Notes under the pieces: model-generated
Databases searched by the model: none
The model's input: only the letters and a program-made list of their open reading frames with translations
What the model was told of the DNA's origin: nothing
Translations under genes and position numbers: made by a program
In this document: positions 1 to 64,000 of the stretch, piece after piece
Numbering within the stretch: the stretch's first letter is position 1
Layout of the letters: each line of letters starts with the position of its first letter
Source: a virus
DNA length: 64,000 bases
Strand: one strand, 5' to 3'
Virus record (IMG/VR): IMGVR_UViG_3300037010_003079
Location: 1 to 64,000 of that record

Positions 1-2
1 CC

Positions 3-173
3 ACCGTGCACATCGTGCTCGCGAACACCGACATGCCGTGGGAGTACACGGTCCTGTGCGGAGCGCCGCGTGGCGACCTTGGCTTCGTCGTGGTGAAGCA
101 TCGCGACCAGAAAGGATTTCCGACATGTCTGACGTGCATCTCGAAGGCCGAGGGGCGCTACGTACGGGTGTGA
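3..173 (+). CDS. VH-TCxxC family small protein, 5'-truncated by window edge
   Basis: The N-terminus lies outside the window. The remaining part has the three hallmarks of a paralogue family seen about thirty times here: a Val-His pair at the start of a strand (TVHIVL), a Cys-Gly about 17 residues later (VLCGAP), and a closing FPTCLTCIS block. One His and three Cys would suit a single structural zinc site; that is inference. The stop overlaps the ATG of the next gene (TGATG), implying translational coupling. No function is known to me. Confidence 0.75.
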   Translation, partial: TVHIVLANTDMPWEYTVLCGAPRGDLGFVVVKHRDQKGFPTCLTCISKAEGRYVRV

Positions 174-358
174 TGCCCGTGCGGAGCTACGAGAACCAGC
201 TCACGGGGCTCGTGCACCTCGCCCACCCGGGTTGGTCGAGCGCGTACTACTACATCGTCTGTGAAGGCGAGGACACTGTGCTTGCATGGGAACAGTGCTG
301 GGAGGGCACCGTGCCGACGTGCCTGTGGTGCGTCGCGGGAGTGCTTCGTGAACCCTGA
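173..358 (+). CDS. VH-TCxxC family small protein
   Basis: 61 residues. The family motifs are GLVHL (H15), C30 followed by Glu-Gly rather than Gly, and VPTCLWCVA (C50, C53). I chose the ATG overlapping the previous stop rather than the longer upstream frame, because the family N-terminus starts a few residues before the Val-His strand. Its 3' end overlaps the next gene by 11 bases. There is no signal peptide or membrane segment, so it is probably a cytoplasmic protein made in infected cells. Confidence 0.8.
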   Translation: MPVRSYENQLTGLVHLAHPGWSSAYYYIVCEGEDTVLAWEQCWEGTVPTCLWCVAGVLREP

Positions 359-764
359 GAACATCGCGCGCAACTACCACAAGCTCGAGCCGCGGAACGG
401 CTACGGCGACGCCGACTACGCCCTCCACGAGCTGGCGCACTTCGTCGTGTTGTTCCGTCGGGCTCCGCGAATGTCGAAGGACGAGATCCAAGACATGCAG
501 ATGGTGCTCGACGACATGCCCTGCGGCTTCGCTCAGCTCCACGAGCTGCGGGTCATCAAGCTGCAGAGCATCGTGCTCCGCTGTGCCGCGAAGCCCATCC
601 TCAAGCAGGTCATGTGGGGCATCTACGACGCAGCAGCTGAGCGCAAGCGCGGCCAGAAGGACATCGTGACGTCGTTGTCCAAGGGCATGAAGCTCATGGG
701 ACGCATCAAGGTCTCGCCCCGTTTGGTCGCAGCGTACAAACACACCATCGAGCGCTTCTCGTGA
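348..764 (+). CDS. Conserved phage protein with HELAH zincin-like motif
   Basis: 138 residues from a GTG overlapping the preceding gene. Residues 27-31 read HELAH, a perfect HExxH zinc-peptidase signature, and a second acidic position follows in the helix LHELRVIKL (E66), as in small phage proteins that pair HELAH with a downstream ELR helix. From memory this resembles a conserved phage family, without known activity. It is short for a full metallopeptidase, so it could be a degenerate zincin fold. It sits between two VH-TCxxC genes in the same overlapping run. Confidence 0.75.
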   Translation: MNPENIARNYHKLEPRNGYGDADYALHELAHFVVLFRRAPRMSKDEIQDMQMVLDDMPCGFAQLHELRVIKLQSIVLRCAAKPILKQVMWGIYDAAAERKRGQKDIVTSLSKGMKLMGRIKVSPRLVAAYKHTIERFS

Positions 765-979
765 GGCCCGGCGATGACGCGGGCAACTTCGACTGGAGCC
801 CCGCCTGCGACGTGCTCGGCATCGTGCACTGGACCTGGCATCGCGAACGCTCGAACTACTGGCACCGCCTGTGCCTCGACGAAGGTGCACCCGAGGCTGC
901 GGGCACCCGCGGTTCCCGCCCGCCGCTCGAGACGCCCGTGACGTGCTTCTGGTGCCTGAGTGTATGGAGTACACTATGA
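761..979 (+). CDS. VH-TCxxC family small protein
   Basis: 72 residues from GTG, which overlaps the TGA of the HELAH gene. Motifs: GIVHW (H23), C38 in RLCLDE, and PVTCFWCLS (C62, C65). The insert between the middle Cys and the closing block is rich in Gly, Arg and Pro. An additional Cys at 16 precedes the Val-His strand. Cellular role is unknown. Confidence 0.8.
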   Translation: MRPGDDAGNFDWSPACDVLGIVHWTWHRERSNYWHRLCLDEGAPEAAGTRGSRPPLETPVTCFWCLSVWSTL

Positions 980-1203
980 CATGGGGAGCGTCGATCATCG
1001 GGTACTCCGAGCGCCGCATGGGCCCTGACGGCCTCGTTCACATCGCGTCGCGGAACACGTTCGATCATCCGTATGCCGGTTGGTGGGCCTCGAGATGTGG
1101 ACAGTCTTACGTCAAGGCGGAGACGCAGATGAGCCGTGAGACCCGCCACATTCCCACATGCCTGCAGTGCATCGCAGCGATCGAGCCCACGAGGCAACCG
1201 TGA
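976..1203 (+). CDS. VH-TCxxC family small protein
   Basis: 75 residues, one of the most canonical copies: DGLVHIAS (H22), SRCGQSY (C41-Gly) and IPTCLQCIA (C62, C65). The ATG at 976 overlaps the previous stop as ATGA; an in-frame ATG twelve bases upstream is possible but breaks the coupling pattern. The tail after the CxxC block is short (IEPTRQP). Confidence 0.85.
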   Translation: MTWGASIIGYSERRMGPDGLVHIASRNTFDHPYAGWWASRCGQSYVKAETQMSRETRHIPTCLQCIAAIEPTRQP

Positions 1204-1406
1204 TTCCTGCCCACGCGTACTACTGGACCGACAGGCACGGCCTCGTGCACATCCTGCTCGATGGGTCTTATGTGATGGCGTGCAACGGACTCTACCGTTC
1301 GCCACAGACACGGGAGACGAACAAGATTCCGACGTGTTTCGAGTGCATCGCAGCGGATGCACAGATGGTGTTCATGATCCCGGAGGGTTCGTGGCAGAAT
1401 CCCTGA
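1200..1406 (+). CDS. VH-TCxxC family small protein
   Basis: 68 residues from a GTG overlapping the upstream TGA (GTGA). Motifs: HGLVHILL (H17), MACNGLY (C28) and IPTCFECIA (C46, C49), followed by a 19-residue tail. The final codons are overlapped in another frame by a separate zinc-finger gene. Confidence 0.8.
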   Translation: MIPAHAYYWTDRHGLVHILLDGSYVMACNGLYRSPQTRETNKIPTCFECIAADAQMVFMIPEGSWQNP

Positions 1407-1564
1407 ATAGTGCATGTACAACATGCGGTGCACAGCGAGGCCGTCCGTGCATCAGTCTGACGTGGCCCGGTTACCAACCGCTGACGTGGTTCCATCGGGA
1501 CCGAGGTCAACATGCCGACAACGCTCTGGAGCGACAAGGCGGGCATCGTACATCTCGGCCCTGA
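1391..1564 (+). CDS. Small CxxCGA-type zinc-finger protein
   Basis: 57 residues from GTG. It is not a VH-TCxxC member. The motif C9-x2-C12-Gly-Ala-x3-Gly-x-Pro-C20 with a later His-x2-Arg (H35) matches the pattern of small CxxCGA...PC...HxxR zinc fingers common in phages and high-GC bacteria. It overlaps the previous gene by 16 bases and the next by 53, an unusually deep overlap; the tail after about residue 42 looks non-conserved. DNA or protein binding is possible but not shown. Confidence 0.6.
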   Translation: MAESLNSACTTCGAQRGRPCISLTWPGYQPLTWFHRDRGQHADNALERQGGHRTSRP

Positions 1565-1703
1565 CGACGGCAGCTGGGACTCATACACCCTCTGCACCAG
1601 CCGAGGGTTCGTACATCAGGGCAAGAGCCTGTTCCGCGTGATGGGGGTGGACCGATTCGCGACGTGCATCATGTGCCTTGGGTACCGGAGGGACGATGAT
1701 TGA
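1512..1703 (+). CDS. VH-TCxxC family small protein
   Basis: 63 residues. Motifs: AGIVHLGP (H14), TLCTSRG (C28) and FATCIMCLG (C52, C55), ending in an acidic DDD tail. The ATG lies inside the 3' part of the overlapping CxxCGA gene, so translation of the two is probably coupled. Confidence 0.8.
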   Translation: MPTTLWSDKAGIVHLGPDDGSWDSYTLCTSRGFVHQGKSLFRVMGVDRFATCIMCLGYRRDDD

Positions 1704-1905
1704 TGATCCGCGGAGCGGGACATCGGTCCATCGGCGGGTGTTGTGCTCGCGCTTCGAGTACTACGGCCTCATGCACGCTGTGCGTCCGCTGGGCAACTAC
1801 GTCCGAACGTTCTGCGACATCTACGTGCCGTGGGAACTAGCCTACGACGAGTACCTGCTTATCACCTGCATCCCGTGTCTCGCAGCCATGAAGGAATACC
1901 GATGA
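1696..1905 (+). CDS. VH-TCxxC family small protein
   Basis: 69 residues, with Met replacing Val in the first motif: YYGLMHAV (H27), TFCDIY (C40) and LITCIPCLA (C58, C61). The ATG overlaps the end of the previous gene by 8 bases. A 20-residue basic N-terminal extension with an extra Cys17 precedes the domain. Confidence 0.8.
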   Translation: MIDDPRSGTSVHRRVLCSRFEYYGLMHAVRPLGNYVRTFCDIYVPWELAYDEYLLITCIPCLAAMKEYR

Positions 1906-2234
1906 GCCTCGTACCTGAAGACCTGACGAAGTGGGATCTCGAGAACCTCTTGCGTGAGTTCGAACGTTGCGTCAAACTTGAGAAGGCGTTCGATGGCGTC
2001 GGAGGACGCTACCAAAGCCTGATCCACGCCAAAGTCGAGGCCCTGGGCACCGAAGCCATCCGTCGGACCGGGTTGCACCCGAACTGGTGGCGTGTGAAGG
2101 GCGTCGTGCCGTCGTCGTGGACCGACGAGCACGGCATCACACACACTTGGCAGCACTGGATGATCCAACGCAAGCCGGATGATTCACCGCGGATGGTGAC
2201 GTGCCTGCTGTGCATCGCAAAGGAGTTTGTGTGA
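1902..2234 (+). CDS. Helical N-terminal domain fused to VH-TCxxC module
   Basis: 110 residues starting at an ATG that overlaps the previous stop. Residues 5-55 form a predicted helical, charged domain of unknown type (KWDLENLLREFERC). Residues 72-108 are a diverged VH-TCxxC module: DEHGITHTW (H81) and MVTCLLCIAK (C101, C104). The usual middle Cys is missing, so a canonical HC-CC metal site would be incomplete unless another ligand substitutes. Confidence 0.75.
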   Translation: MSLVPEDLTKWDLENLLREFERCVKLEKAFDGVGGRYQSLIHAKVEALGTEAIRRTGLHPNWWRVKGVVPSSWTDEHGITHTWQHWMIQRKPDDSPRMVTCLLCIAKEFV

Positions 2235-2503
2235 GCTACGTCATCGATGACAAAGGCCTCGTTCACGAGGTCCTCGACAACCGCGGGACGATGTGCGGCA
2301 GCTACCACAGCGCGTGGGCAACCGCAGAGGCAGGATCTGTGGTGACGTGCTTCGCGTGCATGCATCCCGCTATCAGCAAAGACTGCGGGCACACGGACGC
2401 TCGGATCGGAAACTGTCCGTACGCGGCGGACATCCACAATGACAGCACGCAGCGGTGCAAGTGCTGCAGTGATTGCATGCACCAATGTGCGTTGGACATC
2501 TAG
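2231..2503 (+). CDS. VH-TCxxC protein with C-terminal Cys-rich extension
   Basis: 90 residues from a GTG coupled to the preceding TGA. Residues 8-45 are the family module (KGLVHEV H12, TMCGSY C22, VVTCFACM C40/C43). Residues 50-86 add another Cys-rich unit (DCGH, NCPY, CKCCSDCMHQC) that could hold a second zinc. It is the last gene of the left-hand array; its TAG shares the CTAG tetranucleotide with the stop of the convergent baseplate gene. Confidence 0.75.
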   Translation: MSYVIDDKGLVHEVLDNRGTMCGSYHSAWATAEAGSVVTCFACMHPAISKDCGHTDARIGNCPYAADIHNDSTQRCKCCSDCMHQCALDI

Positions 2504-3147
2504 GCGAAGAACTCGAGCTTGTCCGGACCGAACTCACCCGGCTTTTCGACCCGCGCAACGTAGGTGAATCCGGGCAGCACCAGGATCGGGTTCACCCACT
2601 TGCCGGCCGCGTTCGTCGTCGTGATGCCCACCGGGCTCGCGAGGTTCCCGACGTCGTAGTCGCTCTTGTAGTAGACCCGCACCTGCGCGTTCTCGATCGG
2701 GCTGCCGCCGGGCGTCATGTACGCCATGTCGCCGGGCAGCGGGTAGTCCGCCGAGATCGCCACCGTGTTCGTGAACGGTGGGGGCGTCGGCACTGCGGCG
2801 CCGCCGAGGTTCAGGTCGAGCAGATCCCACTCGATGACGTCCACCGTGTCAGCGCCACGCGTGAGCTGCACCTGGTAGAAGTAGAGCTGCAGGGGCAGGG
2901 CGGCCGTGTCCGTGGGCAGGAACGTCAGGTCGAGCACCGGCAGGTTCTGCTCGAAGGCGAGGTTGTCGGGGTTGAGCGCCGTCGTGAACTTCAGGACGTT
3001 GCTGACATCCTCGGGCTGGTTCCTCATCAAGAACTGCGCCGTGGCGTCCACGAGCGCAGCCAGCGGGATGGGCTCGCCGTTCTCGTCCACGAGGTCGATG
3101 CTCAGTTTTTTGGTGGTGCCACGGGTCAACGAGATACGGTTCGACAT
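2500..3147 (-). CDS. Baseplate/fibre-like protein with BppU-like N-terminus
   Basis: 215 residues; the ATG overlaps the upstream gene's stop. The N-terminal half (ISLTRGTTKKLSIDL, then DENGEPIPL) has the shape of the immunoglobulin-like domain at the start of phage baseplate upper proteins. The C-terminal part (residues about 130-215, with AQVRVYYKSDYD and GKWVNPILVLPG) resembles a carboxypeptidase-regulatory-like beta sandwich. It is the last gene of the left-hand fibre module and probably a virion appendage component. Family assignment is by pattern only. Confidence 0.7.
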   Translation of the reverse strand: MSNRISLTRGTTKKLSIDLVDENGEPIPLAALVDATAQFLMRNQPEDVSNVLKFTTALNPDNLAFEQNLPVLDLTFLPTDTAALPLQLYFYQVQLTRGADTVDVIEWDLLDLNLGGAAVPTPPPFTNTVAISADYPLPGDMAYMTPGGSPIENAQVRVYYKSDYDVGNLASPVGITTTNAAGKWVNPILVLPGFTYVARVEKPGEFGPDKLEFFA

Positions 3148-3611
3148 CAGCAACGCTCCTTGATCGTTCCCACGATCCGTTGGCTTCGTATCACGCCGGC
3201 GAGCCGTGCTGCGCCGGGCTCTCGCACCACGCCGGTGAGCTTGCTTGAGCGCACGATGCCCGAGAGGCGTGTGGTCTGGGGCTCGCGTGCGACGCCCACG
3301 AGCGGCGTGGTGCTGCGAACGATGCCCGTGAGCTGCGCGACCGGCGAGACCGGCTGGACCATGCGGTCCCAAAAAAAGATCTGCACGACGTCGCCATCCA
3401 CGGGCGCGTTGTCGACCTCGATCGTCCCCGATGCGGGATCCAGCTCGCTGTAGCCGTAGTCGTTGTCGGGGCCGCGTGCGATCGACGGGCTGTGGATGCG
3501 CCCGTTGAGGATGTACGCCGTCGAGCCCGCCACGTAGGGCACGCCCGTTCCGAAGACCCGGTTCGAGCCGTCGATCACGCCCTGCGCAAGGACGATGCGA
3601 GCGTTGGCCAT
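3147..3611 (-). CDS. Virion appendage protein with short tandem repeats
   Basis: 154 residues. Residues 8-40 (VIDGSNRVFGTGVPYVAGST, then ILNGR) match a motif common at the start of small phage tail-appendage proteins. Residues about 90-154 are six or seven short repeats of the form Leu-x-Gly-(Ile/Val)-(Val/Ile/Ala)-Arg-(Glu/Ser), spaced 8-15 residues apart. The short repeat suggests a beta-solenoid or a flexible stalk. A TACAAT element lies six bases upstream of the ATG. Confidence 0.7.
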   Translation of the reverse strand: MANARIVLAQGVIDGSNRVFGTGVPYVAGSTAYILNGRIHSPSIARGPDNDYGYSELDPASGTIEVDNAPVDGDVVQIFFWDRMVQPVSPVAQLTGIVRSTTPLVGVAREPQTTRLSGIVRSSKLTGVVREPGAARLAGVIRSQRIVGTIKERC

Positions 3612-3615
3612 GGCT

Positions 3616-3822
3616 CTATTGTAGGCGGACCCAGAACGCAACGACGTCGCCAAAGCCTGGCGGGTCGTCGATGCGCACGGAGGAGGCGCTGGTCTCGGTC
3701 CAGCCTACAGAACGAGTACGGCCGTTGATGGCAACAACGGCCGTACCTGGAATCCAGGGGATGGGGGAGGAAAAGTCGCGCCGGGCCCCGTCTGGAGCCT
3801 CGAACGCGACCTGGAACGTCAC
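3616..3822 (-). CDS. Small virion-appendage-like protein
   Basis: 68 residues from GTG. The sequence (FSSPIPWIPGTAVVAINGR) repeats the layout of the neighbouring 154-residue protein: a short beta-rich domain with a Pro-Gly-Thr turn followed by a xINGR strand. The two probably share a fold. It lies in the same minus-strand fibre operon; no catalytic motif is visible. Confidence 0.65.
   Translation of the reverse strand: MTFQVAFEAPDGARRDFSSPIPWIPGTAVVAINGRTRSVGWTETSASSVRIDDPPGFGDVVAFWVRLQ
3618..3623 (-). promoter_or_regulatory. CCTACAATA promoter-like element
   Basis: TACAAT on the minus strand, six bases from the ATG of the repeat-containing appendage gene. A weaker match to the shared motif. 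Confidence 0.4.
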
Positions 3823-3828
3823 GAGCTA

Positions 3829-4200
3829 CTAGCCCGAGACGCCGACTTCGCCTTCGCCGTCGATGGACAGCGCGGTGTTCGCGCTGGCGCCGCCGACGAG
3901 GAAGTCCGTCGCATCGAGGCGAAGCACGCCGTACCAGTCCACGTAGCTGTTCGCCGGGACCGAGACGGCCTGGAAGGCGAACTCGGTGCCGGCCGCGTTC
4001 GCGCCGGTCGCGCCGACCCACAGCGAGACGGTGACCGCGCCCGCGGTCTTGTTCACGACGCGGATGTGGCGCAGGACGACGTACTGCGCGGCCGCGCCTG
4101 CGTTCACGCCACCTGACGCCGCTGCCGGGTTCAGCAGGTTGGTCGTGGTGACGTTGGTGAGCGCGATCGGACCGAAGCGGAAAATCTTGTTGGACGCCAT
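3829..4200 (-). CDS. Small structural protein of the fibre module
   Basis: 123 residues, beta-rich and small-residue-rich, beginning MASNKIFRFGPIAL. The layout (strand, Asn-rich loop, VLRHIRVVNKT, SLWVGATG) is like small head- or tail-decoration proteins that phages encode beside their fibres. A CCCCTATAATT element and a GGGAGG ribosome-binding site precede the ATG, so this gene may open a transcription unit. Its exact virion location is unknown. Confidence 0.7.
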   Translation of the reverse strand: MASNKIFRFGPIALTNVTTTNLLNPAAASGGVNAGAAAQYVVLRHIRVVNKTAGAVTVSLWVGATGANAAGTEFAFQAVSVPANSYVDWYGVLRLDATDFLVGGASANTALSIDGEGEVGVSG

Positions 4201-4217
4201 GGCTTTGCCTCCCGAGA

Positions 4218-4223
4218 ATTATA
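4218..4223 (-). promoter_or_regulatory. CCCCTATAATT promoter-like element
   Basis: TATAAT on the minus strand, 17 bases before the ATG of the 123-residue structural gene with GGGAGG between. Confidence 0.65.
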
Positions 4224-4242
4224 GGGGATCGAAGTTCAGAAA

Positions 4243-4515
4243 CTACACGAAGACGGAAACGGCCACGTCAGCAGCCTGGACCGTGAATGGAGCGGGCATC
4301 ACGGCAGCGGCAGCCACGACCGCGCTCTGGATCGCCGCCTGCCATGCCGCGTTCGACAGGGCGGTGGGGTCGAGGAGCACTTCGACCGCGCTGACCACGC
4401 CCCCTTGTCCCGGGTAGATCTCTGGGTCGAAGACGATGAAGTGCGCGAACACGTGGAAGCCGTTGTCGGTCATACGTTCATCGCTAAGACGGGTCACCAA
4501 GGCACGTGCGGTCAT
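4243..4515 (-). CDS. Hypothetical protein of the fibre module
   Basis: 90 residues, Ala/Val-rich, no cysteine, no catalytic motif. It lies between the long collagen-like tailspike gene and a small structural gene, all on the same strand with short gaps, so co-expression with fibres is likely. I do not recognise the family. It could be a fibre chaperone or a small structural protein. Confidence 0.6.
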   Translation of the reverse strand: MTARALVTRLSDERMTDNGFHVFAHFIVFDPEIYPGQGGVVSAVEVLLDPTALSNAAWQAAIQSAVVAAAAVMPAPFTVQAADVAVSVFV

Positions 4516-4523
4516 GGGGTCCT

Positions 4524-7500
4524 CTACGGGTTCGCGGGATTGATGATTTCAGCGATGGTCTGCCGAATCGTGAGGGTCTTCGAAGCGCCAGTGGTGATGT
4601 TGACGCTGATGAACTGCTGCGCGGTGGTGCTGTTCCAGGTCGCCATCGTGCCGGTGAGCATGTTGACGATCTGTCCGATGAGGCCGCCGGCGGCACCTGC
4701 CGTTGTGGTGCTCAAGATCGAGCAATCGGCGATCGCGGTCGCTGCTGCGCCCAATGTGCGAATGGTGAACGTGATGACGATGCTGAATTCAGCGACGGTA
4801 GCCAGGCCTGCCGTGGTCGTAAACGTCGCAACCACGCCATCACCTGTCGTGCCCGCGGTGCCGATGCGGATGGTGATGGAGTTGGTGGCAGTGCCCACGG
4901 CGGCCGACGCCCCGCGGATCGTCCAACGTAAAACCGTGCCGACTTGAAAGCCTTGTGGAGGCACCGTGATCAATGACCCGGTAAACAAGGTGAGCGTCGC
5001 AGCTGAGATGGCCTGGTCAGCAACAGAGGTCGATGCGTGCATGACGAGGCCTCCGTTGGGAGTCCACTCGAAGTACACGCCACCCTCTGTCACCGGAATC
5101 GCTTCGCCGTTGCCCAACTGGTAATAGTCCCAGTAATGCGGCTGCGACATCGCGAGCAGTCGCGTGCCGCTGTTGAGCACGCCCATCACATCGACACCGC
5201 CAAGGCCCGCAGAACCCCCGTTGAACTGATTGTTACGGGCAGCAAGCGTTGCGCTCGAGTTCGAACCGTTGAGCCGCACGCCCGGCTTGCGCACCCGGTT
5301 GATCGCGCCATCGGCCGTGATGCTGCCGCCGTTGATCATCGCGTTGATGGTCAGGACGCTGTCGGAGTTGCGGAACTCCATCGCAGCGGGGCCCCACGTC
5401 GTGCCGTGCGAGAACTGGAACATCTCGATGTTCGCGCAACACGTGTTCGCCGTCGTGTCGCCGTCCATGCGGATACACGTGCCGTTGCCCGGCACGGCTT
5501 GCACGACGTTCGAGCCGTTGACGGTGGCCGGTACGTTGATGGCTTCGCCTGCCGAGATCGTGCAGCCCGTGAGAGTCACCGTGCCGCCGCCACCCGTGTA
5601 GTTCACGAGCACGGGGTAGCCCATGTTCGTCTCGACCCAGACGTAGCCCGCGGTCGGTAGCGTGTTGGCAGCGACGGTCAAGCTCTGTGGCGTCGCCGAG
5701 AGCGTCACGGCACTTGTCATCAAGATGGCCGTGGTCACCGGACTCGGCGGGTTGTCGAGCATGCGGACACAGAACCGCTCCATCTTGAAACGCGTGCAGT
5801 CGCGGGCTTCACCGAGCGTGGCCACGACGTTCATGTCGATGCCCACCGCGAGCGCATCGTTCACGAAGAAGTCATGCCAGTGCCCGCCGTGACAAGACAG
5901 CAGTTGAAGACCGATCAGCGCGTTGTTCTGATCACCGTTGCGGCAATCGAGGGTGAGGCCCTCGATGATCGAGCCCGTGTTGGCGGCGTTGCTCGCACCA
6001 GAGACCGCGGTGATTTGGAGCAAGGGTGATGTGAACGAACCGTTCGACGTGCCCCACCAACAGATGTGGGCGCCGCCCTGGCGCGTGTAGTCACCGATGT
6101 CCGTGGTGTACGAACCCGACGGTCCCATGAGGTGGACCGCGTTGGCCGTAACCGTGAGGCCTGCGGTGACGCCGTAGCGCCCCTTGTTGACCACGGGGAA
6201 GTAGACGATGCCGCCCTTGGCCGTCTGCGCGGCGTTGATCGCGTTCTGGATGGCGGTGGTGTTGTCCGTGCCGAACGAAGTGCCTGCGGCCGATGCAGTC
6301 GTGCCTGCGTTGGCCGCGAGCGTCACCGTGCTCGAGGACGTGAACGCCGAGATAGTCGTGGTGAGCTGCCCTGCGGACGCGCCTGCACGCGCCACCGTGA
6401 TGCGCTTGCCGATGTCTTGTGCGGTGAATGGTGTGCTCGTGGCACACACGAGCGTCGCGGTGCCGGTGGTGATGGCACCATCGAACACGGTGACAAGGTC
6501 ATCGCGGGCATCGAACTCGGCCACCACGTCGTAGACCAGGCGTGACGCGATGGCGTTCTGCGGCAGCGCGATCGGATCGAGCGTCGAGTTGTCCGCTTCA
6601 TCGCCGATGAAGATGACCGCAGGTCCCGCAGGTCCCGCGGGCCCCGGTGAGCCGGTGGACCCTTGCTGACCTTGCGGACCGACCTCCCCATCGGCCCCAT
6701 CCTCACCTACGAGGAACGTGGCGACACCCGGCGCTCCCTGCGCACCCGCATTGCCAGACGTTCCCGCGGCACCCGGAGGCCCCACACCGCCGTCATCGCC
6801 ACGATCCGCATCGGTGAGGAAGATGAATCCTTGCGGGCCTTGCGCGCCTGTCGTGCCGGTGGCGCCGGGAGGTCCCGCAGCTCCGGGCGGTCCGGGATCA
6901 CCGTCGGGGCCATCTTCGCCCACGAGAAATGTCGCGACACCCTGCGGTCCGATGCCACCCGTCGCGCCGGTCGCGCCCTGCGGTCCAGCATCACCGGGCT
7001 TGCCGGGCTCGCCGTCTTGTCCGTCCTCACCGACAAGGAACGTCGCAACGCCCTGGGGTCCGATGCTACCTGTCGCCCCTGCCACGCCCTGTGGTCCCAC
7101 GTCGCCGGGCTTGCCGGGCTCGCCGTCCGCACCATCTTCGCCCACGAGAAACGTGGCGGCGCCTTGAGGCCCTTGTGCACCTGTGGACCCGGCAGCGCCC
7201 GCGGTGCCCGCAACGCCAGGCGGCCCTGGGTCACCGTCGTTGCCCGGCTCGGCCTCGAGAAAGACGGCCACACCCTGAGGGCCGATCGCGCCGGTCGTAC
7301 CCTGTGGTCCTGGATCACCCGGCTTGCCGGGTTCACCATCCGCACCGTCTTCGCCGACGAGGAACGTGGCGACACCCTGCGGGCCTGTCCCGCCGGTGGC
7401 GCCTTGAACACCCTGCGGACCTTGCGGACCAAGGTCACCGTCTTGGCCGTCTTCGCCGACGAGGAACGTGGCGACGCCCTGAGGGCCTGACGCGCCTGTG

Positions 7501-8291
7501 GTGCCCTGGATACCTTGCGGCCCCATCGGACCGAGGTCACCGTCTTGACCATCCTCGCCGACGAGGAACGTGGCGGGACCCTGCGGTCCACTCGAGCCGG
7601 TGAGACCTTGGATGCCTTGCGGTCCGGGCTCGCCATCGGCCCCTGGTTCTGCGTCGAGGAAGATCGCGGCGCCTTGTGGCCCCTGCGCACCTGTGGTGCC
7701 CGGCGTGCCCGGCGTGCCCGCGGGTCCCTGTGGACCTTCGCCACCGTCTTGACCATCGTCACCGACGAGGAAGACGGGCGCGCCCTGCGGCCCCTGTGCG
7801 CCCGTGGTGCCCTGAAGACCTTGTGGACCCTGTGGGCCGTCACCACCGTCCTGTCCGTCTTCGCCAACGAGGAAGACGGCAGGACCAACCCCACCGGACG
7901 GCCCTGTTGGTCCGATGCTGCCGGTGGTCTTGAGACCGCCTGTGGAGTCGTAGACCTTCCATCCATCGGAATCGACGATTGCCCAACCGTTGCCCGGGAT
8001 AGTGAAGTTACCCGTGATCTGGTTGATCGCAGCGGTTCCGTTGAGAAAGACCACCACGCCCGCAATGTCGATACCTGCCGTGTTGGCTAGATGAATCGAC
8101 TTGACCAATGTCGCGTTTGGATATGCGGGTGCGGTGTAGACCGTCGCAGCAACATTGCTCAACTGACCTTGAGCGAGTGTCTTGTACGTCGGTTCGCCTT
8201 GCGTAACCTCGGCACCTGCCAAGGTATACGTGATGGTTGCACCAACGCCTGCAACGCCTGCGATCGTCTCTCCGCCGGCCAGTGTCAACAT
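4524..8291 (-). CDS. Collagen-like tail fibre with beta-helix tailspike domain
   Basis: 1255 residues. Residues 1-125 form a beta-rich attachment region. Residues about 130-580 are Gly-X-Y collagen repeats, broken every 30-35 residues by a conserved hydrophobic-acidic unit ([12 protein letters not shown] and variants, about 13 copies). Residues about 600-1255 look like a pectate-lyase-type right-handed beta helix: VYDVVAEFDARDD, then a Gly/Ala-rich segment before DNTTAIQNAINAAQ and GIVYFP. That layout is typical of trimeric tailspikes, so glycan binding or cleavage is likely, though no catalytic residues can be assigned by eye. The start overlaps nothing; the neighbouring fibre gene ends at the adjacent base. 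Confidence 0.88.
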   Translation of the reverse strand: MLTLAGGETIAGVAGVGATITYTLAGAEVTQGEPTYKTLAQGQLSNVAATVYTAPAYPNATLVKSIHLANTAGIDIAGVVVFLNGTAAINQITGNFTIPGNGWAIVDSDGWKVYDSTGGLKTTGSIGPTGPSGGVGPAVFLVGEDGQDGGDGPQGPQGLQGTTGAQGPQGAPVFLVGDDGQDGGEGPQGPAGTPGTPGTTGAQGPQGAAIFLDAEPGADGEPGPQGIQGLTGSSGPQGPATFLVGEDGQDGDLGPMGPQGIQGTTGASGPQGVATFLVGEDGQDGDLGPQGPQGVQGATGGTGPQGVATFLVGEDGADGEPGKPGDPGPQGTTGAIGPQGVAVFLEAEPGNDGDPGPPGVAGTAGAAGSTGAQGPQGAATFLVGEDGADGEPGKPGDVGPQGVAGATGSIGPQGVATFLVGEDGQDGEPGKPGDAGPQGATGATGGIGPQGVATFLVGEDGPDGDPGPPGAAGPPGATGTTGAQGPQGFIFLTDADRGDDGGVGPPGAAGTSGNAGAQGAPGVATFLVGEDGADGEVGPQGQQGSTGSPGPAGPAGPAVIFIGDEADNSTLDPIALPQNAIASRLVYDVVAEFDARDDLVTVFDGAITTGTATLVCATSTPFTAQDIGKRITVARAGASAGQLTTTISAFTSSSTVTLAANAGTTASAAGTSFGTDNTTAIQNAINAAQTAKGGIVYFPVVNKGRYGVTAGLTVTANAVHLMGPSGSYTTDIGDYTRQGGAHICWWGTSNGSFTSPLLQITAVSGASNAANTGSIIEGLTLDCRNGDQNNALIGLQLLSCHGGHWHDFFVNDALAVGIDMNVVATLGEARDCTRFKMERFCVRMLDNPPSPVTTAILMTSAVTLSATPQSLTVAANTLPTAGYVWVETNMGYPVLVNYTGGGGTVTLTGCTISAGEAINVPATVNGSNVVQAVPGNGTCIRMDGDTTANTCCANIEMFQFSHGTTWGPAAMEFRNSDSVLTINAMINGGSITADGAINRVRKPGVRLNGSNSSATLAARNNQFNGGSAGLGGVDVMGVLNSGTRLLAMSQPHYWDYYQLGNGEAIPVTEGGVYFEWTPNGGLVMHASTSVADQAISAATLTLFTGSLITVPPQGFQVGTVLRWTIRGASAAVGTATNSITIRIGTAGTTGDGVVATFTTTAGLATVAEFSIVITFTIRTLGAAATAIADCSILSTTTAGAAGGLIGQIVNMLTGTMATWNSTTAQQFISVNITTGASKTLTIRQTIAEIINPANP

Positions 8292-10703
8292 TTATCCCGC
8301 CATGAAGAAGAGGAAGCCGTAGTTCGGACGACGTGTCGGCGCCACGTACTCCGTGTCACCTGAGTCACCATCTTGTCCAGGTGGCCCAGGGGCGCCATCG
8401 ACACCGCGCGCGCCGTCCACGCCCTGGCGTCCCGGCGGTCCGTCTTGGCCGTCTTCACCATCGCTGGTGAGGAAGATGGCAGGCCCGGGAGCGCCCGCCG
8501 CGCCCGAGACCGCGGTCAACACGTAGTTGGCGTAGTAGACGGTGATGGTGTGACCGGGCCCGGTCGCGTTCGAGACCCGGACATCGAAGGTGTCACCTGG
8601 TGCGACGCCTTGGACCACGCCCGACACCGTGACCGTCCCAACCTCGGGGGTTGTGGAGGTGTGCTGGGCCACGTGCGTGGCGATCGGGCTGCCGTTCTTG
8701 TAGAGCTGGAAGGTGAGGTCTTGGTTGTTCGCGTCGCACGACAACGACAACGTGCAGATCGTCAGGTACGTCCCGGCGATGCCTGCGACCAGCGTGTCCG
8801 TGCTGAACGTGAAGCCGTTGTTGTCACCCGCCGTCCACCCCGTCGAGATCTGGTAGAACGTGCTCGCGAGCGTCATCGTCGTGACGGCCGACGCAGCGTT
8901 GACCATCTCTCCGTAGGCGGCCACGCCGGTCTGCGCGGGCGCGCCTGCGGCGCCCTGCGGTCCGATCGGACCGGGAGGTCCTTGGATGCCTTCTTGACCG
9001 TCTTCACCGACGAGAAAGACCGCAGGGCCGATCCCGCCGGTGTCGCCGGTCGCGCCTTGTGGACCCGGAGGGCCTTGCGGACCGGAGTCGCCATCCGCAC
9101 CGTCGTCGCCGACGAGGAACGTGGCGACGCCCTGGGGTCCCGACGCACCCGTGGTGCCTTGGATGCCCTGCGCACCTTGCGGACCGAGGTCGCCGTCTTG
9201 CCCATCCTCGCCGACGAGAAAGATCGGCAGGCCCTGGGGACCTGTTGCGCCAGTTGCGCCGGTGAGCCCGGTTGCACCCGGAGCGCCGGGCTCGCCGTCT
9301 TGACCGTCCTCGGCTGCGAGGAAGACCGCAGGCCCAACCGCGCCTGCGCTGCCGGTCGCACCCTGCAGGCCCTGCGCACCTTGCGGACCATCGCCGCCGT
9401 CTTGCCCGTCTTCGCCGACGAGGAAGATGGGCAGGCCCTGCGGACCCACGTTGCCGGTGACGCCCTGCGGCCCTGCGGCACCGGGTGCACCCGGCTCGCC
9501 GTCTTCACCACGCTCAGCATCGAGGAACGTGGCGACACCCTGGGGTCCCTGTGAGCCGGTGGGACCTTGCGGACCTTGTGGACCGATCTCACCGTCGGCG
9601 CCGTCTTCGCCCACGAGGAACGTGGCGACGCCTTGCGGTCCTGTCCCGCCGGTGGCGCCTGGAAGACCCTGCGGCCCCTGCGGACCATCGCCACCATCTT
9701 GGCCGTCTTCGCCGACGAGGAAGATGGGCAGGCCCTGCGGACCGCTCGAGCCCGTCGTGCCCTGCGGACCCGCGGGCCCCATCGGGCCTACGTCACCGTC
9801 GTCACCACGCTCCGCCTCGAGAAAGATCGCGGCGCCCTGCGGCCCTTGTGCGCCGGTGACGCCTTGCGGACCCGGAGGTCCGATCTCACCGTCATCACCA
9901 CGCTCGGCTTCGAGGAACGTTGCGACGCCTTGTGGACCGACCGAACCTGTGGTGCCCTGCGGGCCTGCAGGACCTTGCGGTCCATCGCCACCGTCTTGAC
10001 CGTCTTCGCCGACGAGGAAGATCGGAAGACCCTGCGGACCCACCGCGCCCGTCGTGCCTTGAACACCCTGCGCGCCCTGCGGTCCGATGTCACCGTCTTG
10101 CCCATCTTCGCCGACGAGGAACGTGGCGACGCCCTGTGGGCCACTCGAGCCCGGAAGGCCCTGCGGTCCCATCGGTCCGATCTCGCCGTCGTCACCACGC
10201 TCGGCGGCCAGGAAGATCGCGGCGCCTTGGGGCCCCTGCGATCCGGTGGTGCCTTGTGGCCCGGGAGCGCCGGGCGGACCGACGTCGCCATCTTCACCAC
10301 GCTCGGCCTCGAGAAACGTGGCAACGCCTTGTGCGCCGGTGGGGCCGAGCGGGCCTTGGATACCCTGGACGCCCGGTGGACCCTGCGGACCAAGGTCGCC
10401 GTCTTGACCGTCTTCGCCGACGAGAAACACCGCCGGACCGACAGGCCCGACGTCACCCGTGGTGCCCTGCGCGCCTGGCGCGCCTGGCGGACCGACGTCT
10501 CCGGGTTCACCGTCTTCGGCGGTGAGAAAGACGGCAGGCCCGCGAGGACCTGCATCACCCGTGGTGCCTTGGAGACCGGGTGGACCTTGAGGCCCTTCGT
10601 CACCTTCGGGGCCTTCGATGCCCGCAGGACCTGGCAGACCGGGCGCGACGTTGACGGCGTCGAACTTTCCGGTGAGCGGGTTGAAGATGAACTTGATCGC
10701 CAT
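8292..10703 (-). CDS. Collagen-like tail fibre
   Basis: 803 residues. The N-terminus [17 protein letters not shown] is a common phage fibre start. Residues about 20-580 are collagen-like repeats with about 16 copies of the same interruption found in the adjacent tailspike ([10 protein letters not shown] or [10 protein letters not shown]). A globular beta-sandwich follows (about 590-730; [16 protein letters not shown], then [14 protein letters not shown]), resembling C1q/TNF-like fibre heads. A second short Gly-X-Y run leads to the C-terminal [11 protein letters not shown] trimeric, rod-like side fibre is the likely structure. Confidence 0.87.
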
Positions 10704-10705
10704 GG

Positions 10706-10966
10706 CTAGGTCTTGACCACCGAGGTGAGGTTGCCGCCAGCGTACGTGAGCGTGAGCGTCGAGACGACGGCCAGACCCAGCTTGTACACCACTTGGGTGA
10801 GATCTCCGCCGGTATACGAGAGCGCGATGTTGTCGAACTTCGTAGGCACCAGCGAGTTGATGGCCTGCAGGTTCGCCAAGACGTCGAGCTGCGTGGGCTC
10901 GAGGGAGATCGGGCGCGCCGTTCCGTCGGCGTTGCGTACGATGACGTTCGGGTTGTCGTCGCTCAT
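10706..10966 (-). CDS. Small protein of the fibre module
   Basis: 86 residues; its ATG overlaps the stop of the upstream gene. The sequence has two similar beta-hairpin units (IALSYTGGDLTQVVYK and LTLTYAGGNLTSVVKT), a tandem repeat of about 25 residues that looks like part of a small beta-solenoid or sandwich. I found no recognisable family. Position directly upstream of the two long collagen-like fibres suggests an adaptor or structural role. Confidence 0.65.
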   Translation of the reverse strand: MSDDNPNVIVRNADGTARPISLEPTQLDVLANLQAINSLVPTKFDNIALSYTGGDLTQVVYKLGLAVVSTLTLTYAGGNLTSVVKT

Positions 10967-11490
10967 GTGATCACACGCGTGCGGGTGGATTCGAACACGG
11001 GCGGTGCGCCGGTGTTGACGATCGTGTCGGTCGACGTGATTCGCACGGTGACTCCGTCTTCTGCGTAGAGCCGCCAGATGATCTGCGTGGGCGCTTGCTC
11101 GACGTTGCGGGTGATGAGCTTCTCGACGATCTTCTTGGCCTTGGTCGCGTCGATGTACCAGGTGATGGCCGTGGGCCACGGCACGCCCGTGATCTCTTTG
11201 TAGCCGCTGGGGTAGCCCTCGACGGGACCTTGGTCGATGAAGTTGATGAGGCGACGCGTCGTGTCGGCCAGGCTCGAGATGCCGGCGCCGACGAAGTCGC
11301 CCTTCCAGATCCCGGCGTCGTTGCCGTAGATGATCCGCTTGATCTGCGAGAGGACGAACTCCTGCAGGTCTTCTTGGGTGACCGAGAGCGCGTCCGCGTT
11401 GAGAATCTGGGCAGCAGACTTCTGGTCGTCGCGTGCGTCAGCGCCACGGACTTCTTTGTAGCGAACGAGGTCCTTCTTCGGCGTCGTCAC
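10963..11490 (-). CDS. Hypothetical protein of the fibre/baseplate module
   Basis: 175 residues starting at GTG, with a GCTATAATT element eight bases upstream. The N-terminal half is helical and charged (NADALSVTQEDLQEFVLSQI); the C-terminal half is beta-rich (IIWRLYAEDGVTVRIT). There are no cysteines and no signal peptide. It is probably the first gene of the transcript that covers the collagen-like fibres. Function not recognised. Confidence 0.7.
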   Translation of the reverse strand: MTTPKKDLVRYKEVRGADARDDQKSAAQILNADALSVTQEDLQEFVLSQIKRIIYGNDAGIWKGDFVGAGISSLADTTRRLINFIDQGPVEGYPSGYKEITGVPWPTAITWYIDATKAKKIVEKLITRNVEQAPTQIIWRLYAEDGVTVRITSTDTIVNTGAPPVFESTRTRVIT

Positions 11491-11498
11491 TTCGCAGA

Positions 11499-11504
11499 AT
11501 TATA
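11499..11504 (-). promoter_or_regulatory. GCTATAATT promoter-like element
   Basis: TATAAT on the minus strand, eight bases before the GTG that opens the collagen-like fibre operon. Confidence 0.6.
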
Positions 11505-11507
11505 GCG

Positions 11508-12320
11508 TCAGGCCTGTCGTCGCGGCGGTCGCACGTGAAGAGGGCGCGGCCGCTCACCGAGCACACGGTCGAGCCACTCTTCGTGGTGGCGTGCGCCAAT
11601 GAAGCCACCGGCGATGTACTTGCGATCGACGAACTCTTGGCGGAGGCGGTTGTTGAGGATGACGAGGCGTTGGCGCACCGAGGCTTGGGAGCGACGGCGG
11701 CTGAGCGCGTCGAGCACGACGTCCCACTCGGGCTTGGTCAGGTAGGTGTGGTGACCGGCGTGCGGGCCGATGGTGCGACGCCCGAACCACTTTCGCAGGG
11801 TCGCATCTTCTTCCACCGTCCAGGGCGGGCCGCGCCAAGCGTCGCCATCACGCTGCTTGCGCTCCCACGGCTCGAGGAGCGGCTTCTTGGGGGGCGCCGG
11901 CTTGATGAGACGCCGATCCTTCTCAGCAGCGTTCCAGAAGGCCAGGAAGGCGTGTGCCATGGCAGGGTGCTCGTGGTAGGCGCGGACCTGCTCAAACACC
12001 GGCTTGCGGTAGTACGTGACGCCGTCGCGTGTGCTGATGTCGACCTGACGGAAGCGCTTCGGACGCATCTGGTCGAAGAGGGCATCCCGTGCCTCCAAGT
12101 CCTGTGTAGGCGTGACAAGGCCTGGTCGGAAGTCGTTGGCGAAGAGCCCGAGCGGGACCTCAAGCTGCCACTGATGCCGTGCTTGCCAGGCATTCAACCC
12201 CGTGAACTCAAACGGGGATTTGTCCTCAAGCAAGCGCGCATTGAGCTGTGCGAAGTGTGTTGAGTCGACCCACTCCATCGGCTTGAAGGAAAACGTGAAA
12301 TGAACTTGGTGTTTCGTCAT
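11508..12320 (-). CDS. Hypothetical protein with Myb/SANT-like segment
   Basis: 270 residues. Residues about 165-225 (PPWTVEEDATLRKWFGRRT ... VVLDALSRRRSQASVRQRL) look like a helix-turn-helix of the SANT/Myb type, with the W-T-x-E-E-D pattern at its start. The C-terminus is Arg/Pro-rich. The N-terminal 150 residues are unassigned. It is the gene closest to the divergent control region, so a regulatory DNA-binding role is plausible but unproven. Confidence 0.65.
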   Translation of the reverse strand: MTKHQVHFTFSFKPMEWVDSTHFAQLNARLLEDKSPFEFTGLNAWQARHQWQLEVPLGLFANDFRPGLVTPTQDLEARDALFDQMRPKRFRQVDISTRDGVTYYRKPVFEQVRAYHEHPAMAHAFLAFWNAAEKDRRLIKPAPPKKPLLEPWERKQRDGDAWRGPPWTVEEDATLRKWFGRRTIGPHAGHHTYLTKPEWDVVLDALSRRRSQASVRQRLVILNNRLRQEFVDRKYIAGGFIGARHHEEWLDRVLGERPRPLHVRPPRRQA

Positions 12321-12384
12321 GCGCTCTGCTCACGTGATCAACGGTTTTGGAAACGCCCAAAGGGCTCTCGTTAAGGAGTGAAAG

Positions 12385-12414
12385 GGTTTACCTTGCGGTT
12401 CTAGTAAACCGCAA
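12385..12414. repeat. Nested overlapping inverted repeats
   Basis: TTGCGGTT (12393-12400) and AACCGCAA (12407-12414) are perfect 8-base arms around CTAGTA. Overlapping them, GGTTTAC (12385-12391) and GTAAACC (12404-12410) are perfect 7-base arms. The two hairpins are mutually exclusive as RNA, or they could be overlapping operator half-sites in DNA. They lie just upstream of the Myb-like gene transcribed leftward. Confidence 0.7.
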
Positions 12415-12434
12415 CCACAAACAACAACCTAAGT

Positions 12435-12609
12435 GCAACCTAACCGATCGCCGGTATGATTTCGGGTTAGCGCCTAAAAGACGTATTTTTTCGGTTTTTG
12501 CGCACGTTATCTTACGTGTCGTCGTCTCACGTACGTCGGCACACACCAACCTACACCACATGTACCTCGTGCGCTACGCCGAAATCATACCGGTAATCGG
12601 TTAGGTTGC
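12435..12609. repeat. 31-bp inverted repeat with 113-bp spacer
   Basis: The arms at 12435-12465 and 12579-12609 are reverse complements at 29 of 31 positions; the two mismatches are adjacent (CG versus TA in the middle). Each arm contains AACCTAACCGAT and CCGGTATGATTTCGG. Such long arms across about 110 bases are more typical of paired binding sites, or of an origin or recombination element, than of a terminator. Confidence 0.85.
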
Positions 12610-12770
12610 TGTTGGTTCCGCGTTAAATGTTGCGATTTGGCCCCTCCCCCTCGACCCCCTAAACTAAAACCATTATGATCCTAGTATATAGAGTAGAGTA
12701 GAGGCGCCGCGGCGGCCGCAGCGTTTCCTGGGTCCATCCATATTAATGGAGTACGAGGTCTAAAACGACA

Positions 12771-13358
12771 ATGTCGAGATCGCCCAACCTATTGATCCCT
12801 CATTCGGCCTCCCGACTGAAGGACCAGCGACCGACCCTCGAGTATCTGACGCGGTACGTCGAAAAGGGTGATGACGCTTCAGACCATTGGTTTTGGAGGC
12901 TTGATTCTGCAGCCAAACATCCACGACGCCTTAGTGCAGGCGGCCAAGCGATCATTTCATGGTCACCCAAGGCCAGTGTTAAGCGTGCAATTTTCTCGGT
13001 TGCACGGTTGCTTATCGAACACTACAAAGGCCCCTTCCCGGAGTACTCAGTTTTCGAGCCTTTGTGTTCGCTTCCGCACTGCGTGAACCCGAACCACTGG
13101 AAGTGGCGTTCGCTGCCCGTCCGCTACCGCTTCCACCCCCTGGCCGAAGGGTGGCGGGTTGCTGAGGTTCGTTCGGGGCGCGTTGTCCAGGCCCGCCTTC
13201 TCCTGGCCGTGCGCGACCAGCACGGCGTCTCCCACACGGTCTCGGCGCCTCCTCACCTCACGTCGCGCTTCGTTGCGATGTGCGATGCCCTCATCATCCC
13301 CGAGGTCTCGGTCGTGCTCGCCTCGAACGCTGTCATCACATGCAAAGGAGGTTGCTGA
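12771..13358 (+). CDS. HNH-like domain fused to diverged VH-TCxxC module
   Basis: 195 residues. Residues 38-112 hold the signature of small HNH endonuclease-like proteins: HWFWRL, then LCSLPHCVNPNHWKW (C99, C104, H109). The C-terminal 50 residues echo the VH-TCxxC module in degenerate form (HGVSHTV H155, MCDAL C171, VITCKGGC C191/C195, where CxxC became CxxxC at the C-terminus). Without a clear His-Asn-His catalytic triad, nuclease activity is uncertain. First gene of the right-hand array. Confidence 0.7.
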   Translation: MSRSPNLLIPHSASRLKDQRPTLEYLTRYVEKGDDASDHWFWRLDSAAKHPRRLSAGGQAIISWSPKASVKRAIFSVARLLIEHYKGPFPEYSVFEPLCSLPHCVNPNHWKWRSLPVRYRFHPLAEGWRVAEVRSGRVVQARLLLAVRDQHGVSHTVSAPPHLTSRFVAMCDALIIPEVSVVLASNAVITCKGGC

Positions 13359-13891
13359 TGGGTGCTCGCCTACAACCACACCACGGACGCTCTACGGTAC
13401 TGCCTCCACGTGACCTTGTTGACCCGTTCGTCGAGGTCACCCCGAATCACTGGTACTGGCTCGCGGAGTTCCACGACGATGGCGAAGGTCCTACCGCCAT
13501 CTTTCCATGGTCACCGCCGTATGAAGTCTCCACACAGTTCGTGGTGGCTCGGTTGCTGTGGTGCTGGGAGAACGACGGGGTCGGCATCAAGCGTCTGGTG
13601 CTCAACAATACGTGCGGCTTGGCCACATGTATCAACCCTCGGCATTGGCGCTACGCCAACATGCCCACCGACAAACACTACACGCTCGGCCCAGGCACGG
13701 ACGCACGGTTGCTCGAGTATCCGTATCACCCGAACACCGTGCACATCGTTCGTGCGGAGTCCCCCTACGCGATGTGTGGCGTCTCCATCCGCAAGTTCCT
13801 GACCGCGCGCCACCGAGTCATCACGTGTGATGACTGCTTGAAGGAGTGGCGTGGCTACGGGCGTCCCCTCGAGGAGATCAAGCCGCCGTGA
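13358..13891 (+). CDS. HNH-like domain fused to canonical VH-TCxxC module
   Basis: 177 residues, a paralogue of the gene before it: HWYWLAEF, then NTCGLATCINPRHW (C86, C91, H96). Residues 125-163 are an intact VH-TCxxC module (NTVHIVR H129, AMCGVSI C140, VITCDDCLK C157/C160). A strong AAAGGAGG site inside the upstream gene sits ahead of the ATG, which also overlaps the previous stop (TGATG). The pair shows directly that the small module is joined to a nuclease-like zinc domain. Confidence 0.78.
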   Translation: MGARLQPHHGRSTVLPPRDLVDPFVEVTPNHWYWLAEFHDDGEGPTAIFPWSPPYEVSTQFVVARLLWCWENDGVGIKRLVLNNTCGLATCINPRHWRYANMPTDKHYTLGPGTDARLLEYPYHPNTVHIVRAESPYAMCGVSIRKFLTARHRVITCDDCLKEWRGYGRPLEEIKPP

Positions 13892-14064
13892 ACTATCCCC
13901 ACGTTGTGGATGCTCGAGGTCTTGTGCACTTTCACGTCATCGGCTCTTCGAATAACCACAAGTGCCGCATGAGCGTCTACGTTCCGGGTAGCCATCGGGG
14001 CCCGATCCGTACCGCTCGACCCGTGACGTGCTTCTGGTGCATCGCGGGCAGGAGGTTCCGGTGA
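13888..14064 (+). CDS. VH-TCxxC family small protein
   Basis: 58 residues from GTG, overlapping the HNH-like gene by four bases. Minimal form of the module: RGLVHFHV (H14), KCRMSVY (C26) and PVTCFWCIA (C48, C51), then a basic tail GRRFR. It is close to the shortest copy, so it defines the core domain as about 45 residues. Confidence 0.82.
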   Translation: MNYPHVVDARGLVHFHVIGSSNNHKCRMSVYVPGSHRGPIRTARPVTCFWCIAGRRFR

Positions 14065-14279
14065 GCTGGGACAACCGCACCCTGCCGGATGTCGTCTGGA
14101 AGGTTGATGGTGTTCGACATGTTGTCGTCGAGTGGTGGAACGACGGCACGTTCGCGTGGGCCACGTTGTGTGAGTCTCACGACACGCTTTGGACGACAAG
14201 CGGTGGCAAGAAGCCGCGCGTCTTCAAGGGCTTCATAACTTGCCTCCAATGTTTGGCAAAAGGCGACGAAGCCCCATGA
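14061..14279 (+). CDS. VH-TCxxC family small protein
   Basis: 72 residues from GTG coupled to the previous TGA. The first motif is shifted (VRHVVVEW, H20, with Arg before His instead of Val). The others are normal: TLCESHD (C37) and FITCLQCLA (C61, C64). Rich in Trp (5 residues). Confidence 0.78.
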   Translation: MSWDNRTLPDVVWKVDGVRHVVVEWWNDGTFAWATLCESHDTLWTTSGGKKPRVFKGFITCLQCLAKGDEAP

Positions 14280-14527
14280 CCAAGTTCCGTCGTCCAACAC
14301 CTCACACACCTCCGCCGATGAGCAAGCACGGCCCTTTGCTGCACGTCCCGCGCAGCGGGTTGCCGTGGGCGTTGTGTGATACCCGAGGCGTCGTCCATGT
14401 GCGATATGCGCCTGGTGATGTTGACCGGATTCGCATGCCTGCGTGCGACCCGTACGCGAACGAGACCCTCGAAGATACGCTCGCCGACGTCACGTGTCTC
14501 TGGTGCATCGCAGGAGCCCAACGCTGA
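14276..14527 (+). CDS. VH-TCxxC family small protein
   Basis: 83 residues; ATGA overlap with the upstream stop. A Pro/His-rich N-terminal extension of about 30 residues precedes RGVVHVRY (H41), PACDPY (C57) and DVTCLWCIA (C74, C77). C34 just before the Val-His strand is an additional candidate metal ligand. Confidence 0.8.
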   Translation: MTKFRRPTPHTPPPMSKHGPLLHVPRSGLPWALCDTRGVVHVRYAPGDVDRIRMPACDPYANETLEDTLADVTCLWCIAGAQR

Positions 14528-14775
14528 TGGCCTACGTCATGAAGTACACCGACTACGTCCGCATCAAAGGACCCGATCCTGTCGTCCACCTTCGTGATGT
14601 TCGAATGCTCAACCTCGCCATGTGCCGGGGTCGATTCGCTGCATCGTCGATGGACCAGCACTATGACGTGAACGCCGTACCCACGTGCTTCTGGTGCCTC
14701 AGTGGCGCGGATGGCAGTTCGTTGTGTTGGTTCGAGTGGGGTGTTGGTGGGCCGAACCTGGTGACGTCGACGTGA
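14527..14775 (+). CDS. VH-TCxxC family small protein
   Basis: 82 residues, TGATG-coupled. Motifs: DPVVHLRD (H21), AMCRGRF (C33) and VPTCFWCLS (C54, C57). It has a longer C-terminal tail than most (25 residues, C67, Trp/Gly-rich), overlapping the start of the next gene by four bases. Confidence 0.8.
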   Translation: MAYVMKYTDYVRIKGPDPVVHLRDVRMLNLAMCRGRFAASSMDQHYDVNAVPTCFWCLSGADGSSLCWFEWGVGGPNLVTST

Positions 14776-15002
14776 CCGACTGTGTCTTCATCGATAACCT
14801 CGTGCATGAAGTCACGACCGTCCACTTCATTTCCGTACGAGATCATGCACCCGAAGCCAAGCTGAACGTGCGGTGTGGCGGCTATGTCACTGTGCCCCGT
14901 GCGTACGACTGGCGCTGGGGCGGCATCGTGACGTGTCTCTGGTGCATCGCCGACCGCTCACGTCAGCGCATGGACATCATCGAACTCAAGTGCACGATCT
15001 AG
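14772..15002 (+). CDS. VH-TCxxC family small protein
   Basis: 76 residues from GTG. Motifs: NLVHEVT (H12), VRCGGYV (C35-Gly) and IVTCLWCIA (C55, C58). It closes this sub-array; a seven-base gap with an AGGAGAAA site follows before the LuxR-type gene. Confidence 0.8.
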   Translation: MTDCVFIDNLVHEVTTVHFISVRDHAPEAKLNVRCGGYVTVPRAYDWRWGGIVTCLWCIADRSRQRMDIIELKCTI

Positions 15003-15009
15003 GAGAAAC

Positions 15010-15282
15010 ATGATCAAACTACTCACGCAACGCGAGGACGCTGTCGCTGCACTCATCACCGAAGGTCTCTCCAACAAGCTCATCGCAGACAAGCTCGACA
15101 TCAGCGAGCACACGGCGAAGTTCCACGTCGCCAACGTGTGTCAGAAGTTCGGCACGACATCGCGCGTGGTCGTCGCCGTCGAATACACGCTAGCGAAGCT
15201 GCTGTGCTCGATGAACCCAAACACGTGTGCCTCGTGCGAAGCACGACGGCTTCGCGGTGGGATGGTGGACCGACATGTCTAA
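15010..15282 (+). CDS. Solo LuxR-type helix-turn-helix protein
   Basis: 90 residues. Residues 4-60 are a textbook LuxR/GerE C-terminal DNA-binding domain: LTQREDAVAALITEGLSNK, then IADKLDISEHTAKFHV and a KFGTTSR turn. No receiver or sensor domain is present, so activity is likely set by protein level alone. A good AGGAG site stands in front of the ATG. The last 20 residues add a CASCEA pair. It probably regulates phage or host promoters; the target is unknown. Confidence 0.88.
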   Translation: MIKLLTQREDAVAALITEGLSNKLIADKLDISEHTAKFHVANVCQKFGTTSRVVVAVEYTLAKLLCSMNPNTCASCEARRLRGGMVDRHV

Positions 15283-15598
15283 AGAACAGCTCGAAGCACT
15301 TCGAGACCGCATCCTCGCGTCGTTGCATACACAGTTTGCAACGAAGGTCGGGGCGCTCATCGACGCACACGGTCACAACGTCCCGTTCGCTCCGTTCCTA
15401 CACGACCTCGCCAACAACTTGGCGCAAGGGTTCGTGGACGAACCCCCCGTGTCGACTATCACCATCACCCTCGAGGTCGAAGGGGACGCTGATGCGGCGT
15501 CTCAGGTCGTCGAGCACTTTCTCGACGAGGGCACGTTGCAGGACGCCATCAACGAGCACGAGGCTGGCTGCAAGATTCTTTCGGTGGTGTCGTCGTGA
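15275..15598 (+). CDS. Hypothetical acidic protein
   Basis: 107 residues; ATG inside the end of the LuxR-type gene. The N-terminal half is helical (KEQLEALRDRILASL), followed by beta strands (STITITLEVEGDADAAS) and a C-terminal helix. A ferredoxin-like alpha/beta fold is possible. I do not recognise the family. It overlaps the next gene by four bases. Confidence 0.7.
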   Translation: MSKEQLEALRDRILASLHTQFATKVGALIDAHGHNVPFAPFLHDLANNLAQGFVDEPPVSTITITLEVEGDADAASQVVEHFLDEGTLQDAINEHEAGCKILSVVSS

Positions 15599-15786
15599 AG
15601 ATTCATTGGAACGTCTTCGGCTGGAACATCTACAGCTGGGGGCTCGTGCACATCACCATCCGTAGTCGCGCCGAGGAGATTTTATGCGGTGCGACGTCGC
15701 AGTATGGTCCGCCGATGACTGTGCACGACGATGAGCCCATCACATGTTTCGCGTGTCTCGCACTCGAGGCGTCTCGTGGGGGATGA
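15595..15786 (+). CDS. VH-TCxxC family small protein
   Basis: 63 residues from GTG. Motifs: WGLVHITI (H19), ILCGATS (C31-Gly) and PITCFACLA (C51, C54). It stands alone between non-family genes, evidence that copies have been scattered rather than kept only in tandem. Confidence 0.82.
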   Translation: MKIHWNVFGWNIYSWGLVHITIRSRAEEILCGATSQYGPPMTVHDDEPITCFACLALEASRGG

Positions 15787-16072
15787 CCTGCAGGACGTCT
15801 ACGAGTTCACGTACCAGCGCCTCCTGCGTGCCATCAAGGATGAGATCGACGCGGTCTGTCACGAACGGGGTCTCGCTGGTGATTTCTACGACGTGTTGTC
15901 AGCTGCACACGCGACGCTTGCACAAGAGGTGGGGCGTCTCGAGAAGCTTCTCGAAGAGGGCGCGAAGCTGTGTGGGAAACGTCCGCCCGACCTCGTGAAG
16001 GTTCGGCGCGAGCGGATGGCGCGAGGACGCGGGCTCGCTCTGCATGTGATGCAGAACAAAGGCGACAACTAG
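15776..16072 (+). CDS. Hypothetical helical protein
   Basis: 98 residues from a GTG overlapping the previous gene by 11 bases. Nearly all helical with a heptad-like stretch (LSAAHATLAQEVGRLEKLLE) that suggests a short coiled coil, then a basic segment (KVRRERMARGRG). It sits just before thymidine kinase. Function not recognised. Confidence 0.68.
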   Translation: MGDDLQDVYEFTYQRLLRAIKDEIDAVCHERGLAGDFYDVLSAAHATLAQEVGRLEKLLEEGAKLCGKRPPDLVKVRRERMARGRGLALHVMQNKGDN

Positions 16073-16073
16073 C

Positions 16074-16661
16074 ATGGCCAAGCTCTACTTCCGCTACGGC
16101 GTCGTCTCCTCGGCCAAGACGCTCAACCTGCTCGCCGTCGCGCACAACTATCAGCTGCAGGGCAAGCGCGTCGTCATCATCAAGCCCAAGCTGGACACGC
16201 GGTTCGGTGAGGACGTCGTCGCATCGCGTTCTGGGCTCTCGGCCAAGGCGGATGTGCTCGTCGACGACGACGGCCTTCCCGACAAGCTGTGGACAGGCAT
16301 CGCGTGCGTGTTGGTTGACGAGGCGCAGTTCCTCACGGCCCGCGTAGTCGATCAGCTTCACAGCGTCGCGCATCACGAGGGCGTGCCCGTCATCTGTTAC
16401 GGGCTGCGCACCGACTTCCGTCGCCGCCTCTTCCCAGCGTCGCAGCGTTTGTTCGAGCTGGCGGACAGCATCGAAGAGGTCAAGACGACCTGCTTTTTCT
16501 GCAACCGCAAGGCGACGTTCAACCAACGGTTGATCGCAGGGGACCAACAGGTGCTGCTCGGCGGGGACGATGTGTATCGCCCAGTGTGCGCGGTGCACTA
16601 TCCGGCCACGCCCGGAGAAGATTTCCACCCAAGGCGAAGCGCTGATGATGCATCACGATGA
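16074..16661 (+). CDS. tdk: Thymidine kinase (type II)
   Basis: 195 residues, normal length for the bacterial/phage type II enzyme that phosphorylates thymidine to dTMP with ATP. Walker A is G9-VVSSAKT16 (Ala replaces the usual Gly before Lys-Thr). Walker B with the catalytic acid is VLVDEAQFL (D82, E83). The structural zinc site is C140-x2-C143 and C172-x2-H175. The lasso loop lies near residues 144-165. It supplies dTTP during infection, together with the dCMP deaminase encoded about 19 kb to the right. Confidence 0.95.
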   Translation: MAKLYFRYGVVSSAKTLNLLAVAHNYQLQGKRVVIIKPKLDTRFGEDVVASRSGLSAKADVLVDDDGLPDKLWTGIACVLVDEAQFLTARVVDQLHSVAHHEGVPVICYGLRTDFRRRLFPASQRLFELADSIEEVKTTCFFCNRKATFNQRLIAGDQQVLLGGDDVYRPVCAVHYPATPGEDFHPRRSADDASR

Positions 16662-16806
16662 CGCTCTCCGTAAACACGCCATCCCGGCGCTACGTGACGC
16701 GGCCATGCAGCCTTGCCGACGTAGCAACTGCGGCACGGTGTGCCTGTGCATGCGTTGCCACGCACGCAAGGCGCTCGAGGTATTGGACCCGTCGTGGCGA
16801 CCGTGA
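16645..16806 (+). CDS. Small Cys-rich protein
   Basis: 53 residues starting inside the tdk 3' end. Cys residues at CRRSNCGTVCLCMRC could bind one or two metals. The basic/His-rich start (MMHHDDALRKH) is unusual. Its frame leads straight into the coupled start of the next gene, which favours a real gene, but the size leaves doubt. Confidence 0.5.
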   Translation: MMHHDDALRKHAIPALRDAAMQPCRRSNCGTVCLCMRCHARKALEVLDPSWRP

Positions 16807-17033
16807 AGCGTCGACGACATCGATCTCCGAAGATCCCGCTTGGTCTCGAACACCGAGCCGTCGAGATTACAGGTGACGAGAACGCGCGTATTCCACTTGA
16901 GCGGATGTCACGCTACACGCCTGTGCAACCGAAACCTATATCGTCGTCTCCGTTGGAGACGGCGCGGGCGCACTGCAAGTTCAGCCCTGGCGGGCGTGTC
17001 ATCGACGTCGTTGACCCGGAGGCATCGAAATGA
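16803..17033 (+). CDS. Hypothetical basic protein
   Basis: 76 residues from a GTG that overlaps the preceding stop (GTGA). The first ten residues are strongly basic (VKRRRHRSPK). The rest is of mixed composition with a single Cys and no known motif. Nucleic-acid binding would fit the charge but is only a guess. Confidence 0.55.
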   Translation: MKRRRHRSPKIPLGLEHRAVEITGDENARIPLERMSRYTPVQPKPISSSPLETARAHCKFSPGGRVIDVVDPEASK

Positions 17034-17209
17034 CCTGCAACGGACGCCACGAGAAGGGCGACGGTTCCTGGTGGGAGTGCGACGCTCGAGGCATCCCGCT
17101 CGCGCGGGTCTGCTTCAGCTGCATCAAGGACAAGCTCCAGGGCTATCGCCCCGAGGTCCTGAACAACCCGAACTACGAGGCCAACGAGGCCATCGAACCC
17201 GAGGAGTAA
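17030..17209 (+). CDS. Conserved phage CxxC protein (ECDARGIPL type)
   Basis: 59 residues, ATGA-coupled to the previous gene. The core reads WWECDARGIPLARVCFSC, then YRPEVL and NNPNYE, a pattern I recall from many phage small proteins that end ...KYRPEVL..NY. Four cysteines (positions 3, 18, 29, 32) form a probable zinc site. No function is known. Confidence 0.75.
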   Translation: MTCNGRHEKGDGSWWECDARGIPLARVCFSCIKDKLQGYRPEVLNNPNYEANEAIEPEE

Positions 17210-17213
17210 CCAC

Positions 17214-17657
17214 ATGTCTCAGCCTGCCAAATGTATCAAAGACATGACGCCCGAAGAACAGATTGCGAGGCTGTACAAGCAGCGTAACGATTTGTACATG
17301 GTCATTCAAATGCTGACGTGTGGGCACAACGAGCCCGGTCATGGCCCCAAACAGAGCGACGTCGAGAAGTTTGAAGCCATCGCACTGCTGCTCGATATGA
17401 CTGTCGAGGAGTTGCGCTGGATGGTCCTTGGGGAGGATGACCGTCACCCGGTGCACGGCTGTGAGTCAACGAGCGCTGCGTACGCGGATGCCCGACGTAT
17501 TGTTGGTAATACATACGTGGACGAGGGACACAACTTCGAGACGTACGACACCAACAACAATCCGGACGAACCTGGGAACGAGTGGAGCTACGCCCGTTTC
17601 AAGTGGGACTACAACCCGCTACGTGACGCCGCTGAAACCGACGAACCGGAGGAATAG
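17214..17657 (+). CDS. Hypothetical acidic protein
   Basis: 147 residues with its own spacer but no strong ribosome-binding site (GGAGTAACCAC upstream). N-terminal helices (MTPEEQIARLYKQRNDLYMV) lead to a C-terminal region rich in Asp, Asn and Glu. Not recognised; expression probably follows the tdk operon. Confidence 0.7.
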   Translation: MSQPAKCIKDMTPEEQIARLYKQRNDLYMVIQMLTCGHNEPGHGPKQSDVEKFEAIALLLDMTVEELRWMVLGEDDRHPVHGCESTSAAYADARRIVGNTYVDEGHNFETYDTNNNPDEPGNEWSYARFKWDYNPLRDAAETDEPEE

Positions 17658-17660
17658 CGA

Positions 17661-17840
17661 ATGACGGCGTGCAACATCAAGCACCACAGCACGTTGTACC
17701 GCTGCACGTTGCCTATGAACCACAAGGGCAGGCACACGTACCAGTACGGCACCAACGGCCCTGTGCGCTGGCGCCTGACGCGTGCCGAGCGCAGGCAACG
17801 AAAGGAACGCGATGCCGCCCAAGAAGGCAAGACCGCGTAA
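17661..17840 (+). CDS. Small protein with C..C...NHKG-H motif
   Basis: 59 residues. Contains C4, C15 and the segment LPMNHKGRHTYQYGT, a Cys-Cys-His-His arrangement that may bind zinc and resembles short phage proteins with Cys...HxGxH patterns. The C-terminal third is basic and helical. It overlaps the next gene by 29 bases. Confidence 0.62.
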   Translation: MTACNIKHHSTLYRCTLPMNHKGRHTYQYGTNGPVRWRLTRAERRQRKERDAAQEGKTA

Positions 17841-18000
17841 GCCTCTCCTCCGTCCGGCCGACATCGCGTGGCAGGCGTTTCAGGCCGGCGCCGCATTGTA
17901 CGTGGGCTACGACATCGAGTACCTGAACACGCAGTTCAAGGCGTGGTGGAAGCGCCACCCACAAACCCTCCCTAGCGGAGAACTCAAGGAAGAATCGTGA
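17812..18000 (+). CDS. Hypothetical small protein
   Basis: 62 residues from an ATG preceded by AAAGGAAC within the upstream gene. Basic N-terminus (PPKKARPRK) and an aromatic core (IAWQAFQAGAALYVGYDIEY). It overlaps the next gene by four bases. No family recognised. Confidence 0.62.
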   Translation: MPPKKARPRKPLLRPADIAWQAFQAGAALYVGYDIEYLNTQFKAWWKRHPQTLPSGELKEES

Positions 18001-18254
18001 AGTCATCGACCAAGAAGACCGCCGGACCCAAGACCATCCCGTCGCAGCTCCATCTGCCTGGTGGCATCGTCCTCAAGTCCATGCCGTTCAAGATCGTCGA
18101 GTACAACGATGACGGCACGCCGAAGCTGTTCGAGCTGCAGCCCGCCGGCCCGCACGACATGAAGGTCGACGGTGCGTGCGTGCTGTTCGCTCAGGAGGAA
18201 TGGATCCGCAGCCCGCAGCCAGGCAAGGCGAAGGCCGAGGAGCCGGCATCGTGA
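17997..18254 (+). CDS. Hypothetical small protein
   Basis: 85 residues from GTG. Beta-rich core (IVLKSMPFKIVEYNDDGTPK) with a final charged tail. Tight GTGA coupling on both sides. Function unknown. Confidence 0.65.
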   Translation: MKSSTKKTAGPKTIPSQLHLPGGIVLKSMPFKIVEYNDDGTPKLFELQPAGPHDMKVDGACVLFAQEEWIRSPQPGKAKAEEPAS

Positions 18255-18463
18255 AGGACCTCATCGAAGCCCTGACCCTCCTGCTCAAGTACGGCAACCC
18301 ACGGAACCCAACGCACTGCGAGCACGACGTGCTGACGATCTGCGGTATCGACCCCAGTGATGTCACGGAGGAGGACAAGAAGAAGCTCGACGAGCGGGGG
18401 TTCTTCGTGAGCGACGAAGACGGTGACCCGTGCTTCATCTCGTTCCGGTTTGGGAGCGCGTAG
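18251..18463 (+). CDS. Conserved hypothetical protein (CEHDVL type)
   Basis: 70 residues from GTG. The core NPTHCEHDVLTICGIDP with a C-terminal CFISFRFGSA has the look of a compact conserved family shared by phages and bacteria. The C-E-H-D cluster might bind a metal. Role unknown. Confidence 0.7.
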   Translation: MKDLIEALTLLLKYGNPRNPTHCEHDVLTICGIDPSDVTEEDKKKLDERGFFVSDEDGDPCFISFRFGSA

Positions 18464-18465
18464 TC

Positions 18466-18897
18466 GTGGGCTACTGCATCTCGCTCATGGAATCGCACTT
18501 CTTCATCAAGGCCGCCAACAAGAGCAAAGCCCTCGAGGCCATCCGTGCGCTCGCCGAGGACGAGTCCAAGATGGGTGGTGGTTCGTGGGGTTCGCACGGC
18601 TGCTCACGCCATTTCTCGTGGGTCACCACGGACGAGTTCTATCTCGCCAAGACGCTCGAGGTCGCGTTCGAAGCGTGGCGCTACGAAGCGCACGCCGACG
18701 AGAAGACAGGCGACGTCGTGGGTATCAGCTTCAACGGCGAGAAGCTGGGTGACGATCCTGTTCTCTGGCGCGCGGTCGCACCGTTCGTCGAGCATGGAAG
18801 CTACCTCCAGATGGCGGGCGAAGACGGCATGGTGTGGCGTTGGGTCTTCAACAACGGCAAGATGGAAGAGGTCCATCCGGTCTGGCCCGACGAATGA
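18466..18897 (+). CDS. Conserved hypothetical protein
   Basis: 143 residues from GTG. It begins with a strand-helix pattern (HFFIKAANKSKALEAIRALA) and ends with a Trp-rich sheet (GMVWRWVFNNGKMEEVHPVW), a mix seen in small bacterial immunity-like or SMI1-like folds, although I cannot assign it. It overlaps the next family gene by four bases. Confidence 0.68.
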   Translation: MGYCISLMESHFFIKAANKSKALEAIRALAEDESKMGGGSWGSHGCSRHFSWVTTDEFYLAKTLEVAFEAWRYEAHADEKTGDVVGISFNGEKLGDDPVLWRAVAPFVEHGSYLQMAGEDGMVWRWVFNNGKMEEVHPVWPDE

Positions 18898-19124
18898 ATG
18901 TGCTCGCTCTCTTCGATGGGCTCGTGCACCTGGTACGCGTTCCGGAGACGAAGTACGAGTACGGCCTCACGGCGTGTCGGCGGGACTTCGCGCACCACAA
19001 CGACCCCGTGCGATTCCTCGAACGCGACATCCTGCCCATCAAGCCGACGACTACGCCGTTCACGTGCCTCTACTGCGCGATCGCACCGCCCTCGAGCGGC
19101 GCTGGTCAGGAGAAAGAATCATGA
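18894..19124 (+). CDS. VH-TCxxC family small protein
   Basis: 76 residues. Motifs: FDGLVHLVR (H12), LTACRRDF (C28) and PFTCLYCAI (C58, C61; Ala-Ile inverted relative to the usual Ile-Ala). Start chosen at the ATGA overlap with the previous stop. It opens the third and largest sub-array. Confidence 0.8.
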   Translation: MNVLALFDGLVHLVRVPETKYEYGLTACRRDFAHHNDPVRFLERDILPIKPTTTPFTCLYCAIAPPSSGAGQEKES

Positions 19125-19360
19125 CGACGCAAGAATCCGCGGCCCACTGGAACAAGCTCGCCGACGACGAGCTGCGCTGGGCTTCGTACGAAGAAGGTCG
19201 CGGGCATTACGGAGGGGTTCATCGGAACCGCGCCGAGATGTTCCGCAAGACCGCTGACTCGATCGAGCTGGAGATCAAGACGGGCAAGACGCACTGCACG
19301 GTGTGCCTGGGGCCGCACGAGAACCGGTTCTGCCCGCAGCGACCTGGGGCGCGGCGATGA
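19121..19360 (+). CDS. Small protein with C-terminal zinc knuckle
   Basis: 79 residues with an AGGAGAAAG site. Helical, His/Arg-rich N-terminal part, then HCTVCLGPHENRFCPQ, a C-x2-C-x4-H-x4-C zinc-knuckle spacing, the same as retroviral-type CCHC knuckles. Single-stranded nucleic-acid binding is therefore possible. It sits between two family members. Confidence 0.7.
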   Translation: MTTQESAAHWNKLADDELRWASYEEGRGHYGGVHRNRAEMFRKTADSIELEIKTGKTHCTVCLGPHENRFCPQRPGARR

Positions 19361-19695
19361 CGCGGCTCCGTCCCCAACGGAACATCTGGGCCGTTCGTGA
19401 CAAGGACGGCCTCGTGCACATGGCCTCGGTGATGCGCTTCTTCGACGATGCCAACGAGAGCTTGATCTCGGCGCTCCACGTCGCGACGGCCTGTCATCCC
19501 GCGGTCACGATGGTCGCGAACCCGCAACGGTTGCCCTGGGCCGGGTCGCACAATCTGCCCAACGTCGACATGCACGACGCGATGACGTCGCCCGGCTCTC
19601 CGATCGCTGCGAAGCTCCGCTTCACCGTCGTCGCGTGGAACGTCCACGAAGCGCCGACGTGTCTGCGTTGCGTGGCCATGGGAGGGCTGGACTGA
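19357..19695 (+). CDS. VH-TCxxC family protein with long insert
   Basis: 112 residues. Motifs: DGLVHMAS (H21), TACHPAV (C46) and APTCLRCVA (C102, C105). The gap between the middle Cys and the CxxC block is about 55 residues, the longest of any copy, and contains additional His residues. Confidence 0.78.
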   Translation: MTRLRPQRNIWAVRDKDGLVHMASVMRFFDDANESLISALHVATACHPAVTMVANPQRLPWAGSHNLPNVDMHDAMTSPGSPIAAKLRFTVVAWNVHEAPTCLRCVAMGGLD

Positions 19696-20171
19696 TGCAA
19701 CGCGTGTTCGTCATCTACTACGAGCACCGTCACGGGACCGACGTCTCTGCGTACGCAACCCACGAGGCTGCGCTCGAAGCGCGTGCGGATCTCGTGATGG
19801 ACAACCTCGACAACGAGGTCACCGACGACAACCTGCGGACCATCATCAAGCAGTGCCACCGCGAGGGTGAGTGGGCTCGCTGCTACGACCTCTACTGCGA
19901 ACAGGTCGAAGACGAGAACATGACCATCGAGGACTGCAGGCTCAACGACGCGCACGTGAACGAGCGTTTCGTCATGGTCGACGTCGACACCGAGCTTGCA
20001 CACATCGTGGCCTTGTGGCCATATGCGGACCAGCACGGTCTCGCGTTGTGCGAGCGTCCGTTCTTCTGGCAGGGTGAGGAGGCACGGGACCGCGTCCGTG
20101 CCTACCTCCCGAAGGAGACCCGCCTCGTGACGTGCTTGGAGTGCATCGCCCGTGAACAAGCGCCAACGTAA
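19695..20171 (+). CDS. Alpha/beta N-terminal domain fused to VH-TCxxC module
   Basis: 158 residues, TGATG-coupled. Residues 1-95 form an unrelated alpha/beta domain (RVFVIYYEHRHGTDVSAYA, then helices). Residues 98-153 are the module: TELAHIVALW (H103), LALCERPF (C119) and LVTCLECIA (C147, C150). One of at least four N-terminal fusions. Confidence 0.76.
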   Translation: MQRVFVIYYEHRHGTDVSAYATHEAALEARADLVMDNLDNEVTDDNLRTIIKQCHREGEWARCYDLYCEQVEDENMTIEDCRLNDAHVNERFVMVDVDTELAHIVALWPYADQHGLALCERPFFWQGEEARDRVRAYLPKETRLVTCLECIAREQAPT

Positions 20172-20583
20172 GAAGCGGCTGAAGAAGACCATGGACCACA
20201 TGAGCGGGACCCTCAGGGACGCGCTCAAGCACAAGATCGGCGAGCAGCTGACGCCGACCCAGACCGTCGCGATGCAGAACCTCATCGGCGACACCATCAA
20301 GGCGAAACTGTCGCAGCAGTCCTTCACCCACCAGGTCTTGATGATGACACCGCTGTCGTACGTGCCGCCGTTCCACAAGTGGCGCGAACTCGGCACGGCC
20401 GCGCTTACCCACCACGTCGGGATGTACCCGTACATCAGTGGGCACGGCGAGACCGTCTGGAAGCGTTTCTGTGACGACGAGACCGTCGACTCGATGTACA
20501 TCCTGTCCACCGACGAGGCCGTCACTTGCTTCGGCTGCCTCGCTAAGGAGCACATCATCCATGCCTCCGCGGTTGATCTCTGA
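20152..20583 (+). CDS. Basic helical domain fused to VH-TCxxC module
   Basis: 143 residues from GTG. The N-terminal 60 residues are basic and helical (NKRQRKKRLKKTMDHMSG). The module follows in diverged form: AALTHHVG (H87), RFCDDE (C107) and AVTCFGCLA (C126, C129). Start overlaps the previous gene by 20 bases. Confidence 0.74.
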   Translation: MNKRQRKKRLKKTMDHMSGTLRDALKHKIGEQLTPTQTVAMQNLIGDTIKAKLSQQSFTHQVLMMTPLSYVPPFHKWRELGTAALTHHVGMYPYISGHGETVWKRFCDDETVDSMYILSTDEAVTCFGCLAKEHIIHASAVDL

Positions 20584-20788
20584 CCGTTTCCTAGACCGAC
20601 GTACGGGGCTCGTACATCTCGGTGAGAAGAACGACCGCGACATGCGGTCCGAGTGGCCTTGGTTCAAGTGTGGCCTGATGACAGGTGACACCGAGGCAAC
20701 GGAACAGCCGGTGTCGTGCATGGGTTGCGCTGCAGGAGTGACGATGCACGACTGGATGTGGGCTGACAGACCGTGGGGTGATTTCTAG
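20561..20788 (+). CDS. VH-TCxxC family small protein
   Basis: 75 residues with an AAGGAG site in the preceding gene. Motifs: RTGLVHLGE (H19), FKCGLMT (C37-Gly) and PVSCMGCAA (C53, C56; Ser replaces the usual Thr). A 17-residue Trp/Asp-rich tail follows. It ends a coupled run; a 63-base gap follows. Confidence 0.8.
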   Translation: MPPRLISDRFLDRRTGLVHLGEKNDRDMRSEWPWFKCGLMTGDTEATEQPVSCMGCAAGVTMHDWMWADRPWGDF

Positions 20789-20851
20789 GGTCTTGTTTAT
20801 CGTACCAACGTAACTCTTGACGGAGGTCAAGCTCTATGCCAAAAACGACTC

Positions 20852-21100
20852 ATGTCAAAGACCAACGGCAACGGCAAGAAGAGCGCCCCGTACTCGTACG
20901 AGGCTTTCGTGAAGAACTGGACCAAGGCGAACAACGTGGCGGAGGTCGTCGCAGCGACGGGCCTGTCTCGCAACACGGTGTCGGCGATGTCGACCCGCCT
21001 CCGCAAGGAGGGTGTCAAGCTCAAGATGATGCCGCGCCGTGTGGCCCGTCCGGTCGACACGAGCGTCCTGAACAAGATCATCAAGGACGCGACCGCCTAG
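20852..21100 (+). CDS. Conserved phage helix-turn-helix protein
   Basis: 82 residues. Residues 17-60 (YEAFVKNWTKANNVAEVVA, then TGLSRNTVSAMSTRLRKEGV) form a helix-turn-helix. The LRKEGVKLK...MPRR ending is a pattern I know from conserved phage proteins. A separate gap upstream and a CGGAGG site suggest independent expression. Likely a DNA-binding regulator or accessory factor. Confidence 0.8.
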   Translation: MSKTNGNGKKSAPYSYEAFVKNWTKANNVAEVVAATGLSRNTVSAMSTRLRKEGVKLKMMPRRVARPVDTSVLNKIIKDATA

Positions 21101-21120
21101 CGCCTGCAGTTCGACGCACG

Positions 21121-21309
21121 GTGAATCGGCAACGGTTCATCTTGATTTTCCCTAGAGACGGGCTTGTTCACATCGAACAGGCCCGTACCTACATGACCGT
21201 ATGTATGGCACCGCACGGCGATCATACAGGCGGCTATCCTGAGGTCGAAGGTCCGCCGACGTGCATCCCGTGCGTCGCCTACGCCCACCTCTACACAGGG
21301 CGTTCATGA
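21121..21309 (+). CDS. VH-TCxxC family small protein
   Basis: 62 residues from GTG. Motifs: RDGLVHIEQ (H17), TVCMAPH (C28) and PPTCIPCVA (C48, C51). The middle loop carries extra His residues (PHGDH). It overlaps the start of the frameshifted gene that follows by four bases. Confidence 0.78.
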   Translation: MNRQRFILIFPRDGLVHIEQARTYMTVCMAPHGDHTGGYPEVEGPPTCIPCVAYAHLYTGRS

Positions 21310-21634
21310 GCACCGTTGTTTGCTGCCCGCTGCAAGGCAACGATGGTGAAGGCCCTACGTGCGCGTCCAGGGCGGTCCGCAAGGCGCGCAAGGAGCACAC
21401 GTGCTCGGAGTGTCGTGAGCCCATCCCCAAGGGCACGAAGTACGACTACTCGAGCGGCGTCTGGGACGGTTCCCCCAGTTCATACAAGACGTGCCTGCTG
21501 TGCGTGGAGATTCGTGACCACTCGTCGAGGCGAAGGGCGCCTACTACAGCCTGCCCGAGGTCTACTGGCCCGAGCGTCTCAAGCAGGAGGCGTTGATGCG
21601 CGCGTACAAGGAACAGGAGAAAGCCAAGACATGA
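21306..21634 (+). pseudogene. Conserved zinc-binding phage protein interrupted by a frameshift
   Basis: The first 72 codons (KARKEHTCSECREPIPKG, then TCLLCVEIRDH) match a common phage family in which two CxxC pairs bind zinc. After His72 the frame diverges into Arg/Ser-rich nonsense. Reading -1 from about 21521 restores a natural continuation (LVEAKGAYYSLPEVYWPERL, then KQEALMRAYKEQEK) ending at TGA 21632-21634. Either one base is missing from the sequence or the phage uses a -1 shift; no classic slippery heptamer is present. Confidence 0.72.
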
Positions 21635-21801
21635 ACGCCAAGCAAGTCGCCATCTACGCCCTCGTGCTCATCTTCGCGGGCGCCCTTGCTGTCGGAGGTT
21701 GGTACCTCGAGCGCACGGCTCACTACTCGTGGAGCTACGAGAGCAAGGTCGAGGACACCGTCAAGACGATGGTGAAGCCCGAGTGTTTGAAGAGCCCGTA
21801 A
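21631..21801 (+). CDS. Small single-pass membrane protein
   Basis: 56 residues, ATGA-coupled to the frame-shifted gene's restored stop, which supports that reconstruction. Residues 6-25 (VAIYALVLIFAGALAVGGWY) form one transmembrane helix; the C-terminal half is charged. Possible role in the host inner membrane; no family recognised. Confidence 0.7.
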   Translation: MNAKQVAIYALVLIFAGALAVGGWYLERTAHYSWSYESKVEDTVKTMVKPECLKSP

Positions 21802-21886
21802 CCTGGATCGCAACGCTGGGGGCTCGCGTCTCCGGGTGGTTCCTCGGGCGCGGTCTGCGCTCGATCCGTCGTGGAACTACCTACGT

Positions 21887-22114
21887 ATGTTCGAGGAGGC
21901 CCAGGTGTTCGCCACTCTCAGCGTCAAGGTGTGGACCGCGAACATCGACGGCCTCCTGCATCGAGTGGGGCGCTTGCCGATGGTCAGCGGTTCGTTCTCA
22001 ACGGTGTTGCTCTGCGACACCACCATCCAGGTACGAACGCCCGTCGTCGAATACGACCGCGAGCACTGCCCTCTCATCACGTGCCTCCAGTGCATCGTGA
22101 AAGCGAAGGACTGA
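21887..22114 (+). CDS. VH-TCxxC family small protein
   Basis: 75 residues from ATG; a GTG 18 bases further on has a better site (GAGGAGG) and may be the true start, while the frame stays open upstream to a GTG at 21836. Motifs: IDGLLHRVG (H25, Leu replacing Val), LLCDTTI (C43) and LITCLQCIV (C66, C69). The 85 bases upstream hold no convincing gene. Confidence 0.72.
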   Translation: MFEEAQVFATLSVKVWTANIDGLLHRVGRLPMVSGSFSTVLLCDTTIQVRTPVVEYDREHCPLITCLQCIVKAKD

Positions 22115-22620
22115 TGAAAGAAACCCACGAAGAGCGTGCCGCGATTCTTGCGAAGATGCACGCCGCCTCGAACGCGTTCTACAGGGCTGCGGTGGCCTCG
22201 GGCTGCCACGCCTTCATCGAGTTCACGGGCCTGATGAACGAGTACATCAAGCTCTGCCACGAAGCCGACAGCTCTGGCATCGAGTGGGTGCACGCGAACG
22301 TGCACGGCGACATCCACCTGCCGTTCGCACCGCTCCACATCGCGTACCTGAGCGAGAAGCTCGAGTGTATCTACGGTCGAGGGCTCGCGGACGGCACAGA
22401 AGAGCAGAAGGGGGTGCAAGCCGCGATCGACATCGTGAAGGCACGGAAGCAGTACTACGAGATGTATCGCTGTAACTGCAACCGCATCGCTCAGTTCGAC
22501 GGCCACGCCGTTGGTTGTCGTGCGGAGATGATGGAGACGCGGCCCGCCACGTTCGCGACGCTCGACGATGCGCTCGTGCACCTCGAGGCCCACCTCGAAC
22601 GGTTGAAAGCGGCGCCGTGA
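22114..22620 (+). CDS. Conserved phage protein (FIEFTGLMNEYI type)
   Basis: 168 residues. The central block CHAFIEFTGLMNEYI, then NVHGDIHLPFAP and YLSEKLECIYG, is a pattern I recall from conserved phage proteins of unknown function. A Cys pair (YRCNC) lies near residue 120. The ATG overlaps the preceding TGA by one base. Confidence 0.76.
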   Translation: MKETHEERAAILAKMHAASNAFYRAAVASGCHAFIEFTGLMNEYIKLCHEADSSGIEWVHANVHGDIHLPFAPLHIAYLSEKLECIYGRGLADGTEEQKGVQAAIDIVKARKQYYEMYRCNCNRIAQFDGHAVGCRAEMMETRPATFATLDDALVHLEAHLERLKAAP

Positions 22621-22850
22621 GTCGCGACAACGAGGACACGCGCGTCTTGCGCACCGAGCTAATCCGTCAGGAGATGCTCGAGGCCCTGCAGACCCGCTGG
22701 GTCATGAACCTCGTGCGCAACCTCACCATCGCAGCGGTGGGCTGCCGCTCCTTCGAAGCGGGCGTCTACGCCGCTGCGTCATGGACATCCGGGCAGCTCG
22801 ACGGGCAGAATGCCTGGGAGCCGGGCTGTGAACGTGACATCAAAACGTAG
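22617..22850 (+). CDS. Hypothetical helical protein
   Basis: 77 residues from GTG. Entirely helical and mixed-charge (LIRQEMLEALQTRWVMNLVR). No motif. It overlaps the previous gene by four bases and the next by about 23. Confidence 0.6.
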   Translation: MSRDNEDTRVLRTELIRQEMLEALQTRWVMNLVRNLTIAAVGCRSFEAGVYAAASWTSGQLDGQNAWEPGCERDIKT

Positions 22851-23019
22851 CGAGTACACCGTCGTTGATGGCGTTGGCATCGTCCACATCGTGAATTTCC
22901 CCGGACGCAGCCTTACTGCGTATCAGACGTGGTGCGGCCGCTACTTTGGAAGCGATGAGATTCAAGCGGGAAATCGAATACCCACATGCCTGGAGTGCAT
23001 CGCATGGGAGAGCCGATGA
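22828..23019 (+). CDS. VH-TCxxC family small protein
   Basis: 63 residues from GTG (an ATG 18 bases upstream and a GTG six bases downstream are alternatives). Motifs: VGIVHIVN (H20), TWCGRYF (C36-Gly) and IPTCLECIA (C54, C57). It ends ATGA-coupled to the next, longer member. Confidence 0.78.
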   Translation: MNVTSKRSEYTVVDGVGIVHIVNFPGRSLTAYQTWCGRYFGSDEIQAGNRIPTCLECIAWESR

Positions 23020-23495
23020 GGCCGCTGGGGCGCGACCGCTGGACGTTTCGCTACAGCAGCGGGCCCTACCACGACAACCTCGTGCACATGGTGCTCGCGG
23101 CACACGGGTCGAGCTACGAACAGCGTGACGTTCATGTCTACCCCACGGACGGTATTACCGAGTGTGGCGTCTACGTGAACCTGTTATCAGGAACGCTTGG
23201 GGCTTGTCGCCAAGGTTTCTATGTCTCCGATGACCAGTTCCTGTCGTGTATGCGTTGCGCATCGGGCGTGTGTACGGACGGAATCAGCTTCCGACAGACT
23301 CAGAAAGAATCACGGGTCGCCCAGGTGTACGGGTCGACGCTCAACAGCTCCAAGCCCAACATGCAGAACATACCCCGGCGTGTTCTCGATGAAGCGTACA
23401 GCCTCACTTCCGAGGAAGTGGCGAAGCTCTTCGATGAGTGGCTGAGGCGCAACCCTGGACTCGACAAGTTGTTGAAGACGTACGAGAAGCCGTGA
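23016..23495 (+). CDS. VH-TCxxC protein with C-terminal helical extension
   Basis: 159 residues. Residues 15-87 are the module: DNLVHMVL (H24), TECGVYV (C50-Gly) and FLSCMRCAS (C78, C81), with additional Cys64 and Cys86. Residues 95-159 are a helical tail (LTSEEVAKLFDEWLRRNPGL). Bases 23180-23254, coding for the stretch before the CxxC block, are repeated 1.4 kb downstream in a broken context. Confidence 0.76.
   Translation: MRPLGRDRWTFRYSSGPYHDNLVHMVLAAHGSSYEQRDVHVYPTDGITECGVYVNLLSGTLGACRQGFYVSDDQFLSCMRCASGVCTDGISFRQTQKESRVAQVYGSTLNSSKPNMQNIPRRVLDEAYSLTSEEVAKLFDEWLRRNPGLDKLLKTYEKP
23180..23254. repeat. 75-bp direct repeat, copy 1 (unit A)
   Basis: Identical by eye to 24595-24669. Here it is in frame within an intact gene, so this copy looks like the donor. 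Confidence 0.88.
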
Positions 23496-23740
23496 TCCTT
23501 GTCTACCGTTCCACAATGCCTTGGCATTGGCACGACCCCTTCCGCAAGCTCCGCCATCGCATCTATCGGTCCGAGTACAAGATGTCTCGAGGTGTCAAGC
23601 GTGTTTCGTACACAACATTCTGCGGGTACTCCGTTACCGTTGATGACGTCAACGCCCGAACCAAGACCGACGACTTCCCCACGTGCATGCGGTGTATTGT
23701 TGCTGAGCCGATCTCAGACGTGATAAACGCCAAGGAGTGA
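23492..23740 (+). CDS. VH-TCxxC family protein, diverged first motif
   Basis: 82 residues from GTG. The first motif is RHRIYRSEY (H22 preceded by Arg), with TFCGYSV (C44-Gly) and FPTCMRCIV (C65, C68) intact. N-terminal residues are aromatic/His-rich (PWHWHD). Confidence 0.74.
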   Translation: MILVYRSTMPWHWHDPFRKLRHRIYRSEYKMSRGVKRVSYTTFCGYSVTVDDVNARTKTDDFPTCMRCIVAEPISDVINAKE

Positions 23741-23847
23741 CGTCATGGAACTACGCCAAGCCCCTTGACGCGCCTTACTTCGGCAAGGGGACAAGCTTCG
23801 CGAAGACCTTCAACAAGGCCAAGCGCCTCGCGGAGGTCGCGTGGTGA
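23737..23847 (+). CDS. Very small hypothetical protein
   Basis: 36 residues from GTG overlapping the preceding TGA. Sequence YAKPLDAPYFGKGTSFAKTF is of ordinary composition and the coupling pattern matches neighbours, but size alone makes it uncertain. It could instead be leader sequence for the next gene, which has its own AAGGAG site. Confidence 0.4.
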   Translation: MTSWNYAKPLDAPYFGKGTSFAKTFNKAKRLAEVAW

Positions 23848-23861
23848 TAAGGAGCACGACA

Positions 23862-24116
23862 ATGTCTGAAATCGATGACCGTTGGTCGTTGATCCATCTC
23901 CAAGACTGCGACGAGCGCGAAAGCCAGTTCGGGATCGGAACCTTCCGCATGAGGGACGAGGACAGTCTCACCCATCGCGTGGTGTGGTCGCGGTTGACGC
24001 GAGGCTGGGCGCGCATGTGCGACAACATGGGGCTCTCTCGCAAAGAGGTGAACAACGCGCCCGCAATCGACCCTGGTGCGGTCACATGCTTTCAGTGCTT
24101 GGGCAAGGGTGCGTGA
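23862..24116 (+). CDS. VH-TCxxC family small protein
   Basis: 84 residues with a good AAGGAG site. A 30-residue N-terminal extension leads to DSLTHRVV (H38, Thr replacing Val), RMCDNMG (C53) and AVTCFQCLG (C76, C79). Confidence 0.78.
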   Translation: MSEIDDRWSLIHLQDCDERESQFGIGTFRMRDEDSLTHRVVWSRLTRGWARMCDNMGLSRKEVNNAPAIDPGAVTCFQCLGKGA

Positions 24117-24370
24117 GTACCTACGTTGCCAAGTCTACGACGGGTATCGTCCATGCAGTCTACGACCAGAACGAAGTCTACGTACATCACCGTGGCAACG
24201 AAGATGTCGCCGTGTGCGGTCTCGCTGAAGCTTGGTTCGCCATCGACCAAGGCGTGATCGTTACGTGTCTTCAGTGCCTTGCGAAGATGTACACAACGAC
24301 ATGGTGGAGCGCGAACTCTGATCCCGTCGAATCGGGTTCGTTGGTCCGCTACTTGCGTAGTAAGAGGTGA
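24113..24370 (+). CDS. VH-TCxxC family small protein
   Basis: 85 residues from GTG. Motifs: TGIVHAVY (H14), AVCGLAE (C35-Gly) and IVTCLQCLA (C52, C55), then a 28-residue tail. The loop after the first strand is His-rich (VHHRG). Confidence 0.8.
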   Translation: MSTYVAKSTTGIVHAVYDQNEVYVHHRGNEDVAVCGLAEAWFAIDQGVIVTCLQCLAKMYTTTWWSANSDPVESGSLVRYLRSKR

Positions 24371-24372
24371 TC

Positions 24373-24648
24373 ATGATCCACACGCCAGGCTGGAAGGACG
24401 AACACGGCATCGTCCACATCGCAGGTAGCTATGGCTACCGTCATATCTACACCCAGTGCGGCGAGATCGTCGTCGAGAACGACGACGTCACCCCTTCGGG
24501 GATCACGCCGGAGTACGACGTCTGCCACGAGTTTCCGACGTGCCTCATGTGCATCGGCAGCGCGGTCGACTATCTACCGCGGTTCGCGCGTGACCCTGTT
24601 ATCAGGAACGCTTGGGGCTTGTCGCCAAGGTTTCTATGTCTCCGATGA
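24373..24648 (+). CDS. VH-TCxxC family protein, 3' end altered by duplication
   Basis: 91 residues. Motifs: HGIVHIAG (H15), TQCGEIV (C29-Gly) and FPTCLMCIG (C57, C60). After PRF at residue 71 the frame enters a copied 75-bp unit and ends out of context, so the true C-terminus is probably YETVGEVIVNAATLKKL, now found in the next fragment. An overlapping GTG six bases upstream is an alternative start. Confidence 0.7.
   Translation: MIHTPGWKDEHGIVHIAGSYGYRHIYTQCGEIVVENDDVTPSGITPEYDVCHEFPTCLMCIGSAVDYLPRFARDPVIRNAWGLSPRFLCLR
24465..24588. repeat. 124-bp direct repeat, copy 1 (unit B)
   Basis: Same sequence as 24669-24792 (offset 204). It covers the middle and CxxC coding part of a VH-TCxxC gene. 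Confidence 0.88.
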
Positions 24649-24669
24649 CCAGTTCCTGTCGTGTATGCG
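24595..24669. repeat. 75-bp direct repeat, copy 2 (unit A), out of frame
   Basis: Copy of 23180-23254 inserted between the two B units. Four further bases of local identity (GTGA) flank its left edge. Confidence 0.88.
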
Positions 24670-24867
24670 ATCGTCGTCGAGAACGACGACGTCACCCCTT
24701 CGGGGATCACGCCGGAGTACGACGTCTGCCACGAGTTTCCGACGTGCCTCATGTGCATCGGCAGCGCGGTCGACTATCTACCGCGGTTCGCGTACGAGAC
24801 AGTGGGTGAGGTGATCGTCAACGCGGCCACGCTGAAGAAGCTCGACCTCAAGTTCCGCGACGGTTAG
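24661..24867 (+). pseudogene. 3' fragment of a VH-TCxxC gene created by the duplication
   Basis: Open from a GTG in the copied A unit; residues 4-44 repeat the previous gene (FPTCLMCIG included) and then give an apparently natural end, GEVIVNAATLKKLDLKFRDG. It lacks the Val-His half of the module. Joining the first gene's N-terminus to this tail gives one intact protein of about 97 residues. Confidence 0.65.
24669..24792. repeat. 124-bp direct repeat, copy 2 (unit B)
   Basis: Second copy of unit B; begins at the last base of unit A copy 2, giving the order B-A-B. Confidence 0.88.
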
Positions 24868-25391
24868 CTGTTCGAGCGCTTCGCCCGCTCTTTTTTAATC
24901 CAACGAGCACGGAACTGGCGGATGTCGGGGATCGTGCACAGGTCGACCTTGCGGCCACCACGCTCACGCATGACGGGGCCTTCGGCGCAGCTCTTGATCA
25001 GCGCGTAGCCACCTCCGTAGCCGAGCAGTGCGCACCGCTCGTTGCCACGACACGCGCGATACCAGTCCTGCAGGTGCTTGGCCCCGTCGAGGTAGTCCTC
25101 GAGCACGGTCTGGCCCACGCACTTCGTTTCCATGGTCGGCTGCAGCACGCCGCATGCGGTCTTGCCTGCTACGACTGGGCCCACCACGCTCGAGGTGTAG
25201 CGGCTCTCGAAGTACGCGGTGCTGAGCAACATGTCCGCGTCGATGCCGTAGAACGAAGCTGCGATGCGTGCCGAGGTCAGGTGCTCCATCGCCGCCGGCG
25301 CCGTCAGATCGTTGGGGGCCGTTCTTCGCAAGGCGTCGGCGTCGTTGGGCGACGTGAACAGGAACACGAGCACCGCGGCGATAATGGACAT
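24864..25391 (-). CDS. Exported SLT-like lytic transglycosylase/lysozyme
   Basis: 175 residues. Residues 1-19 are a hydrophobic signal or anchor (MSIIAAVLVFLFTS). Residues 45-135 resemble the SLT lysozyme fold: FYGIDADMLLSTAYFESRY with E62 as the likely catalytic acid, then CGVLQPT and a GYGGGY segment near 125. It would cleave peptidoglycan glycan strands from the periplasmic side. It ends convergently on the small-gene array, with stops overlapping by four bases. Confidence 0.83.
   Translation of the reverse strand: MSIIAAVLVFLFTSPNDADALRRTAPNDLTAPAAMEHLTSARIAASFYGIDADMLLSTAYFESRYTSSVVGPVVAGKTACGVLQPTMETKCVGQTVLEDYLDGAKHLQDWYRACRGNERCALLGYGGGYALIKSCAEGPVMRERGGRKVDLCTIPDIRQFRARWIKKERAKRSNS
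24874..24896 (+). terminator. Candidate rho-independent terminator of the small-gene array
   Basis: GAGCG (24874-24878), loop CTTCGCC, CGCTC (24886-24890) and then six T residues. It lies just after the last plus-strand gene and inside the 3' end of the convergent transglycosylase gene. The stem is short (5 bp). Confidence 0.5.
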
Positions 25392-25403
25392 GCCGCCGCT
25401 ATA

Positions 25404-26021
25404 TCACGGCATGTCGATTTCCAACCAACCATTGCGCAACCATCCATGCATGCGTTGGGGACTACCGATCCCGATGGATGGCGTCACATCGATATCCGGA
25501 GGTGCACCTGTGCGTGTCCACCCAGGCCCATTGCTCGCAGGACCGTCGATCATCCATTCACCTGCGGGGGTCTTGCACACGAGCGACATCTCACCGTTGC
25601 GGTGGTAGCTGTCGTCTCCGTTGAGCACGCGCCAGTCGTAGAGCGCGCCGACAGGCGCATCTCCGATCGTGACCAGCTCTTGGTTGTCGCCACGTTGATA
25701 GAGCCGCGTGTGGCTCTCTTGCTTCGCGTCTTCGGGACGGAACACGTAACCACACGAGCACGCGGTCGGCCAGCGCGGATCGTCGAGCGCAACGGTGTGC
25801 TGCGTGCGGTCGCCGTCGAGCGACGCTTCGAGGGTTCCCGCCGCGCGTGTGACCTCGATCTCGACGTCATGGGTCTCGTAGGACGTCAGTTCAGCGCCGG
25901 GGTACCGCGACTCCCGTCGACCACAAGGCGGCACGCCGTCACGCGCGAACGCGTACCGACGAAGTGTGACAACGACGTCATCTGTGGGCGTGAGCAGGAA
26001 GCAGCGATGGCGAGAAGGCAT
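25404..26021 (-). CDS. Conserved hypothetical phage protein
   Basis: 205 residues. The C-terminal half carries GEWMIDGPASN, WTRTGAPPDI, VTPSI and YHGFL-like elements (MHGWLRNGWL), a pattern I recognise from conserved phage proteins without known function. A Cys pair (CSCGY) sits near residue 89. It lies between the transglycosylase and Rz-like genes on the same strand; a link to lysis is only positional. Confidence 0.76.
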   Translation of the reverse strand: MPSRHRCFLLTPTDDVVVTLRRYAFARDGVPPCGRRESRYPGAELTSYETHDVEIEVTRAAGTLEASLDGDRTQHTVALDDPRWPTACSCGYVFRPEDAKQESHTRLYQRGDNQELVTIGDAPVGALYDWRVLNGDDSYHRNGEMSLVCKTPAGEWMIDGPASNGPGWTRTGAPPDIDVTPSIGIGSPQRMHGWLRNGWLEIDMP

Positions 26022-26025
26022 GACG

Positions 26026-26472
26026 TTACCTCTTGGGTGCGAACTCCGCCGCAGCGTCAGGAAAGTCGCGCGGCAGGTCCCTGAACTTCGGACGATCGGG
26101 CGTCGGCACAGGCAACGGCTGCTTGTACGTGTCGACGGGCGCGGGACGGTGCCCGCTTGCTACGGGCGCGGGACGGTGCACGCTTGCTACGGGCGCCGTG
26201 TTGAGCTTCGCGAACAGTGACTGGATCAACGTGTCGGTGGCCTCGAGCCGTGCCTCGAGCTTCACGACGTAGTCGTGCTGGGTCGTCGCAGTCGTCTGCA
26301 GCTCCTTGACGGAAGTCGCGAGTGCCGCATAGCCGCCGGTCGCTTCGTCCTGGGTTTGTTGATACTTGGCCTTCAACTCCTCGTGGCTTGAGAGGTAGCC
26401 GAACCAAGCAGGCGCGATCCCGACGATGGCCCCGACGAGAAGGGTGATCAGGGTCTTGGGGTTGGCCGCCAT
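26026..26472 (-). CDS. Rz-like inner-membrane spanin candidate
   Basis: 148 residues. One transmembrane segment near the N-terminus (LITLLVGAIVGIAPAWFGYL), then a predicted coiled coil (HEELKAKYQQTQDEATG, continuing to VKLEARLEATDTL), and a Pro-rich tail with two near-identical repeats (APVASVHRP, APVASGHRP). That is the architecture of Rz-type i-spanins; no separate Rz1 partner is evident. A CCTATCATT element lies six bases upstream of the ATG. Confidence 0.7.
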   Translation of the reverse strand: MAANPKTLITLLVGAIVGIAPAWFGYLSSHEELKAKYQQTQDEATGGYAALATSVKELQTTATTQHDYVVKLEARLEATDTLIQSLFAKLNTAPVASVHRPAPVASGHRPAPVDTYKQPLPVPTPDRPKFRDLPRDFPDAAAEFAPKR

Positions 26473-26478
26473 CTTGTA

Positions 26479-26484
26479 ATGATA
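26479..26484 (-). promoter_or_regulatory. CCTATCATT promoter-like element (Rz-like gene)
   Basis: TATCAT on the minus strand, six bases from the ATG, so a transcript would start at about the start codon. Pairs back to back with the plus-strand element at 26527. Confidence 0.5.
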
Positions 26485-26509
26485 GGAGGATTTTTTTGGC
26501 CCCGACGCA

Positions 26510-26527
26510 AGGGGGCTGAAACCCCCT
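26510..26527. repeat. Inverted repeat abutting the CCCCTATAATT element
   Basis: AGGGGG and CCCCCT form perfect 6-base arms around CTGAAA. The right arm merges with the promoter-like element of the 2H/cupin gene, so it could be an operator in the divergent promoter region. Confidence 0.6.
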
Positions 26528-26532
26528 ATAAT
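26527..26532 (+). promoter_or_regulatory. CCCCTATAATT promoter-like element (2H/cupin gene)
   Basis: TATAAT with the extended CCCC...TT context, six bases before the GTG start. No ribosome-binding site fits in between. Confidence 0.65.
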
Positions 26533-26538
26533 TTCCCC

Positions 26539-27732
26539 GTGCGAACCGTCTCGCTTGCGGGCGTCCTCGACCAGCTCCTCTCGGCTGCCAGCCGCGAGAA
26601 GACCGCTGAGATCTCGACGAGCCCGAAGACCTTCTTCGTGCACGTGCGTGTGCCCGAGCACGTCGCTGAGAACCTTCGCGAGATCCAGAAGAAGGTCATC
26701 CCGGACGCTGCGAAGCACTCCGACATCGACCACATCACCCTGGTCTACACGAAGAAGCCGCTCGAGGACCACCCGCCCGAGAAGGTCCACGCCGCGCTCG
26801 CGGCACTTCGTCAGGTTGGCGAGAACGCCGAGCCCATCGAAGCGAAGATCCAGGGCTGGGGCTACTTCGATGGCGCGGCCTCCCAAGGCAAGCGGAACAC
26901 CGCGCTGGTCGCGTTGCTCGACGCCCCTGGCCTCGAACATCTGCACGTCGACATGGTGCGCGCCCTCAAGGTCCACGGCATCGACCCGAGCGACAAGCAC
27001 GTGTTCACGCCGCACATCACGCTCGGCTACCTCGGTGACGCTGGGCGCACCGAAGAGCCACTGCCTGTGATCAACGGACGATTCACGATCGACCGAGCGC
27101 ACGTGACGTCGCGGGACCACCACGAGATCCCGTTGACGGGCGTCGAACGTTCGATGGGACAGAAGGCCGCCGAGGCCGCCTTCCCCGGCTTCATCACCAA
27201 CATCGACGACGCCACCAACGCCAACGACAACTACCGCAAGGTCCTGCACACCGCCAAGAAAGAGCAGCTTGTCGTGATGTCCCTGCCCAAGGGCGGCGAC
27301 ATCGGCTCCGAGAAGCATCCGAACACGGACCAGTTCATCCGCGTCGAAGGCGGCCAGGGCAAGGCCGTCTTGAACGGCGTCGAGCGTCCGATGCGCGACG
27401 GCACCGCGCTCATCATCCCCGCAGGCACGCAACACAACATCGTCAATACGGGTGACGACCCGCTCAAGCTCTACACGGTCTACTCCCAGAACGAGCATCC
27501 GGACGGCATCGTCGAGAAGACCAAGGCCGACGCCGAAAAGAAAGAAGCCGCACTCGGCGTCAACGCTGCCAAGTTCGCGACCGACTTCGCGCCCAAGACC
27601 AACTTCTCGCTGGACACGAACGCGCTGCGCTCGCAACGACACGAAGGTCCTGGCAAGGGTCAGACCTCGCCGGGGATGGGCGGCGTGCCCGCACAGACCG
27701 GCGGGATGCATTCAGGTGGCGGCCTGCGATGA
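26539..27732 (+). CDS. 2H phosphoesterase fused to a cupin domain
   Basis: 397 residues from GTG. Residues about 30-190 hold two H-x-T motifs, HITLVY (H65/T67) and HITLGYL (H159/T161), the catalytic signature of 2H phosphoesterases (RNA-ligase-like and cyclic-nucleotide phosphodiesterases). Residues about 245-325 are a cupin: GGDIGSEKHPNTDQFIRVE (E258, H260, E270) and PAGTQHNIV (H299) as metal ligands. The tail is Gly-rich. The 2H fold is used by phages for cyclic phosphate and for anti-CBASS cyclic-dinucleotide hydrolysis, but nothing here proves the substrate. It leads an operon that continues into fibre genes. Confidence 0.87.
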   Translation: MRTVSLAGVLDQLLSAASREKTAEISTSPKTFFVHVRVPEHVAENLREIQKKVIPDAAKHSDIDHITLVYTKKPLEDHPPEKVHAALAALRQVGENAEPIEAKIQGWGYFDGAASQGKRNTALVALLDAPGLEHLHVDMVRALKVHGIDPSDKHVFTPHITLGYLGDAGRTEEPLPVINGRFTIDRAHVTSRDHHEIPLTGVERSMGQKAAEAAFPGFITNIDDATNANDNYRKVLHTAKKEQLVVMSLPKGGDIGSEKHPNTDQFIRVEGGQGKAVLNGVERPMRDGTALIIPAGTQHNIVNTGDDPLKLYTVYSQNEHPDGIVEKTKADAEKKEAALGVNAAKFATDFAPKTNFSLDTNALRSQRHEGPGKGQTSPGMGGVPAQTGGMHSGGGLR

Positions 27733-28232
27733 CCGAGCGTCCCGTCTACGTCGGCGTTGGTGAGTGCGACTGCAAACGCATCGACACCAAGCTCTATCAC
27801 GTGCCGGGCACCGAATTCGCTCGGCGGCCGGTGTGCGCCGTGTGCCTCGTCGACCACGGCTTCGAAGTGCCCACGCCGCGTACCGCCGACGACCTCGAGG
27901 AGATCGATGGGCGTCCCACGTGGAAGCCGATGCCGACACCGCCTCCGTTGAACCCCCTCGTCCATGCAGGCAAGCTGGACCTCGGGTACGGGCACATCTT
28001 CGAGGCGGTGCTTGGCAGCGACGAACAGCTCATCGGGTGGCTGCACACTCATCCCGATGCTCGAAGCCTCGAGGGGATGCTCTGCCAGTCGTTCTGTGCC
28101 GTCCGCCCGCTCAACGGCACGCCGATCCATCAGGTCGTGAGCGTCGATCCTTTGACGCTCATGCCAAGCTTGCTTTGCCGCACCTGTGGTGCACATGGTC
28201 ATGTGACCAACGGAAAATGGGAGCCCTGCTGA
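27729..28232 (+). CDS. Conserved zinc-ribbon protein, DUF6527-like C-terminus
   Basis: 167 residues. N-terminal Cys/His cluster (GECDCKRIDTKLYHV, then CAVC) and a C-terminal PSLLCRTCGAHGHVTNGKWE segment typical of DUF6527-like proteins (Pro-Ser-Leu-Leu-x-CxxCGxHG). An HTHP sequence near residue 100 is not in a canonical JAMM context. Coupled to the 2H/cupin gene by a four-base overlap. Confidence 0.68.
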   Translation: MTERPVYVGVGECDCKRIDTKLYHVPGTEFARRPVCAVCLVDHGFEVPTPRTADDLEEIDGRPTWKPMPTPPPLNPLVHAGKLDLGYGHIFEAVLGSDEQLIGWLHTHPDARSLEGMLCQSFCAVRPLNGTPIHQVVSVDPLTLMPSLLCRTCGAHGHVTNGKWEPC

Positions 28233-28804
28233 TGTTGCACACCAAGACTCACGTCATGATCGACGGCGCCATGCACACGGTCGCGCGCGTCGACAAGCAC
28301 GAGACCGGACCGCACCACACGCATCGCGTCCATACCGGATGCGGCCTGACCATCGATGTCGACGTCGGCGGAGAGCGTGCGCGTGCCCGTTCGCTCGAGC
28401 GTCACGGTCACGTGATGGCCGAGCCCGATCCCGCCGTGCGCGCAGCCCATGCGCCATACCACCTGAAGGCGGCAGACGAAGCGGCCTCGAAGGCCGAGCC
28501 CCTCGATGGCGGACGGTGGCACGTCGACGCCCACGCCCGTGACTGTGCCGCCTGTGTGGCGCACGAGCGTGGCGCTGCTCCAGTGACGCACCCGCTGGGG
28601 CACACCAACGCACGTACGGTCGAAGCGGACATCGAGACCAACCTCGCGTGTCCCAAGTGCGGCACGAAGATCTATCGGCGTCGTGCCAGCGAGCAGTTCG
28701 CATGCACCGGCCAAGGGCACGAGTTCACGGGCCTCGAGCTGATGGCGCACGTCAAGGACAGCTTCGATAGCCTCACGCGGCTCGTGATGCCGGAGTCCAA
28801 GTAG
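28232..28804 (+). CDS. His-rich protein with C-terminal zinc ribbon
   Basis: 190 residues. Many His in the first half (HETGPHHTHRVH), a CAAC pair near residue 107 and a C-terminal ribbon LACPKCGTKIYRR, then FACTGQGHEF. Start by TGATG coupling. Metal binding is likely; role unknown. Confidence 0.7.
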   Translation: MLHTKTHVMIDGAMHTVARVDKHETGPHHTHRVHTGCGLTIDVDVGGERARARSLERHGHVMAEPDPAVRAAHAPYHLKAADEAASKAEPLDGGRWHVDAHARDCAACVAHERGAAPVTHPLGHTNARTVEADIETNLACPKCGTKIYRRRASEQFACTGQGHEFTGLELMAHVKDSFDSLTRLVMPESK

Positions 28805-29833
28805 ATGTCGCTGCCCACGGTCACCCAGACATGGACGTACTCGTTCAACAACAGGTACGTGTACACAGGTTCATCGACGCTCATCACGACGATGGGCGCC
28901 TTGTTGTTTTCATGGGTCGGCGTGGGCGGCTTCCTCACGACGACGATGGGGTACACCGTCAAGGGATCGTGTGACGGTACGACCGGCGCGATGGACGGCG
29001 TCAACCGCATCACGGCTGCGAACAAGTGGGCCACGCGCGCGACGATCGCGGGCGCCGCGCAGTCGTGGATCGTCCTGACAGACGGCGCCGGGATCGACTG
29101 GTTGTTCACGTACCAGTCCGTCGCGGATGACGTCTCGCGGCTTTCGCATTCGCAAGGCGGTGTCTACATTGCGGCAGGGACTCCAGCCCAGCAACCCACC
29201 GCGACGGATGAATGCTTCGACACCCAGAGTGGGTCTTGGATCAACGGGAACATCAGCGCGGACCGCGTCTGGCATTTCTGGGGCAGCAGCGACAAGAAGA
29301 TGTTCCGCATGGCGATCTATCGTACGGGAGTCCTTGCGTCTTTCATCAAGGGCGAGAAGTTCACGGGCGCCCTGGTCGCACCTGCCACGTTCACGCTTGC
29401 TGTCGGCGGCGGAACGGTCGCGGCTCTCAAGTCATTCTACAGCGGCTCGTCTGTGTCCTCTAACAACATGGTCGGCTATGTCGCCAATGCGGCAGGCGAC
29501 GTGTGTCGGTTGCATACGTCGGTCGATGCCAACTGCAAGGCAGGCAATGGTGGGGAGCTTATCGGAGGCATGGCAGGCCTCTCCGCGCTCATGAACAACG
29601 AGCGCCCCCTTCTTCAGGGTGGTGTCGGGATCCTGTTATTCCCTACACAAACAGGTTCGATCCAAGCCAGCACGGACGGCAAGTTGGGCAGCTTGTTCGA
29701 CCAGTGGTACTCCATCTCGAACAGCGCAACCACGCCCGCCGTAGGTGACGTGTTTGGTAACCTTCAATTCTACACGGTCACGCCCGGCATCATCTTGCCG
29801 CTTGACGGCGTAACAACCCCACTGACGTCCTGA
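28805..29833 (+). CDS. Fibre-like virion protein, paralogue 1 of 3
   Basis: 342 residues, the first of three tandem homologues. Shared landmarks: LPTVTQTWTxSFNNR near the start, TVKGSCDGTTGAMDGV, WIVLTDGAGIDW, TDECFD, VWHFWGSSDKKMFR, LPLDGVTTPL near the end. Beta-rich with many aromatic and Gly positions. Position beside other appendage genes suggests a receptor-contacting or decoration protein. Confidence 0.82.
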   Translation: MSLPTVTQTWTYSFNNRYVYTGSSTLITTMGALLFSWVGVGGFLTTTMGYTVKGSCDGTTGAMDGVNRITAANKWATRATIAGAAQSWIVLTDGAGIDWLFTYQSVADDVSRLSHSQGGVYIAAGTPAQQPTATDECFDTQSGSWINGNISADRVWHFWGSSDKKMFRMAIYRTGVLASFIKGEKFTGALVAPATFTLAVGGGTVAALKSFYSGSSVSSNNMVGYVANAAGDVCRLHTSVDANCKAGNGGELIGGMAGLSALMNNERPLLQGGVGILLFPTQTGSIQASTDGKLGSLFDQWYSISNSATTPAVGDVFGNLQFYTVTPGIILPLDGVTTPLTS

Positions 29834-29836
29834 CAT

Positions 29837-30865
29837 ATGGCGCTACCTACCGTCACACAGACCTGGACGACGTCGTTCAACAACCGATACACGTTCGTAT
29901 CGGTTCTTGGCGCGATGCAGAGCTACATGCTCTCCCTCAAGGACTTCTTGAAGACGACCATGGGCATGACCGTCAAGGGTTCCTGCTCGGCAGGTACCGG
30001 CGCCATGGACGGTGTGGACCGTTGGACCGTCGCCACCGATGTTGCACCACGCAACAACGGCGCTGCCGGTTCACAAGCCTGGTTTGTCTTGACCGACGGC
30101 GCAGGCGTCGACTGGTGCTTCTCGTTCAACTCGGCCTCCGATGACATTTTCCGGCTGGCGCATTCGACGGGCGGCAACTACGTCGCCGCGGCTACAGCGA
30201 ACCAGCAACCCACCGCTACGGACGAGTGTTTCGATGCGGCTAGCGGTTCTTGGGTAAACAGCACGGCTAGCGCTGACCGGGTCTGGCATATGTGGGGCTC
30301 GAGCGACAAGAAGATGTGGCGCTCGACGGTCATGCGGTCCAGCGCTCTCGTCATGTATCAAGCAGGCGAGAAGTTCACGAGTGCGCTGGTTTCACCCGCA
30401 ACTTTCACACTGGGCACTGGTGGCGGAACCGTAGGTGCGGTCAAGTCATTTTATAACGGTTCGACTTTCAACTCGAATTTCAACGCCACGTATGCACCCT
30501 CCGCTCTCGGAGACCTGTGCCGCGTACATACGAACCAAGACATCAACGCAGCAGCGTCGATTGGCGGTGAGATGCCTGGTGGTGGTGTTGGGTCCTTGGC
30601 TTCGAGTGCCGTGCTTTTCAACGCAGAACTTCCACTACTTCAAGGTGCGACTGGCGAACTGATGTTCCCTGCTCAAATGGGAAGCAGGCTTGCCAATGCC
30701 GACGGTAAGCTCGGAAGCAAGATTGACAGCTGGTACGTGTTGACCAACAGCACGACGGTTCCGGGCCTTGTTGATACGTTCGGTACACTCCAATTCGTGG
30801 TCGTCGAAATTGGAGGCGCGATCATCCTACCGGGAGACGGCGCCACTACGCCGGTGTCCACATAA
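29837..30865 (+). CDS. Fibre-like virion protein, paralogue 2 of 3
   Basis: 342 residues. Aligns along its length with the flanking copies (TVKGSCSAGTGAMDGVDRW, WFVLTDGAGVDW, VWHMWGSSDKKMWR). Largest differences lie in residues 140-250. The ATG starts three bases after the previous stop. Differential loss of identity suggests diversifying specificity. Confidence 0.82.
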   Translation: MALPTVTQTWTTSFNNRYTFVSVLGAMQSYMLSLKDFLKTTMGMTVKGSCSAGTGAMDGVDRWTVATDVAPRNNGAAGSQAWFVLTDGAGVDWCFSFNSASDDIFRLAHSTGGNYVAAATANQQPTATDECFDAASGSWVNSTASADRVWHMWGSSDKKMWRSTVMRSSALVMYQAGEKFTSALVSPATFTLGTGGGTVGAVKSFYNGSTFNSNFNATYAPSALGDLCRVHTNQDINAAASIGGEMPGGGVGSLASSAVLFNAELPLLQGATGELMFPAQMGSRLANADGKLGSKIDSWYVLTNSTTVPGLVDTFGTLQFVVVEIGGAIILPGDGATTPVST

Positions 30866-31944
30866 TGGGTCTTCCTACCGTCACGCAGACTTGGACGATG
30901 TCGTTCAACAATCGATCGATCTTCGTGTCGATCATTCGAACGATGGGTGACCTGGTCTTCTCGCTCAAGAACTTCTTGAAAACGACGATGGGGTACACCG
31001 TCAAGGGCTCGTGCGACGGTACGACCGGCGCCATGGACGGTGTTGACCGTATCACCAGTGCGACCACATGGGCGACCCGTAACAACGGGGCTGCCGGCGC
31101 GATGTCTTGGATCGTCCTGACCGACGGCGCGGGCATCGACTGGTGCTTCTCGTTTAACTCGTCATCTGACGCAATCGTTCGGTTGGCACACTCGACAGGC
31201 GGAAACTATGTAGCCGCTGCCACTCCCAATCAACAACCGACTGCGTCCGACGAGTGTTTTGACGTTGCTTCCAGTGAATGGGTCAACGCAAATAATACTT
31301 CACGGCCTTCGGATACGGTTTGGCACATGTGGGGCTCGAGCGACAAGAAGATGTGGCGTCTTGTCACGGCCACTGGTGCCAATCTGGGTGTGACGGGACA
31401 CGCTTTTTGCGCCTATATCGCCGGTGAAAAGTTTACGAGCGCCCTTATAGCGCCCGCTTCTTTTACGCTGGGCACGGGCGGGGGCACCGTTGGCGCTATC
31501 AAAACGTACTATCAAGGCGGCAACGGAAACGGTGGTCGAATCTACTCCCTCGCAACTATTTTAAACGTGATCTATACAGGGTCCAGTGTTGCAGACCTGT
31601 GTCGTGTGCGTGCAGGGGGCGCCGATACTAACGCGCTAGCCACCATCGGCGGGGAACAGCCGGGTGGCGCGGTTGGGGCTGTCAACGGGGGCGCGCAATT
31701 CTGGAGTGCAGAAAAACCAGCCCTGCAAGGCCACAAGGGTCAACTCATCTTCCCCACAACGATGGGCGCCCGGAACGCATCCGCAGACGGTAAGCTAGGC
31801 ACGAAGATTGACCACTGGTCTTCGATTACCAACGTGGCTGGCCTTCCTGAATTCTTGGATTCATACGGCGACAAGCAGTTCTGGGCGATTGCTCCCGGCA
31901 TCATTCTTCCCGGTGATGGCGTAACGCGCTTGGTGTCCCAATGA
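30865..31944 (+). CDS. Fibre-like virion protein, paralogue 3 of 3
   Basis: 359 residues. The N-terminal 150 residues are closer to copy 1 in wording (TVKGSCDGTTGAMDGVDRI) and to copy 2 in others (NNGAAGAMSWIVLTDGAGID). It has insertions around residues 155-180 and 220-245. Codons in the insertion region are AT-richer than the surroundings. Start overlaps the stop of copy 2 by one base. Confidence 0.82.
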   Translation: MGLPTVTQTWTMSFNNRSIFVSIIRTMGDLVFSLKNFLKTTMGYTVKGSCDGTTGAMDGVDRITSATTWATRNNGAAGAMSWIVLTDGAGIDWCFSFNSSSDAIVRLAHSTGGNYVAAATPNQQPTASDECFDVASSEWVNANNTSRPSDTVWHMWGSSDKKMWRLVTATGANLGVTGHAFCAYIAGEKFTSALIAPASFTLGTGGGTVGAIKTYYQGGNGNGGRIYSLATILNVIYTGSSVADLCRVRAGGADTNALATIGGEQPGGAVGAVNGGAQFWSAEKPALQGHKGQLIFPTTMGARNASADGKLGTKIDHWSSITNVAGLPEFLDSYGDKQFWAIAPGIILPGDGVTRLVSQ

Positions 31945-33527
31945 CAGTTCGTACAGGTGTTGATATGGGGTCACCAGGCGCGATCAACGTATCGCCTGTG
32001 GTGCGTTTGGGAGACGGTACAACGCCCAGCAGTCTTTACGTCTCTGCACGGTCTCGCCTGGGTTCTTGGCGATCTCCGAACTCGAACTTGAGGCAGTCCA
32101 TGCAGGTTATCGAAGTCACACAAAACGTCGCAGTCTCGATCCCTGTGTACATGCGCAGCACAGATACGGGCGCTGGCATCTCGGGGCTTGCTACGGCGAT
32201 GGTGATCACCAGCAAGAAGACAGGTGCAGGCTTCCTCACGATCACACCCAGTATCACCGACCGCGACAACGGTTGGTACGATCTCGCCTTCACAGGCGCG
32301 ATGGTCGACACGTTGGGCTTCATGCCTCTTCGGATCACGGCGGCTCCTGGAATCGGCCAGACCGGCGCGCAAGAGAACGACGAGATCACGGTCAACATCA
32401 TCGCCATCAACAAGAACGACGCGGTCCACATGGGGCTCAGCTCGTTGCCCAACGCGACCGCGGGTTTGAACGCAGGGCTCCCTGTCGTCGGGGTTCAAGT
32501 CCCTCTGCCGAGCGCGGGCGCGGCCGGGGGTCTGCCGTTGGTCGGCACCCAGATCCCGCTTGCCGCCGCAGGCACGAACACCGGCCTGCCTGTCATCGGC
32601 ACCCAGATCCCGCTTGCAACCGCAGGTGCGAACACAGGCCTTCCCGTGGTCGGCACCCAGATTCCCCTCGCAGCGGCAGGCGCAGACACGGGCCTGCCCG
32701 TGGTCGGCAACCAGATCCCCAACGCCACGGCCGGATCGTCCGACGGTCTCGCGATCGCCGAGCAGGTTGCCAACATCGCGGTCACAGGTGCAGCGCTCAA
32801 CGCGATCGCGACCTCACGCACGATCGTGTCCGGTACTGAAGTCGGCGTGCTCGCCAACTCCGACACCCTCGACCGCGTGTTCCACACGTTCACCGACGTC
32901 GCGGGCGCGATCGACTTCTACTACGAGTTCAACATCGCAGCGATCGCCAACGCGGCCGGCGTGTCTGTGCAGTGGATGGGCTACTTGAACACGGCAGGCA
33001 ACACCATGAAGGTGTACGCCTGGAACTGGACAAGTCTCGCCTGGGACCAGCTCGGCTTTATTGCCGGGTCCGGCGACACCGTCGCGTATGGCGGCGAGTA
33101 CGCGCTGACCAACTCGCACTCGAGCGGCGGCCTCGTGCGCATTCGGTTCGCGAACACCGGGCTCACGACCGCCACGTTCGCCACCGACCGGATCCTCCTG
33201 GGCTATGTCGTCTTGCCTGCTTCGACCTCGGTGACGGTCGCGGCCATCCTCGACGCGTTGCTCACGGGACACGCGGTCGTTGGCAGCATCGCCGACGGTA
33301 TCGCGATCGCGGCAGGCCTGCTCCAGGGCAACTTCTTCATGGACCAGACCGACAACACGAGCCCGAACGGTCAGACGGCTGCGCGGATGCGCATCTTCCG
33401 TGATGGCGTCGCCACGGCAGCCGCCACAGACGGCGGTGTCGCTGAAGGTGAGTTCGCGACGTTCCTGGTGACGACGACGTACGTGGGGCCGAACAAGATC
33501 GCGACTCATCGGGTGGTGCGGCAGTGA
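31941..33527 (+). CDS. Tail-appendage protein with GLPVVGTQIPLA repeats
   Basis: 528 residues. Residues about 50-155 are an immunoglobulin-like beta domain (VAVSIPVYMRSTDTGAGI, then NGWYDLAFTGAMVD). Residues about 172-265 contain five tandem units of about 19 residues (Ala-x-x-Gly-x-x-x-GLPVVGTQIPLA). This repeat is common in phage tail proteins of metagenomes. Residues about 300-435 look like another beta sandwich. Structural. Confidence 0.8.
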   Translation: MTVRTGVDMGSPGAINVSPVVRLGDGTTPSSLYVSARSRLGSWRSPNSNLRQSMQVIEVTQNVAVSIPVYMRSTDTGAGISGLATAMVITSKKTGAGFLTITPSITDRDNGWYDLAFTGAMVDTLGFMPLRITAAPGIGQTGAQENDEITVNIIAINKNDAVHMGLSSLPNATAGLNAGLPVVGVQVPLPSAGAAGGLPLVGTQIPLAAAGTNTGLPVIGTQIPLATAGANTGLPVVGTQIPLAAAGADTGLPVVGNQIPNATAGSSDGLAIAEQVANIAVTGAALNAIATSRTIVSGTEVGVLANSDTLDRVFHTFTDVAGAIDFYYEFNIAAIANAAGVSVQWMGYLNTAGNTMKVYAWNWTSLAWDQLGFIAGSGDTVAYGGEYALTNSHSSGGLVRIRFANTGLTTATFATDRILLGYVVLPASTSVTVAAILDALLTGHAVVGSIADGIAIAAGLLQGNFFMDQTDNTSPNGQTAARMRIFRDGVATAAATDGGVAEGEFATFLVTTTYVGPNKIATHRVVRQ

Positions 33528-33847
33528 GCGCCGGCGGACCTCTTGGCTCAAAGGGCGTCGCCACCGGGCGCGGCGTCACGGTCTCCACCAAGGGCATGGT
33601 GTCGCGGTTCGCAGCGCCTGCAGCCCCCGCGCCTTCACCCGTGGGCGATTCCCTGTCGCTCCCGATCACACACCTGCCCATCCGGATCGTCATCCCCACC
33701 TCGATCAACATCGCGCTCATGGCGATGGAGAACGTCATCGACAACATGCGGGTGCAGCAATCCTCGAGCTTGGATCTGCCCAGCATGTACAAACGCGCCT
33801 ACCTCATCGCCTACGAGACCGATGAGATCGCCATCGTGAAGCCGTGA
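33524..33847 (+). CDS. Hypothetical small virion-associated protein
   Basis: 107 residues from GTG. Central region LPITHLPIRIVIPTSINIAL, then a helix MAMENVIDNMRVQQSSS. No cysteine or signal. Coupled to the repeat-containing tail protein. Not recognised. Confidence 0.65.
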   Translation: MSAGGPLGSKGVATGRGVTVSTKGMVSRFAAPAAPAPSPVGDSLSLPITHLPIRIVIPTSINIALMAMENVIDNMRVQQSSSLDLPSMYKRAYLIAYETDEIAIVKP

Positions 33848-33851
33848 TGCG

Positions 33852-34112
33852 ATGGCACCCAACGAAGTCGATCAAGTTGCACGCGGGCTCGCGAACCTGC
33901 GCCTGCAGGTAGATGCCATCGAGACGGTCGCCAAAAATGCGTCTCTGCCCGAGACCATCGCGCAGGCACGCAAGACCGTCCGCGGGTCCGCGGTCATCGT
34001 CGCCATCGCCTTGATCGTGTCGTCACTCATCAAGTTCTGGGGTGACGAACACGTCCGATCCCTGGAGAATCGGATCGAACAGCTCGAGGTCCGTGATATG
34101 AGGCATCCATGA
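33852..34112 (+). CDS. Small membrane-anchored coiled-coil protein
   Basis: 86 residues. N-terminal helix, one transmembrane segment (VIVAIALIVSSLIKFWG) and a short C-terminal coiled coil (VRSLENRIEQLEVRD). Topology resembles small phage accessory lysis or anti-holin proteins, but there is no direct evidence. Confidence 0.66.
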   Translation: MAPNEVDQVARGLANLRLQVDAIETVAKNASLPETIAQARKTVRGSAVIVAIALIVSSLIKFWGDEHVRSLENRIEQLEVRDMRHP

Positions 34113-34450
34113 AGCGCGCGATCGAGATTCTCAACTCGCCCTCGTCGGACTACACCCCGTTCGTGCTCGAGGTGAAGGAGCCTGGCGTTCTTCGGACCAT
34201 CCTCACGGGCTACGAGCCGCCGAGCACCATCATCCCTGCATCGATGGGAAAGCCGCCCGAGGCTGAAATGATCCCCCTGCCAGCCCTGGTCTTCGAGGTC
34301 GACCCCGAAGGCAAGCCCCACAAGCGGTCGTTCGTGTGGTTGCCCGCAGGCAAGGCGCTCGATTTCGCCGGCGCCCTGATCTTCGCTGCGACGTACGTCG
34401 ATGAGCGGACCGGCATGCCGCTCATGCTCTACGAGGCGGTTGCGGGGTGA
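34109..34450 (+). CDS. Hypothetical protein
   Basis: 113 residues, beta-rich, acidic-to-neutral (FVLEVKEPGVLRTILTGYE; HKRSFVWLPAGKAL). No cysteine. Four-base overlaps with both neighbours. Not recognised. Confidence 0.66.
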   Translation: MKRAIEILNSPSSDYTPFVLEVKEPGVLRTILTGYEPPSTIIPASMGKPPEAEMIPLPALVFEVDPEGKPHKRSFVWLPAGKALDFAGALIFAATYVDERTGMPLMLYEAVAG

Positions 34451-34632
34451 GCGCCTGGCAACCCATCAAGCGGTTGCAGCGTGAGTGGAACGAACGGTTC
34501 CTCAAAGCCCTCGCTCGCCTCGAGCGGGAGCAGCGGCAGAAAGAACGTTGTGGTGGGTGTGGTCGAACATTCGCGGAGCATCCGTTCGAAGATTACGAGG
34601 AGTGTGTTCGCAAGGTGTTGAACGAAGCGTGA
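34447..34632 (+). CDS. Small zinc-binding helical protein
   Basis: 61 residues from GTG. Basic helix (LQREWNERFLKALARLERE), then CGGCGRTFAEHPFEDYEEC: C-x2-C with a later His and Cys, a likely treble-clef-like zinc site. Role unknown. Confidence 0.66.
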   Translation: MSAWQPIKRLQREWNERFLKALARLEREQRQKERCGGCGRTFAEHPFEDYEECVRKVLNEA

Positions 34633-34654
34633 TGGACGTGTTACGGACGAGGTG

Positions 34655-35038
34655 ATGACACCCAAGGAACAGGCGTTGTGGATGCTCGACGCATCTGAGG
34701 TACGTGCAGGCCAGACCTGGCGGCATGTGAAGACCGGGAACCGCTACACGGTGATCGCGACCGGTCTCGACGAAGCGACGCTTGCGCCGGTCATCGTCTA
34801 CTCCGGCCATGACGGTGTCGTGTGGGTGCGGACGCTCGAGGTCTTCACGGGCAACACAGAAGAGGGCAAGGCACGGTTCCTCCTCGTAACCGAGGAGACG
34901 GAGCCACAGACGGCCCCGTTCGTGAAGGCCGAGAAACTCGAGTCTGCGCGTCGCCGTTGCTGTCTGGCGTCGAGCTTCCCGCCCTTCGACCACTCGCTCG
35001 ATTGCACGCTTCGCTCGATGCAGGGGGTGCACGCGTGA
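34655..35038 (+). CDS. DUF1653-like protein with Cys-rich tail
   Basis: 127 residues from ATG (a GTG three bases upstream is an alternative). Residues 15-85 match DUF1653-type proteins: WRHVKTGNRYTVIATGL, then VIVYSGHDGVVWVRTLEVF and KARFLLV. The C-terminal 35 residues add a CC...C cluster. DUF1653 proteins are usually stand-alone beta barrels without known activity. Confidence 0.74.
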   Translation: MTPKEQALWMLDASEVRAGQTWRHVKTGNRYTVIATGLDEATLAPVIVYSGHDGVVWVRTLEVFTGNTEEGKARFLLVTEETEPQTAPFVKAEKLESARRRCCLASSFPPFDHSLDCTLRSMQGVHA

Positions 35039-35625
35039 GGCCGGACTGGGATGAGTACATGATGCGCTTCGCCTACACCTCGGCGATGCGTGCCACCTGT
35101 CCTCGCCGTCACGTCGGCGCCGTCATCGCAGATGCGTCCTATCGCATCGTGGCAACCGGCTACAACGGCGCAGCTCGGCACTTGCCGTCCTGCGACGAGG
35201 TCGGCTGCCAGATGGTCGAGGGCCACTGCGTACGCACCCTCCACGCCGAGTCGAACGCCATCGACTATGCGGGGCGGTTCGCGGGGCAGTGCACGCTCTA
35301 CGTGACCGTCACGCCGTGCTGGGACTGCGCCAAGCGCATCGTCAACTCGGGCATCACGCGCGTCTGCTACGACGAGCACTACGAGAGCCGCTACGGCAAG
35401 AGCACAGACGTTCCGGACTATCTGCGCGAGGGCGGCGTCGTCGTCGATCGCATGGACCCCAACGTGATGACGCGCTACAAGGTTCTGATGGGCTTGCTCG
35501 ACAAGCCCTCCGACATCGCGGTGGTTTCAGGGCAGCACTCGACCATCGTTCCGCCCAGCGCGTGCGCGATCCATCGCTTCGACGGTGACGGTCCATGCGT
35601 CGTCTGTGGCATCAGCGGTAGCTGA
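35035..35625 (+). CDS. dCMP deaminase family protein
   Basis: 196 residues from a GTG overlapping the previous stop. Zinc motif H70-A-E72 (LHAESNAI) and P94-C95-W-D-C98 are intact, with the substrate-side GYNGA loop near residue 42. It would convert dCMP to dUMP, feeding dTTP synthesis. The C-terminus is extended by about 30 residues (CAIHRFDGDGPCVVCG) that could bind an additional zinc, not usual for the family. Confidence 0.9.
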   Translation: MRPDWDEYMMRFAYTSAMRATCPRRHVGAVIADASYRIVATGYNGAARHLPSCDEVGCQMVEGHCVRTLHAESNAIDYAGRFAGQCTLYVTVTPCWDCAKRIVNSGITRVCYDEHYESRYGKSTDVPDYLREGGVVVDRMDPNVMTRYKVLMGLLDKPSDIAVVSGQHSTIVPPSACAIHRFDGDGPCVVCGISGS

Positions 35626-35632
35626 GGTGTAC

Positions 35633-35737
35633 ATGTCCCCGTACGACGACGGCTGGCTCTCCGGCATGGAGATCTCTTGCACGCGGTCGTGCTCGCGGGG
35701 TAAACCTGGACGCATGCGAACCTATCGCTCGGCATGA
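35633..35737 (+). CDS. Very small hypothetical protein
   Basis: 34 residues (starts MSPYDDGWLSGMEISCTRSC). Its TGA overlaps the next ATG (ATGA), as in most gene pairs here. The Cys pair and length are the only notable features. Confidence 0.4.
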   Translation: MSPYDDGWLSGMEISCTRSCSRGKPGRMRTYRSA

Positions 35738-36081
35738 GGCCGTACGACGAGTACTTCACGGCGTGCGCCAAAGCCGCGCTCGAGCATGACTTCGACCCGA
35801 TCCCCTGGATCGACGCCCCTCACTGGCGTCGTGAAGCCGCCTACGCGGTGGCCGAGGCTGCGCTCAACACCAACAACCCAGACTTCACGCGAAGCGCATG
35901 GCTCTTGACGATGTCGTTGATGGGTTGGCGGTGGGACAAGATTCTCGACGAACAAAAAAAGACACATCCCGGGATCGTCTACGGCGAATTGACGCGCGGC
36001 GGTTCGAAGCACTGGGAGAGCGTCGTCAAGCAGGTACGTGATGTCGGGCGTAAGCTCGGCGTGAGGATGACAGGACCATGA
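35734..36081 (+). CDS. Conserved phage protein, weakly RyR-like
   Basis: 115 residues. The segment LMGWRWDKILDEQKKTHPGI followed by ELTRGG and VKQVRDVGRKL recalls the short RyR-type domains in phage and bacterial proteins (GW...D...K.HP...). Many Trp and His. Without profile comparison the link is tentative. Four-base overlap with the next gene. Confidence 0.66.
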   Translation: MRPYDEYFTACAKAALEHDFDPIPWIDAPHWRREAAYAVAEAALNTNNPDFTRSAWLLTMSLMGWRWDKILDEQKKTHPGIVYGELTRGGSKHWESVVKQVRDVGRKLGVRMTGP

Positions 36082-36356
36082 ACGAGTTCCAGATCGGCGA
36101 CACAGTGAAGTGGCTCTCGCAGGCCGGCGGGTCGACCAAGACCAAGGAAGGGCGCATTGTCGAGATCGTGCCCCCAGGCGTCATGCCCGACGTCCCGAAG
36201 ATCACGGGCTCACGCCGTGTGGTTAGCTACGTCGTCGAAGTGACGTTCCCGCCGGGCGATCGCCGAGGCTTCATCACAGGCCCCATCCGTACGAAGAAGC
36301 CCCAACGCTACTGGCCCCTGCCCCAGAAGCTGAAGCTGGTGTCGAAGCCCTCGTGA
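36078..36356 (+). CDS. Conserved hypothetical SH3-like protein
   Basis: 92 residues. Begins with F-x-I-GDTVKWLSQAGG and ends with RYWPLPQKLKLV; this GD-x-V-x-W...YWP layout fits a small SH3-like barrel widespread in bacteria and phages. Function unknown. Confidence 0.7.
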   Translation: MNEFQIGDTVKWLSQAGGSTKTKEGRIVEIVPPGVMPDVPKITGSRRVVSYVVEVTFPPGDRRGFITGPIRTKKPQRYWPLPQKLKLVSKPS

Positions 36357-36847
36357 TCGTCGCTTTCACCGGGCACCGTCCCGACAAGCTGGGCAACTGG
36401 GATCCCGCACATCCCGTGGTCGCGCGCGTGAAGAAGGCGCTTCGCAACGGCCTCATCGAGAACTGGCCTTTGGTTGCCGTCTCAGGCATGGCCCTTGGTG
36501 TTGACATGTGGGCGGCCGAGGCGTGTGTGGAACTCGGCATTCCGTTCCATGCGGCCCTGCCCTGCGATGGCTGGAGTGAGAATTGGCCGTTGCCTTCACG
36601 GCAACGCTACCAAGCCCTCGTGAAGAAGGCCGCCGAGATCCACGTCGTCAGCCCCGGCTCCTACAAGCCCTGGAAGATGCAGCGACGTAACGAGTGGATG
36701 GTGGATCACTGCAACCTGCTCCTGAGCATCTGGGATGGCAGCGCCGGCGGCACCGCAAATTGTCTCGAGTACGCGGACTACGTGAAACGTCCGGTGAAAC
36801 AGCTCCAATGGCGTGAGCAGATGTTGACGGCCACATCGGATTGCTAG
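36353..36847 (+). CDS. YpsA-like SLOG-domain protein
   Basis: 164 residues from GTG. VAFTGHRPDKLGNW at the N-terminus and SGMALGVDMWAAE near residue 45 are the hallmarks of the YpsA branch of the SLOG/Rossmann superfamily (nucleotide or nucleotide-derivative binding, related to DprA and LOG). A third motif YKPWKMQRRNEWMVD lies near residue 105, and DGSAGGTANCL near 132. SLOG proteins often sense nucleotides; the phage role is unknown. Confidence 0.86.
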   Translation: MIVAFTGHRPDKLGNWDPAHPVVARVKKALRNGLIENWPLVAVSGMALGVDMWAAEACVELGIPFHAALPCDGWSENWPLPSRQRYQALVKKAAEIHVVSPGSYKPWKMQRRNEWMVDHCNLLLSIWDGSAGGTANCLEYADYVKRPVKQLQWREQMLTATSDC

Positions 36848-36859
36848 ATAAACATCACC

Positions 36860-37120
36860 ATGCCCAAGCCCAAGACCAAGTTCACCGCCACGTTCACCGC
36901 CAAGCTCGGCAAGACGCCCATCACCATCAACCTCCCCGTCGACTTCACGGCGACGGGCGTCGACAGCGCTGACATGCTCGCCGAGGATCTGGCAGGCGTT
37001 GCCGCCGACGAGCTGCAGAACCTTCAGGAGAACGCCATCCTGAAGCTGAAGAACAAGGCCGACCTCAAGCGCGCGTTCAAGGCGTACGCGAAGGCGAACC
37101 CGCCCAGCGCGAACGCGTAG
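36860..37120 (+). CDS. Hypothetical basic protein
   Basis: 86 residues. N-terminal beta-rich half (TFTAKLGKTPITINL) and a C-terminal Lys/Ala-rich helix (LKLKNKADLKRAFKAYAKAN). Last gene before a terminator. Not recognised. Confidence 0.64.
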   Translation: MPKPKTKFTATFTAKLGKTPITINLPVDFTATGVDSADMLAEDLAGVAADELQNLQENAILKLKNKADLKRAFKAYAKANPPSANA

Positions 37121-37161
37121 CTTGGACGGCTACATGTAGAAGCTGCTGGACAACTACACGT

Positions 37162-37191
37162 GAAAGACGCCAACTCGGCGTCTTTCTTCGT
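37162..37191. terminator. Bidirectional rho-independent terminator
   Basis: GAAAGACGCC (37162-37171) and GGCGTCTTTC (37177-37186) form a perfect 10-base stem around AACTC. T-rich sequence follows on the right and A-rich bases precede on the left. It separates the plus-strand operon ending at 37120 from the minus-strand tRNA cluster ending at 37196. Confidence 0.75.
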
Positions 37192-37195
37192 TTGG

Positions 37196-37268
37196 AGACC
37201 CCCACGGGGGTCGAACCCGTGACCGAAAGTTTCATCACACTTCCGCTCTACCACTGAGCTAGGGGGCC
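37196..37268 (-). tRNA. tRNA with an apparent 8-base anticodon loop (identity uncertain)
   Basis: Canonical acceptor (GGCCCCC/GGGGGTC), D arm (GCTC AGTGGTA GAGC) and T arm (ACGGG TTCGACC CCCGT). The best anticodon stem is GAAGT/ACTTT, enclosing GTGATGAA, eight bases. If U33 is the T of GTG, the next triplet is GAT; if it is read differently, identity changes. CCA is not encoded. Confidence 0.72.
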
Positions 37269-37273
37269 AGTCG

Positions 37274-37346
37274 CGGAAACCACGGGGCTCGAACCCGTCA
37301 TCCCAAGACCATCAATCTTGGTGCTGCACCCGGCAGCTCGGAATCC
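37274..37346 (-). tRNA. tRNA, anticodon GAT (Ile-like), mismatched acceptor stem
   Basis: Anticodon arm CAAGA/TCTTG with 7-base loop TTGATGG (GAT at 34-36), D stem GCTG/CAGC, T arm ACGGG TTCGAGC CCCGT. The acceptor GGATTCC/GGTTTCC has two adjacent T-T mismatches, so it may be edited, compensated or decayed. G37 is unexpected for an isoleucine tRNA. Confidence 0.6.
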
Positions 37347-37422
37347 AGTAGTCCACGTTGCGAACGTCACGCACAACGCGAACAACGCGTTTCGTAATAC
37401 TATCAGCACGTGCAGAAAGATG

Positions 37423-37494
37423 GGCGGGAAGATGGGGTCGAACCACCGACCTTGATTCTTGCGAACCAAAGCTCTACCACTGAGCTATTCCCGC
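37423..37494 (-). tRNA. tRNA, Gly-like body with 8-base anticodon loop (identity uncertain)
   Basis: The 5' part (GCGGGAATAGCTCAG) and perfect acceptor GCGGGAA/TTCCCGC resemble bacterial tRNA-Gly(GCC). The anticodon stem TTGGT/ATCAA encloses TCGCAAGA (eight bases, or six if the outer T-A pairs). The T arm is GGTGG TTCGACC CCATC with one wobble. Anticodon cannot be fixed by eye. Confidence 0.7.
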
Positions 37495-37496
37495 AG

Positions 37497-37568
37497 AGAC
37501 CTCGCGTGGAGTTGAACCACGTGTCGCCGGGCTAGAAGTCCGGTGCTCTATCGTTGAGCTACGAGGCC
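37497..37568 (-). tRNA. tRNA-Arg (TCT)
   Basis: Acceptor GGCCTCG/CGAGGTC, D arm GCTC AACGATA GAGC, anticodon loop CTTCTAG with TCT at 34-36, T arm CGTGG TTCAACT CCACG. An A-C mismatch closes the anticodon stem. It would read AGA codons, rare in GC-rich hosts. Confidence 0.83.
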
Positions 37569-37572
37569 ATGG

Positions 37573-37649
37573 CGGAGCTGCCCGGACGCGACCCGGGATC
37601 TCTCGTGGATCCGAAGACCCACGAGCTGCGCGCTTTACGCCACAGCTCC
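37573..37649 (-). ncRNA. tRNA-like RNA with UUCG hairpin in place of the anticodon arm
   Basis: Perfect acceptor-like stem GGAGCTG/CAGCTCC followed by G and an encoded CCA (37570-37572), and a T-arm-like hairpin CCCGG GTCGCGT CCGGG. Between them lies a 10-base stem CTCGTGGGTC/GATCCACGAG capped by TTCG. The D-arm region is very short (GCG TAAAG CGC). It could be a degenerate tRNA or a tRNA-mimic RNA. Confidence 0.55.
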
Positions 37650-37657
37650 AAAGAGGG

Positions 37658-37975
37658 TTACTTCACGAGGGGCAAGGCACTCGTGACCTTTCCGATCGCC
37701 TTGCGATCCGTGGACGGGGGCAAGCCGAGGGCCATTGCCTGACCCGCAAACGGGCCGGCGTCCTCGACGATGAGCTTGTAGGTCAGCGACTGCTCGCCTA
37801 GCGCGAGCGCGATACGCCGCAACGAGGCCTCATCGGGTACCGCGAGCGCGATGACGATCGTCGGCGGGTAGCCTGAAGCCTCGGAGGCAGCGTGGCACAC
37901 CTGCGCCATCTGGACGCCGTGCGGAAGATCGTTGCGGATCACCGTATACAGGACCTTGGGTTGCTCGTCGCTCAT
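37658..37975 (-). CDS. Peptidyl-tRNA hydrolase, PTH2-like
   Basis: 105 residues. KVLYTVIRNDLPHGVQMAQ, then CHAASEASG matches the PTH2 core (strand, Arg-x-Asp-Leu, Gly-x-x-x-AQ-x-x-HA). Further matches are EDAGPFAGQAMALGL and a short C-terminal strand. PTH2 releases tRNA from peptidyl-tRNA dropped by ribosomes. The gene lies directly upstream of, and in line with, the tRNA cluster, so both may be expressed together. Confidence 0.84.
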   Translation of the reverse strand: MSDEQPKVLYTVIRNDLPHGVQMAQVCHAASEASGYPPTIVIALAVPDEASLRRIALALGEQSLTYKLIVEDAGPFAGQAMALGLPPSTDRKAIGKVTSALPLVK

Positions 37976-38013
37976 GACCACACGCGACCTTCGCTACACG
38001 GTAGCGTGGCACG

Positions 38014-38226
38014 ATGCGCAAGCTCACCCGGAAGCAGGTCTTGTCGATCCCACAACTCCTCCACATCGACGGCGGGGGCGGCAAGCATCGAGAGTCCCTG
38101 CGTGGCAAGGCCGCGAGTTTCGCCTTGTGGTTGAAGAACAACGGCTACCCGAGTGGGTACCGCGTGCTTTGCATGAACTGCAACCTCGCCATCGGCATCA
38201 GCGGGACCTGTCCTCACCGGCGGTAG
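38014..38226 (+). CDS. Short HNH-like zinc protein (NCN...CPH type)
   Basis: 70 residues. [20 protein letters not shown], then [20 protein letters not shown] and CPHRR: the His...His and C-x2-CN...CPH pattern of small HNH endonuclease-like proteins. Its N-terminus is shorter than I would expect, so it may be partial. It is embedded between an intact peptidyl-tRNA hydrolase gene and a fragment of a second one. Confidence 0.72.
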
Positions 38227-38280
38227 CGCGACCTGCACCCCGTGGGGGAGATCCGAGCGCACGACGACATAGAGAACCTG
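38227..38280 (-). pseudogene. 5' fragment of a second PTH2-like gene
   Basis: The minus strand reads [18 protein letters not shown], matching the N-terminus of the intact hydrolase (VLYTVIRNDLPHGVQMA) at protein level but clearly diverged in DNA. The rest of the gene is absent, replaced by the HNH-like gene. The 165 bases that follow to the collagen-like gene hold only short hairpins (CCCTA CGG TAGGG). Confidence 0.65.
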
Positions 38281-38445
38281 GGAGGGAGAGCTGACCGGCG
38301 ACGCCGGCGAATCCTTACGGTCGATGCATTTGTGTCCCTACGGTAGGGCGGCTCCCCGCCCCTGTCAAGGGGGCTAAACTGACCTCTGGAATCGGGCATA
38401 AGGATGTGAAGGGTATGCGGCATAAACATCCGCTCAAGGTTCATC

Positions 38446-39234
38446 ATGAAGACAGTCTTCCTCTGCCTGGTTCTGGTTTCAGCGTGTAGCCCCGCAGGTG
38501 CTGGCGCCAACGGTACGATGGGTGATCCGGGACCTGAGGGCCCGCAAGGCTCGGCGGGGCCGCAGGGCTCGGCGGGGCCGCAGGGGCCGCAAGGCCCTCA
38601 GGGGGCGCAAGGCCTGCAAGGTCCTCAGGGGCTTCAAGGCGCCACGGGTGCCACGGGTGCCACGGGTGCGGTAGGACCGATGGGTCCACAAGGTCCCGCA
38701 GGCAGTCCTGGCGCGACGGGGTCGCAAGGCGCAACGGGCGCTCAAGGCCCTCAAGGCTCTGCCGGGCCGCAGGGGCCCAAGGGCAGCGTGGGCCCCGTAG
38801 GCCCCGTAGGCCCGGGTGCCGTAGTGTTCGATTACGGCGGGGCTCGTCTCGGCGTCTTGCTGAGCGCGACGCCTGGCCAAGAGGCGTACATCTCTCAAGG
38901 TGACCAGTACACGCTGGTGCCTGATGGGCTCATCGTTCCGATGAACCACACCACCCAACCGGTGTACTACACCAACAACAACTGCACAGGTACGCCGTAC
39001 GCCGTGCCTGGGCACGGCTATGTGGCCAACGACGACTACGTGTACATCGGCTTCGGCAACGCCTTGTACACGGCATCCGCGTCCCTGACGGGAAACTTGG
39101 CTGTCCAGTCGTTCTCGACAGGAGGCGGGAGTTGTATGTCCTCGAGCCTGGGTACACAACTACACGCGATGACGAGCGTGGGGTCGCCCATTGACCCTGT
39201 TGGGTCGATGCCATGGCATATCGTCCTCCAATGA
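38446..39234 (+). CDS. Collagen-like lipoprotein
   Basis: 262 residues. Signal peptide with lipobox LVSAC (lipid on C14), predicting export and anchoring in a membrane of a diderm host. Residues about 25-125 are nearly uninterrupted Gly-X-Y ([16 protein letters not shown]), without the FLVGEDG breaks of the two fibre genes. Residues 126-262 are a beta-rich globular domain with two Cys (NNCTG and GSCMSSS). It may alter the infected-cell surface, for instance in superinfection exclusion. Confidence 0.84.
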
Positions 39235-39425
39235 AGCCGACGCTCGAGGCGATGTCTCGGGTCATCACGTTCGCACTCATCGACGCGGTCTCCGAAGACA
39301 TGAAGCTATCTAAAGGGAAGGCCAAGAAGGCCATCCTGCGAGGCAGGGTCTCGGTGGACGGGGTTGTAACCCTGGACCCTGGAACCCGGGTTCACGGCGA
39401 CTCGAAGATCGTCTTCACTCCCTAG
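39231..39425 (+). CDS. Small S4-like RNA-binding domain protein
   Basis: 64 residues from the ATG overlapping the preceding TGA. The core [20 protein letters not shown], then [12 protein letters not shown] has the S4-domain layout (Lys-rich helix, G-x-V-x-V-x-G, later strand). S4 domains bind structured RNA such as tRNA or rRNA. Independent small S4 proteins often act on ribosomes. Confidence 0.72.
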
Positions 39426-39440
39426 AAGGCCCGGCTGGCC

Positions 39441-39485
39441 AAGAAAGGAGGTGATATCTACATGGATATCCGAGACCTCCGCTAA
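39441..39485 (+). promoter_or_regulatory. Perfect ribosome-binding site inside a hairpin with a 7-codon ORF
   Basis: AAGAAAGGAGGTGAT is complementary to the 3' end of 16S rRNA. GGAGGT (39447-39452) and ACCTCC (39475-39480), plus two palindromic GATATC units, can form a stem with the ATG in the loop (TACATG), burying the site. The ORF it serves is only 7 codons (39462-39485, MDIRDLR). It looks like a translational control element or a gene remnant. Confidence 0.6.
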
Positions 39486-39488
39486 TAG

Positions 39489-39641
39489 AACAAGCGAAAC
39501 AGCCGAGAGAAACCGCTAACCGGGCTGGACATCGCTCGGAAGATGGTCGAGACGCTCGACCCAGATTTGCCGGTGCTCGTTCATTCGATGTCGCGTGAAC
39601 GAGATCAAGCAATCAACATGCTGCGTACCGCGGGATTTGCG
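39489..39641 (+). pseudogene. Remnant of a receiver-domain-like gene
   Basis: Open frame without a proper start encoding LTGLDIARKMVETLDP, then LPVLVHSMSRERDQAINMLR and TAGF. This resembles the second half of cyclic-phosphate-processing receiver domains (TGxD..., VHSMN...M...AGF). The first half, with the acidic pocket, is missing. An ATG at 39543 could start only a short fragment. Confidence 0.5.
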
Positions 39642-39919
39642 ATGAAACAAAAGACGCGCTCGACCACGTCGTCGTCGCGGCGCTCAAGTTCGCAAAGCTC
39701 ACCAACCGCGACATGGTAGTAGGCTTCATCAGCGATGCGGTCGTCGTGATGCCGGTTGCGCACATGCTCCTTGACGTCGTGGTTGCCATCGTGCGTGCGG
39801 ACTCGACAGCGGCAGAGCTGAAGATTCAGGTCGCGCTGTTCATGGCAGGCCTGACGTCGAGGGTGGCAATGCATGCGCGGATGAGCGAGACGCGAGACGT
39901 GTCACCGAACGCGAACTAA
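39642..39919 (+). pseudogene. Hypothetical protein interrupted by a frameshift in an A-run
   Basis: ATG-AAA-CAA-AAG runs out of frame, but one extra A (CAAAAAG) would continue into KDALDHVVVAALKFAKLTNR, then FISDAVVVMPVAHMLLDVVV, giving about 92 residues to the TAA at 39917. The in-frame ATG at 39713 gives only the last 68. Mostly hydrophobic helices. A homopolymer indel, real or from sequencing, is the simplest explanation. Confidence 0.5.
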
Positions 39920-39937
39920 CTAGGCCATAATGGCCCG

Positions 39938-40009
39938 GCCCTTCTAGCTCAGAGGTAGAGCAGCTGATTTGTAATCAGCAGGTCGTGGGTTCAATTCCTA
40001 CGAGGGGCT
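39938..40009 (+). tRNA. tRNA-Thr (TGT)
   Basis: Acceptor GCCCTTC/GAGGGGC, D arm GCTC AGAGGTA GAGC, anticodon stem GCTGA/TCAGC with loop TTTGTAA (TGT), T arm GTGGG TTCAATT CCTAC. All stems pair well and the anticodon loop has seven bases, a useful control for the odd loops in the minus-strand cluster. No CCA encoded. Confidence 0.93.
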
Positions 40010-40055
40010 CGACACAATTCTAACGGTCCTGACGGACCAAGGAGACCTGACGGTC

Positions 40056-41723
40056 ATGTCCAAGGCTACTGCTACGGCATCGAATCGGACGTCCATCCCG
40101 AAGATGGACACCAAGGCGGAGGTTCCCGCCACCAACAACAAGCCGTCCATCTGGACGCGTATCAAGACTGCGGCCAAGAAGACCGCGGCGTTCATCGCGA
40201 AGCCGTTCAAGGCGATCGGACGGACGACCAAGAGCCTCGCGAAGCGCATGGCGGCGGCGCTCACGAAGGTCGCGAAGAAGGTTGTTCCGGCGCTGCGCTG
40301 GACCCCGAAGTACGCGCAGTACATGATGTACCGTGCGAAGTACGCGGCGAAGCCCGTCACGAACTTCTTCGGCAAGCTCTGGCAATGGTCGCTCAAGCCC
40401 ATCTGCCAGGTGGTGCTCGGTGTTGTGGCGGTCACGCTGCTCTTCGTCGGTGCGGCCATCGCGCCGGTCACGACGATCCTCGTGCTCGCAGGTACGGCCG
40501 TTCTCACGCTGCTTCTCGCGCGCGCTCTCCAGGCGCTCGAGGCTGCAGAAGGCCACTCGAAGGCGGCGCGGTTCACGCTGCGCGGTCTCGAGATCATTGC
40601 ACGCATCGGGCGTGCGGTGCTGTACACGGCAGCAGGCGCTCTGGTGGTCGTGGCGTGCATGGCGAGCGCGGCCACCGCACTCTACGTCGCGACGTTCATC
40701 GTGCTGTCGTATCTCCAGGTGCGGGGCGCGAGCAGCTTCGCGTTCTACGTCTGGTGCGTGGCGACCGGCAGCTGGGGCACGCTGCTGCTCTTCGCGCTTC
40801 TCGATTCGACGCTCTACTTGATGCGCTCTCGTTCGGCGCAGACTCGGCGCGCGGCGCAGGAGCAGGAGCAGGAGAAGTACGAGGAATCTTTGCGTACGAA
40901 GTACGAGGAGTCCCTGCGCGCGGCACAGGTACGGTATGCCGCACAGGAGCAAGCTGCGCAGGCGGAGCACGAGGCGTTCATGCGTGAGACGAAGCCGATG
41001 TGGGATCGCGCGGCGCCCAAGCAGGCTTCGGTTCAGAAGGACATCACGCCGGCAAACGCTCCGGGCCAGCCGCACCTCTGGACGCGTGGGAACTTCCTGT
41101 GCGCGAAGGGTACCGAGGAGCTGTGGGGCACGTCGCACGATGTTGACCCCGCGTCGTATGTGGACGTCGACGACGGCGACGAAGTGCACTCGGCAGGCGA
41201 TTGCCAGGCGTGCGGCGAGTCGATGGCGGGCAGCTGGCAGTCAGACACGTTCTGCATCAAGTGCGTTGGTGCGAAACTCGAAGACGAGGCGCTGATCCGT
41301 ACGGGAGTGTCGCTCAAGGCGCGGAACGTGCGTGTGCCGCTGACGCAGGCGGGCATGGAAGCCCAGCCGGCGTACGTTGCGTCGAAGAACCCGGCCACGC
41401 CCCTCCAGTGGTTGGTGACCGTGAAGTTCCGCACGCGGGACAACGTCGAGCATCCGCGCGAGTGGAGCCTGCTCGATGCGGGCGATGTCGTGGGAACGGT
41501 CGTCTACGACAACGACACCCGCCGGTTCACGACGAACGCATTGGGCGAAACGCTCAAGGCAGTCGACGGGTCGGACCGCAGTGAGGTCGCGGCGAAGCGC
41601 CTCGTCTACGACATCGTGTCGGACGCGCGTAACGCGCTCGACAACATGTTGTCGAAGGACGAGAAGGACGAGGGCGTCCTCGCGAAGGTCTTTGAGGGGG
41701 CCTTCGTCGGGAAGAAGGCTTGA
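40056..41723 (+). CDS. Multi-pass membrane protein with coiled coil and zinc finger
   Basis: 555 residues. A Lys/Ala-rich N-terminus is followed by about five hydrophobic segments between residues 120 and 270 (VVLGVVAVTLLFVGAAIAP, TILVLAGTAVLTLLLA, ALVVVACMASAATALY). Next come a Glu/Gln-rich coiled coil (repeated KYEESLR), a CQACGES...CIKC zinc site near residue 390 and a beta-rich C-terminal domain. Probably an infected-cell membrane protein. It is preceded by repeated GACGGWCC-like sequence around its AAGGAGACC site. No function recognised. Confidence 0.78.
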   Translation: MSKATATASNRTSIPKMDTKAEVPATNNKPSIWTRIKTAAKKTAAFIAKPFKAIGRTTKSLAKRMAAALTKVAKKVVPALRWTPKYAQYMMYRAKYAAKPVTNFFGKLWQWSLKPICQVVLGVVAVTLLFVGAAIAPVTTILVLAGTAVLTLLLARALQALEAAEGHSKAARFTLRGLEIIARIGRAVLYTAAGALVVVACMASAATALYVATFIVLSYLQVRGASSFAFYVWCVATGSWGTLLLFALLDSTLYLMRSRSAQTRRAAQEQEQEKYEESLRTKYEESLRAAQVRYAAQEQAAQAEHEAFMRETKPMWDRAAPKQASVQKDITPANAPGQPHLWTRGNFLCAKGTEELWGTSHDVDPASYVDVDDGDEVHSAGDCQACGESMAGSWQSDTFCIKCVGAKLEDEALIRTGVSLKARNVRVPLTQAGMEAQPAYVASKNPATPLQWLVTVKFRTRDNVEHPREWSLLDAGDVVGTVVYDNDTRRFTTNALGETLKAVDGSDRSEVAAKRLVYDIVSDARNALDNMLSKDEKDEGVLAKVFEGAFVGKKA

Positions 41724-41726
41724 GCC

Positions 41727-41996
41727 GTGGCGAGGATTCTCAAACCCTCGTCAAAGCCGCGCATCGAGACGGAGCAGGACGGCGACCGCATCTTCAAGGT
41801 GCTCTACGTGAACAACCGTGAGGTTCTTCATGCAGGCGGCACCACGGAAGAAGAGGCGCTGCTCTTCTTGATCCGACACGTCCACCGCATCGCACGGCAC
41901 GTCGAGGCCTTGTGCATCGAGGAGCGCAAGCTCACCGAGGAGCAGATCGACGAAGTGGTGTTAGGGGATCGAGATCCCCTTCCGGCGTCCCCGTGA
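41727..41996 (+). CDS. Hypothetical protein
   Basis: 89 residues from GTG three bases after the membrane-protein gene. Alpha/beta composition (IFKVLYVNNREVL, then EEEALLFLIRHVHRIARHV). No motif recognised; probably co-transcribed with the membrane protein. Confidence 0.64.
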   Translation: MARILKPSSKPRIETEQDGDRIFKVLYVNNREVLHAGGTTEEEALLFLIRHVHRIARHVEALCIEERKLTEEQIDEVVLGDRDPLPASP

Positions 41997-42010
41997 CCTA
42001 CACTTAGGCA

Positions 42011-42337
42011 GTGAGCACCAACGAGTTCAACTGCCTGAGCAACCAGCTCCTACAAGCGGGTCTGCGCTGCGAACTCCCTGTGGCGTTCGCGGTTCCGGTT
42101 CGCGTGCGGGAGCTGGTTGGAGACGTAGGCGTCGAGGACGTACGCGCGGTGACCGTCCATCAGTGCCCTCAGCACGCGGACGACAGCGTCATGTACGAGA
42201 TCGAAGTCTTCTTGCGCGACGGGTCGCGTAAGAGGGGTGAATTTCAAGTCGCGGGCATCAGTGATGACCACGATACGTATGTGCTCTACGACCGTCAACG
42301 AGACGGCCTGATGAAACACATGCGCTTGGTGCACTGA
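42011..42337 (+). CDS. Hypothetical protein
   Basis: 108 residues from GTG. C-terminal half is beta-rich (MYEIEVFLRDGSRKRGEFQV). Contains three Cys without clear spacing. Coupled to the next gene by a one-base overlap. Confidence 0.62.
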   Translation: MSTNEFNCLSNQLLQAGLRCELPVAFAVPVRVRELVGDVGVEDVRAVTVHQCPQHADDSVMYEIEVFLRDGSRKRGEFQVAGISDDHDTYVLYDRQRDGLMKHMRLVH

Positions 42338-42558
42338 TGCGACGCCGCCGCCGCGTCTTGCTTTGCTTGCCGGAGCAGTCGTCAGAAGAAGTTCTGGCGG
42401 TTGCTCGGACAGTCAAAGCAGCACTGGCTACGGAGTTTCAGGTTCGCCTTCTGCTTGAAGGCGAGCAGGAAGATGAAGACGACGAGCTAACGCCCGTCGA
42501 CAACCCTCTCGAACAACCCATCGTCATCCGAATCTCGGACGACGAAGAAAGGACCTAA
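42337..42558 (+). CDS. Hypothetical acidic protein
   Basis: 73 residues. Basic start (MRRRRRVLL), then a helix and an Asp/Glu-rich C-terminus (EGEQEDEDDELTP). Polarised charge could suit a nucleic-acid-mimic or adaptor, but this is speculation. Confidence 0.6.
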   Translation: MRRRRRVLLCLPEQSSEEVLAVARTVKAALATEFQVRLLLEGEQEDEDDELTPVDNPLEQPIVIRISDDEERT

Positions 42559-42559
42559 C

Positions 42560-42862
42560 ATGCTCGCTTCGAAACTTCCCGAAGGTTTGTGGGCTGCCCA
42601 GTGTCAGAACTGGGAAGTCCTTCTCGACGGCAACAACGGACGTTGGTCCGCAACCATCGTGCTCACCCCGACGCATCCGATGATGCCAGTCCGACGCGCG
42701 GTGCACGTGGGACAGATGGGGTTCACGACGCCGCGAGCCGCGGCGGGGTGGGCGGTGGGCAAGCTCAAGGACGAGGGCGTGTCCGTGTTCTTGCTGAGCA
42801 GTGACGGCGAGCCGCCGAAGACGCTTCTCGACTACTTGGACTTTGCACCTGTCGCACCGTGA
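42560..42862 (+). CDS. Hypothetical protein
   Basis: 100 residues. Strands WEVLLDGNNGRWSATIVL then RAAAGWAVGKLKDEGVSVFL suggest a small alpha/beta fold with a double-stranded-RNA-binding-like outline; no confident match. Starts two bases after the previous stop. Confidence 0.62.
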   Translation: MLASKLPEGLWAAQCQNWEVLLDGNNGRWSATIVLTPTHPMMPVRRAVHVGQMGFTTPRAAAGWAVGKLKDEGVSVFLLSSDGEPPKTLLDYLDFAPVAP

Positions 42863-43089
42863 CCGACGATGACGAACAGATGTGGCAGCCTCCGATGATG
42901 TCGCGAGCTGTGTCCGTTGGGCAGATGTTCCAACTGGCCAAGCGCCTTCGCACGCGCGCGTACTGGTATCACGCTATCGACGAGACTGTTGAAGCGGCTA
43001 CCTCGCAAGCACTCATCGGATTCGCGGACGAACTGGATAAGCTGTTCGCCTTCAAAAGCGAGCTGACCGATGAGGAACGCAAGCCGTGA
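42859..43089 (+). CDS. Hypothetical protein
   Basis: 76 residues from GTG, mainly helical (VGQMFQLAKRLRTRAYWYHA). No motif. GTGA coupling at both ends. Confidence 0.6.
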   Translation: MTDDDEQMWQPPMMSRAVSVGQMFQLAKRLRTRAYWYHAIDETVEAATSQALIGFADELDKLFAFKSELTDEERKP

Positions 43090-43220
43090 CCTCCGACATC
43101 GCGCGCGTGCTCGCCGAACATGCCTACTTGCATGGGCGGGCATTCGCGTGGTGGCGATGGCACAAGGGACGATGGTCCTGGCGCTTGCTCGCCCCGAGTT
43201 GTTTTTTGGTCCGCAGTTGA
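43086..43220 (+). CDS. Very small hypothetical protein
   Basis: 44 residues from a coupled GTG. Trp- and Arg-rich second half (FAWWRWHKGRWSWRLL), cationic-amphipathic in look. The 3' end runs into an AT-richer segment near 43205-43330 that may mark a recombination joint. Confidence 0.5.
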   Translation: MTSDIARVLAEHAYLHGRAFAWWRWHKGRWSWRLLAPSCFLVRS

Positions 43221-43278
43221 CGCTTGCGGCATAAACCCCTGTTCCTGAAGTCATTATTACGTCATACGGAGCGACGTC

Positions 43279-43809
43279 TTGAAACGACGTTTATGTAAGA
43301 AATGTACGAAGTATTTTCCCGCTACCCTTAAGCGATACACGCATGACGATGTCCAGGACTGGGACATCATGAAGTCCTTGGACATCGAGCCCGCGCAGGC
43401 CAAGGCTATCTACAAGGCGATGGAGAAGCCCGGTCTCTGTCTTGGCATTCCTGCGTACGAGGGCGCGCGCGAAGGCGTCGAGCGCGTCCGTGAGTTCGCC
43501 GACGTCTGGGCGGTGACATCGCCGTTCGGTGGCGAGCACTGGATGCACGAGCGTGACCAGTGGCTCGTCGAGAAGATGGAGTTCGACATCAACGACGTCC
43601 TTCACGTGCGCAGCAAGCGCAAGCACGGCATCTTCGGGGACATCCTCGTCGAGGACAAGACGGAGACGTTGGTGACATGGGCGAACGCCTGGCCCAAGAG
43701 CCAAGGCATCTTGTTTCGCCGTGCGTACAACGATCGCGACCTGTGGGAAGGGATGTCGTCGCACACGTGGCCGGGCATCGTGCAGGCCATCGAGTCGGTG
43801 TTGCTGTGA
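43279..43809 (+). CDS. 5'(3')-deoxyribonucleotidase-like protein lacking HAD motif I
   Basis: 176 residues from TTG. Residues 20-176 look like the NT5C/HAD family: GIPAYEGAREGVERVREFADVWAVTSPF (motif II region, Thr-Ser) and GDILVEDKT (motif III/IV acids). The obligatory N-terminal DxDxT/V nucleophile motif is absent; instead the first 20 residues are KRRLCKKCTKYFPATLK, a Cys-pair segment of a different type. As written the enzyme should be inactive, or the start region was replaced by recombination. Confidence 0.7.
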   Translation: MKRRLCKKCTKYFPATLKRYTHDDVQDWDIMKSLDIEPAQAKAIYKAMEKPGLCLGIPAYEGAREGVERVREFADVWAVTSPFGGEHWMHERDQWLVEKMEFDINDVLHVRSKRKHGIFGDILVEDKTETLVTWANAWPKSQGILFRRAYNDRDLWEGMSSHTWPGIVQAIESVLL

Positions 43810-43830
43810 AATTCAACGAAAGGAGAACGC

Positions 43831-44052
43831 ATGCCAAGGGATAGTAGCGGCGACGAGCCGCATGACATGGGTGAAGGCAAGGTCACCCGCGAGACCGAGA
43901 AAGCAATCCTGGTTGCCCTAGCCGGCGCCGGTGAGAAGTGGATCCCGAAGTCCGTCGTGCACGACGACTCAGAGGTGTGGAAGAAGGACGACGCCGGCAA
44001 GCTCATCGTGAAGATGTGGTGGGCCGAGAAGAATGTGCTCGGTGATGCCTGA
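43831..44052 (+). CDS. Hypothetical small protein
   Basis: 73 residues with a good AAAGGAG site. Charged helix and a Trp/Lys pattern (KWIPKSVVHDDSEVW) that may be DNA-binding-like. It overlaps the next gene by eight bases. Confidence 0.64.
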   Translation: MPRDSSGDEPHDMGEGKVTRETEKAILVALAGAGEKWIPKSVVHDDSEVWKKDDAGKLIVKMWWAEKNVLGDA

Positions 44053-44254
44053 CGAGGATCGTGTCGTCGTCGCGATCATGGACCTGATGAATCAGGTCGC
44101 ACGTGTCGCGTGGGCCCTGGAGACTGCGTTCCTCGACATGAGTCATGCATACGAGGACGCGCCCTGCGCGCGGTGCCTGTCACAGCTCGTTCCGGTCGGC
44201 GCGGACAAATGTCCGGCTTGCTACGAACCCACGAAGGAGAAGACTGATGGCTGA
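44045..44254 (+). CDS. Small zinc-ribbon protein
   Basis: 69 residues from ATG (an upstream ATG and GTG are also in frame). Helical first half and a C-terminal CARCLSQLVPVGADKCPAC ribbon (two CxxC pairs). Overlaps the winged-helix gene by eight bases. Confidence 0.68.
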   Translation: MPDEDRVVVAIMDLMNQVARVAWALETAFLDMSHAYEDAPCARCLSQLVPVGADKCPACYEPTKEKTDG

Positions 44255-44531
44255 CGTCGAAAGCAAGCTGAGCGACCTGCAGTTGCAGGTCTACAACGTG
44301 ATCCGGACGGCGGGGTGGGAAGGTGCCACCACGGACGAGATCGAGGTGGTCGTGAAGCGCACGCACCAGAGCGTATCCGCGCGCGTGAACGAACTGGCCG
44401 CGATGAAGCTCATCGAGGCACGCGCTGCGCGGCGCAAGACGCGTGCAGGCAAGCCGGCGGCGATCTACATCCTGTACGGGCTCCGTCGTGCGAACCCGGA
44501 CCGTGACCAGGCGGACGTCGCTACGAAGTAG
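44247..44531 (+). CDS. Winged-helix DNA-binding protein
   Basis: 94 residues. LQLQVYNVIRTAGWEGATTD, then HQSVSARVNELAAMKLIEA and a wing rich in Arg/Lys (RRKTRAGKPAAIY) match the small winged-helix regulators frequent in phages. It ends overlapping the convergent endolysin gene by 11 bases. Confidence 0.84.
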   Translation: MADVESKLSDLQLQVYNVIRTAGWEGATTDEIEVVVKRTHQSVSARVNELAAMKLIEARAARRKTRAGKPAAIYILYGLRRANPDRDQADVATK

Positions 44532-45399
44532 CCATGATCGCGTCCCACGTCTTGGGACCAACGATGCCGTCGATGACGAGACCCTTGGCTTGCTGAAACT
44601 TGCGGACCGCCGTGTCGGTGCCCACGCCGAAGATCCCATCGTTGGAGATCTTCAGGTGCTTCTGCAGGTCGGCCACATCAGGTCCCGTCATCCGCGGGTC
44701 CTTCAGCATGAGCGTGCGCTGTGCCGGTTGCGGGGCCGGCGGCGCTGTCGGGTAGTACGCGCCGCCCGTCACACAGTCCTCGCCATAGCCGTGGGTCACG
44801 ACGTTGTCGGTCGTGTTGCGCGTCTTGTACGCGGTCCAGTCCATGCCATACTTCGCGATCGTCAGGCGTGCGTAGCCGGTGCCGTGGTTGTGCGCGATCG
44901 CCAGGTACGCGCGCATCGTTCCGCCCGCCCACGTTCCGTAGTCGGGATCGGGGGCTCCCGGCGGAAGTTTGGCGTACAGGCGCAGCTGGCTGCGGTTCGC
45001 CTCGGCCAGCTTGACCATGCACTCGGTAGCCTTGTTGAAGTCCAGCATGTCCGCGAGCGCGTAGCCGTAGCGCCGTGCCTCCTCATCGCCGATCTGATAG
45101 GCGCCCACGCTCTGGAAGCCGGGCGGGCAGGACGCGCTCGCGATCTCGGTGTCCCACTCGTTGGCACACCCTGCTTCGTGGAAGCACGTGCCGACGTAGT
45201 AGCGGGGGTCGATGTTGGCCAGGCCCAGACGGGCCTGCGCGGCGACGACGGCGTCGTAGGTCTGCTGCCCGGTCACCCGCTTGGCGTACGCGCGGTTCTG
45301 TGTGGGCGGGCTGCCGTCGTCCCGGACGTACTCCTCGAGTCGGTAGGGGAGGAGCTTGTCCGGGTAGTGCTGTTCATGAACGGGGATCACCAACGACAT
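44521..45399 (-). CDS. Endolysin-like protein with C-terminal peptidoglycan-binding domain
   Basis: 292 residues. Residues about 45-215 are a lysozyme/transglycosylase-like catalytic region (TCFHEAGCANEWDTE with a candidate acid near residue 75, QSVGAYQIGDEEARRYGY, IAHNHGTGYARL). Residues about 230-292 are a PG_binding_1 repeat (GPDVADLQKHLKISNDGIFG, then TDTAVRKFQQAKGLV and VGPKTWDAI). No signal peptide, so release would need a holin. A second muralytic gene exists at 24864. Confidence 0.85.
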   Translation of the reverse strand: MSLVIPVHEQHYPDKLLPYRLEEYVRDDGSPPTQNRAYAKRVTGQQTYDAVVAAQARLGLANIDPRYYVGTCFHEAGCANEWDTEIASASCPPGFQSVGAYQIGDEEARRYGYALADMLDFNKATECMVKLAEANRSQLRLYAKLPPGAPDPDYGTWAGGTMRAYLAIAHNHGTGYARLTIAKYGMDWTAYKTRNTTDNVVTHGYGEDCVTGGAYYPTAPPAPQPAQRTLMLKDPRMTGPDVADLQKHLKISNDGIFGVGTDTAVRKFQQAKGLVIDGIVGPKTWDAIMATS

Positions 45400-45455
45400 T
45401 CTCTCGACGGTAAACCATCCTCGAGGCGCAATCTCTTTTTTTGACCCCAATCCCC

Positions 45456-45461
45456 TATAAT
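45456..45461 (+). promoter_or_regulatory. CCCCTATAATT promoter-like element
   Basis: TATAAT on the plus strand, 25 bases before the ATG of a structural gene, with GAGAGG as its ribosome-binding site. Confidence 0.65.
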
Positions 45462-45486
45462 TCCTGCACACCCCGAGAGGTTCCAG

Positions 45487-46380
45487 ATGCCCCTTCTGAC
45501 GGTAGCCAATCTTCGCACCAGCCCGATCGCGCTCGCGGACCCCTCGGGTCTCTCGGGCGTCTCTTTCACGGTTCCCGCTAGCGGTAGCGTGACCAACCTG
45601 GCGATGACGCTCCTGGCGCTCGCGTCGATCGAGCCACAGCTCATCGCCGAAGCGACCCTGGCGAACATCACGTGGACCGTCGCAGACGACCCTGCGTCGT
45701 CGGCAGACACACTGCCGGAACACATCAGCACCGTGCTGGCGTCTCCGTACAACGGGATCGCTGGCGACCAAGCCATCCTGACCAACCTGACCGTGCCCGG
45801 TGCGGTTTCGGTGGTCCTATCGGCCGCCGCGAAGATCGGCCAGCTCGTGCAGGTCATCGACGCCAAGGGCGACGCTGGCGCGAACAATGTGACCATCACG
45901 GTCGCATCTGCCGGCACCATCAACGGCGGCGCCAACGTCGTCATCAACACCAACCGCGGCATGGCGTGGCTGATGAAGACCGGCACCAACGCCTGGGTCT
46001 CGGTCTCGAGCGCGTCCATCTCGTCCGGCGCAGCGGGTGGTGATCTCGCAGGCACCTACCCGAACCCGACGCTCAACGCGATGTTCGTCAGCGCGCCTCA
46101 GGCGCTGTCGGGCGCAGGTGCGGTCAACGTCACCACGCGTACCACCCTGTTCACGTCGACGGGCGTCAACGCGCTGACCCTCGCGAACGGCACGCGCGCA
46201 GGTCAGCGCAAGACACTGTTCCACACCGTCGACGGCGGCAGCGGCGTGCTGACGCCCGCGACTGCAGGCAACTTCGCAACCGCCACCGTGTCGGTCGTGA
46301 AGGACTTCATCGAGTTCGAGTGGTCGGGGGCGGCATGGAACGTCGTCGGCTACGGCGGCTCCGGCGTCTCGTTCACCTGA
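45487..46380 (+). CDS. Fibre-like structural protein
   Basis: 297 residues, Ala/Val/Thr-rich and beta-dominated. GGDLAGTYPNPTL near residue 190 is a motif repeatedly seen in phage fibre and head-fibre proteins just before their C-terminal domain. It opens a three-gene plus-strand block in an otherwise minus-strand tail region. Confidence 0.8.
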   Translation: MPLLTVANLRTSPIALADPSGLSGVSFTVPASGSVTNLAMTLLALASIEPQLIAEATLANITWTVADDPASSADTLPEHISTVLASPYNGIAGDQAILTNLTVPGAVSVVLSAAAKIGQLVQVIDAKGDAGANNVTITVASAGTINGGANVVINTNRGMAWLMKTGTNAWVSVSSASISSGAAGGDLAGTYPNPTLNAMFVSAPQALSGAGAVNVTTRTTLFTSTGVNALTLANGTRAGQRKTLFHTVDGGSGVLTPATAGNFATATVSVVKDFIEFEWSGAAWNVVGYGGSGVSFT

Positions 46381-46391
46381 GTTCTTCGTAG

Positions 46392-46712
46392 GTGGGGTCG
46401 CATCACGCCGACGCCGGCCAGGCAATGCCGGCCGAATGCGTCGCGCGTGCGACCATCCGGTATCACAAGTTCGAGACCTCCACGCGGCAGGTCTCGATGC
46501 GCAACACCGGAACGAACACGTTGTGGATCAGCTTCGATCGACAGGCGTGGTTCGATGTGGCCGCAGGCACGTCTTGGGACGACCGCGTGACGGTGGCGGG
46601 GTTCTGGTATTGCACACAGCTTGGGATGACCGCGTTCGTCGTCAACGGGCTCTCGTTGAACCTGCTCGAGCCCAAGACACCTTCACCTACCGACGAAGAG
46701 TTGGGAGGCTGA
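46392..46712 (+). CDS. Small structural protein
   Basis: 106 residues from GTG (an ATG at 46425 is an alternative and would give a more compact domain). Beta-rich: TLWISFDRQAWFDVAAGTSW resembles small phage proteins that coat or cap virion surfaces. Function by position only. Confidence 0.66.
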   Translation: MGSHHADAGQAMPAECVARATIRYHKFETSTRQVSMRNTGTNTLWISFDRQAWFDVAAGTSWDDRVTVAGFWYCTQLGMTAFVVNGLSLNLLEPKTPSPTDEELGG

Positions 46713-46713
46713 C

Positions 46714-47175
46714 GTGCCGTTCACGCACTACCCCAAGAACTCCTTCAACCTGATCTTCGCGTGGGTGCAGCCTCCGCCGCCCGATCAGACGCCCTTTTTT
46801 GGACAGCCTCGGTTCTCGACGCTGAACCGTTTCGAGAAGCCGCTTGAGCCCGGCACCGTCGTTTCAGCGTTTCACGATGCTCAGCCGTTCACACGGTTCT
46901 ACGGCTCGGTCGCGTCGGATCAACCGCTCGAGATGACGCTGTCGTTCTCGAACGAAGAGACCGACGCGCAGGGTTTCTACGTCACCGACGACAACATCTC
47001 GAGCTTGAACTTCGACGCGGAGGCCCTCAAGCAGATGTACGAACCGGCCAAGCAGGGTCCCACCGGCAAGTACTTCTGCACCATCTTCGGGCGCTACTTT
47101 CGTGTCCAAGTGAAGAACGTCGGTTCGGAGCCCACCGAATTCTTGCGTGTCTTCGTGCGCGGGTCTGTGTTCTAG
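46714..47175 (+). CDS. Hypothetical structural protein
   Basis: 153 residues, aromatic and beta-rich (FGQPRFSTLNRFEKPLEPG, then GKYFCTIFGRYFRVQVKNVG). Two bases separate it from the previous gene. A jelly-roll-like decoration or head-tail component is possible. Confidence 0.66.
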   Translation: MPFTHYPKNSFNLIFAWVQPPPPDQTPFFGQPRFSTLNRFEKPLEPGTVVSAFHDAQPFTRFYGSVASDQPLEMTLSFSNEETDAQGFYVTDDNISSLNFDAEALKQMYEPAKQGPTGKYFCTIFGRYFRVQVKNVGSEPTEFLRVFVRGSVF

Positions 47176-47189
47176 TTTATCTAGTAAAC

Positions 47190-47414
47190 ATGGCCAAGCA
47201 TTCGATCCGGTCCCCTGTCGGGGGCAGCGTGTGGACACACTCGGTGGGCGTAGGTCAGCGTGTTGTCGCGGGCACCACGTTGCTCATCTGCGAGGTCATG
47301 AAGACGGAGTTTCCAGTGGAGACTCCTGTCGATGGCGAGGTTACGTGGCTGGCCGCGTGTGGGCAGACGCTCGAGGCGGACGACCTCGTGGCGATCGTCG
47401 ACGACAAGCCTTAG
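47190..47414 (+). CDS. Biotinyl/lipoyl-attachment-like domain protein
   Basis: 74 residues forming one complete domain: SPVGGSVWTHSVGVGQRV, then ICEVMKTEFPVETPVDGEV and LEADDLVAIV. The V-M-K-T sequence in the central hairpin matches the biotin attachment site of biotin-carboxyl-carrier domains (A-M-K-M), with Lys37 as candidate for modification. No carboxylase partner is visible. It may be biotinylated by the host enzyme or be an unmodified barrel. Confidence 0.78.
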   Translation: MAKHSIRSPVGGSVWTHSVGVGQRVVAGTTLLICEVMKTEFPVETPVDGEVTWLAACGQTLEADDLVAIVDDKP

Positions 47415-49711
47415 TCGTTATCGTCGAGGTGCCGTTTGAGTGCGGTTATGCCCAGCGGCATTGCAGCAGGAAGTGCATACGTTCCAAACGGAAATGCCAA
47501 CGATAGGGCTTGTCCCAAACCGCGCACGCCGTGTTCACTGATTAGGTGCTTTGACGCACGTAGACTCGCTAGGCCCTCGTCTAGAAGCCTCGGCGATGAC
47601 ACAGCGAGATGTGCAAGCGCAGGAGCATAGCTTGGGTGTTTTGCCATAATGCCATACCCAGTTGCACCCATGCCTGTGTAAGGGAGAACGTTGTCCAATG
47701 GAACTGTCGACGGTCTCCACTTGGTCAACGGGGATTCGTAGTTCGAAACGTGCCCCAACTCATGCGCAACAGCCGCATCTGAACTTGTTGGTTTTAGGTT
47801 AAGAAGGCGCTTTCCAGCACCCTCATCCAGATGCGGCCCAACATACACGTTCAGATCGTTTTCAGCGTCTGCTGGCAGCATTCTCTTTGCAAATGTCTGA
47901 ACTGTGTTTTCTAGATTTTTTGGCGTGCGTTCTTTGGTAACGAGCGCATCAGTGGCGCGATGCATCAGTCCCTTCAATAGGTGCCCACCCACTGCAGCAC
48001 CTCCTGCGATCGCGGTATGACGCGCCTCCCGTTCATCGCTTCGTCGGCTTGCTTGTTTTCCAAGCATCCCCGCGATCGACGCGCCCAATGGTCCCGTCGA
48101 TCCCAGCGCAGACGTTTCCGCGCCCGAGAACGGGTTCTTTATGTACGGCGTCCAGCCCGCGCCATGTTCTTCGCGCTTGCCGCTGTGCAGCGAGAGCAGC
48201 TTCTGGTGCCGTGTGAGGCCCGTGGCGTCGATGCCCTGCTGGGCCAGTCGCTGCTCGAGCTGGTTGCCCCAGCCCTCTTGCGGACGAACCTTCATGATGA
48301 TGCCGCCGCCCAGATCGATCGGCTCTCCACCGAGCGTCTCGAACGCCTTGCGACCGACGTCGATCGACTTGTCGTAGTCGAGGAGGTCTGCGGTCCGTGC
48401 CCCACGTCCCCGCTTGAGCACCTGCTGCTTGATGGTGTTCGGATCCTTGTGGATGTGAAGCGCGACGTCGAACATCTCCGGGTCGTAGCTGCGCAAGAGT
48501 TGCTGGTGCTCGAGGACTTCGCCCGCATGCGGGGTGTACGGCATCTTCTCGATGTCTCCACCGCCCATCAACTGGTGGAGACGCAGGTGCGGACGCCAGT
48601 CGAGTCCGTGGTGCTGCAACCCCATCTGCTGCGCCAACGCCTTCGACAAGACGGTCTTGCCTGCCCCCGACGGTGCGTCGACCGCGAAACGCATAGCCTT
48701 GGGGTCGATGCCACGTTCCGCGAGCGCTTGTGCAGCGCGTGCTGCAGTGCCCTGCAGCTCTTCGGGGATCGCCTGTGCGACGTCCTTTTGATGAATGTCG
48801 CCTTGCCCGTGTAGACGATCTGCGATGTCCGCTTTGATGCCGGGCTTGTTGAGCAACATGCTTCCGCCCACGGCAAGCGGAAGCCCGATGCTTGTCATGA
48901 GAGACGCAGGGTTTGCGATCTTGAATCGAGCGGCGCCTGCCTTGAGGACTTGCGTCGCCATGTTCGGCGCTGGCCGCTTGGTCAACACGGCGGTCGAGGC
49001 GCCGCCTGGCGCCGCCATCGCGGGCGCGTGCTCGGCGCGCATGTCTCGCAGGAGCTGCGTTGTCGAAGGTGACCCCGCAGGACGTGTCGTCGTGATCGGA
49101 CTCGTGGTTGCCTGAGGCTTCCAGCCGCTCATCGAGCCCACCTGCGTCTGCGCGTGCGTCTGTTGTTGTTGTTGTGCGGGTTGAACCGCAGCGCCCCCGG
49201 CGGGCGGCATCCAGTTGCGCGGCTTGTCTGGGTTCTCGTGCTGCCACTGGTCGAGGTGTTGCAGCGGGTTCGGACCTTGTGGGCGCGCGTTCAAACGTGC
49301 GCGCCCGACTTCCGTGCCACCACTCGCCTCGGTTGGTTTGCCGAACGCCTGTTCGATTCGTTGGTGTGACGTCGTTTCTGGCGGGCGCGCGTTGTGTGAG
49401 AGCCCGCGCGCCTCGAGCATCTTGTTCGCGGCACCGTACGCGCTCACGGGAGCCTGGTGCTCCTCGCCCTGCCACGGCAGATCATGTGCGAGCCCGGACA
49501 TCGCACGGCTCTGCTGCGTCGGCACAAGCGCACCACGCTGTCGTGCGTACGACGAGAGGTCTGTGTCGAAGCGCGCTTGGGGCTGCGCCGCAGTCGCGGC
49601 GAACGTCGATGGGTTGACGTTCTCGGCACCGTGTGTGCGCACGGCGCGGTTCTGCAGCGCACGCGCGTACGTGCTGCCAAGGATCGCGAACTTGACCCAG
49701 CCGGAACCCAC
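47411..49711 (-). CDS. P-loop kinase-like and HELGH metalloprotease-like fusion virion protein
   Basis: 766 residues. Residues 1-240 are low-complexity, Gln/Pro/Ala-rich. Residues about 340-480 contain Walker A A346-PSGAGKT353, then a helical lid with basic residues (VLKRGRGARTADLL), outline of a nucleoside-kinase or zeta-toxin-like fold. Residues about 585-720 contain H650-ELG-H654 and a downstream E712 (RLLDEGLASLRA), the layout of a zincin metallopeptidase. Position among tail genes and the low-complexity N-terminus suggest a virion protein delivered to the host. Confidence 0.78.
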   Translation of the reverse strand: MGSGWVKFAILGSTYARALQNRAVRTHGAENVNPSTFAATAAQPQARFDTDLSSYARQRGALVPTQQSRAMSGLAHDLPWQGEEHQAPVSAYGAANKMLEARGLSHNARPPETTSHQRIEQAFGKPTEASGGTEVGRARLNARPQGPNPLQHLDQWQHENPDKPRNWMPPAGGAAVQPAQQQQQTHAQTQVGSMSGWKPQATTSPITTTRPAGSPSTTQLLRDMRAEHAPAMAAPGGASTAVLTKRPAPNMATQVLKAGAARFKIANPASLMTSIGLPLAVGGSMLLNKPGIKADIADRLHGQGDIHQKDVAQAIPEELQGTAARAAQALAERGIDPKAMRFAVDAPSGAGKTVLSKALAQQMGLQHHGLDWRPHLRLHQLMGGGDIEKMPYTPHAGEVLEHQQLLRSYDPEMFDVALHIHKDPNTIKQQVLKRGRGARTADLLDYDKSIDVGRKAFETLGGEPIDLGGGIIMKVRPQEGWGNQLEQRLAQQGIDATGLTRHQKLLSLHSGKREEHGAGWTPYIKNPFSGAETSALGSTGPLGASIAGMLGKQASRRSDEREARHTAIAGGAAVGGHLLKGLMHRATDALVTKERTPKNLENTVQTFAKRMLPADAENDLNVYVGPHLDEGAGKRLLNLKPTSSDAAVAHELGHVSNYESPLTKWRPSTVPLDNVLPYTGMGATGYGIMAKHPSYAPALAHLAVSSPRLLDEGLASLRASKHLISEHGVRGLGQALSLAFPFGTYALPAAMPLGITALKRHLDDND

Positions 49712-49714
49712 AGG

Positions 49715-50029
49715 TCACCCGCCCAAGGCGCCCATCGAGGGCGGTGGCTGCATGGCGGGATCTCCTGCGAGCGCGGGCGGTGTTCCAACCGTGGACCCGA
49801 GACCCGGGGGCGTCGGCGGCGACGTCGACATGTCGAGCGGGACGGTGCCGTCGAGCGCAGGTAGCGTGCCCCCTGGCACGTGAGACATCGGAGGCATGCC
49901 CGCTTCGGGTGGAACGTCCTTGCCGTGCTCGACGCTCGCGACGAACTGATCGACCTGCGTCGGTGGCCCGAGTGCGAACTTCTTGAACGCGTCGCGCCGA
50001 CCCTTCGTGTACGCCTGCTTGAGTGTCAT
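49715..50029 (-). CDS. Tail-region protein with AYxxG...KFA N-terminal motif
   Basis: 104 residues. Starts with TLKQAYTKGRRDAFKKFAL, a motif shared with three other proteins of this module. The rest is Pro/Gly-rich and probably disordered (GDPAMQPPPSMGALGG). A short assembly tag on a flexible protein is a reasonable reading. Confidence 0.66.
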   Translation of the reverse strand: MTLKQAYTKGRRDAFKKFALGPPTQVDQFVASVEHGKDVPPEAGMPPMSHVPGGTLPALDGTVPLDMSTSPPTPPGLGSTVGTPPALAGDPAMQPPPSMGALGG

Positions 50030-50502
50030 CAGTAAGCCCCCTGCAACGGTGCGTACACGAGCGACCGCTTGTCGCGGTCTTCTTGGTTCTGTTGATGGAG
50101 GCCGTAGGCAAGCGCGCCGCCTGCTCCGAGTGCAGCAAGCCCGAGGCCGCGTTTCACCGGACGCATGAAGCGCTGCATCCCTGAGGGGCCTGCAGCAGGC
50201 GCAGGCGTCGGGACTGCGGGGCTCGGCTGTGCCATGTGCTGTGCTGCCATGTTGTGAACGTCCGCCATCAGCGGTTCGCGCATCTCCATCGCGTGCTGCT
50301 TATCGCGCGCGGCGAACTGCTGCACCGTGTCTGCATGGCCCGGCGGGCCTGACGGTGTGTAGGGTGCCGCTGTAGGTGCCGCATGAGGCGTTGCGAGGCC
50401 CTTGGCGGCAGGCATCGGACGTGCGAGCGGAACCGCTGCAACCTTCACGCCGAAGCGTGCAAGTGCGCCTTCACGGCCGCGTTGGAACGCCGTGCGCAGC
50501 AC
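50029..50502 (-). CDS. Tail-region protein with AFxxG...RFG N-terminal motif
   Basis: 157 residues. N-terminal LRTAFQRGREGALARFGVKV is the shared motif. A Pro/Ala-rich middle leads to a C-terminal hydrophobic Gly-rich helix (GLGLAALGAGGALAYGL) followed by charged residues, possibly membrane-interacting. One-base overlap with its neighbour. Confidence 0.66.
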   Translation of the reverse strand: MLRTAFQRGREGALARFGVKVAAVPLARPMPAAKGLATPHAAPTAAPYTPSGPPGHADTVQQFAARDKQHAMEMREPLMADVHNMAAQHMAQPSPAVPTPAPAAGPSGMQRFMRPVKRGLGLAALGAGGALAYGLHQQNQEDRDKRSLVYAPLQGAY

Positions 50503-50505
50503 GGG

Positions 50506-50871
50506 TCATCCCACCGCGATGAAGAGGACCGCGGCTGCGCCCGTGGTCGTGATCAACGCCGCGGTCGGGAACGCCTGCGCGGTGTTGATCCAGATGAAGT
50601 AGCCTCCTGGCGCGAGGGGCCACGCGTCGAGGCCGCCGTTGAACTTGATCGTGCAGCCACCGGCGGTGCACTTCACGATGAGGCCTTTGGCGCCCGCGAG
50701 CGCGAGCGTGCCGAAGTTGACGACGTCGTCGGTGACGGCGCCTGAGTAGGACCGCTGGAAGTCCACACGCGACGTGAAACCGAGCGCGACCGCCAGGTTG
50801 ATAGGTGCAGTGGCACCCCCGTCCTCGAGAGGGATCGCGGCCGCACCAGCGACGGTCAGGTTCTGCGCCAT
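50506..50871 (-). CDS. Small structural protein
   Basis: 121 residues, beta-rich, small residues dominating (LTVAGAAAIPLEDGGATAP; CTAGGCTIKFNGGLDAW). Resembles small decoration or fibre-foot proteins. It opens a transcription unit: a GCCTATAATT element lies six bases from its ATG. Confidence 0.68.
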   Translation of the reverse strand: MAQNLTVAGAAAIPLEDGGATAPINLAVALGFTSRVDFQRSYSGAVTDDVVNFGTLALAGAKGLIVKCTAGGCTIKFNGGLDAWPLAPGGYFIWINTAQAFPTAALITTTGAAAVLFIAVG

Positions 50872-50877
50872 GGCCTA

Positions 50878-50883
50878 ATTATA
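50878..50883 (-). promoter_or_regulatory. GCCTATAATT promoter-like element, likely leaderless
   Basis: TATAAT on the minus strand, then TAGGCC directly followed by the ATG. With a usual 6-8 base gap from -10 to +1 the message would start at the initiation codon. Confidence 0.65.
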
Positions 50884-50895
50884 GGCGGTTACGCG

Positions 50896-51681
50896 TCAGA
50901 TCTCTTCTTGGCGAAGCGTGTGCGCGTCCGAGGCGTATCCCTGCTCCCAGTACCCGTACGGCAGGTGGAAGCGCCCGTGGTCTCCCCAGCCCGTGCCCCA
51001 CGAGTTGGGACCCGAGAACAGCTGGGTTGCGTCGTCGTAGCTGTCGAACATCATGCAGTGGCCGCCGATGGACCCCTCGCCGTACTTCGGCAGCGGGATG
51101 ACGCCGGTGCGCGCGGTCTCCTCGCTGTCGAGCGAGTCGAAGCAGTCGAAGCCGAAGATGACGGGCCAGCCATCCGCGATGCTTTTTTTGATCGCGTGCA
51201 GGGTCATGCACGCGTAGAACTTGAGCGCCTGGTGATTGAGCGCCTCGGCAACGGCCGAGGCGTTGGGCTCGATCTCGAACTTCGAGACGTCATACGGCCA
51301 CGTCTGCTCGAGGCAGATGCCGAACCGGCGGTACGCACGGAACACGTCACGCACGTTGCAGCCGCTGTCCTCGGACGGCGGGTTGCCCTCGATGTTCACA
51401 CGTGTACGGTAGTAGCCGAACAGGCGCGAGAACATCGGGTCAGGCTTGCCCGTCGCGACCATGTACGCGAAGCCCATGGCCTCGGCGCCGGCGTTCTGCG
51501 TGCAGCTACCGAGCTGGCCCTGATCACGGATCGGCGGCTCTGCGCGCGTGCGTGTGGTCGCGTGTGGCGGTAGCGCCGCCATCAACGCAGGACTGTGCAC
51601 GAGCACGAGGTCGCGCGGATCGGACGGCTGACGCTTCCAGTTGAGCTTGCGGGTGACGCCGGCGATCTGGGTGGTGCTCAC
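50896..51681 (-). CDS. Papain-like cysteine protease (C1-type)
   Basis: 261 residues from GTG. The full papain signature is present: oxyanion Q54 and nucleophile C60 in IRDQGQLGSCTQNAGAEA, H208 in IGGHCMMFDSYDD, N226 in GPNSWGTGWGDHG. No obvious signal or long pro-region. It may mature virion proteins, or attack host proteins after injection. Unusual in a phage tail region. Confidence 0.87.
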   Translation of the reverse strand: MSTTQIAGVTRKLNWKRQPSDPRDLVLVHSPALMAALPPHATTRTRAEPPIRDQGQLGSCTQNAGAEAMGFAYMVATGKPDPMFSRLFGYYRTRVNIEGNPPSEDSGCNVRDVFRAYRRFGICLEQTWPYDVSKFEIEPNASAVAEALNHQALKFYACMTLHAIKKSIADGWPVIFGFDCFDSLDSEETARTGVIPLPKYGEGSIGGHCMMFDSYDDATQLFSGPNSWGTGWGDHGRFHLPYGYWEQGYASDAHTLRQEEI

Positions 51682-52127
51682 AGGTCCCCCTTGGCGGTGT
51701 GGATCTTCACCTTCGGGTCGAGCTTCCACAGGGTCGCGCGCGTGTGGTTCAGGCCGTCCTTGAGTGCAGCCACCGACGGCTTCACTTCACCCGGCGAGAG
51801 CTTCGGCGGCGACGCCATGTAGTTCTGGATGATGGTGCCGAGCACGCACGTGCCATACGCGGCGCCGAGCGAGCCGAGCATCTTCTCGACGTGTGCCCAG
51901 TCGACCGTACCGTCGGCGCCCGTTGCCTCGTCGATGAGCTGGCTGACCACAGGACCGAACTGCATGATCACGGCGGGCAGCTCGCCCTTGGTGCAGTCGA
52001 TGACGCTGTTGAGCGCGGTGCACGTTACCGAGTTCATGTTCTCGGGCTTCTTGCAGTCCTGGGCGGCACCGCAGCCAGAGGACGTCGCGATGAAGAACGT
52101 GAGAGCGATGACGAAGATTTTGTTCAT
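51678..52127 (-). CDS. Lipoprotein of the lysis-like block
   Basis: 149 residues. Signal peptide with lipobox SSGC (C19), then a helical, Cys-containing domain (DCKKPENMNSVTCTALNSVI). Outer-membrane lipoproteins of this size next to a holin-like gene often act in lysis or surface modification. It overlaps the protease gene by four bases. Confidence 0.72.
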   Translation of the reverse strand: MNKIFVIALTFFIATSSGCGAAQDCKKPENMNSVTCTALNSVIDCTKGELPAVIMQFGPVVSQLIDEATGADGTVDWAHVEKMLGSLGAAYGTCVLGTIIQNYMASPPKLSPGEVKPSVAALKDGLNHTRATLWKLDPKVKIHTAKGDL

Positions 52128-52138
52128 GACGGACTCCT

Positions 52139-52423
52139 TCAGACCGCGACTGTGGTTGCAGCGCCCGGAGCAGCCGGAGCGGCCGGAGCGGCCGGAGCGG
52201 CCGGAGCAGCGTTGTCGTTTGCTGCCGCGTTGATCTTGGCGGCTTCTTTGCCATGATCGGCGATTCCCTGACCCACGATGTAGGCGCCCGCGAGAGCGAT
52301 GATCTGGGTCAACATGTCGGGGTCGAGGTTGAGCCCCAGCTTGCTGGCGATCGCGACGATGATCGCAGCCAGTAGGACGAGGAACTTCTTCGACGCGAGC
52401 AGATCTTTGAGTGCAGTCACCAT
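52139..52423 (-). CDS. Holin-like two-helix membrane protein
   Basis: 94 residues. Segments KFLVLLAAIIVAIASKLGL and MLTQIIALAGAYIVGQGI are two transmembrane helices; the C-terminus is an (AAP)n tail. Layout (short N-terminus, two helices, DHGKEAAK) resembles phage holins of the ...QG.AD.GK type. Not proven. Confidence 0.72.
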   Translation of the reverse strand: MVTALKDLLASKKFLVLLAAIIVAIASKLGLNLDPDMLTQIIALAGAYIVGQGIADHGKEAAKINAAANDNAAPAAPAAPAAPAAPGAATTVAV

Positions 52424-52686
52424 CAGATATCTCCCTTGTTGCGTGGCACCGAGACCGAGCCCTTCTCGGCTGGACGGTCAGCGTGTGTGTGAACGTATCC
52501 TGCCTTGTTCTTCAGTGAGGTGCGCGACATAGGCACGATCGTCGTGCACGAGTGGCCACCCAGCAGCTCGTCCGCGCTGGTGACAGGTTCTCCGCACGAG
52601 GGGCATTTTGCCAAATCCTCGTCGGTCATGTGCATGTACTCGAAGCGATTCCCGCAGTCGCACGAGTACTCCCGGATTTTGGGCAC
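52423..52686 (-). CDS. FmdB-like zinc-ribbon protein
   Basis: 87 residues from GTG. Residues 5-37 (REYSCDCGNRFEYM, then KCPSCGEPV) are a two-CxxC ribbon of the FmdB/regulatory type frequent in phages. The C-terminal half is basic. A CCTATCATT element lies five bases before the start. Confidence 0.82.
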   Translation of the reverse strand: MPKIREYSCDCGNRFEYMHMTDEDLAKCPSCGEPVTSADELLGGHSCTTIVPMSRTSLKNKAGYVHTHADRPAEKGSVSVPRNKGDI

Positions 52687-52691
52687 GCGGA

Positions 52692-52697
52692 ATGATA
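52692..52697 (-). promoter_or_regulatory. CCTATCATT promoter-like element
   Basis: TATCAT on the minus strand, five bases from the GTG. Same variant as at 26479. Confidence 0.5.
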
Positions 52698-52728
52698 GGC
52701 GTCGCTTACCCGATAAACAAGTCGGAGG

Positions 52729-54471
52729 TCAGCAGAGTTCCGAGGTGGGCGTGACGTTCGTGTCGCCCGCGTTCGGGTTTGCTGCGTCGAGCGTCGCCAC
52801 GGGCGTTCCATCTGCAGCAATTGCAGGCGTCGTCGGGACGACGGGTTTCCCGGTCGCGGGGTCGACGCTGGTAAGGTCAGTGCCCGACGGGAATGGCGTC
52901 ATGTTGGGCTGGAAGACGACCGTCTCCGCTTGGGTCACCAAGGTGTCGATCGAAGCGAGGAGGCCCAGTAACGGATTCGCGGCGGTTGCCGTCCCGAAGA
53001 TTGCATTGAAGAAGGTGATCACCTTGGCAAGGTCCGCGAGACGCGGAGCCCCTGCAACAAAGCACACGCCGCATACGTACTCACCATTGTCAAACGGTGG
53101 CCGCGTTTCGTCTGTCGTATCGCCCAAACGCTTGGCCAGCTCCGCAAGCAAGAACGCCGTTCCACCCTTTTCGCTCGACATCTGTGTGACGTAGAGGCTT
53201 GGGATAGGTGCTGACAACGCCGCCGACAGGCGCTTGATGTCGTTGATCAGTTCGGTAGACCTGGCAGCAAGCCGTGTGGCTGCACCTTGTGCCAGTTTGA
53301 CGGCATCGCCGATGCGTGAAGCCGAGTGTGCCGACGGTTTGAGTAAGACGTTCGCTTCTGCAAGGAAACGTTGTGCGGCATCGCTCAACGCGGGGAATGC
53401 GTCAATCGCGGCGTCTGTCGCCTTCCAGCTGGGAGAACTTCCCGTCTGTGGCGGCGTCGGAGCTTTGACCGCAATCTTGGACACGTTTGACAAGCGGTCG
53501 AAAGGAAGTGTGACGGTCTCACCATGCTCTTGAACGGAGCATTCCCATGCGATGAAGTAGTAGACGGGCACTGACCGATCGATGCCGTCGTCCGTGTCTA
53601 GATACGCGGTGTTCTTACCTGACCCGATTTTGACAACCTTGTTTTTCCCGGACGTTAGACCTTCGGACAGTGTCGCGGTAGTAAATAGGTCGAGGACCGT
53701 GCGTGCTTGTGCTGCTTTCGCGTCTGTCGTTCGAATCACCGCGTATCGATTGACGACGATTGATACGCCGGGGAAATAACGCAGCGTATTGACTGGGCTT
53801 GGGGCGTCCCAGTCGAGACGGACACCGATACCAGGCGCGGTCGAAGACCCGACTACCTTTGCAATCAGGTTCTGCGGGATAGGGATCGTGCGGGCGATGT
53901 AACTGTTGTCGCCCGAGGGGCGTGTCAGGATGTCGAGCGTCCTCGCTGCCGAAGCAATCGAGGAGAACCGCGGAGCCCCCACAAGCAGCACCGCCATGAC
54001 GACAGCGTCTTTCTTGTTGTCGTATTGCGGACGGTTGGGGTCCTGGGGGTTGTTCGTTGCCGTTGCAAACGCTTTGTAAAACCCTGCATTCCCGCCTGTA
54101 CGAACAATCATCTTTGTATAGGCGTCTGCTGCCGCCGTCGTCGGCGGTCCAAGCGCCGCGTTCAACCCTGCCTGAAGATCGCGCAGAGTCGGCGGCAACG
54201 CCGGTGGGGGTTGGTTTGGAACTGTCTTGACGATCGGAATCGCGAGCGTGTGGATACGTCCCGCTTTCAAGATGCCGGTCAAGGTATCAAGAATCGCGTT
54301 GACCACCAGAAGCACTGCATCCGGTCCAATACCTATTGAAGGCAATGGTGGAAGCCCCGTCAGGGGGTTGTCGATGCTCAACGCACCCGCGAGCACGTCA
54401 CCCATAGCGGTGATCGCAGTCACCATGTTGCTGGGTATCAGCTGGTTCGGGTTGACCGCGGTCCAGGTCAT
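52729..54471 (-). CDS. Large structural (baseplate/tail) protein
   Basis: 580 residues. Contains two spaced copies of a motif VLLVGAPRFSSIAS and CFVAGAPRLADLAK, implying internal duplication (about residues 100-300 and 400-540). Mixed helices and beta strands (LNTLRYFPGVSIVVNRYAV). Lies directly after the spike gene, so a baseplate component is likely. No known family recognised. Confidence 0.72.
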   Translation of the reverse strand: MTWTAVNPNQLIPSNMVTAITAMGDVLAGALSIDNPLTGLPPLPSIGIGPDAVLLVVNAILDTLTGILKAGRIHTLAIPIVKTVPNQPPPALPPTLRDLQAGLNAALGPPTTAAADAYTKMIVRTGGNAGFYKAFATATNNPQDPNRPQYDNKKDAVVMAVLLVGAPRFSSIASAARTLDILTRPSGDNSYIARTIPIPQNLIAKVVGSSTAPGIGVRLDWDAPSPVNTLRYFPGVSIVVNRYAVIRTTDAKAAQARTVLDLFTTATLSEGLTSGKNKVVKIGSGKNTAYLDTDDGIDRSVPVYYFIAWECSVQEHGETVTLPFDRLSNVSKIAVKAPTPPQTGSSPSWKATDAAIDAFPALSDAAQRFLAEANVLLKPSAHSASRIGDAVKLAQGAATRLAARSTELINDIKRLSAALSAPIPSLYVTQMSSEKGGTAFLLAELAKRLGDTTDETRPPFDNGEYVCGVCFVAGAPRLADLAKVITFFNAIFGTATAANPLLGLLASIDTLVTQAETVVFQPNMTPFPSGTDLTSVDPATGKPVVPTTPAIAADGTPVATLDAANPNAGDTNVTPTSELC

Positions 54472-54626
54472 TTGGGCACGCTCTTGTTGAACATCGCCAA
54501 CACACGCTCTGCGTTCTGTCGACGCCTCTCTAGGTCGACGCGAACTGCACGTGCATACAACTCAGCCATCTTTGCCAAGATAGCGCCTAGCGCAGGCGTA
54601 CCACTCCACCGGAGGTCATCCACCAT
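54468..54626 (-). CDS. Small helical protein
   Basis: 52 residues (VDDLRWSGTPALGAILAKMA, then a helix with RVDLERRRQNAERVLAMFNK). Not long enough for a domain but fits exactly between the spike and the 580-residue gene with a four-base overlap. Likely a small virion or assembly factor. Confidence 0.62.
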   Translation of the reverse strand: MVDDLRWSGTPALGAILAKMAELYARAVRVDLERRRQNAERVLAMFNKSVPK

Positions 54627-54628
54627 AG

Positions 54629-56047
54629 TTACTCGGTGCGTACCTTGGTGGAGAGAGTTCCTGGGTATGCCGCCGCGATCGCAGACAGCTGGGCGCCAAG
54701 AGCGGCAAGCCCGCCTGCAAGCTGCGTCACTGCGGTGAGGGTGAGCGCGGTTGGTGACCCGATAAACGCGTCCGGGGCGATCGTCACGAGGGCGGTCGCT
54801 GCAATCGTTTCTGCAGCAGCGCCGGCGGCTCCGAGAGGCGACATCACCGTACTTCCGTACGCGGTGCCCTTGATCACTGGCTCGACCGCGTTGGCGCCTA
54901 GCTTCACTGCGGTGCCGCCGTCGACCGTGTAGATGCTGCCTGCCTTGGACGTAGAACTTCCGCTAACGTCGACAGTGTCGTCTCCGCCGACTTGAACGCC
55001 ACGGTTGCCTGCGATCGCTTGCGTTTCAGCACCGCTCACGCCGACATCGCGGTCGCCCCCGACGAACGCGGTCGAATTGCGCCCCACCGATCGCGTCTCG
55101 TCGGTGCTGACCGTGGTGGTTGCTGATGCCCCGATCGAGGACGACATGCTCCCGCCCACGACGTGCGTCTCGTCTCCGCCGACGGTGGCGGTCCTCGACC
55201 CTGCAACATCGTGCCGCATCTCGGACGTTCCCTTGTCGCCAGACGACAGGTCAACGCCACCATCCCCATAGATCTGCACGCGCCCATCCGAGCCGGCATG
55301 GAGCCGGAACAAGAGCTTGCCCTCGGGCTCGAGGATTCGAAAATCCAACACATCACCTGTCGCGCCGAGGTCCAAGCGGATCGTCCAGTGCTGTTCGTCC
55401 ATCCCGGACTGGGTCGCCTGGTTGGAACCTGCGCGAAGCACGAACGACGTCCGCCCTTGGTCGTTCTCGATGCGCATCTGCCCGAAGTCTGAGAATTGCT
55501 GGATGCGGCGTGCGATCGTTCGCAGCGTTCCAGAAGGTCCAATCGACTGCACGTGAGCGCTCGGGCTACCCATCAAGGTAACCCCGCCCTCGAGCACGGC
55601 GACGTGGTTCCCCAGGGTGCCCACCTGGGCCCAATCACCGGCTCCCATGTCGGTGGGCGCGTTGGGCGGCTTGAAGTTGTTGGTGCCCTGTGTCAGCTGC
55701 GTGGGATCGGCATCACCCACGCCTTCGACGCCCGTCAACGTCGGTGCCTGAACCGACGGTTGCGACGGACTTGGAAAGTCCATGCAGCCAACGATCGCGG
55801 GAATGCCCAAGTCGTAGGAGATCACGACGGTCGTGCCCGTCGGGATGTGGTCGAAGCCCGTGGCAGTCGACTTGATCTGAGGGACGTCTTGAAGCGGGCG
55901 TCCGCTGTGCGTCCGCACGATCGACGTGTGCGTTGCGGAGTTGTATGCGACGACGACGCCCAGCTCCCAATTCCCCTTACCCGTGCGCCCGAGACCTGCG
56001 GCGCCGAGATTGGCAGCACCGCGTCGTGCGCGTAGAGGGTCCTTCAC
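54629..56047 (-). CDS. Baseplate spike protein (gpV/gp5-like) with beta-helix
   Basis: 472 residues from GTG. Residues 20-100 look like an OB-fold (GVVVAYNSATHTSIVRT). Residues about 275-370 are strand repeats of the form G-G-D-x-x-x-x-V-x-G (GGDETHVVGGSMSSSIG, GGDRDVGVSGAETQAIAG, QVGGDDTVDVSG), a trimeric beta-helix needle. It is expected to pierce the cell envelope during contraction. Confidence 0.83.
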   Translation of the reverse strand: MKDPLRARRGAANLGAAGLGRTGKGNWELGVVVAYNSATHTSIVRTHSGRPLQDVPQIKSTATGFDHIPTGTTVVISYDLGIPAIVGCMDFPSPSQPSVQAPTLTGVEGVGDADPTQLTQGTNNFKPPNAPTDMGAGDWAQVGTLGNHVAVLEGGVTLMGSPSAHVQSIGPSGTLRTIARRIQQFSDFGQMRIENDQGRTSFVLRAGSNQATQSGMDEQHWTIRLDLGATGDVLDFRILEPEGKLLFRLHAGSDGRVQIYGDGGVDLSSGDKGTSEMRHDVAGSRTATVGGDETHVVGGSMSSSIGASATTTVSTDETRSVGRNSTAFVGGDRDVGVSGAETQAIAGNRGVQVGGDDTVDVSGSSTSKAGSIYTVDGGTAVKLGANAVEPVIKGTAYGSTVMSPLGAAGAAAETIAATALVTIAPDAFIGSPTALTLTAVTQLAGGLAALGAQLSAIAAAYPGTLSTKVRTE

Positions 56048-56059
56048 GTCCCGACCGTA

Positions 56060-56407
56060 TCACGACCCGCGCGGCGTGTTCGACGAGTTCATGGGCGGCA
56101 CGGTGTACTCGACCGGGTGGCTGCGTGCATCTGGAAACCGTTTCGCCGACCATCGGAACGCGACGTAGAAGTTCACGATCACAACGAGATCAAAGATGCG
56201 TGTTGCGATGGTGAAGAATTCCCACGACTCACCATCCACCAGCTCCAGCGCCAACATGATGTTCGTGTACGCGAACAAGCACAAGGCCGCGCAGATCGCG
56301 AGGCTCACCGGGTTCTTCCGATTGCGCCACCCGCGCAAGAAGCGCCAGGCAAGCGGAAGCCATGCGACCGCGAGGGCCACCGACAAACCTGCGAGCGCGA
56401 GCTTCAT
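56060..56407 (-). CDS. Multi-pass membrane protein
   Basis: 115 residues with three hydrophobic segments (LALAGLSVALAVAWLPLAW, LAICAALCLFAYTNIMLAL, IFDLVVIVNFYVAFRW). Resembles small phage membrane proteins that accompany lysis genes. Overlaps the next gene by four bases. Confidence 0.72.
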   Translation of the reverse strand: MKLALAGLSVALAVAWLPLAWRFLRGWRNRKNPVSLAICAALCLFAYTNIMLALELVDGESWEFFTIATRIFDLVVIVNFYVAFRWSAKRFPDARSHPVEYTVPPMNSSNTPRGS

Positions 56408-56637
56408 GCCTTCTTCGCGAACCGGCCGTGCGTCTTGGGCTCGCTGACCGTCGTGAATTGCTCGGTGGGGTCCTTGCCGAAGCGTTCACGGTACTTCGTC
56501 ATGACGCTGTTCTTGAGGGCGTTGACCTCAGGGTCGAGCTGCGCGTGGAAGACCTTGTTGCGACGTCCGCAACGGACTTCGGTCCACACGATCAACCCGA
56601 CAATCATCGCCAAAACACCCGTTACGATCCAGGACAC
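56404..56637 (-). CDS. Small membrane protein
   Basis: 77 residues. One transmembrane helix at the N-terminus (WIVTGVLAMIVGLIVWTEV), then a basic, possibly helical tail. Part of a three-gene membrane block between spike and tube. Confidence 0.68.
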   Translation of the reverse strand: MSWIVTGVLAMIVGLIVWTEVRCGRRNKVFHAQLDPEVNALKNSVMTKYRERFGKDPTEQFTTVSEPKTHGRFAKKA

Positions 56638-56646
56638 GGGGCTCCT

Positions 56647-56928
56647 TCAGGCGTGAGGTGGGTGTGTCGGCGGGCGCGCGGCCGGCAGTCCGTCGACGGT
56701 CTTCGCCATGACCGTGACGGCAGTGAGGAGGTTCTGGATGCTGTCCGTGAAGCGGTCCATGCGCTTTTCGACGCGCCACATGAACCAGAGGCTGACGAAG
56801 ATGGGGAACCCGAACTCACGCAGCAACGCGGCTGCATCCGCAGTGCCATTGCCGCCACCATCAGCACCCATGCACAGGGCGACGATGACAACCAGCACCG
56901 ACCATTCACGTACCGTGCGCATGGTCAC
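56647..56928 (-). CDS. YvrJ-like small membrane protein
   Basis: 93 residues from GTG (an ATG six bases later is equally possible). Residues 36-60 (LLREFGFPIFVSLWFMWRVE) and a following helix DRFTDSIQNLLTAVTVMAK recall YvrJ/holin-superfamily-like proteins. An N-terminal hydrophobic stretch may be a signal or first helix. Confidence 0.68.
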   Translation of the reverse strand: MTMRTVREWSVLVVIVALCMGADGGGNGTADAAALLREFGFPIFVSLWFMWRVEKRMDRFTDSIQNLLTAVTVMAKTVDGLPAARPPTHPPHA

Positions 56929-57680
56929 TCGAGCGGAACCGTATCGCCAGGCGCGTTCGTCTGGTTCTCGCCGGTGGTAGTGTTGTCGATGAACCCGAGC
57001 ACGGCATCGATCGACGTCGCCGTGATGCCCGAGCCACCGCCCGCGTTCGGACGCGTGCCCGGCTTGGTCAGGCTGCCGAATGGCAGAAGGCGATCCGACA
57101 TGCCCGAGACGTTCTCGAGCACGAGGTTCTGGCCGGCGTTCCAGCCGATGGCGTAGCTGGTGATCATCGACAGCTCGGCGTAGAAGCCGCCGCAGAAGCC
57201 GTGCGTCTTGTCGCGGAACACCGCGCCCATGCCGAACGGGATCAGGAACAGCTCGGAGTCGAGGTTGATGAAGTACTTCTTGCTGTTCGGATCCGCGTCG
57301 GATGCCTGGTCATCGAACAGCGACGGATTGATGCCACCGGCGACCGCGTTGTGCGACAGCACGCGAAGCAGGTTGCGCCCGTTCACGAACAGACGGCCCA
57401 TCGTCCACTGGGTCTGGGCCTTGCCGCTGACGTAGAACGAACGCCCCGAGCCGATCGCCATCATCGGCTGCGTCGGCTTGGTCTGCGTGAAGTTGACGGC
57501 TTGCAGCATGCCGATGGCGAGCAGGTTTTGTGACCCCACATTCTGCCGACGGGCGGGGCCTGCCAGCACGAGCGTGTCGTCAGGATGCGCTGCGGTGTAT
57601 GCAGCGTTGTCCATCACACGCTCGACGTAGCTCTGCTGGAACGCCCAGGTATCGAATCCTTGAACTACGCCGAGTGCCAT
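56925..57680 (-). CDS. Probable tail tube protein
   Basis: 251 residues. Strand pattern with MALGVVQGFDTWAFQQSYVE and IGSGRSFYVSGKAQTQWTMG, then RLFVNGRNLLRVL, fits a tail-tube subunit, and it follows the sheath in gene order with a few small genes between, as common in contractile phages. Length is above the 160-200 typical of T4-type tubes, so an insertion domain is likely. Assignment is by position and pattern. Confidence 0.7.
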   Translation of the reverse strand: MALGVVQGFDTWAFQQSYVERVMDNAAYTAAHPDDTLVLAGPARRQNVGSQNLLAIGMLQAVNFTQTKPTQPMMAIGSGRSFYVSGKAQTQWTMGRLFVNGRNLLRVLSHNAVAGGINPSLFDDQASDADPNSKKYFINLDSELFLIPFGMGAVFRDKTHGFCGGFYAELSMITSYAIGWNAGQNLVLENVSGMSDRLLPFGSLTKPGTRPNAGGGSGITATSIDAVLGFIDNTTTGENQTNAPGDTVPLE

Positions 57681-57691
57681 AACGTTCTCCT

Positions 57692-58624
57692 TCAGGCTTT
57701 CATGTAGCGCAGGCCCTTGGTGGCTCCAATTGTGCCACCAACGGATGCGAGTAGATCAGGAAGTGACATGCCGATGCCGGGCACGTTGACCTGGTGACCG
57801 AGAAGCTTTTCGATGCCGTAGGCTCCGAGCGCGCCGAGACCGCCACCCACCAAGCCGCCGCCTGCCATGCCGCCGAACGTACGTGCCCCTGCTTCAGGGC
57901 CGTGTTTGACCAAGGCTTCCGCAACGGGGTAGCCCGGGATCTCACCCTTCAGTACGTCCCCAATGGGCTCACGCCCATGCGCGTGTGCCGATTGCTTCAT
58001 GCGTGGCTGCAGGAGGTGTGCGCCCTGCAGCGCCCACGACGGGATATCCTGAGACGTCGCGTCGAGGTTGTACGGTGCACCGGGCGGCACGGTGGCGTCT
58101 TCCGCCTCTTCGACCTTCTCCTTGAGGAGCTGGCCGGTGGTGCCGCCGGTGATGCCACCGAGCAACATGCCCAGGTCCGGCTGCTTGAACTTCGCGCCGA
58201 TCGCACGGCCCGCAAAGCTACCCAGCGCAGGAGCTGCGACCGCCGGGAAAATCGACGCGAAACTTGCGTTCTTTCGACCACCCAGAAGGTCGCCCAACAT
58301 GCGCATGAAGCCGCCTGCCGCAGGCGTTGCGGAGGATGCGGGAACTGCGCGGCGTGCTGCCAGCGTGCGCTCGACGTCACCCATGCGGGACTCGAGCTGT
58401 CCCGCCTGCTGCCCGAGAACGTTCGCCTGCTGCCCGAGGCGGCCATGAAGACCGCCGGCACCCGCACCCACCGCCATGTCGCGCAGAGGGTGCTCGTCGC
58501 TGCTGAGCAAGCTCGTGAGGCCACCGATGCCGGCGCCGGCGAGCGCACCGCCCAGAGGTGTATTCGTCAGCAACTTGCTGACGTCCACCGGAAGGGCTGC
58601 GATCTTGAACTGCTCGACGCTCAT
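57692..58624 (-). CDS. Gly-rich tail-region protein
   Basis: 310 residues. Two Gly-zipper regions (LGGALAGAGIGGLTSLL near 23 and FGGMAGGGLVGGGLGALGAY near 250) that could insert in membranes, separated by a helical region with a coiled coil. Similar in style to the smaller neighbouring Gly-rich protein. Possibly carried in the virion for DNA entry. Confidence 0.68.
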   Translation of the reverse strand: MSVEQFKIAALPVDVSKLLTNTPLGGALAGAGIGGLTSLLSSDEHPLRDMAVGAGAGGLHGRLGQQANVLGQQAGQLESRMGDVERTLAARRAVPASSATPAAGGFMRMLGDLLGGRKNASFASIFPAVAAPALGSFAGRAIGAKFKQPDLGMLLGGITGGTTGQLLKEKVEEAEDATVPPGAPYNLDATSQDIPSWALQGAHLLQPRMKQSAHAHGREPIGDVLKGEIPGYPVAEALVKHGPEAGARTFGGMAGGGLVGGGLGALGAYGIEKLLGHQVNVPGIGMSLPDLLASVGGTIGATKGLRYMKA

Positions 58625-58932
58625 CGAATCCCCATCATGTGAGGACCTGTTGGGGGTAGTGACGCGGTCTCGAGGTGTCGTGCAAGCGCGTCAGCAGGTG
58701 ACACTTGCATGTGCGCGGGCAGTAGGTTGCGACGCAGGAACTTGCCGGGCGCTTCCTGCAAGCGATCGATGTGTGCGAAGGCGCCCGGCACAAGCGCCTT
58801 CGCGGTGCTTTTGGCAGCGCCCATCGCAAGCAACGGAAGCGTGTCCTGGATCATGCCCATGATCGAGCCCTCGCGAACGCCGAATCGCTTCGACGCCGCT
58901 TCGACTCCGCTGTGGTAGGCGCGCTTGATCAT
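58621..58932 (-). CDS. Tail-region protein with AYxxG...RFG N-terminal motif
   Basis: 103 residues. Begins IKRAYHSGVEAASKRFGVRE, the shared tag, then helices (GMIQDTLPLLAMGAAKST). Four-base overlap with the Gly-rich gene. No enzymatic motif. Confidence 0.66.
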   Translation of the reverse strand: MIKRAYHSGVEAASKRFGVREGSIMGMIQDTLPLLAMGAAKSTAKALVPGAFAHIDRLQEAPGKFLRRNLLPAHMQVSPADALARHLETASLPPTGPHMMGIR

Positions 58933-58936
58933 TTGG

Positions 58937-59578
58937 TCAGTTTGGCATCGGGGGCTTCGGCGGCATCAGCTTGTTGCCAATCGCCTGGCCACCGGCTTGG
59001 GCTGCGGTGTCGAATGCAGCGCCTGCTAGCCCGCTGCCCACACGCCCCGCGATGGCAGGCGCAGCCTTGCCAAGCAGAGAGCGACCGAGCATCGGGGCAG
59101 CCGCGCCAAGCAGCGCAGGGAGGAAGGCCTCCTTGATGCCGAACGCTGCGGCGGCGGCCTTGATGCCGTCGGTGTAGCGGGACTCGAGGGCCCCGCCCTT
59201 CATGCGCTCCATCAACGAAGGACGGTGCGGTTCCATGCCAGCCGCCGTGCCTGCGGCCGCACCGCCGAGACCTCCTGCGGCAGCACCTCCCACGCCAAGC
59301 AGCGCACCCATGTCTTGGGCGACCGCGGGGTCGAGATGGAGCAGCTTGCCGAGCAGTGCACCCGTGCCAGCGCCGGCGAGGCCGCCACCAAGTGCACCAG
59401 CACCACCACCGAGAAGACCGCCGCCGAGGGCGCCACCGAATGACGCGAGCTTCTCCTCGCGACCACGATGCTCGCGCGAGATCTCGACGTTGACCTTCGA
59501 CCCGGGCATGAAGCCTTGCGAGGCTTCCGCGCCCTTGACGAGGTCCGCGATGAACTTGTCGAAGAAGTTGTCGGACAT
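58937..59578 (-). CDS. Gly-zipper protein with internal RYxxG...AFG motif
   Basis: 213 residues. Long Gly-zipper (FGGALGGGLLGGGAGALGGG, and again GVGGAAAGGLGGAAAGTAAG), then ESRYTDGIKAAAAAFGIKEA near residue 135, an internal copy of the tag, and a second hydrophobic region. Membrane-active, injected-protein behaviour is a plausible inference. Confidence 0.68.
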   Translation of the reverse strand: MSDNFFDKFIADLVKGAEASQGFMPGSKVNVEISREHRGREEKLASFGGALGGGLLGGGAGALGGGLAGAGTGALLGKLLHLDPAVAQDMGALLGVGGAAAGGLGGAAAGTAAGMEPHRPSLMERMKGGALESRYTDGIKAAAAAFGIKEAFLPALLGAAAPMLGRSLLGKAAPAIAGRVGSGLAGAAFDTAAQAGGQAIGNKLMPPKPPMPN

Positions 59579-59587
59579 GAAGGCGCC

Positions 59588-61993
59588 TTACGCCACCAGG
59601 TGGAGTTCGATGACGTTGAGCGGCTTGGGCAAGCCGATCGCGCAGTACATCAGCACGCGGTCCGCCGACGTCGGCGAGACCTCGAGCGCCGTGATGGCGA
59701 ACGAGGTCAGCGGCGCACCGATCTTCGCTGCCGTGCGCAGCAACAGGAGCTGCGAGCCGGTGATCAGCGCACCGTGCAGCTGCGTCAGCGTGTCGAGCGT
59801 GACGTTGTACTGACCGAGGAAGTCCTCGAGGATGTCGACGAAGAACAACGACACGAAGTCGAAGTTCTTGACGACGGAGAACTCGCCCGACTCGAGCGTC
59901 GCCGGGTCCGTGGTCAGCTGGTGGATGGTGTACGGCAGCGACGTGGTCGTCTGCTGCGCGAACACGTACCACCCACCGTTCGAGATGTCGGTGAGCTGGC
60001 TGTCCGTGAAGTACGTGTTCGAGTCGTAGATCTGGGACACGCCCGCGATGCCGAGGTTGGTGAACCCCTGCTGCGACGGCAGACCCGCGGTCATGCCGCC
60101 GACCGCGCATGCCAGGTAGTAGCCCGGCTGCTTGGTGCCGCCCGTGACACCTGCGACGTCGCACTTGTCCGGCCACACGAGGACCGTGCGCTTGGAGTTG
60201 AATGACTGCGCGACCGCCACCAGCTCGGTGACTTGCTGGCTCTTCGAGAGCGTACGAACGATCTCGAAGTTGACCGTTGTCAGGCCGACGAGGGCGCCGC
60301 CGATCCGCTTCACGCCGTGTGGCAGCTCGTTCTGGACCGTCGAGCTGTCCTGCCCGTTGTTGACGATCTGCAGACGTTGATCGCTGATGACGTTGTTGAC
60401 GACGAGCGTCGTGAAGACGGTGGCCGAGGTGATCGCTGCGTTCGGGTCGACCGGGATCTTGATGAGGTCACCCGCAGCGACGCCGCTCGCGATGAACGTG
60501 CCGCTCGGGTCCTTGAGGATCAGGAACAGGTCATCGCCGGCCGACGTGATGACACCAATGAGCGCGGCCGAAGGCACGCGAACCGTGGTCCCGTCCGCAT
60601 AGACGATCGCGCAGGTGATGTTGCACGTGCCCGCGCCCGCGAACGGTGTCGCGACGTCGACCTCGATCGTGGTCGCGCTCTCGACGGACGCGATCGGATA
60701 GTCGCCGAGTGCGACATCGCCGAGGACAGACGAGATTGTCACGCGGAGGATGTCGCCCGGGATGACGCCGCCGCCCGTGGTGAGCAGGGTCGCCACGCCC
60801 GTCAGCACGATCTTCGTGATCGCACTGGGCGCGCTTCCGCTGAGCTGCAGTGGTGCGCCCGTGGCCGACGCACCCACGATCGTCTTGGTCACCGGCAGCG
60901 TGCCGTTGCCGATGACGACGCGGAAGCGCTGCGGACGACCGTGAACGTTGTCGGGCAGCGCGAGTCCGACGCAGTCCGAGTTCCACATCGCGAAGATCGA
61001 CACGTCGGTCGTCATCGGGATGATGGCGTAGACATCGGGGCGTGCCGAGATGTGGTCTCGCACGGTGACGTGTCCCGCGAGGTCGTCGGACAGCACGCCG
61101 ATGAACTGAACGACCGAGGTCGTGTTCTCGAGCGCGACGAACGCACCTGCCGCGAGCGGGTTGCGCACGTCGAGACGGCCGATCTTCGACAGGATGTCGG
61201 CCTCGGACTCGATGGTGTCGAGGTCGACGATGTCTTGACGAAGCGAGCGGTACGCCTCGTACACGACGGCGTACGACACGGGCTTGCTACCCTGCCCGGT
61301 CACTGCCAGCGTCACGCTGCCGGCGATCTTCACGGCGTTGTTGGTGTGCGAGACGAACGACGAAGCGATCTGGACGTCGTTGATCTGCCGCTCGATGTAC
61401 CAGTGCTGGTTGGCTGCCGGCACGAACGTTCCGCCGGTGACGTCTGCTGTGAGCAGCAGCTGGGTGTCCGAGACAACCGAGAGCACCGTGCGCGCGATGA
61501 CGACCGTGCCCGCATCGACGATGACGAGACGGTCGCCCGGCAACACCTTGCCCGGCCCTGCCGTGGCGAACGTGGTCGGCCCTGGGAGGGTCTCGGCGGT
61601 GTCGAACTGGTTGGGCGTCAGGACCGTGGTCGTGCCCTTGATGCCACCACCCGCGTCGACGCCCTTGCCCGCGATACGGACGCGCGCTTGGTCGAAGTAG
61701 ATCGCGACGCTCGAGCCATCCAGGATGGCCCCGACAGCGTTGTTCGGCGGCTCGGCAACCGTGATCACGGCAGGGCCCGTCGGCAGCGTCCCGTCAGGGG
61801 ATGCTTCCAACGTGCCATACGCCGGCGTGACCTGGATGTCGGTCTTGTCGGCGTAGTCCGTGGTGCCGGGCTTGAAGTAGTCCTGGATGTGGAACGCGGG
61901 CCCCACGACAAGGCAGTTCAGGTCTGGAGACGTCGGCGTGACCGTCGGCGTGGCCAGGTCCTGGTAAACGAGTACGACTGGTCGAATGGCCAT
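59588..61993 (-). CDS. Contractile tail sheath protein
   Basis: 801 residues. C-terminal portion has sheath landmarks: VWPDKCDVAG, then GYYLACAVGGMTAGLPSQQG and FTNLGIAGVSQIY, a catch-all SVVKNFDFVSLFFVDILEDF and a final beta strand (VLMYCAIGLPKPLNVIELHL). The N-terminal AIRPVVLVYQDLA, then DLNCLVVGPAFHI also fits. Defines the phage as a myovirus. A CCCTATAATT element lies 33 bases upstream. Confidence 0.9.
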   Translation of the reverse strand: MAIRPVVLVYQDLATPTVTPTSPDLNCLVVGPAFHIQDYFKPGTTDYADKTDIQVTPAYGTLEASPDGTLPTGPAVITVAEPPNNAVGAILDGSSVAIYFDQARVRIAGKGVDAGGGIKGTTTVLTPNQFDTAETLPGPTTFATAGPGKVLPGDRLVIVDAGTVVIARTVLSVVSDTQLLLTADVTGGTFVPAANQHWYIERQINDVQIASSFVSHTNNAVKIAGSVTLAVTGQGSKPVSYAVVYEAYRSLRQDIVDLDTIESEADILSKIGRLDVRNPLAAGAFVALENTTSVVQFIGVLSDDLAGHVTVRDHISARPDVYAIIPMTTDVSIFAMWNSDCVGLALPDNVHGRPQRFRVVIGNGTLPVTKTIVGASATGAPLQLSGSAPSAITKIVLTGVATLLTTGGGVIPGDILRVTISSVLGDVALGDYPIASVESATTIEVDVATPFAGAGTCNITCAIVYADGTTVRVPSAALIGVITSAGDDLFLILKDPSGTFIASGVAAGDLIKIPVDPNAAITSATVFTTLVVNNVISDQRLQIVNNGQDSSTVQNELPHGVKRIGGALVGLTTVNFEIVRTLSKSQQVTELVAVAQSFNSKRTVLVWPDKCDVAGVTGGTKQPGYYLACAVGGMTAGLPSQQGFTNLGIAGVSQIYDSNTYFTDSQLTDISNGGWYVFAQQTTTSLPYTIHQLTTDPATLESGEFSVVKNFDFVSLFFVDILEDFLGQYNVTLDTLTQLHGALITGSQLLLLRTAAKIGAPLTSFAITALEVSPTSADRVLMYCAIGLPKPLNVIELHLVA

Positions 61994-62026
61994 GGGTCAG
62001 TGCTCCGAGTCCATAGGGTTGCGGAA

Positions 62027-62032
62027 ATTATA
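62027..62032 (-). promoter_or_regulatory. CCCTATAATT promoter-like element upstream of tail sheath
   Basis: TATAAT on the minus strand with a CGGAGC ribosome-binding site between it and the ATG. The 17-base-spaced -35 region (TCGCGA) is not sigma70-like. Confidence 0.65.
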
Positions 62033-62064
62033 GGGTGTTGACGGTCGGATCGCGATGTTGGCGA

Positions 62065-62772
62065 CTACTTGGACGGAGCGGACCCAGAGAGGGCGATGGT
62101 TTCGAAATACGCGGTGGCAGAATCTGCACCCGAACGGACGACGTCCAATTCTACGCTTCGCAGCAGGGGCGCGGTTGGCGCATTCGTCCAGCGTTGTGGG
62201 TACTGCGCCACGAAGGTCACGGACGTCACCCACTGATCTTTGTCGCGCTGCGCGGGTTGCGTGCGTCCAACCGTGATTGGCGTCATGTCGTGCAGCCCGA
62301 ATTTCCCCTGGATGAGGTCGCTCGATGCCTGCAGGAAGATCCCAACAATGTCGCCAAGCACCGCGCTCTCGGCACGTTTTCCGGTCACGCACTCGATCAG
62401 AATCGGCACGGATTGAAGGTTCCAGAACCCTTCGAGGCCCGTCTTGAGGTTCACGCCAACACGGTCACCCAGTACGACACGCCCCATCGTCTGGTCATCA
62501 CAGTCGACATAGACTGCAGGCCGAAAGTTCCGGTGTGTCTTGTCTTCGTTGAACGCACTTTCGACGGCGAGTCGCGTGACTTTGATGTCCGGATCCCACC
62601 GCCACTGGAATTCGTCCCCAACGACTTCGCGTGCAAACCGCTTCCGGATGATTTCAACAAACACGCCCAACACCGCAAGCTTTGACCCTGGACGGATGCT
62701 GACTTGCTGCGTTTCTTCCGGCGAAGGTTGATTCTTCGGGTCCGGTACGTAGTTGGGGTAGTTGTCGCTCAT
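62065..62772 (-). CDS. Head-tail joining or tail-terminator-like protein
   Basis: 235 residues, mixed alpha/beta (LAVLGVFVEIIRKRFAREVV, VYVDCDDQTMGRVVLGDRVG). The position immediately before the sheath gene is where many myoviruses encode tail terminators or neck proteins; the sequence does not confirm this. No Cys motif or signal. Confidence 0.62.
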   Translation of the reverse strand: MSDNYPNYVPDPKNQPSPEETQQVSIRPGSKLAVLGVFVEIIRKRFAREVVGDEFQWRWDPDIKVTRLAVESAFNEDKTHRNFRPAVYVDCDDQTMGRVVLGDRVGVNLKTGLEGFWNLQSVPILIECVTGKRAESAVLGDIVGIFLQASSDLIQGKFGLHDMTPITVGRTQPAQRDKDQWVTSVTFVAQYPQRWTNAPTAPLLRSVELDVVRSGADSATAYFETIALSGSAPSK

Positions 62773-62775
62773 GAA

Positions 62776-63618
62776 TTAGTACAGCGGTGGAACAGCTGTT
62801 GGGTCAACGAGTAGCTTGTATTCGACCGAGTTGTGTCCCAGTAGCGACGTCGTCACCTTCTGGTGAACCGTGACACTCTTGAGTTCCGTGTGGTGTGTAC
62901 GCTGAACCTGGTAGCGTTCGTTGCGCACGAGGTCGACAAGGATGTCTTTGTATTCGACGAGCGGGTAGTCGAGGATATTAAAGTCGTTGAACTTGACGTC
63001 ACTGTCGCCATGCGACGTGATGTTCGTAGCGACCGTTGCAGCTTCGCGCCGTCCGCGGATCAATGTCGGGGCCCAGTACCCGCCCACGAACGTCGTGCCA
63101 TAGCAGATGAGGCAATGCTCGAGCGTAGACTCTTTGGTCACCGGGTCGTAACACTGAGGACAGCGGTCGCCCCAACGCTTCCGCTTGAGCACGATGAGTG
63201 GGATGCCGTTGAGACGGCGATAGCCCACCGCTTGATCGTGGAGGATCTTGCGTTTGAACAACCGGGTTCGCCGATCGAGACCCGGCTCGACTGGCGTCGG
63301 CTCGCTCGTGAACATGTTCGCGGATCCCGACGGAGGCGTGACCGTGAGCTGGTAGTACAGGACGCGCGCGAGCGAGAACAGGTTCACGCCTTCGCGCCCT
63401 GCGTTCTTCGGGTCTGCAGGCGGGAGGTTGAACTTGTCGTCGATGAAGTTGTACGCGTCGCGCAAGCCCGTTGCGACGGACTCCCAGGGGCCGCTGGGAC
63501 TTTCCGAACGTGCGATGTCGACGAAGAACGCGCCGCTCTCGTCCGATTCAACATCCCACTGAACGAACACCGCCGTTGGGAACAACGCCGTGGTGCGGGT
63601 GATGCGAACTTCAGCCAA
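62776..63618 (-). CDS. Structural protein with two CxxC pairs
   Basis: 280 residues from TTG; no ATG fits in frame near the previous stop (the frame itself remains open to 63729). First half is a fibronectin-like beta sandwich (FVQWDVESDESGAFFVDIA; WESVATGLRDAYNF). The middle has a zinc site RCPQCYDP...CLICYG. The second half is beta-rich. Likely head-tail or baseplate-neck component. Confidence 0.66.
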   Translation of the reverse strand: MAEVRITRTTALFPTAVFVQWDVESDESGAFFVDIARSESPSGPWESVATGLRDAYNFIDDKFNLPPADPKNAGREGVNLFSLARVLYYQLTVTPPSGSANMFTSEPTPVEPGLDRRTRLFKRKILHDQAVGYRRLNGIPLIVLKRKRWGDRCPQCYDPVTKESTLEHCLICYGTTFVGGYWAPTLIRGRREAATVATNITSHGDSDVKFNDFNILDYPLVEYKDILVDLVRNERYQVQRTHHTELKSVTVHQKVTTSLLGHNSVEYKLLVDPTAVPPLY

Positions 63619-63940
63619 GGACCGCCGGCCCGGTATCAGGTGAACCGGCGCCGCCCCCGATGCTGGATGTGTCGGCCGCGTTGTCGATCTGACCGAATGC
63701 GCGGTTGATGCGCTGGTCACCTTCGTCACCCCAGCCGACGGGCGGGGACTTGCGGGTCAGACGTTCTTCGTAGGGATTGATCGGCGTGCCACGCTGCTCG
63801 TGCATCGAGTGCGTCGCCGCGCCTGGCATGTTGGTGAAGAAGTCGCTGAGCTTGACGCCGTACATGCGGTACAGAATCGCGTGACGGCGAGTACGTTCAC
63901 GGTCTGCGTCGATCGCGACCTTGTTCAGGCCGCCCGTCAT
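63611..63940 (-). CDS. Hypothetical structural protein
   Basis: 109 residues. N-terminal basic helix (RERTRRHAILYRMYGVKLSD) and a flexible Gly/Asp-rich C-terminus (DTSSIGGGAGSPDTGP). The reading frame stays open upstream to the window edge, but the ATG overlaps a coupled stop of another frame, so I prefer the ATG. Function unknown. Confidence 0.6.
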   Translation of the reverse strand: MTGGLNKVAIDADRERTRRHAILYRMYGVKLSDFFTNMPGAATHSMHEQRGTPINPYEERLTRKSPPVGWGDEGDQRINRAFGQIDNAADTSSIGGGAGSPDTGPAVLG

Positions 63941-64000
63941 CCGTCCCGGCTCATCCGCGCTGTTGCGGATGCCTTGGTGTCGAAACAGGTCAGCGAAACC
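63937..64000 (-). CDS. 3' end of the next tail-module gene (partial)
   Basis: The last 20 codons (ending TKASATARMSRDG) with TGA overlapping the ATG of the gene at 63940. Too short to identify; reported only because the ATGA coupling matches the rest of the module. Confidence 0.4.
   Translation of the reverse strand, partial: VSLTCFDTKASATARMSRDG

Follow-up and report, generated by a model that had tools for sequence, protein, structure and literature searches.

A small, very probably zinc-holding domain is amplified in gene arrays and joined to different partners in a group of related phages

We analysed a window of 64,000 nt (positions 1-64,000 of the 111,733-nt IMG/VR virus record IMGVR_UViG_3300037010_003079) and found that it encodes 30 proteins bearing one small domain, which constitutes a real, undescribed, amplified and portable family. 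The module is approximately 45-60 residues long and follows the pattern [D]xxG-[LVI]-V-H ... C-[G] ... [V/P]-T-C-x-x-C-[I/L]-A. Its His and three Cys residues are invariant or nearly so in alignments of 30, 56 and 64 members, and the ligands are separated by variable spacings of 6 to 40 and 7 to 55 residues. All 30 module genes are located on the + strand within 1-24.9 kb, most of them overlapping by a few bases at stop/start codons (Table 1), and no module copies were seen in the 24.9-111.7 kb portion of the record, which carries the sheath and hub genes. Free-standing copies outnumber fusions by about 4:1, and by size and pattern (<100 aa with a Cys/His ligand pattern) the family falls in the class of small zinc-finger microproteins; copies of 100 aa or less make up 36 of 46 in one relative (G002) and 57 of 64 in another (G007).

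To establish membership, an HMM built from the 23 non-fusion copies only was run against each of 2,301 six-frame ORFs from the record, and every module protein ranked above background, the first unrelated ORF appearing at E=0.44. The fusions 20152, 19695 and 1902 are supported by this search alone. Three fusions, 13358, 12771 and 23016 (genes are named by their first nucleotide), were marginal alone and just above noise, and were accepted because their orthologues keep the ligand columns. A preliminary description of this DNA had assigned a "VH-TCxxC" module to six genes (1902, 12771, 13358, 19695, 20152 and 23016), each of which is indeed a single open frame with the module at the end described, C-terminal in five and N-terminal in 23016. 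The His/Cys module is present as the label implies, but the letters are loose: the His follows IT, VS, TV, LA, LT and LV, respectively, the pair reads TCKGGC in 12771 (and in its orthologue) and SCMRC in 23016, and 1902 is without the middle Cys. The counterparts of 23016 in G005, G011 and G007 keep the ligands.

Table 1. Module-bearing genes of the window, with E values from the HMM of non-fusion copies where given
Feature	Coordinates	Strand	E	Remarks
Two free-standing module genes	3-173, 173-358	+		H, C, TCxxC; first truncated at contig end
Five free-standing module genes	761-979, 976-1203, 1200-1406, 1512-1703, 1696-1905	+		Mostly overlapping stop/start
Fusion 1	1902-2234	+	0.0019	Helical domain 1902-2099; C-terminal module ~2100-2231
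Module with 40-residue Cys-rich tail	2231-2503	+		
Fusion 2	12771-13358	+	0.079	HNH/His-Me-like domain 12771-13190; C-terminal module ~13191-13355
Fusion 3	13358-13891	+	0.071	Second HNH/His-Me-like domain 13358-13714; C-terminal module ~13715-13861
Five free-standing module genes	13888-14064, 14061-14279, 14276-14527, 14527-14775, 14772-15002	+		
Free-standing module gene	15595-15786	+		
Free-standing module gene	18894-19124	+		
Module with long insert	19357-19695	+	3.5e-5	~50-residue insert, middle C to TCxxC
Fusion 4	19695-20171	+	1.2e-5	Alpha/beta-like domain, HRHG motif, 19695-19967; C-terminal module ~19968-20168
Fusion 5	20152-20583	+	1.6e-6	Basic helical domain (MNKRQRKKRLKK...) 20152-20376; C-terminal module ~20377-20559
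Free-standing modules	20561-20788, 21121-21309	+		SCxxC in the first
Free-standing module	21887-22114	+		
Free-standing module	22834-23019	+		AF2-modelled
Fusion 6	23016-23495	+	0.31	N-terminal module ~23028-23261; C-terminal tail with SSKPNMQNIPRR
Four module genes	23492-23740, 23862-24116, 24113-24370, 24373-24648	+		
Partial module copy from internal duplication	24649-24867	+		24669-24792 repeats 24465-24588

The AF2 model of 22834, derived from 64 aligned sequences (mean pLDDT 83.2, pTM 0.68), predicts a strand-hairpin-helix mini-domain (E8-11, E17-26, E29-32, E43-45, H53-60) in which H18, C34, C52 and C55 converge. In the model a first short strand is followed by a long one that begins at the His. 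A hairpin then runs up to the middle Cys, and after another short strand comes the closing helix, whose N-terminal end falls between the paired Cys of TCxxC. This convergence of H, C and CxxC has the anatomy of a zinc site, and on the strength of the model the module very probably holds one. Some copies may bind metal otherwise or not at all, as the middle Cys is absent from both 1902 and its G011 orthologue (57% identity, dN/dS 0.21). Different folds of the segment in each fusion had been named as the outcome that would undo the idea of a single module; the module alone folds confidently, but pLDDT falls below 50 across the module of the HNH fusion that was modelled, so that structure does not establish a common fold for all the fusions. 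In sequence, the HNH fusions can be aligned with free-standing modules from one end of the module to the other, and six HNH fusions from four phages have the columns of the His, the middle Cys and the terminal Cys in common (A5/A9).

A search with the tail sheath gene identified eleven relative contigs, several of them 100-188 kb in length. With a profile of 56 modules and a threshold of E<=0.001, 26 copies were counted in this record (G000), 41 in G002, 24 in G005, 35 in G011, 64 in G007 and 8 in G006, and the module is present at 24-64 copies in most long relatives. G002 represents an almost identical phage assembled to greater length. The sheath of G001 and G004 is identical to that of this record, yet these contigs have 4 copies each; those of G001 lie at its extreme end, and its array was therefore probably cut by the contig boundary. 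Additional contigs found through a protein with two modules carry 28 copies in 36 kb (G1403) and 8 in 87 kb.

The fusions recur as units among these relatives: 19695 and 20152 in G005 and G011, 12771 in G011, G007 and G006, 13358 and 1902 in G011, and 23016 in G005, G011 and G007. The four ligands are all invariant in three phages in the 19695 family (A6; dN/dS 0.23 against G005), as they are in the 20152 family (A7), and orthologues of the long-insert copy 19357 are present in G005 and G011. Two further architectures exist: a module - middle domain - module protein in G002, G005, G011, G007 and two other contigs (A4), and phrog_6115 followed by a module (L031:11323-11763; the phrog_6115 match spans residues 3-62 at E=1.5e-13). 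The G005 frame matching 21887 (L034:4806-5333) has an extra N-terminal membrane-like segment and linker. The proposal that the module is portable, with at least five partners, is thus borne out, and the search for it in other phage proteins that had been suggested returned both new architectures, so that portability is wider than first claimed. For the domain between the two modules of the two-module protein, Pfam, PHROGs and PDB gave no match, and these libraries lend no support to a winged-helix identity guessed from its sequence. Likewise no match supports a Pol I-like motif in the tail of 23016 (SSKPNMQNIP), and the candidate module relatives L019, L021 and L022 were spurious.

The partner in 12771 and 13358 is an HNH/His-Me-type domain. 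12771 matches the phrog_1872 endonuclease family (E=2.9e-7; orthologue, E=1.8e-9) over only the N-terminal 101 of 166 PHROG positions, the rest of the protein being module, and 13358 gives only E=0.0082 (orthologue, 0.19). For the AF2 model of the N-terminal part of 13358, the best Foldseek hits were I-HmuI and I-PpoI, both weak (E 0.56). Both proteins resemble HNH/His-Me endonucleases in having a C-x4-C-[IV]-NP-x-HW loop. The general-base His of these enzymes, expected in an H-x-C motif ahead of the zinc loop (as in I-PpoI) with one residue between it and the first loop Cys, is lacking: all six homologues in A5 have other residues at this position, and the HNH-like domains are therefore probably inactive as nucleases. 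Judging from these residues, the partner is more likely a DNA-binding part than a cutting part.

An alternative is that the modules form a family of small zinc-containing transcription factors that regulate genes of the phage or the host by binding DNA, the HNH-like and other fusions being variants in contact with DNA. Haloarchaeal small zinc-finger microproteins do regulate genes (discussed in PMC7230728), and His-Me/HNH-like domains are among the partners. Most copies, however, are neutral to acidic, the middle part of the two-module protein is matched by nothing in Pfam, PHROGs or PDB, and the HNH-like domains are without the usual general-base His; we regard a regulatory role of this kind as improbable.

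Conservation across the family is restricted to a few positions. In 165 copies information is concentrated in the four ligands and adjoining positions, with loop columns at ~0.2-0.6 bits. The informative non-ligand positions are [LVI]-V before the His, V/P-T before the Cys and L/V/F, I/L and A around CxxC, together with D and G just upstream of the His; assigned as buried or exposed from the model and residue type, these neighbours of the ligands are probably the buried core. Module net charge extends from -9 to +11 with a median near -1, and paralogues in the window have a median identity of ~29%. The best orthologue pairs reach 67-82% identity with dN/dS of about 0.08-0.3; many reciprocal-best pairs show only 35-45% identity and dN/dS of 0.4-0.9 with synonymous sites near saturation, and independent conservation is therefore clear for a subset only. 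Module genes have a median identity of 46-49% to G005 and G011 against 78-81% for the sheath, indicating that the family evolves faster than the sheath gene, yet under constraint.

These patterns bear on the function put forward in the preliminary description, in which all modules would recognize one shared ligand or docking surface and the partners would supply differing effects there. The use of one scaffold across many fusions and its tandem use in the two-module protein would be expected under this arrangement. The variable loops, the range of net charge and the individual conservation of some paralogues between phages argue against it, as does the lack of conserved positions beyond the ligands and their probable core neighbours, and dozens of divergent copies per genome would be redundant; we consider a single common ligand improbable.

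Evidence for exchange between copies comes from 24373, in which a 124-nt stretch is duplicated (Table 1) and flanks 81 nt that repeat, apart from one mismatch, positions 23174-23254 in the neighbouring module gene 23016. The same arrangement occurs in the separate record G002 and is absent from G005, whose copy is intact. By its sequence this resembles the outcome of a template switch from one module gene to another and would represent at least one exchange between copies, unless it is an artefact common to both assemblies.

The conserved ligands and core, free loops, wide charge range and conserved individual paralogues point to one scaffold with many targets, as in early host-interaction genes. 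Our preferred explanation, to which we give about an even chance, is that the module is a scaffold held together by zinc that serves for many targets and has in some cases been coupled to a partner domain. The His at the strand start, the Cys after the beta-hairpin and the TCxxC at the closing helix would bind the metal, which is most likely zinc; this site and the core would stabilize the domain and leave the two inter-ligand loops and the termini free to vary. A phage clade would have amplified the module into a microprotein family encoded in tightly overlapping arrays away from the structural genes. Each paralogue would probably bind its own target during infection, whether host proteins or, for basic members, nucleic acid, and in the fusions the module may act as an accessory targeting or interaction domain to which the partner adds DNA contact or another activity. 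The sequences show that the family exists, is conserved and amplified, stays joined to its partners between phages and has paralogues that diverge under purifying selection; we infer the identity of the metal, early expression, the binding function and the diversity of targets. A more specific version, possible but rather doubtful, sees the array as a repertoire of binding scaffolds, each held by metal, that the phage carries: changes in the two loops and recombination by template switching would have diversified the copies, every copy would be directed at a different component of the host, and some would have acquired a partner domain. If the scaffold explanation is right, an undescribed family represents a large share of the accessory genes in a clade of big contractile-tailed phages and provides an unusually clear example of a small scaffold multiplied and joined to different partners, and its natural variants could be used to find the host parts attacked by phage.

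The family was found in no library searched by sequence (Pfam, PHROGs, NCBIfam and PDB), and literature searches found no description of it. Comparison of the 56 modules with Pfam, PHROGs, NCBIfam and PADLOC gave isolated matches only (E 0.016-0.1), which were judged to be chance, and tblastn of two modules and an HNH fusion against 50,697 phage records gave no credible match. A profile search of bacterial genomes (396 from the phylum of Knoellia, Actinomycetota, and 284 from the phylum of a Myxococcales MAG, with at most 16-22 candidates scored per genome) yielded 22 weak matches that were rejected as noise, since almost all consisted of a TCxxC fragment only and lacked the GxVH part; a sheath search of bacterial genomes for a host or prophage found no relative.

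The nearest solved fold with the ligand order of the module is PylSn, the N-domain of pyrrolysyl-tRNA synthetase (PylRS; TIGR03912; PDB 5UD5, 5V6X), a zinc-bound, tRNA-binding domain whose fold has been termed unique among known synthetases (review, PMC11467909). The two have the same H...C...CxxC ligand order, and the W-x4-G-x-[VIL]-H and T-x-C-[GN] spacing is common to the module and 29 PylSn sequences. In a Foldseek comparison of the module model with 350,542 PDB chains the two best hits were PylRS N-domains, at a non-significant score (E=0.49, TM 0.39), and hhalign against the 29 PylSn sequences aligned all four ligands (P=0.0018, probability 15%), although 4 of 150 shuffles with the ligand columns fixed matched this score. 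The PylSn HMM TIGR03912 (curated cut-off 51 bits), run on seven phage records, returned nothing at E<=10, and the module profile did not retrieve PylRS from the PDB. PylSn is strongly basic (net charge +7 to +23), in contrast to the module median, and its basic SR/RWLRN stretch is missing from the module. The tie therefore lies below significance, a lead rather than membership, and we consider it unlikely that the module is a PylSn domain; should the scaffold explanation hold, the family could possibly provide a bridge to the origin of the PylRS N-domain.

Two other, weak matches suggest that H-C-CxxC domains may form a broader class. DUF3039 (PF11238), a conserved actinobacterial small protein, aligns through its C...CxxC half with the first module in the two-module proteins at E 0.003-0.09, under the gathering score (best 17.7-18.3 versus 22.7 bits) and over 25-28 of 56 positions. 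The best viral structure match is a 76-residue protein of the Haloarcula virus HCTV-2 (BFVD R4THQ4; probability 0.98, TM 0.60), for which the gene candidate at NC_021319 43000-43230, minus strand, fits by length and pattern. It resembles the module in its GVTH...LCG...CTNC sequence and differs from the family in that the match is at E=0.042, the module profile misses it and it was seen once. Haloviruses of the HF1 group also encode many CxxC proteins of <100 residues outside the structural-gene region (PMC7230728). Those proteins, from viruses of haloarchaeal hosts, are described as a motif class (PMC7230728), whereas the modules reported here form one paralogous family that also occurs in fusions.

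The region at 24465-24792 is laid out as A-B-A, in which a 124-nt piece is duplicated exactly around an intervening piece of 81 nt that is itself a copy of 23174-23254, part of the module gene 23016. This layout also occurs in G002, a longer assembly of a near-identical phage, but not in the related contig G005, and it suggests template switching among the module genes. The tail of the 23016 protein (23262-23492) contains SSKPNMQNIPRR, which recalls a DNA polymerase I motif, and its counterparts in relatives are divergent.

In G005, the frame matching the free-standing module gene 21887 (L034:4806-5333) begins with an N-terminal membrane-like segment, and such a segment is possible on the matching frame of the related contig G007 (L041 16830-17396). 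Unlike the G005 frame, the window encodes the membrane protein and 21887 as two separate genes.

Two module arrays flank the collagen-like genes, which are probably tail-fibre-like.

Other features of the window
Feature	Position	Strand	Details
Very large collagen-like Gly-X-Y repeat proteins	4524-10703	minus	frames of 803 and 1255 aa; ~102-nt repeats
Small frame with CTTCGAQRGRPC	about 1393-1564		Cys-rich zinc-type pattern, different from module
Thymidine kinase gene	16074-16661		PF00265, E=2.4e-43; between module arrays
Small LuxR-type helix-turn-helix-like protein	15010-15282		
tRNA-like genes (n=6)	37193-40010		anticodon call unclear in 3/6

A 76-aa protein of Haloarcula virus HCTV-2 (L195:43000-43230, minus) carries GVTH...LCG...CTNC and is possibly a single-copy relative of the module.
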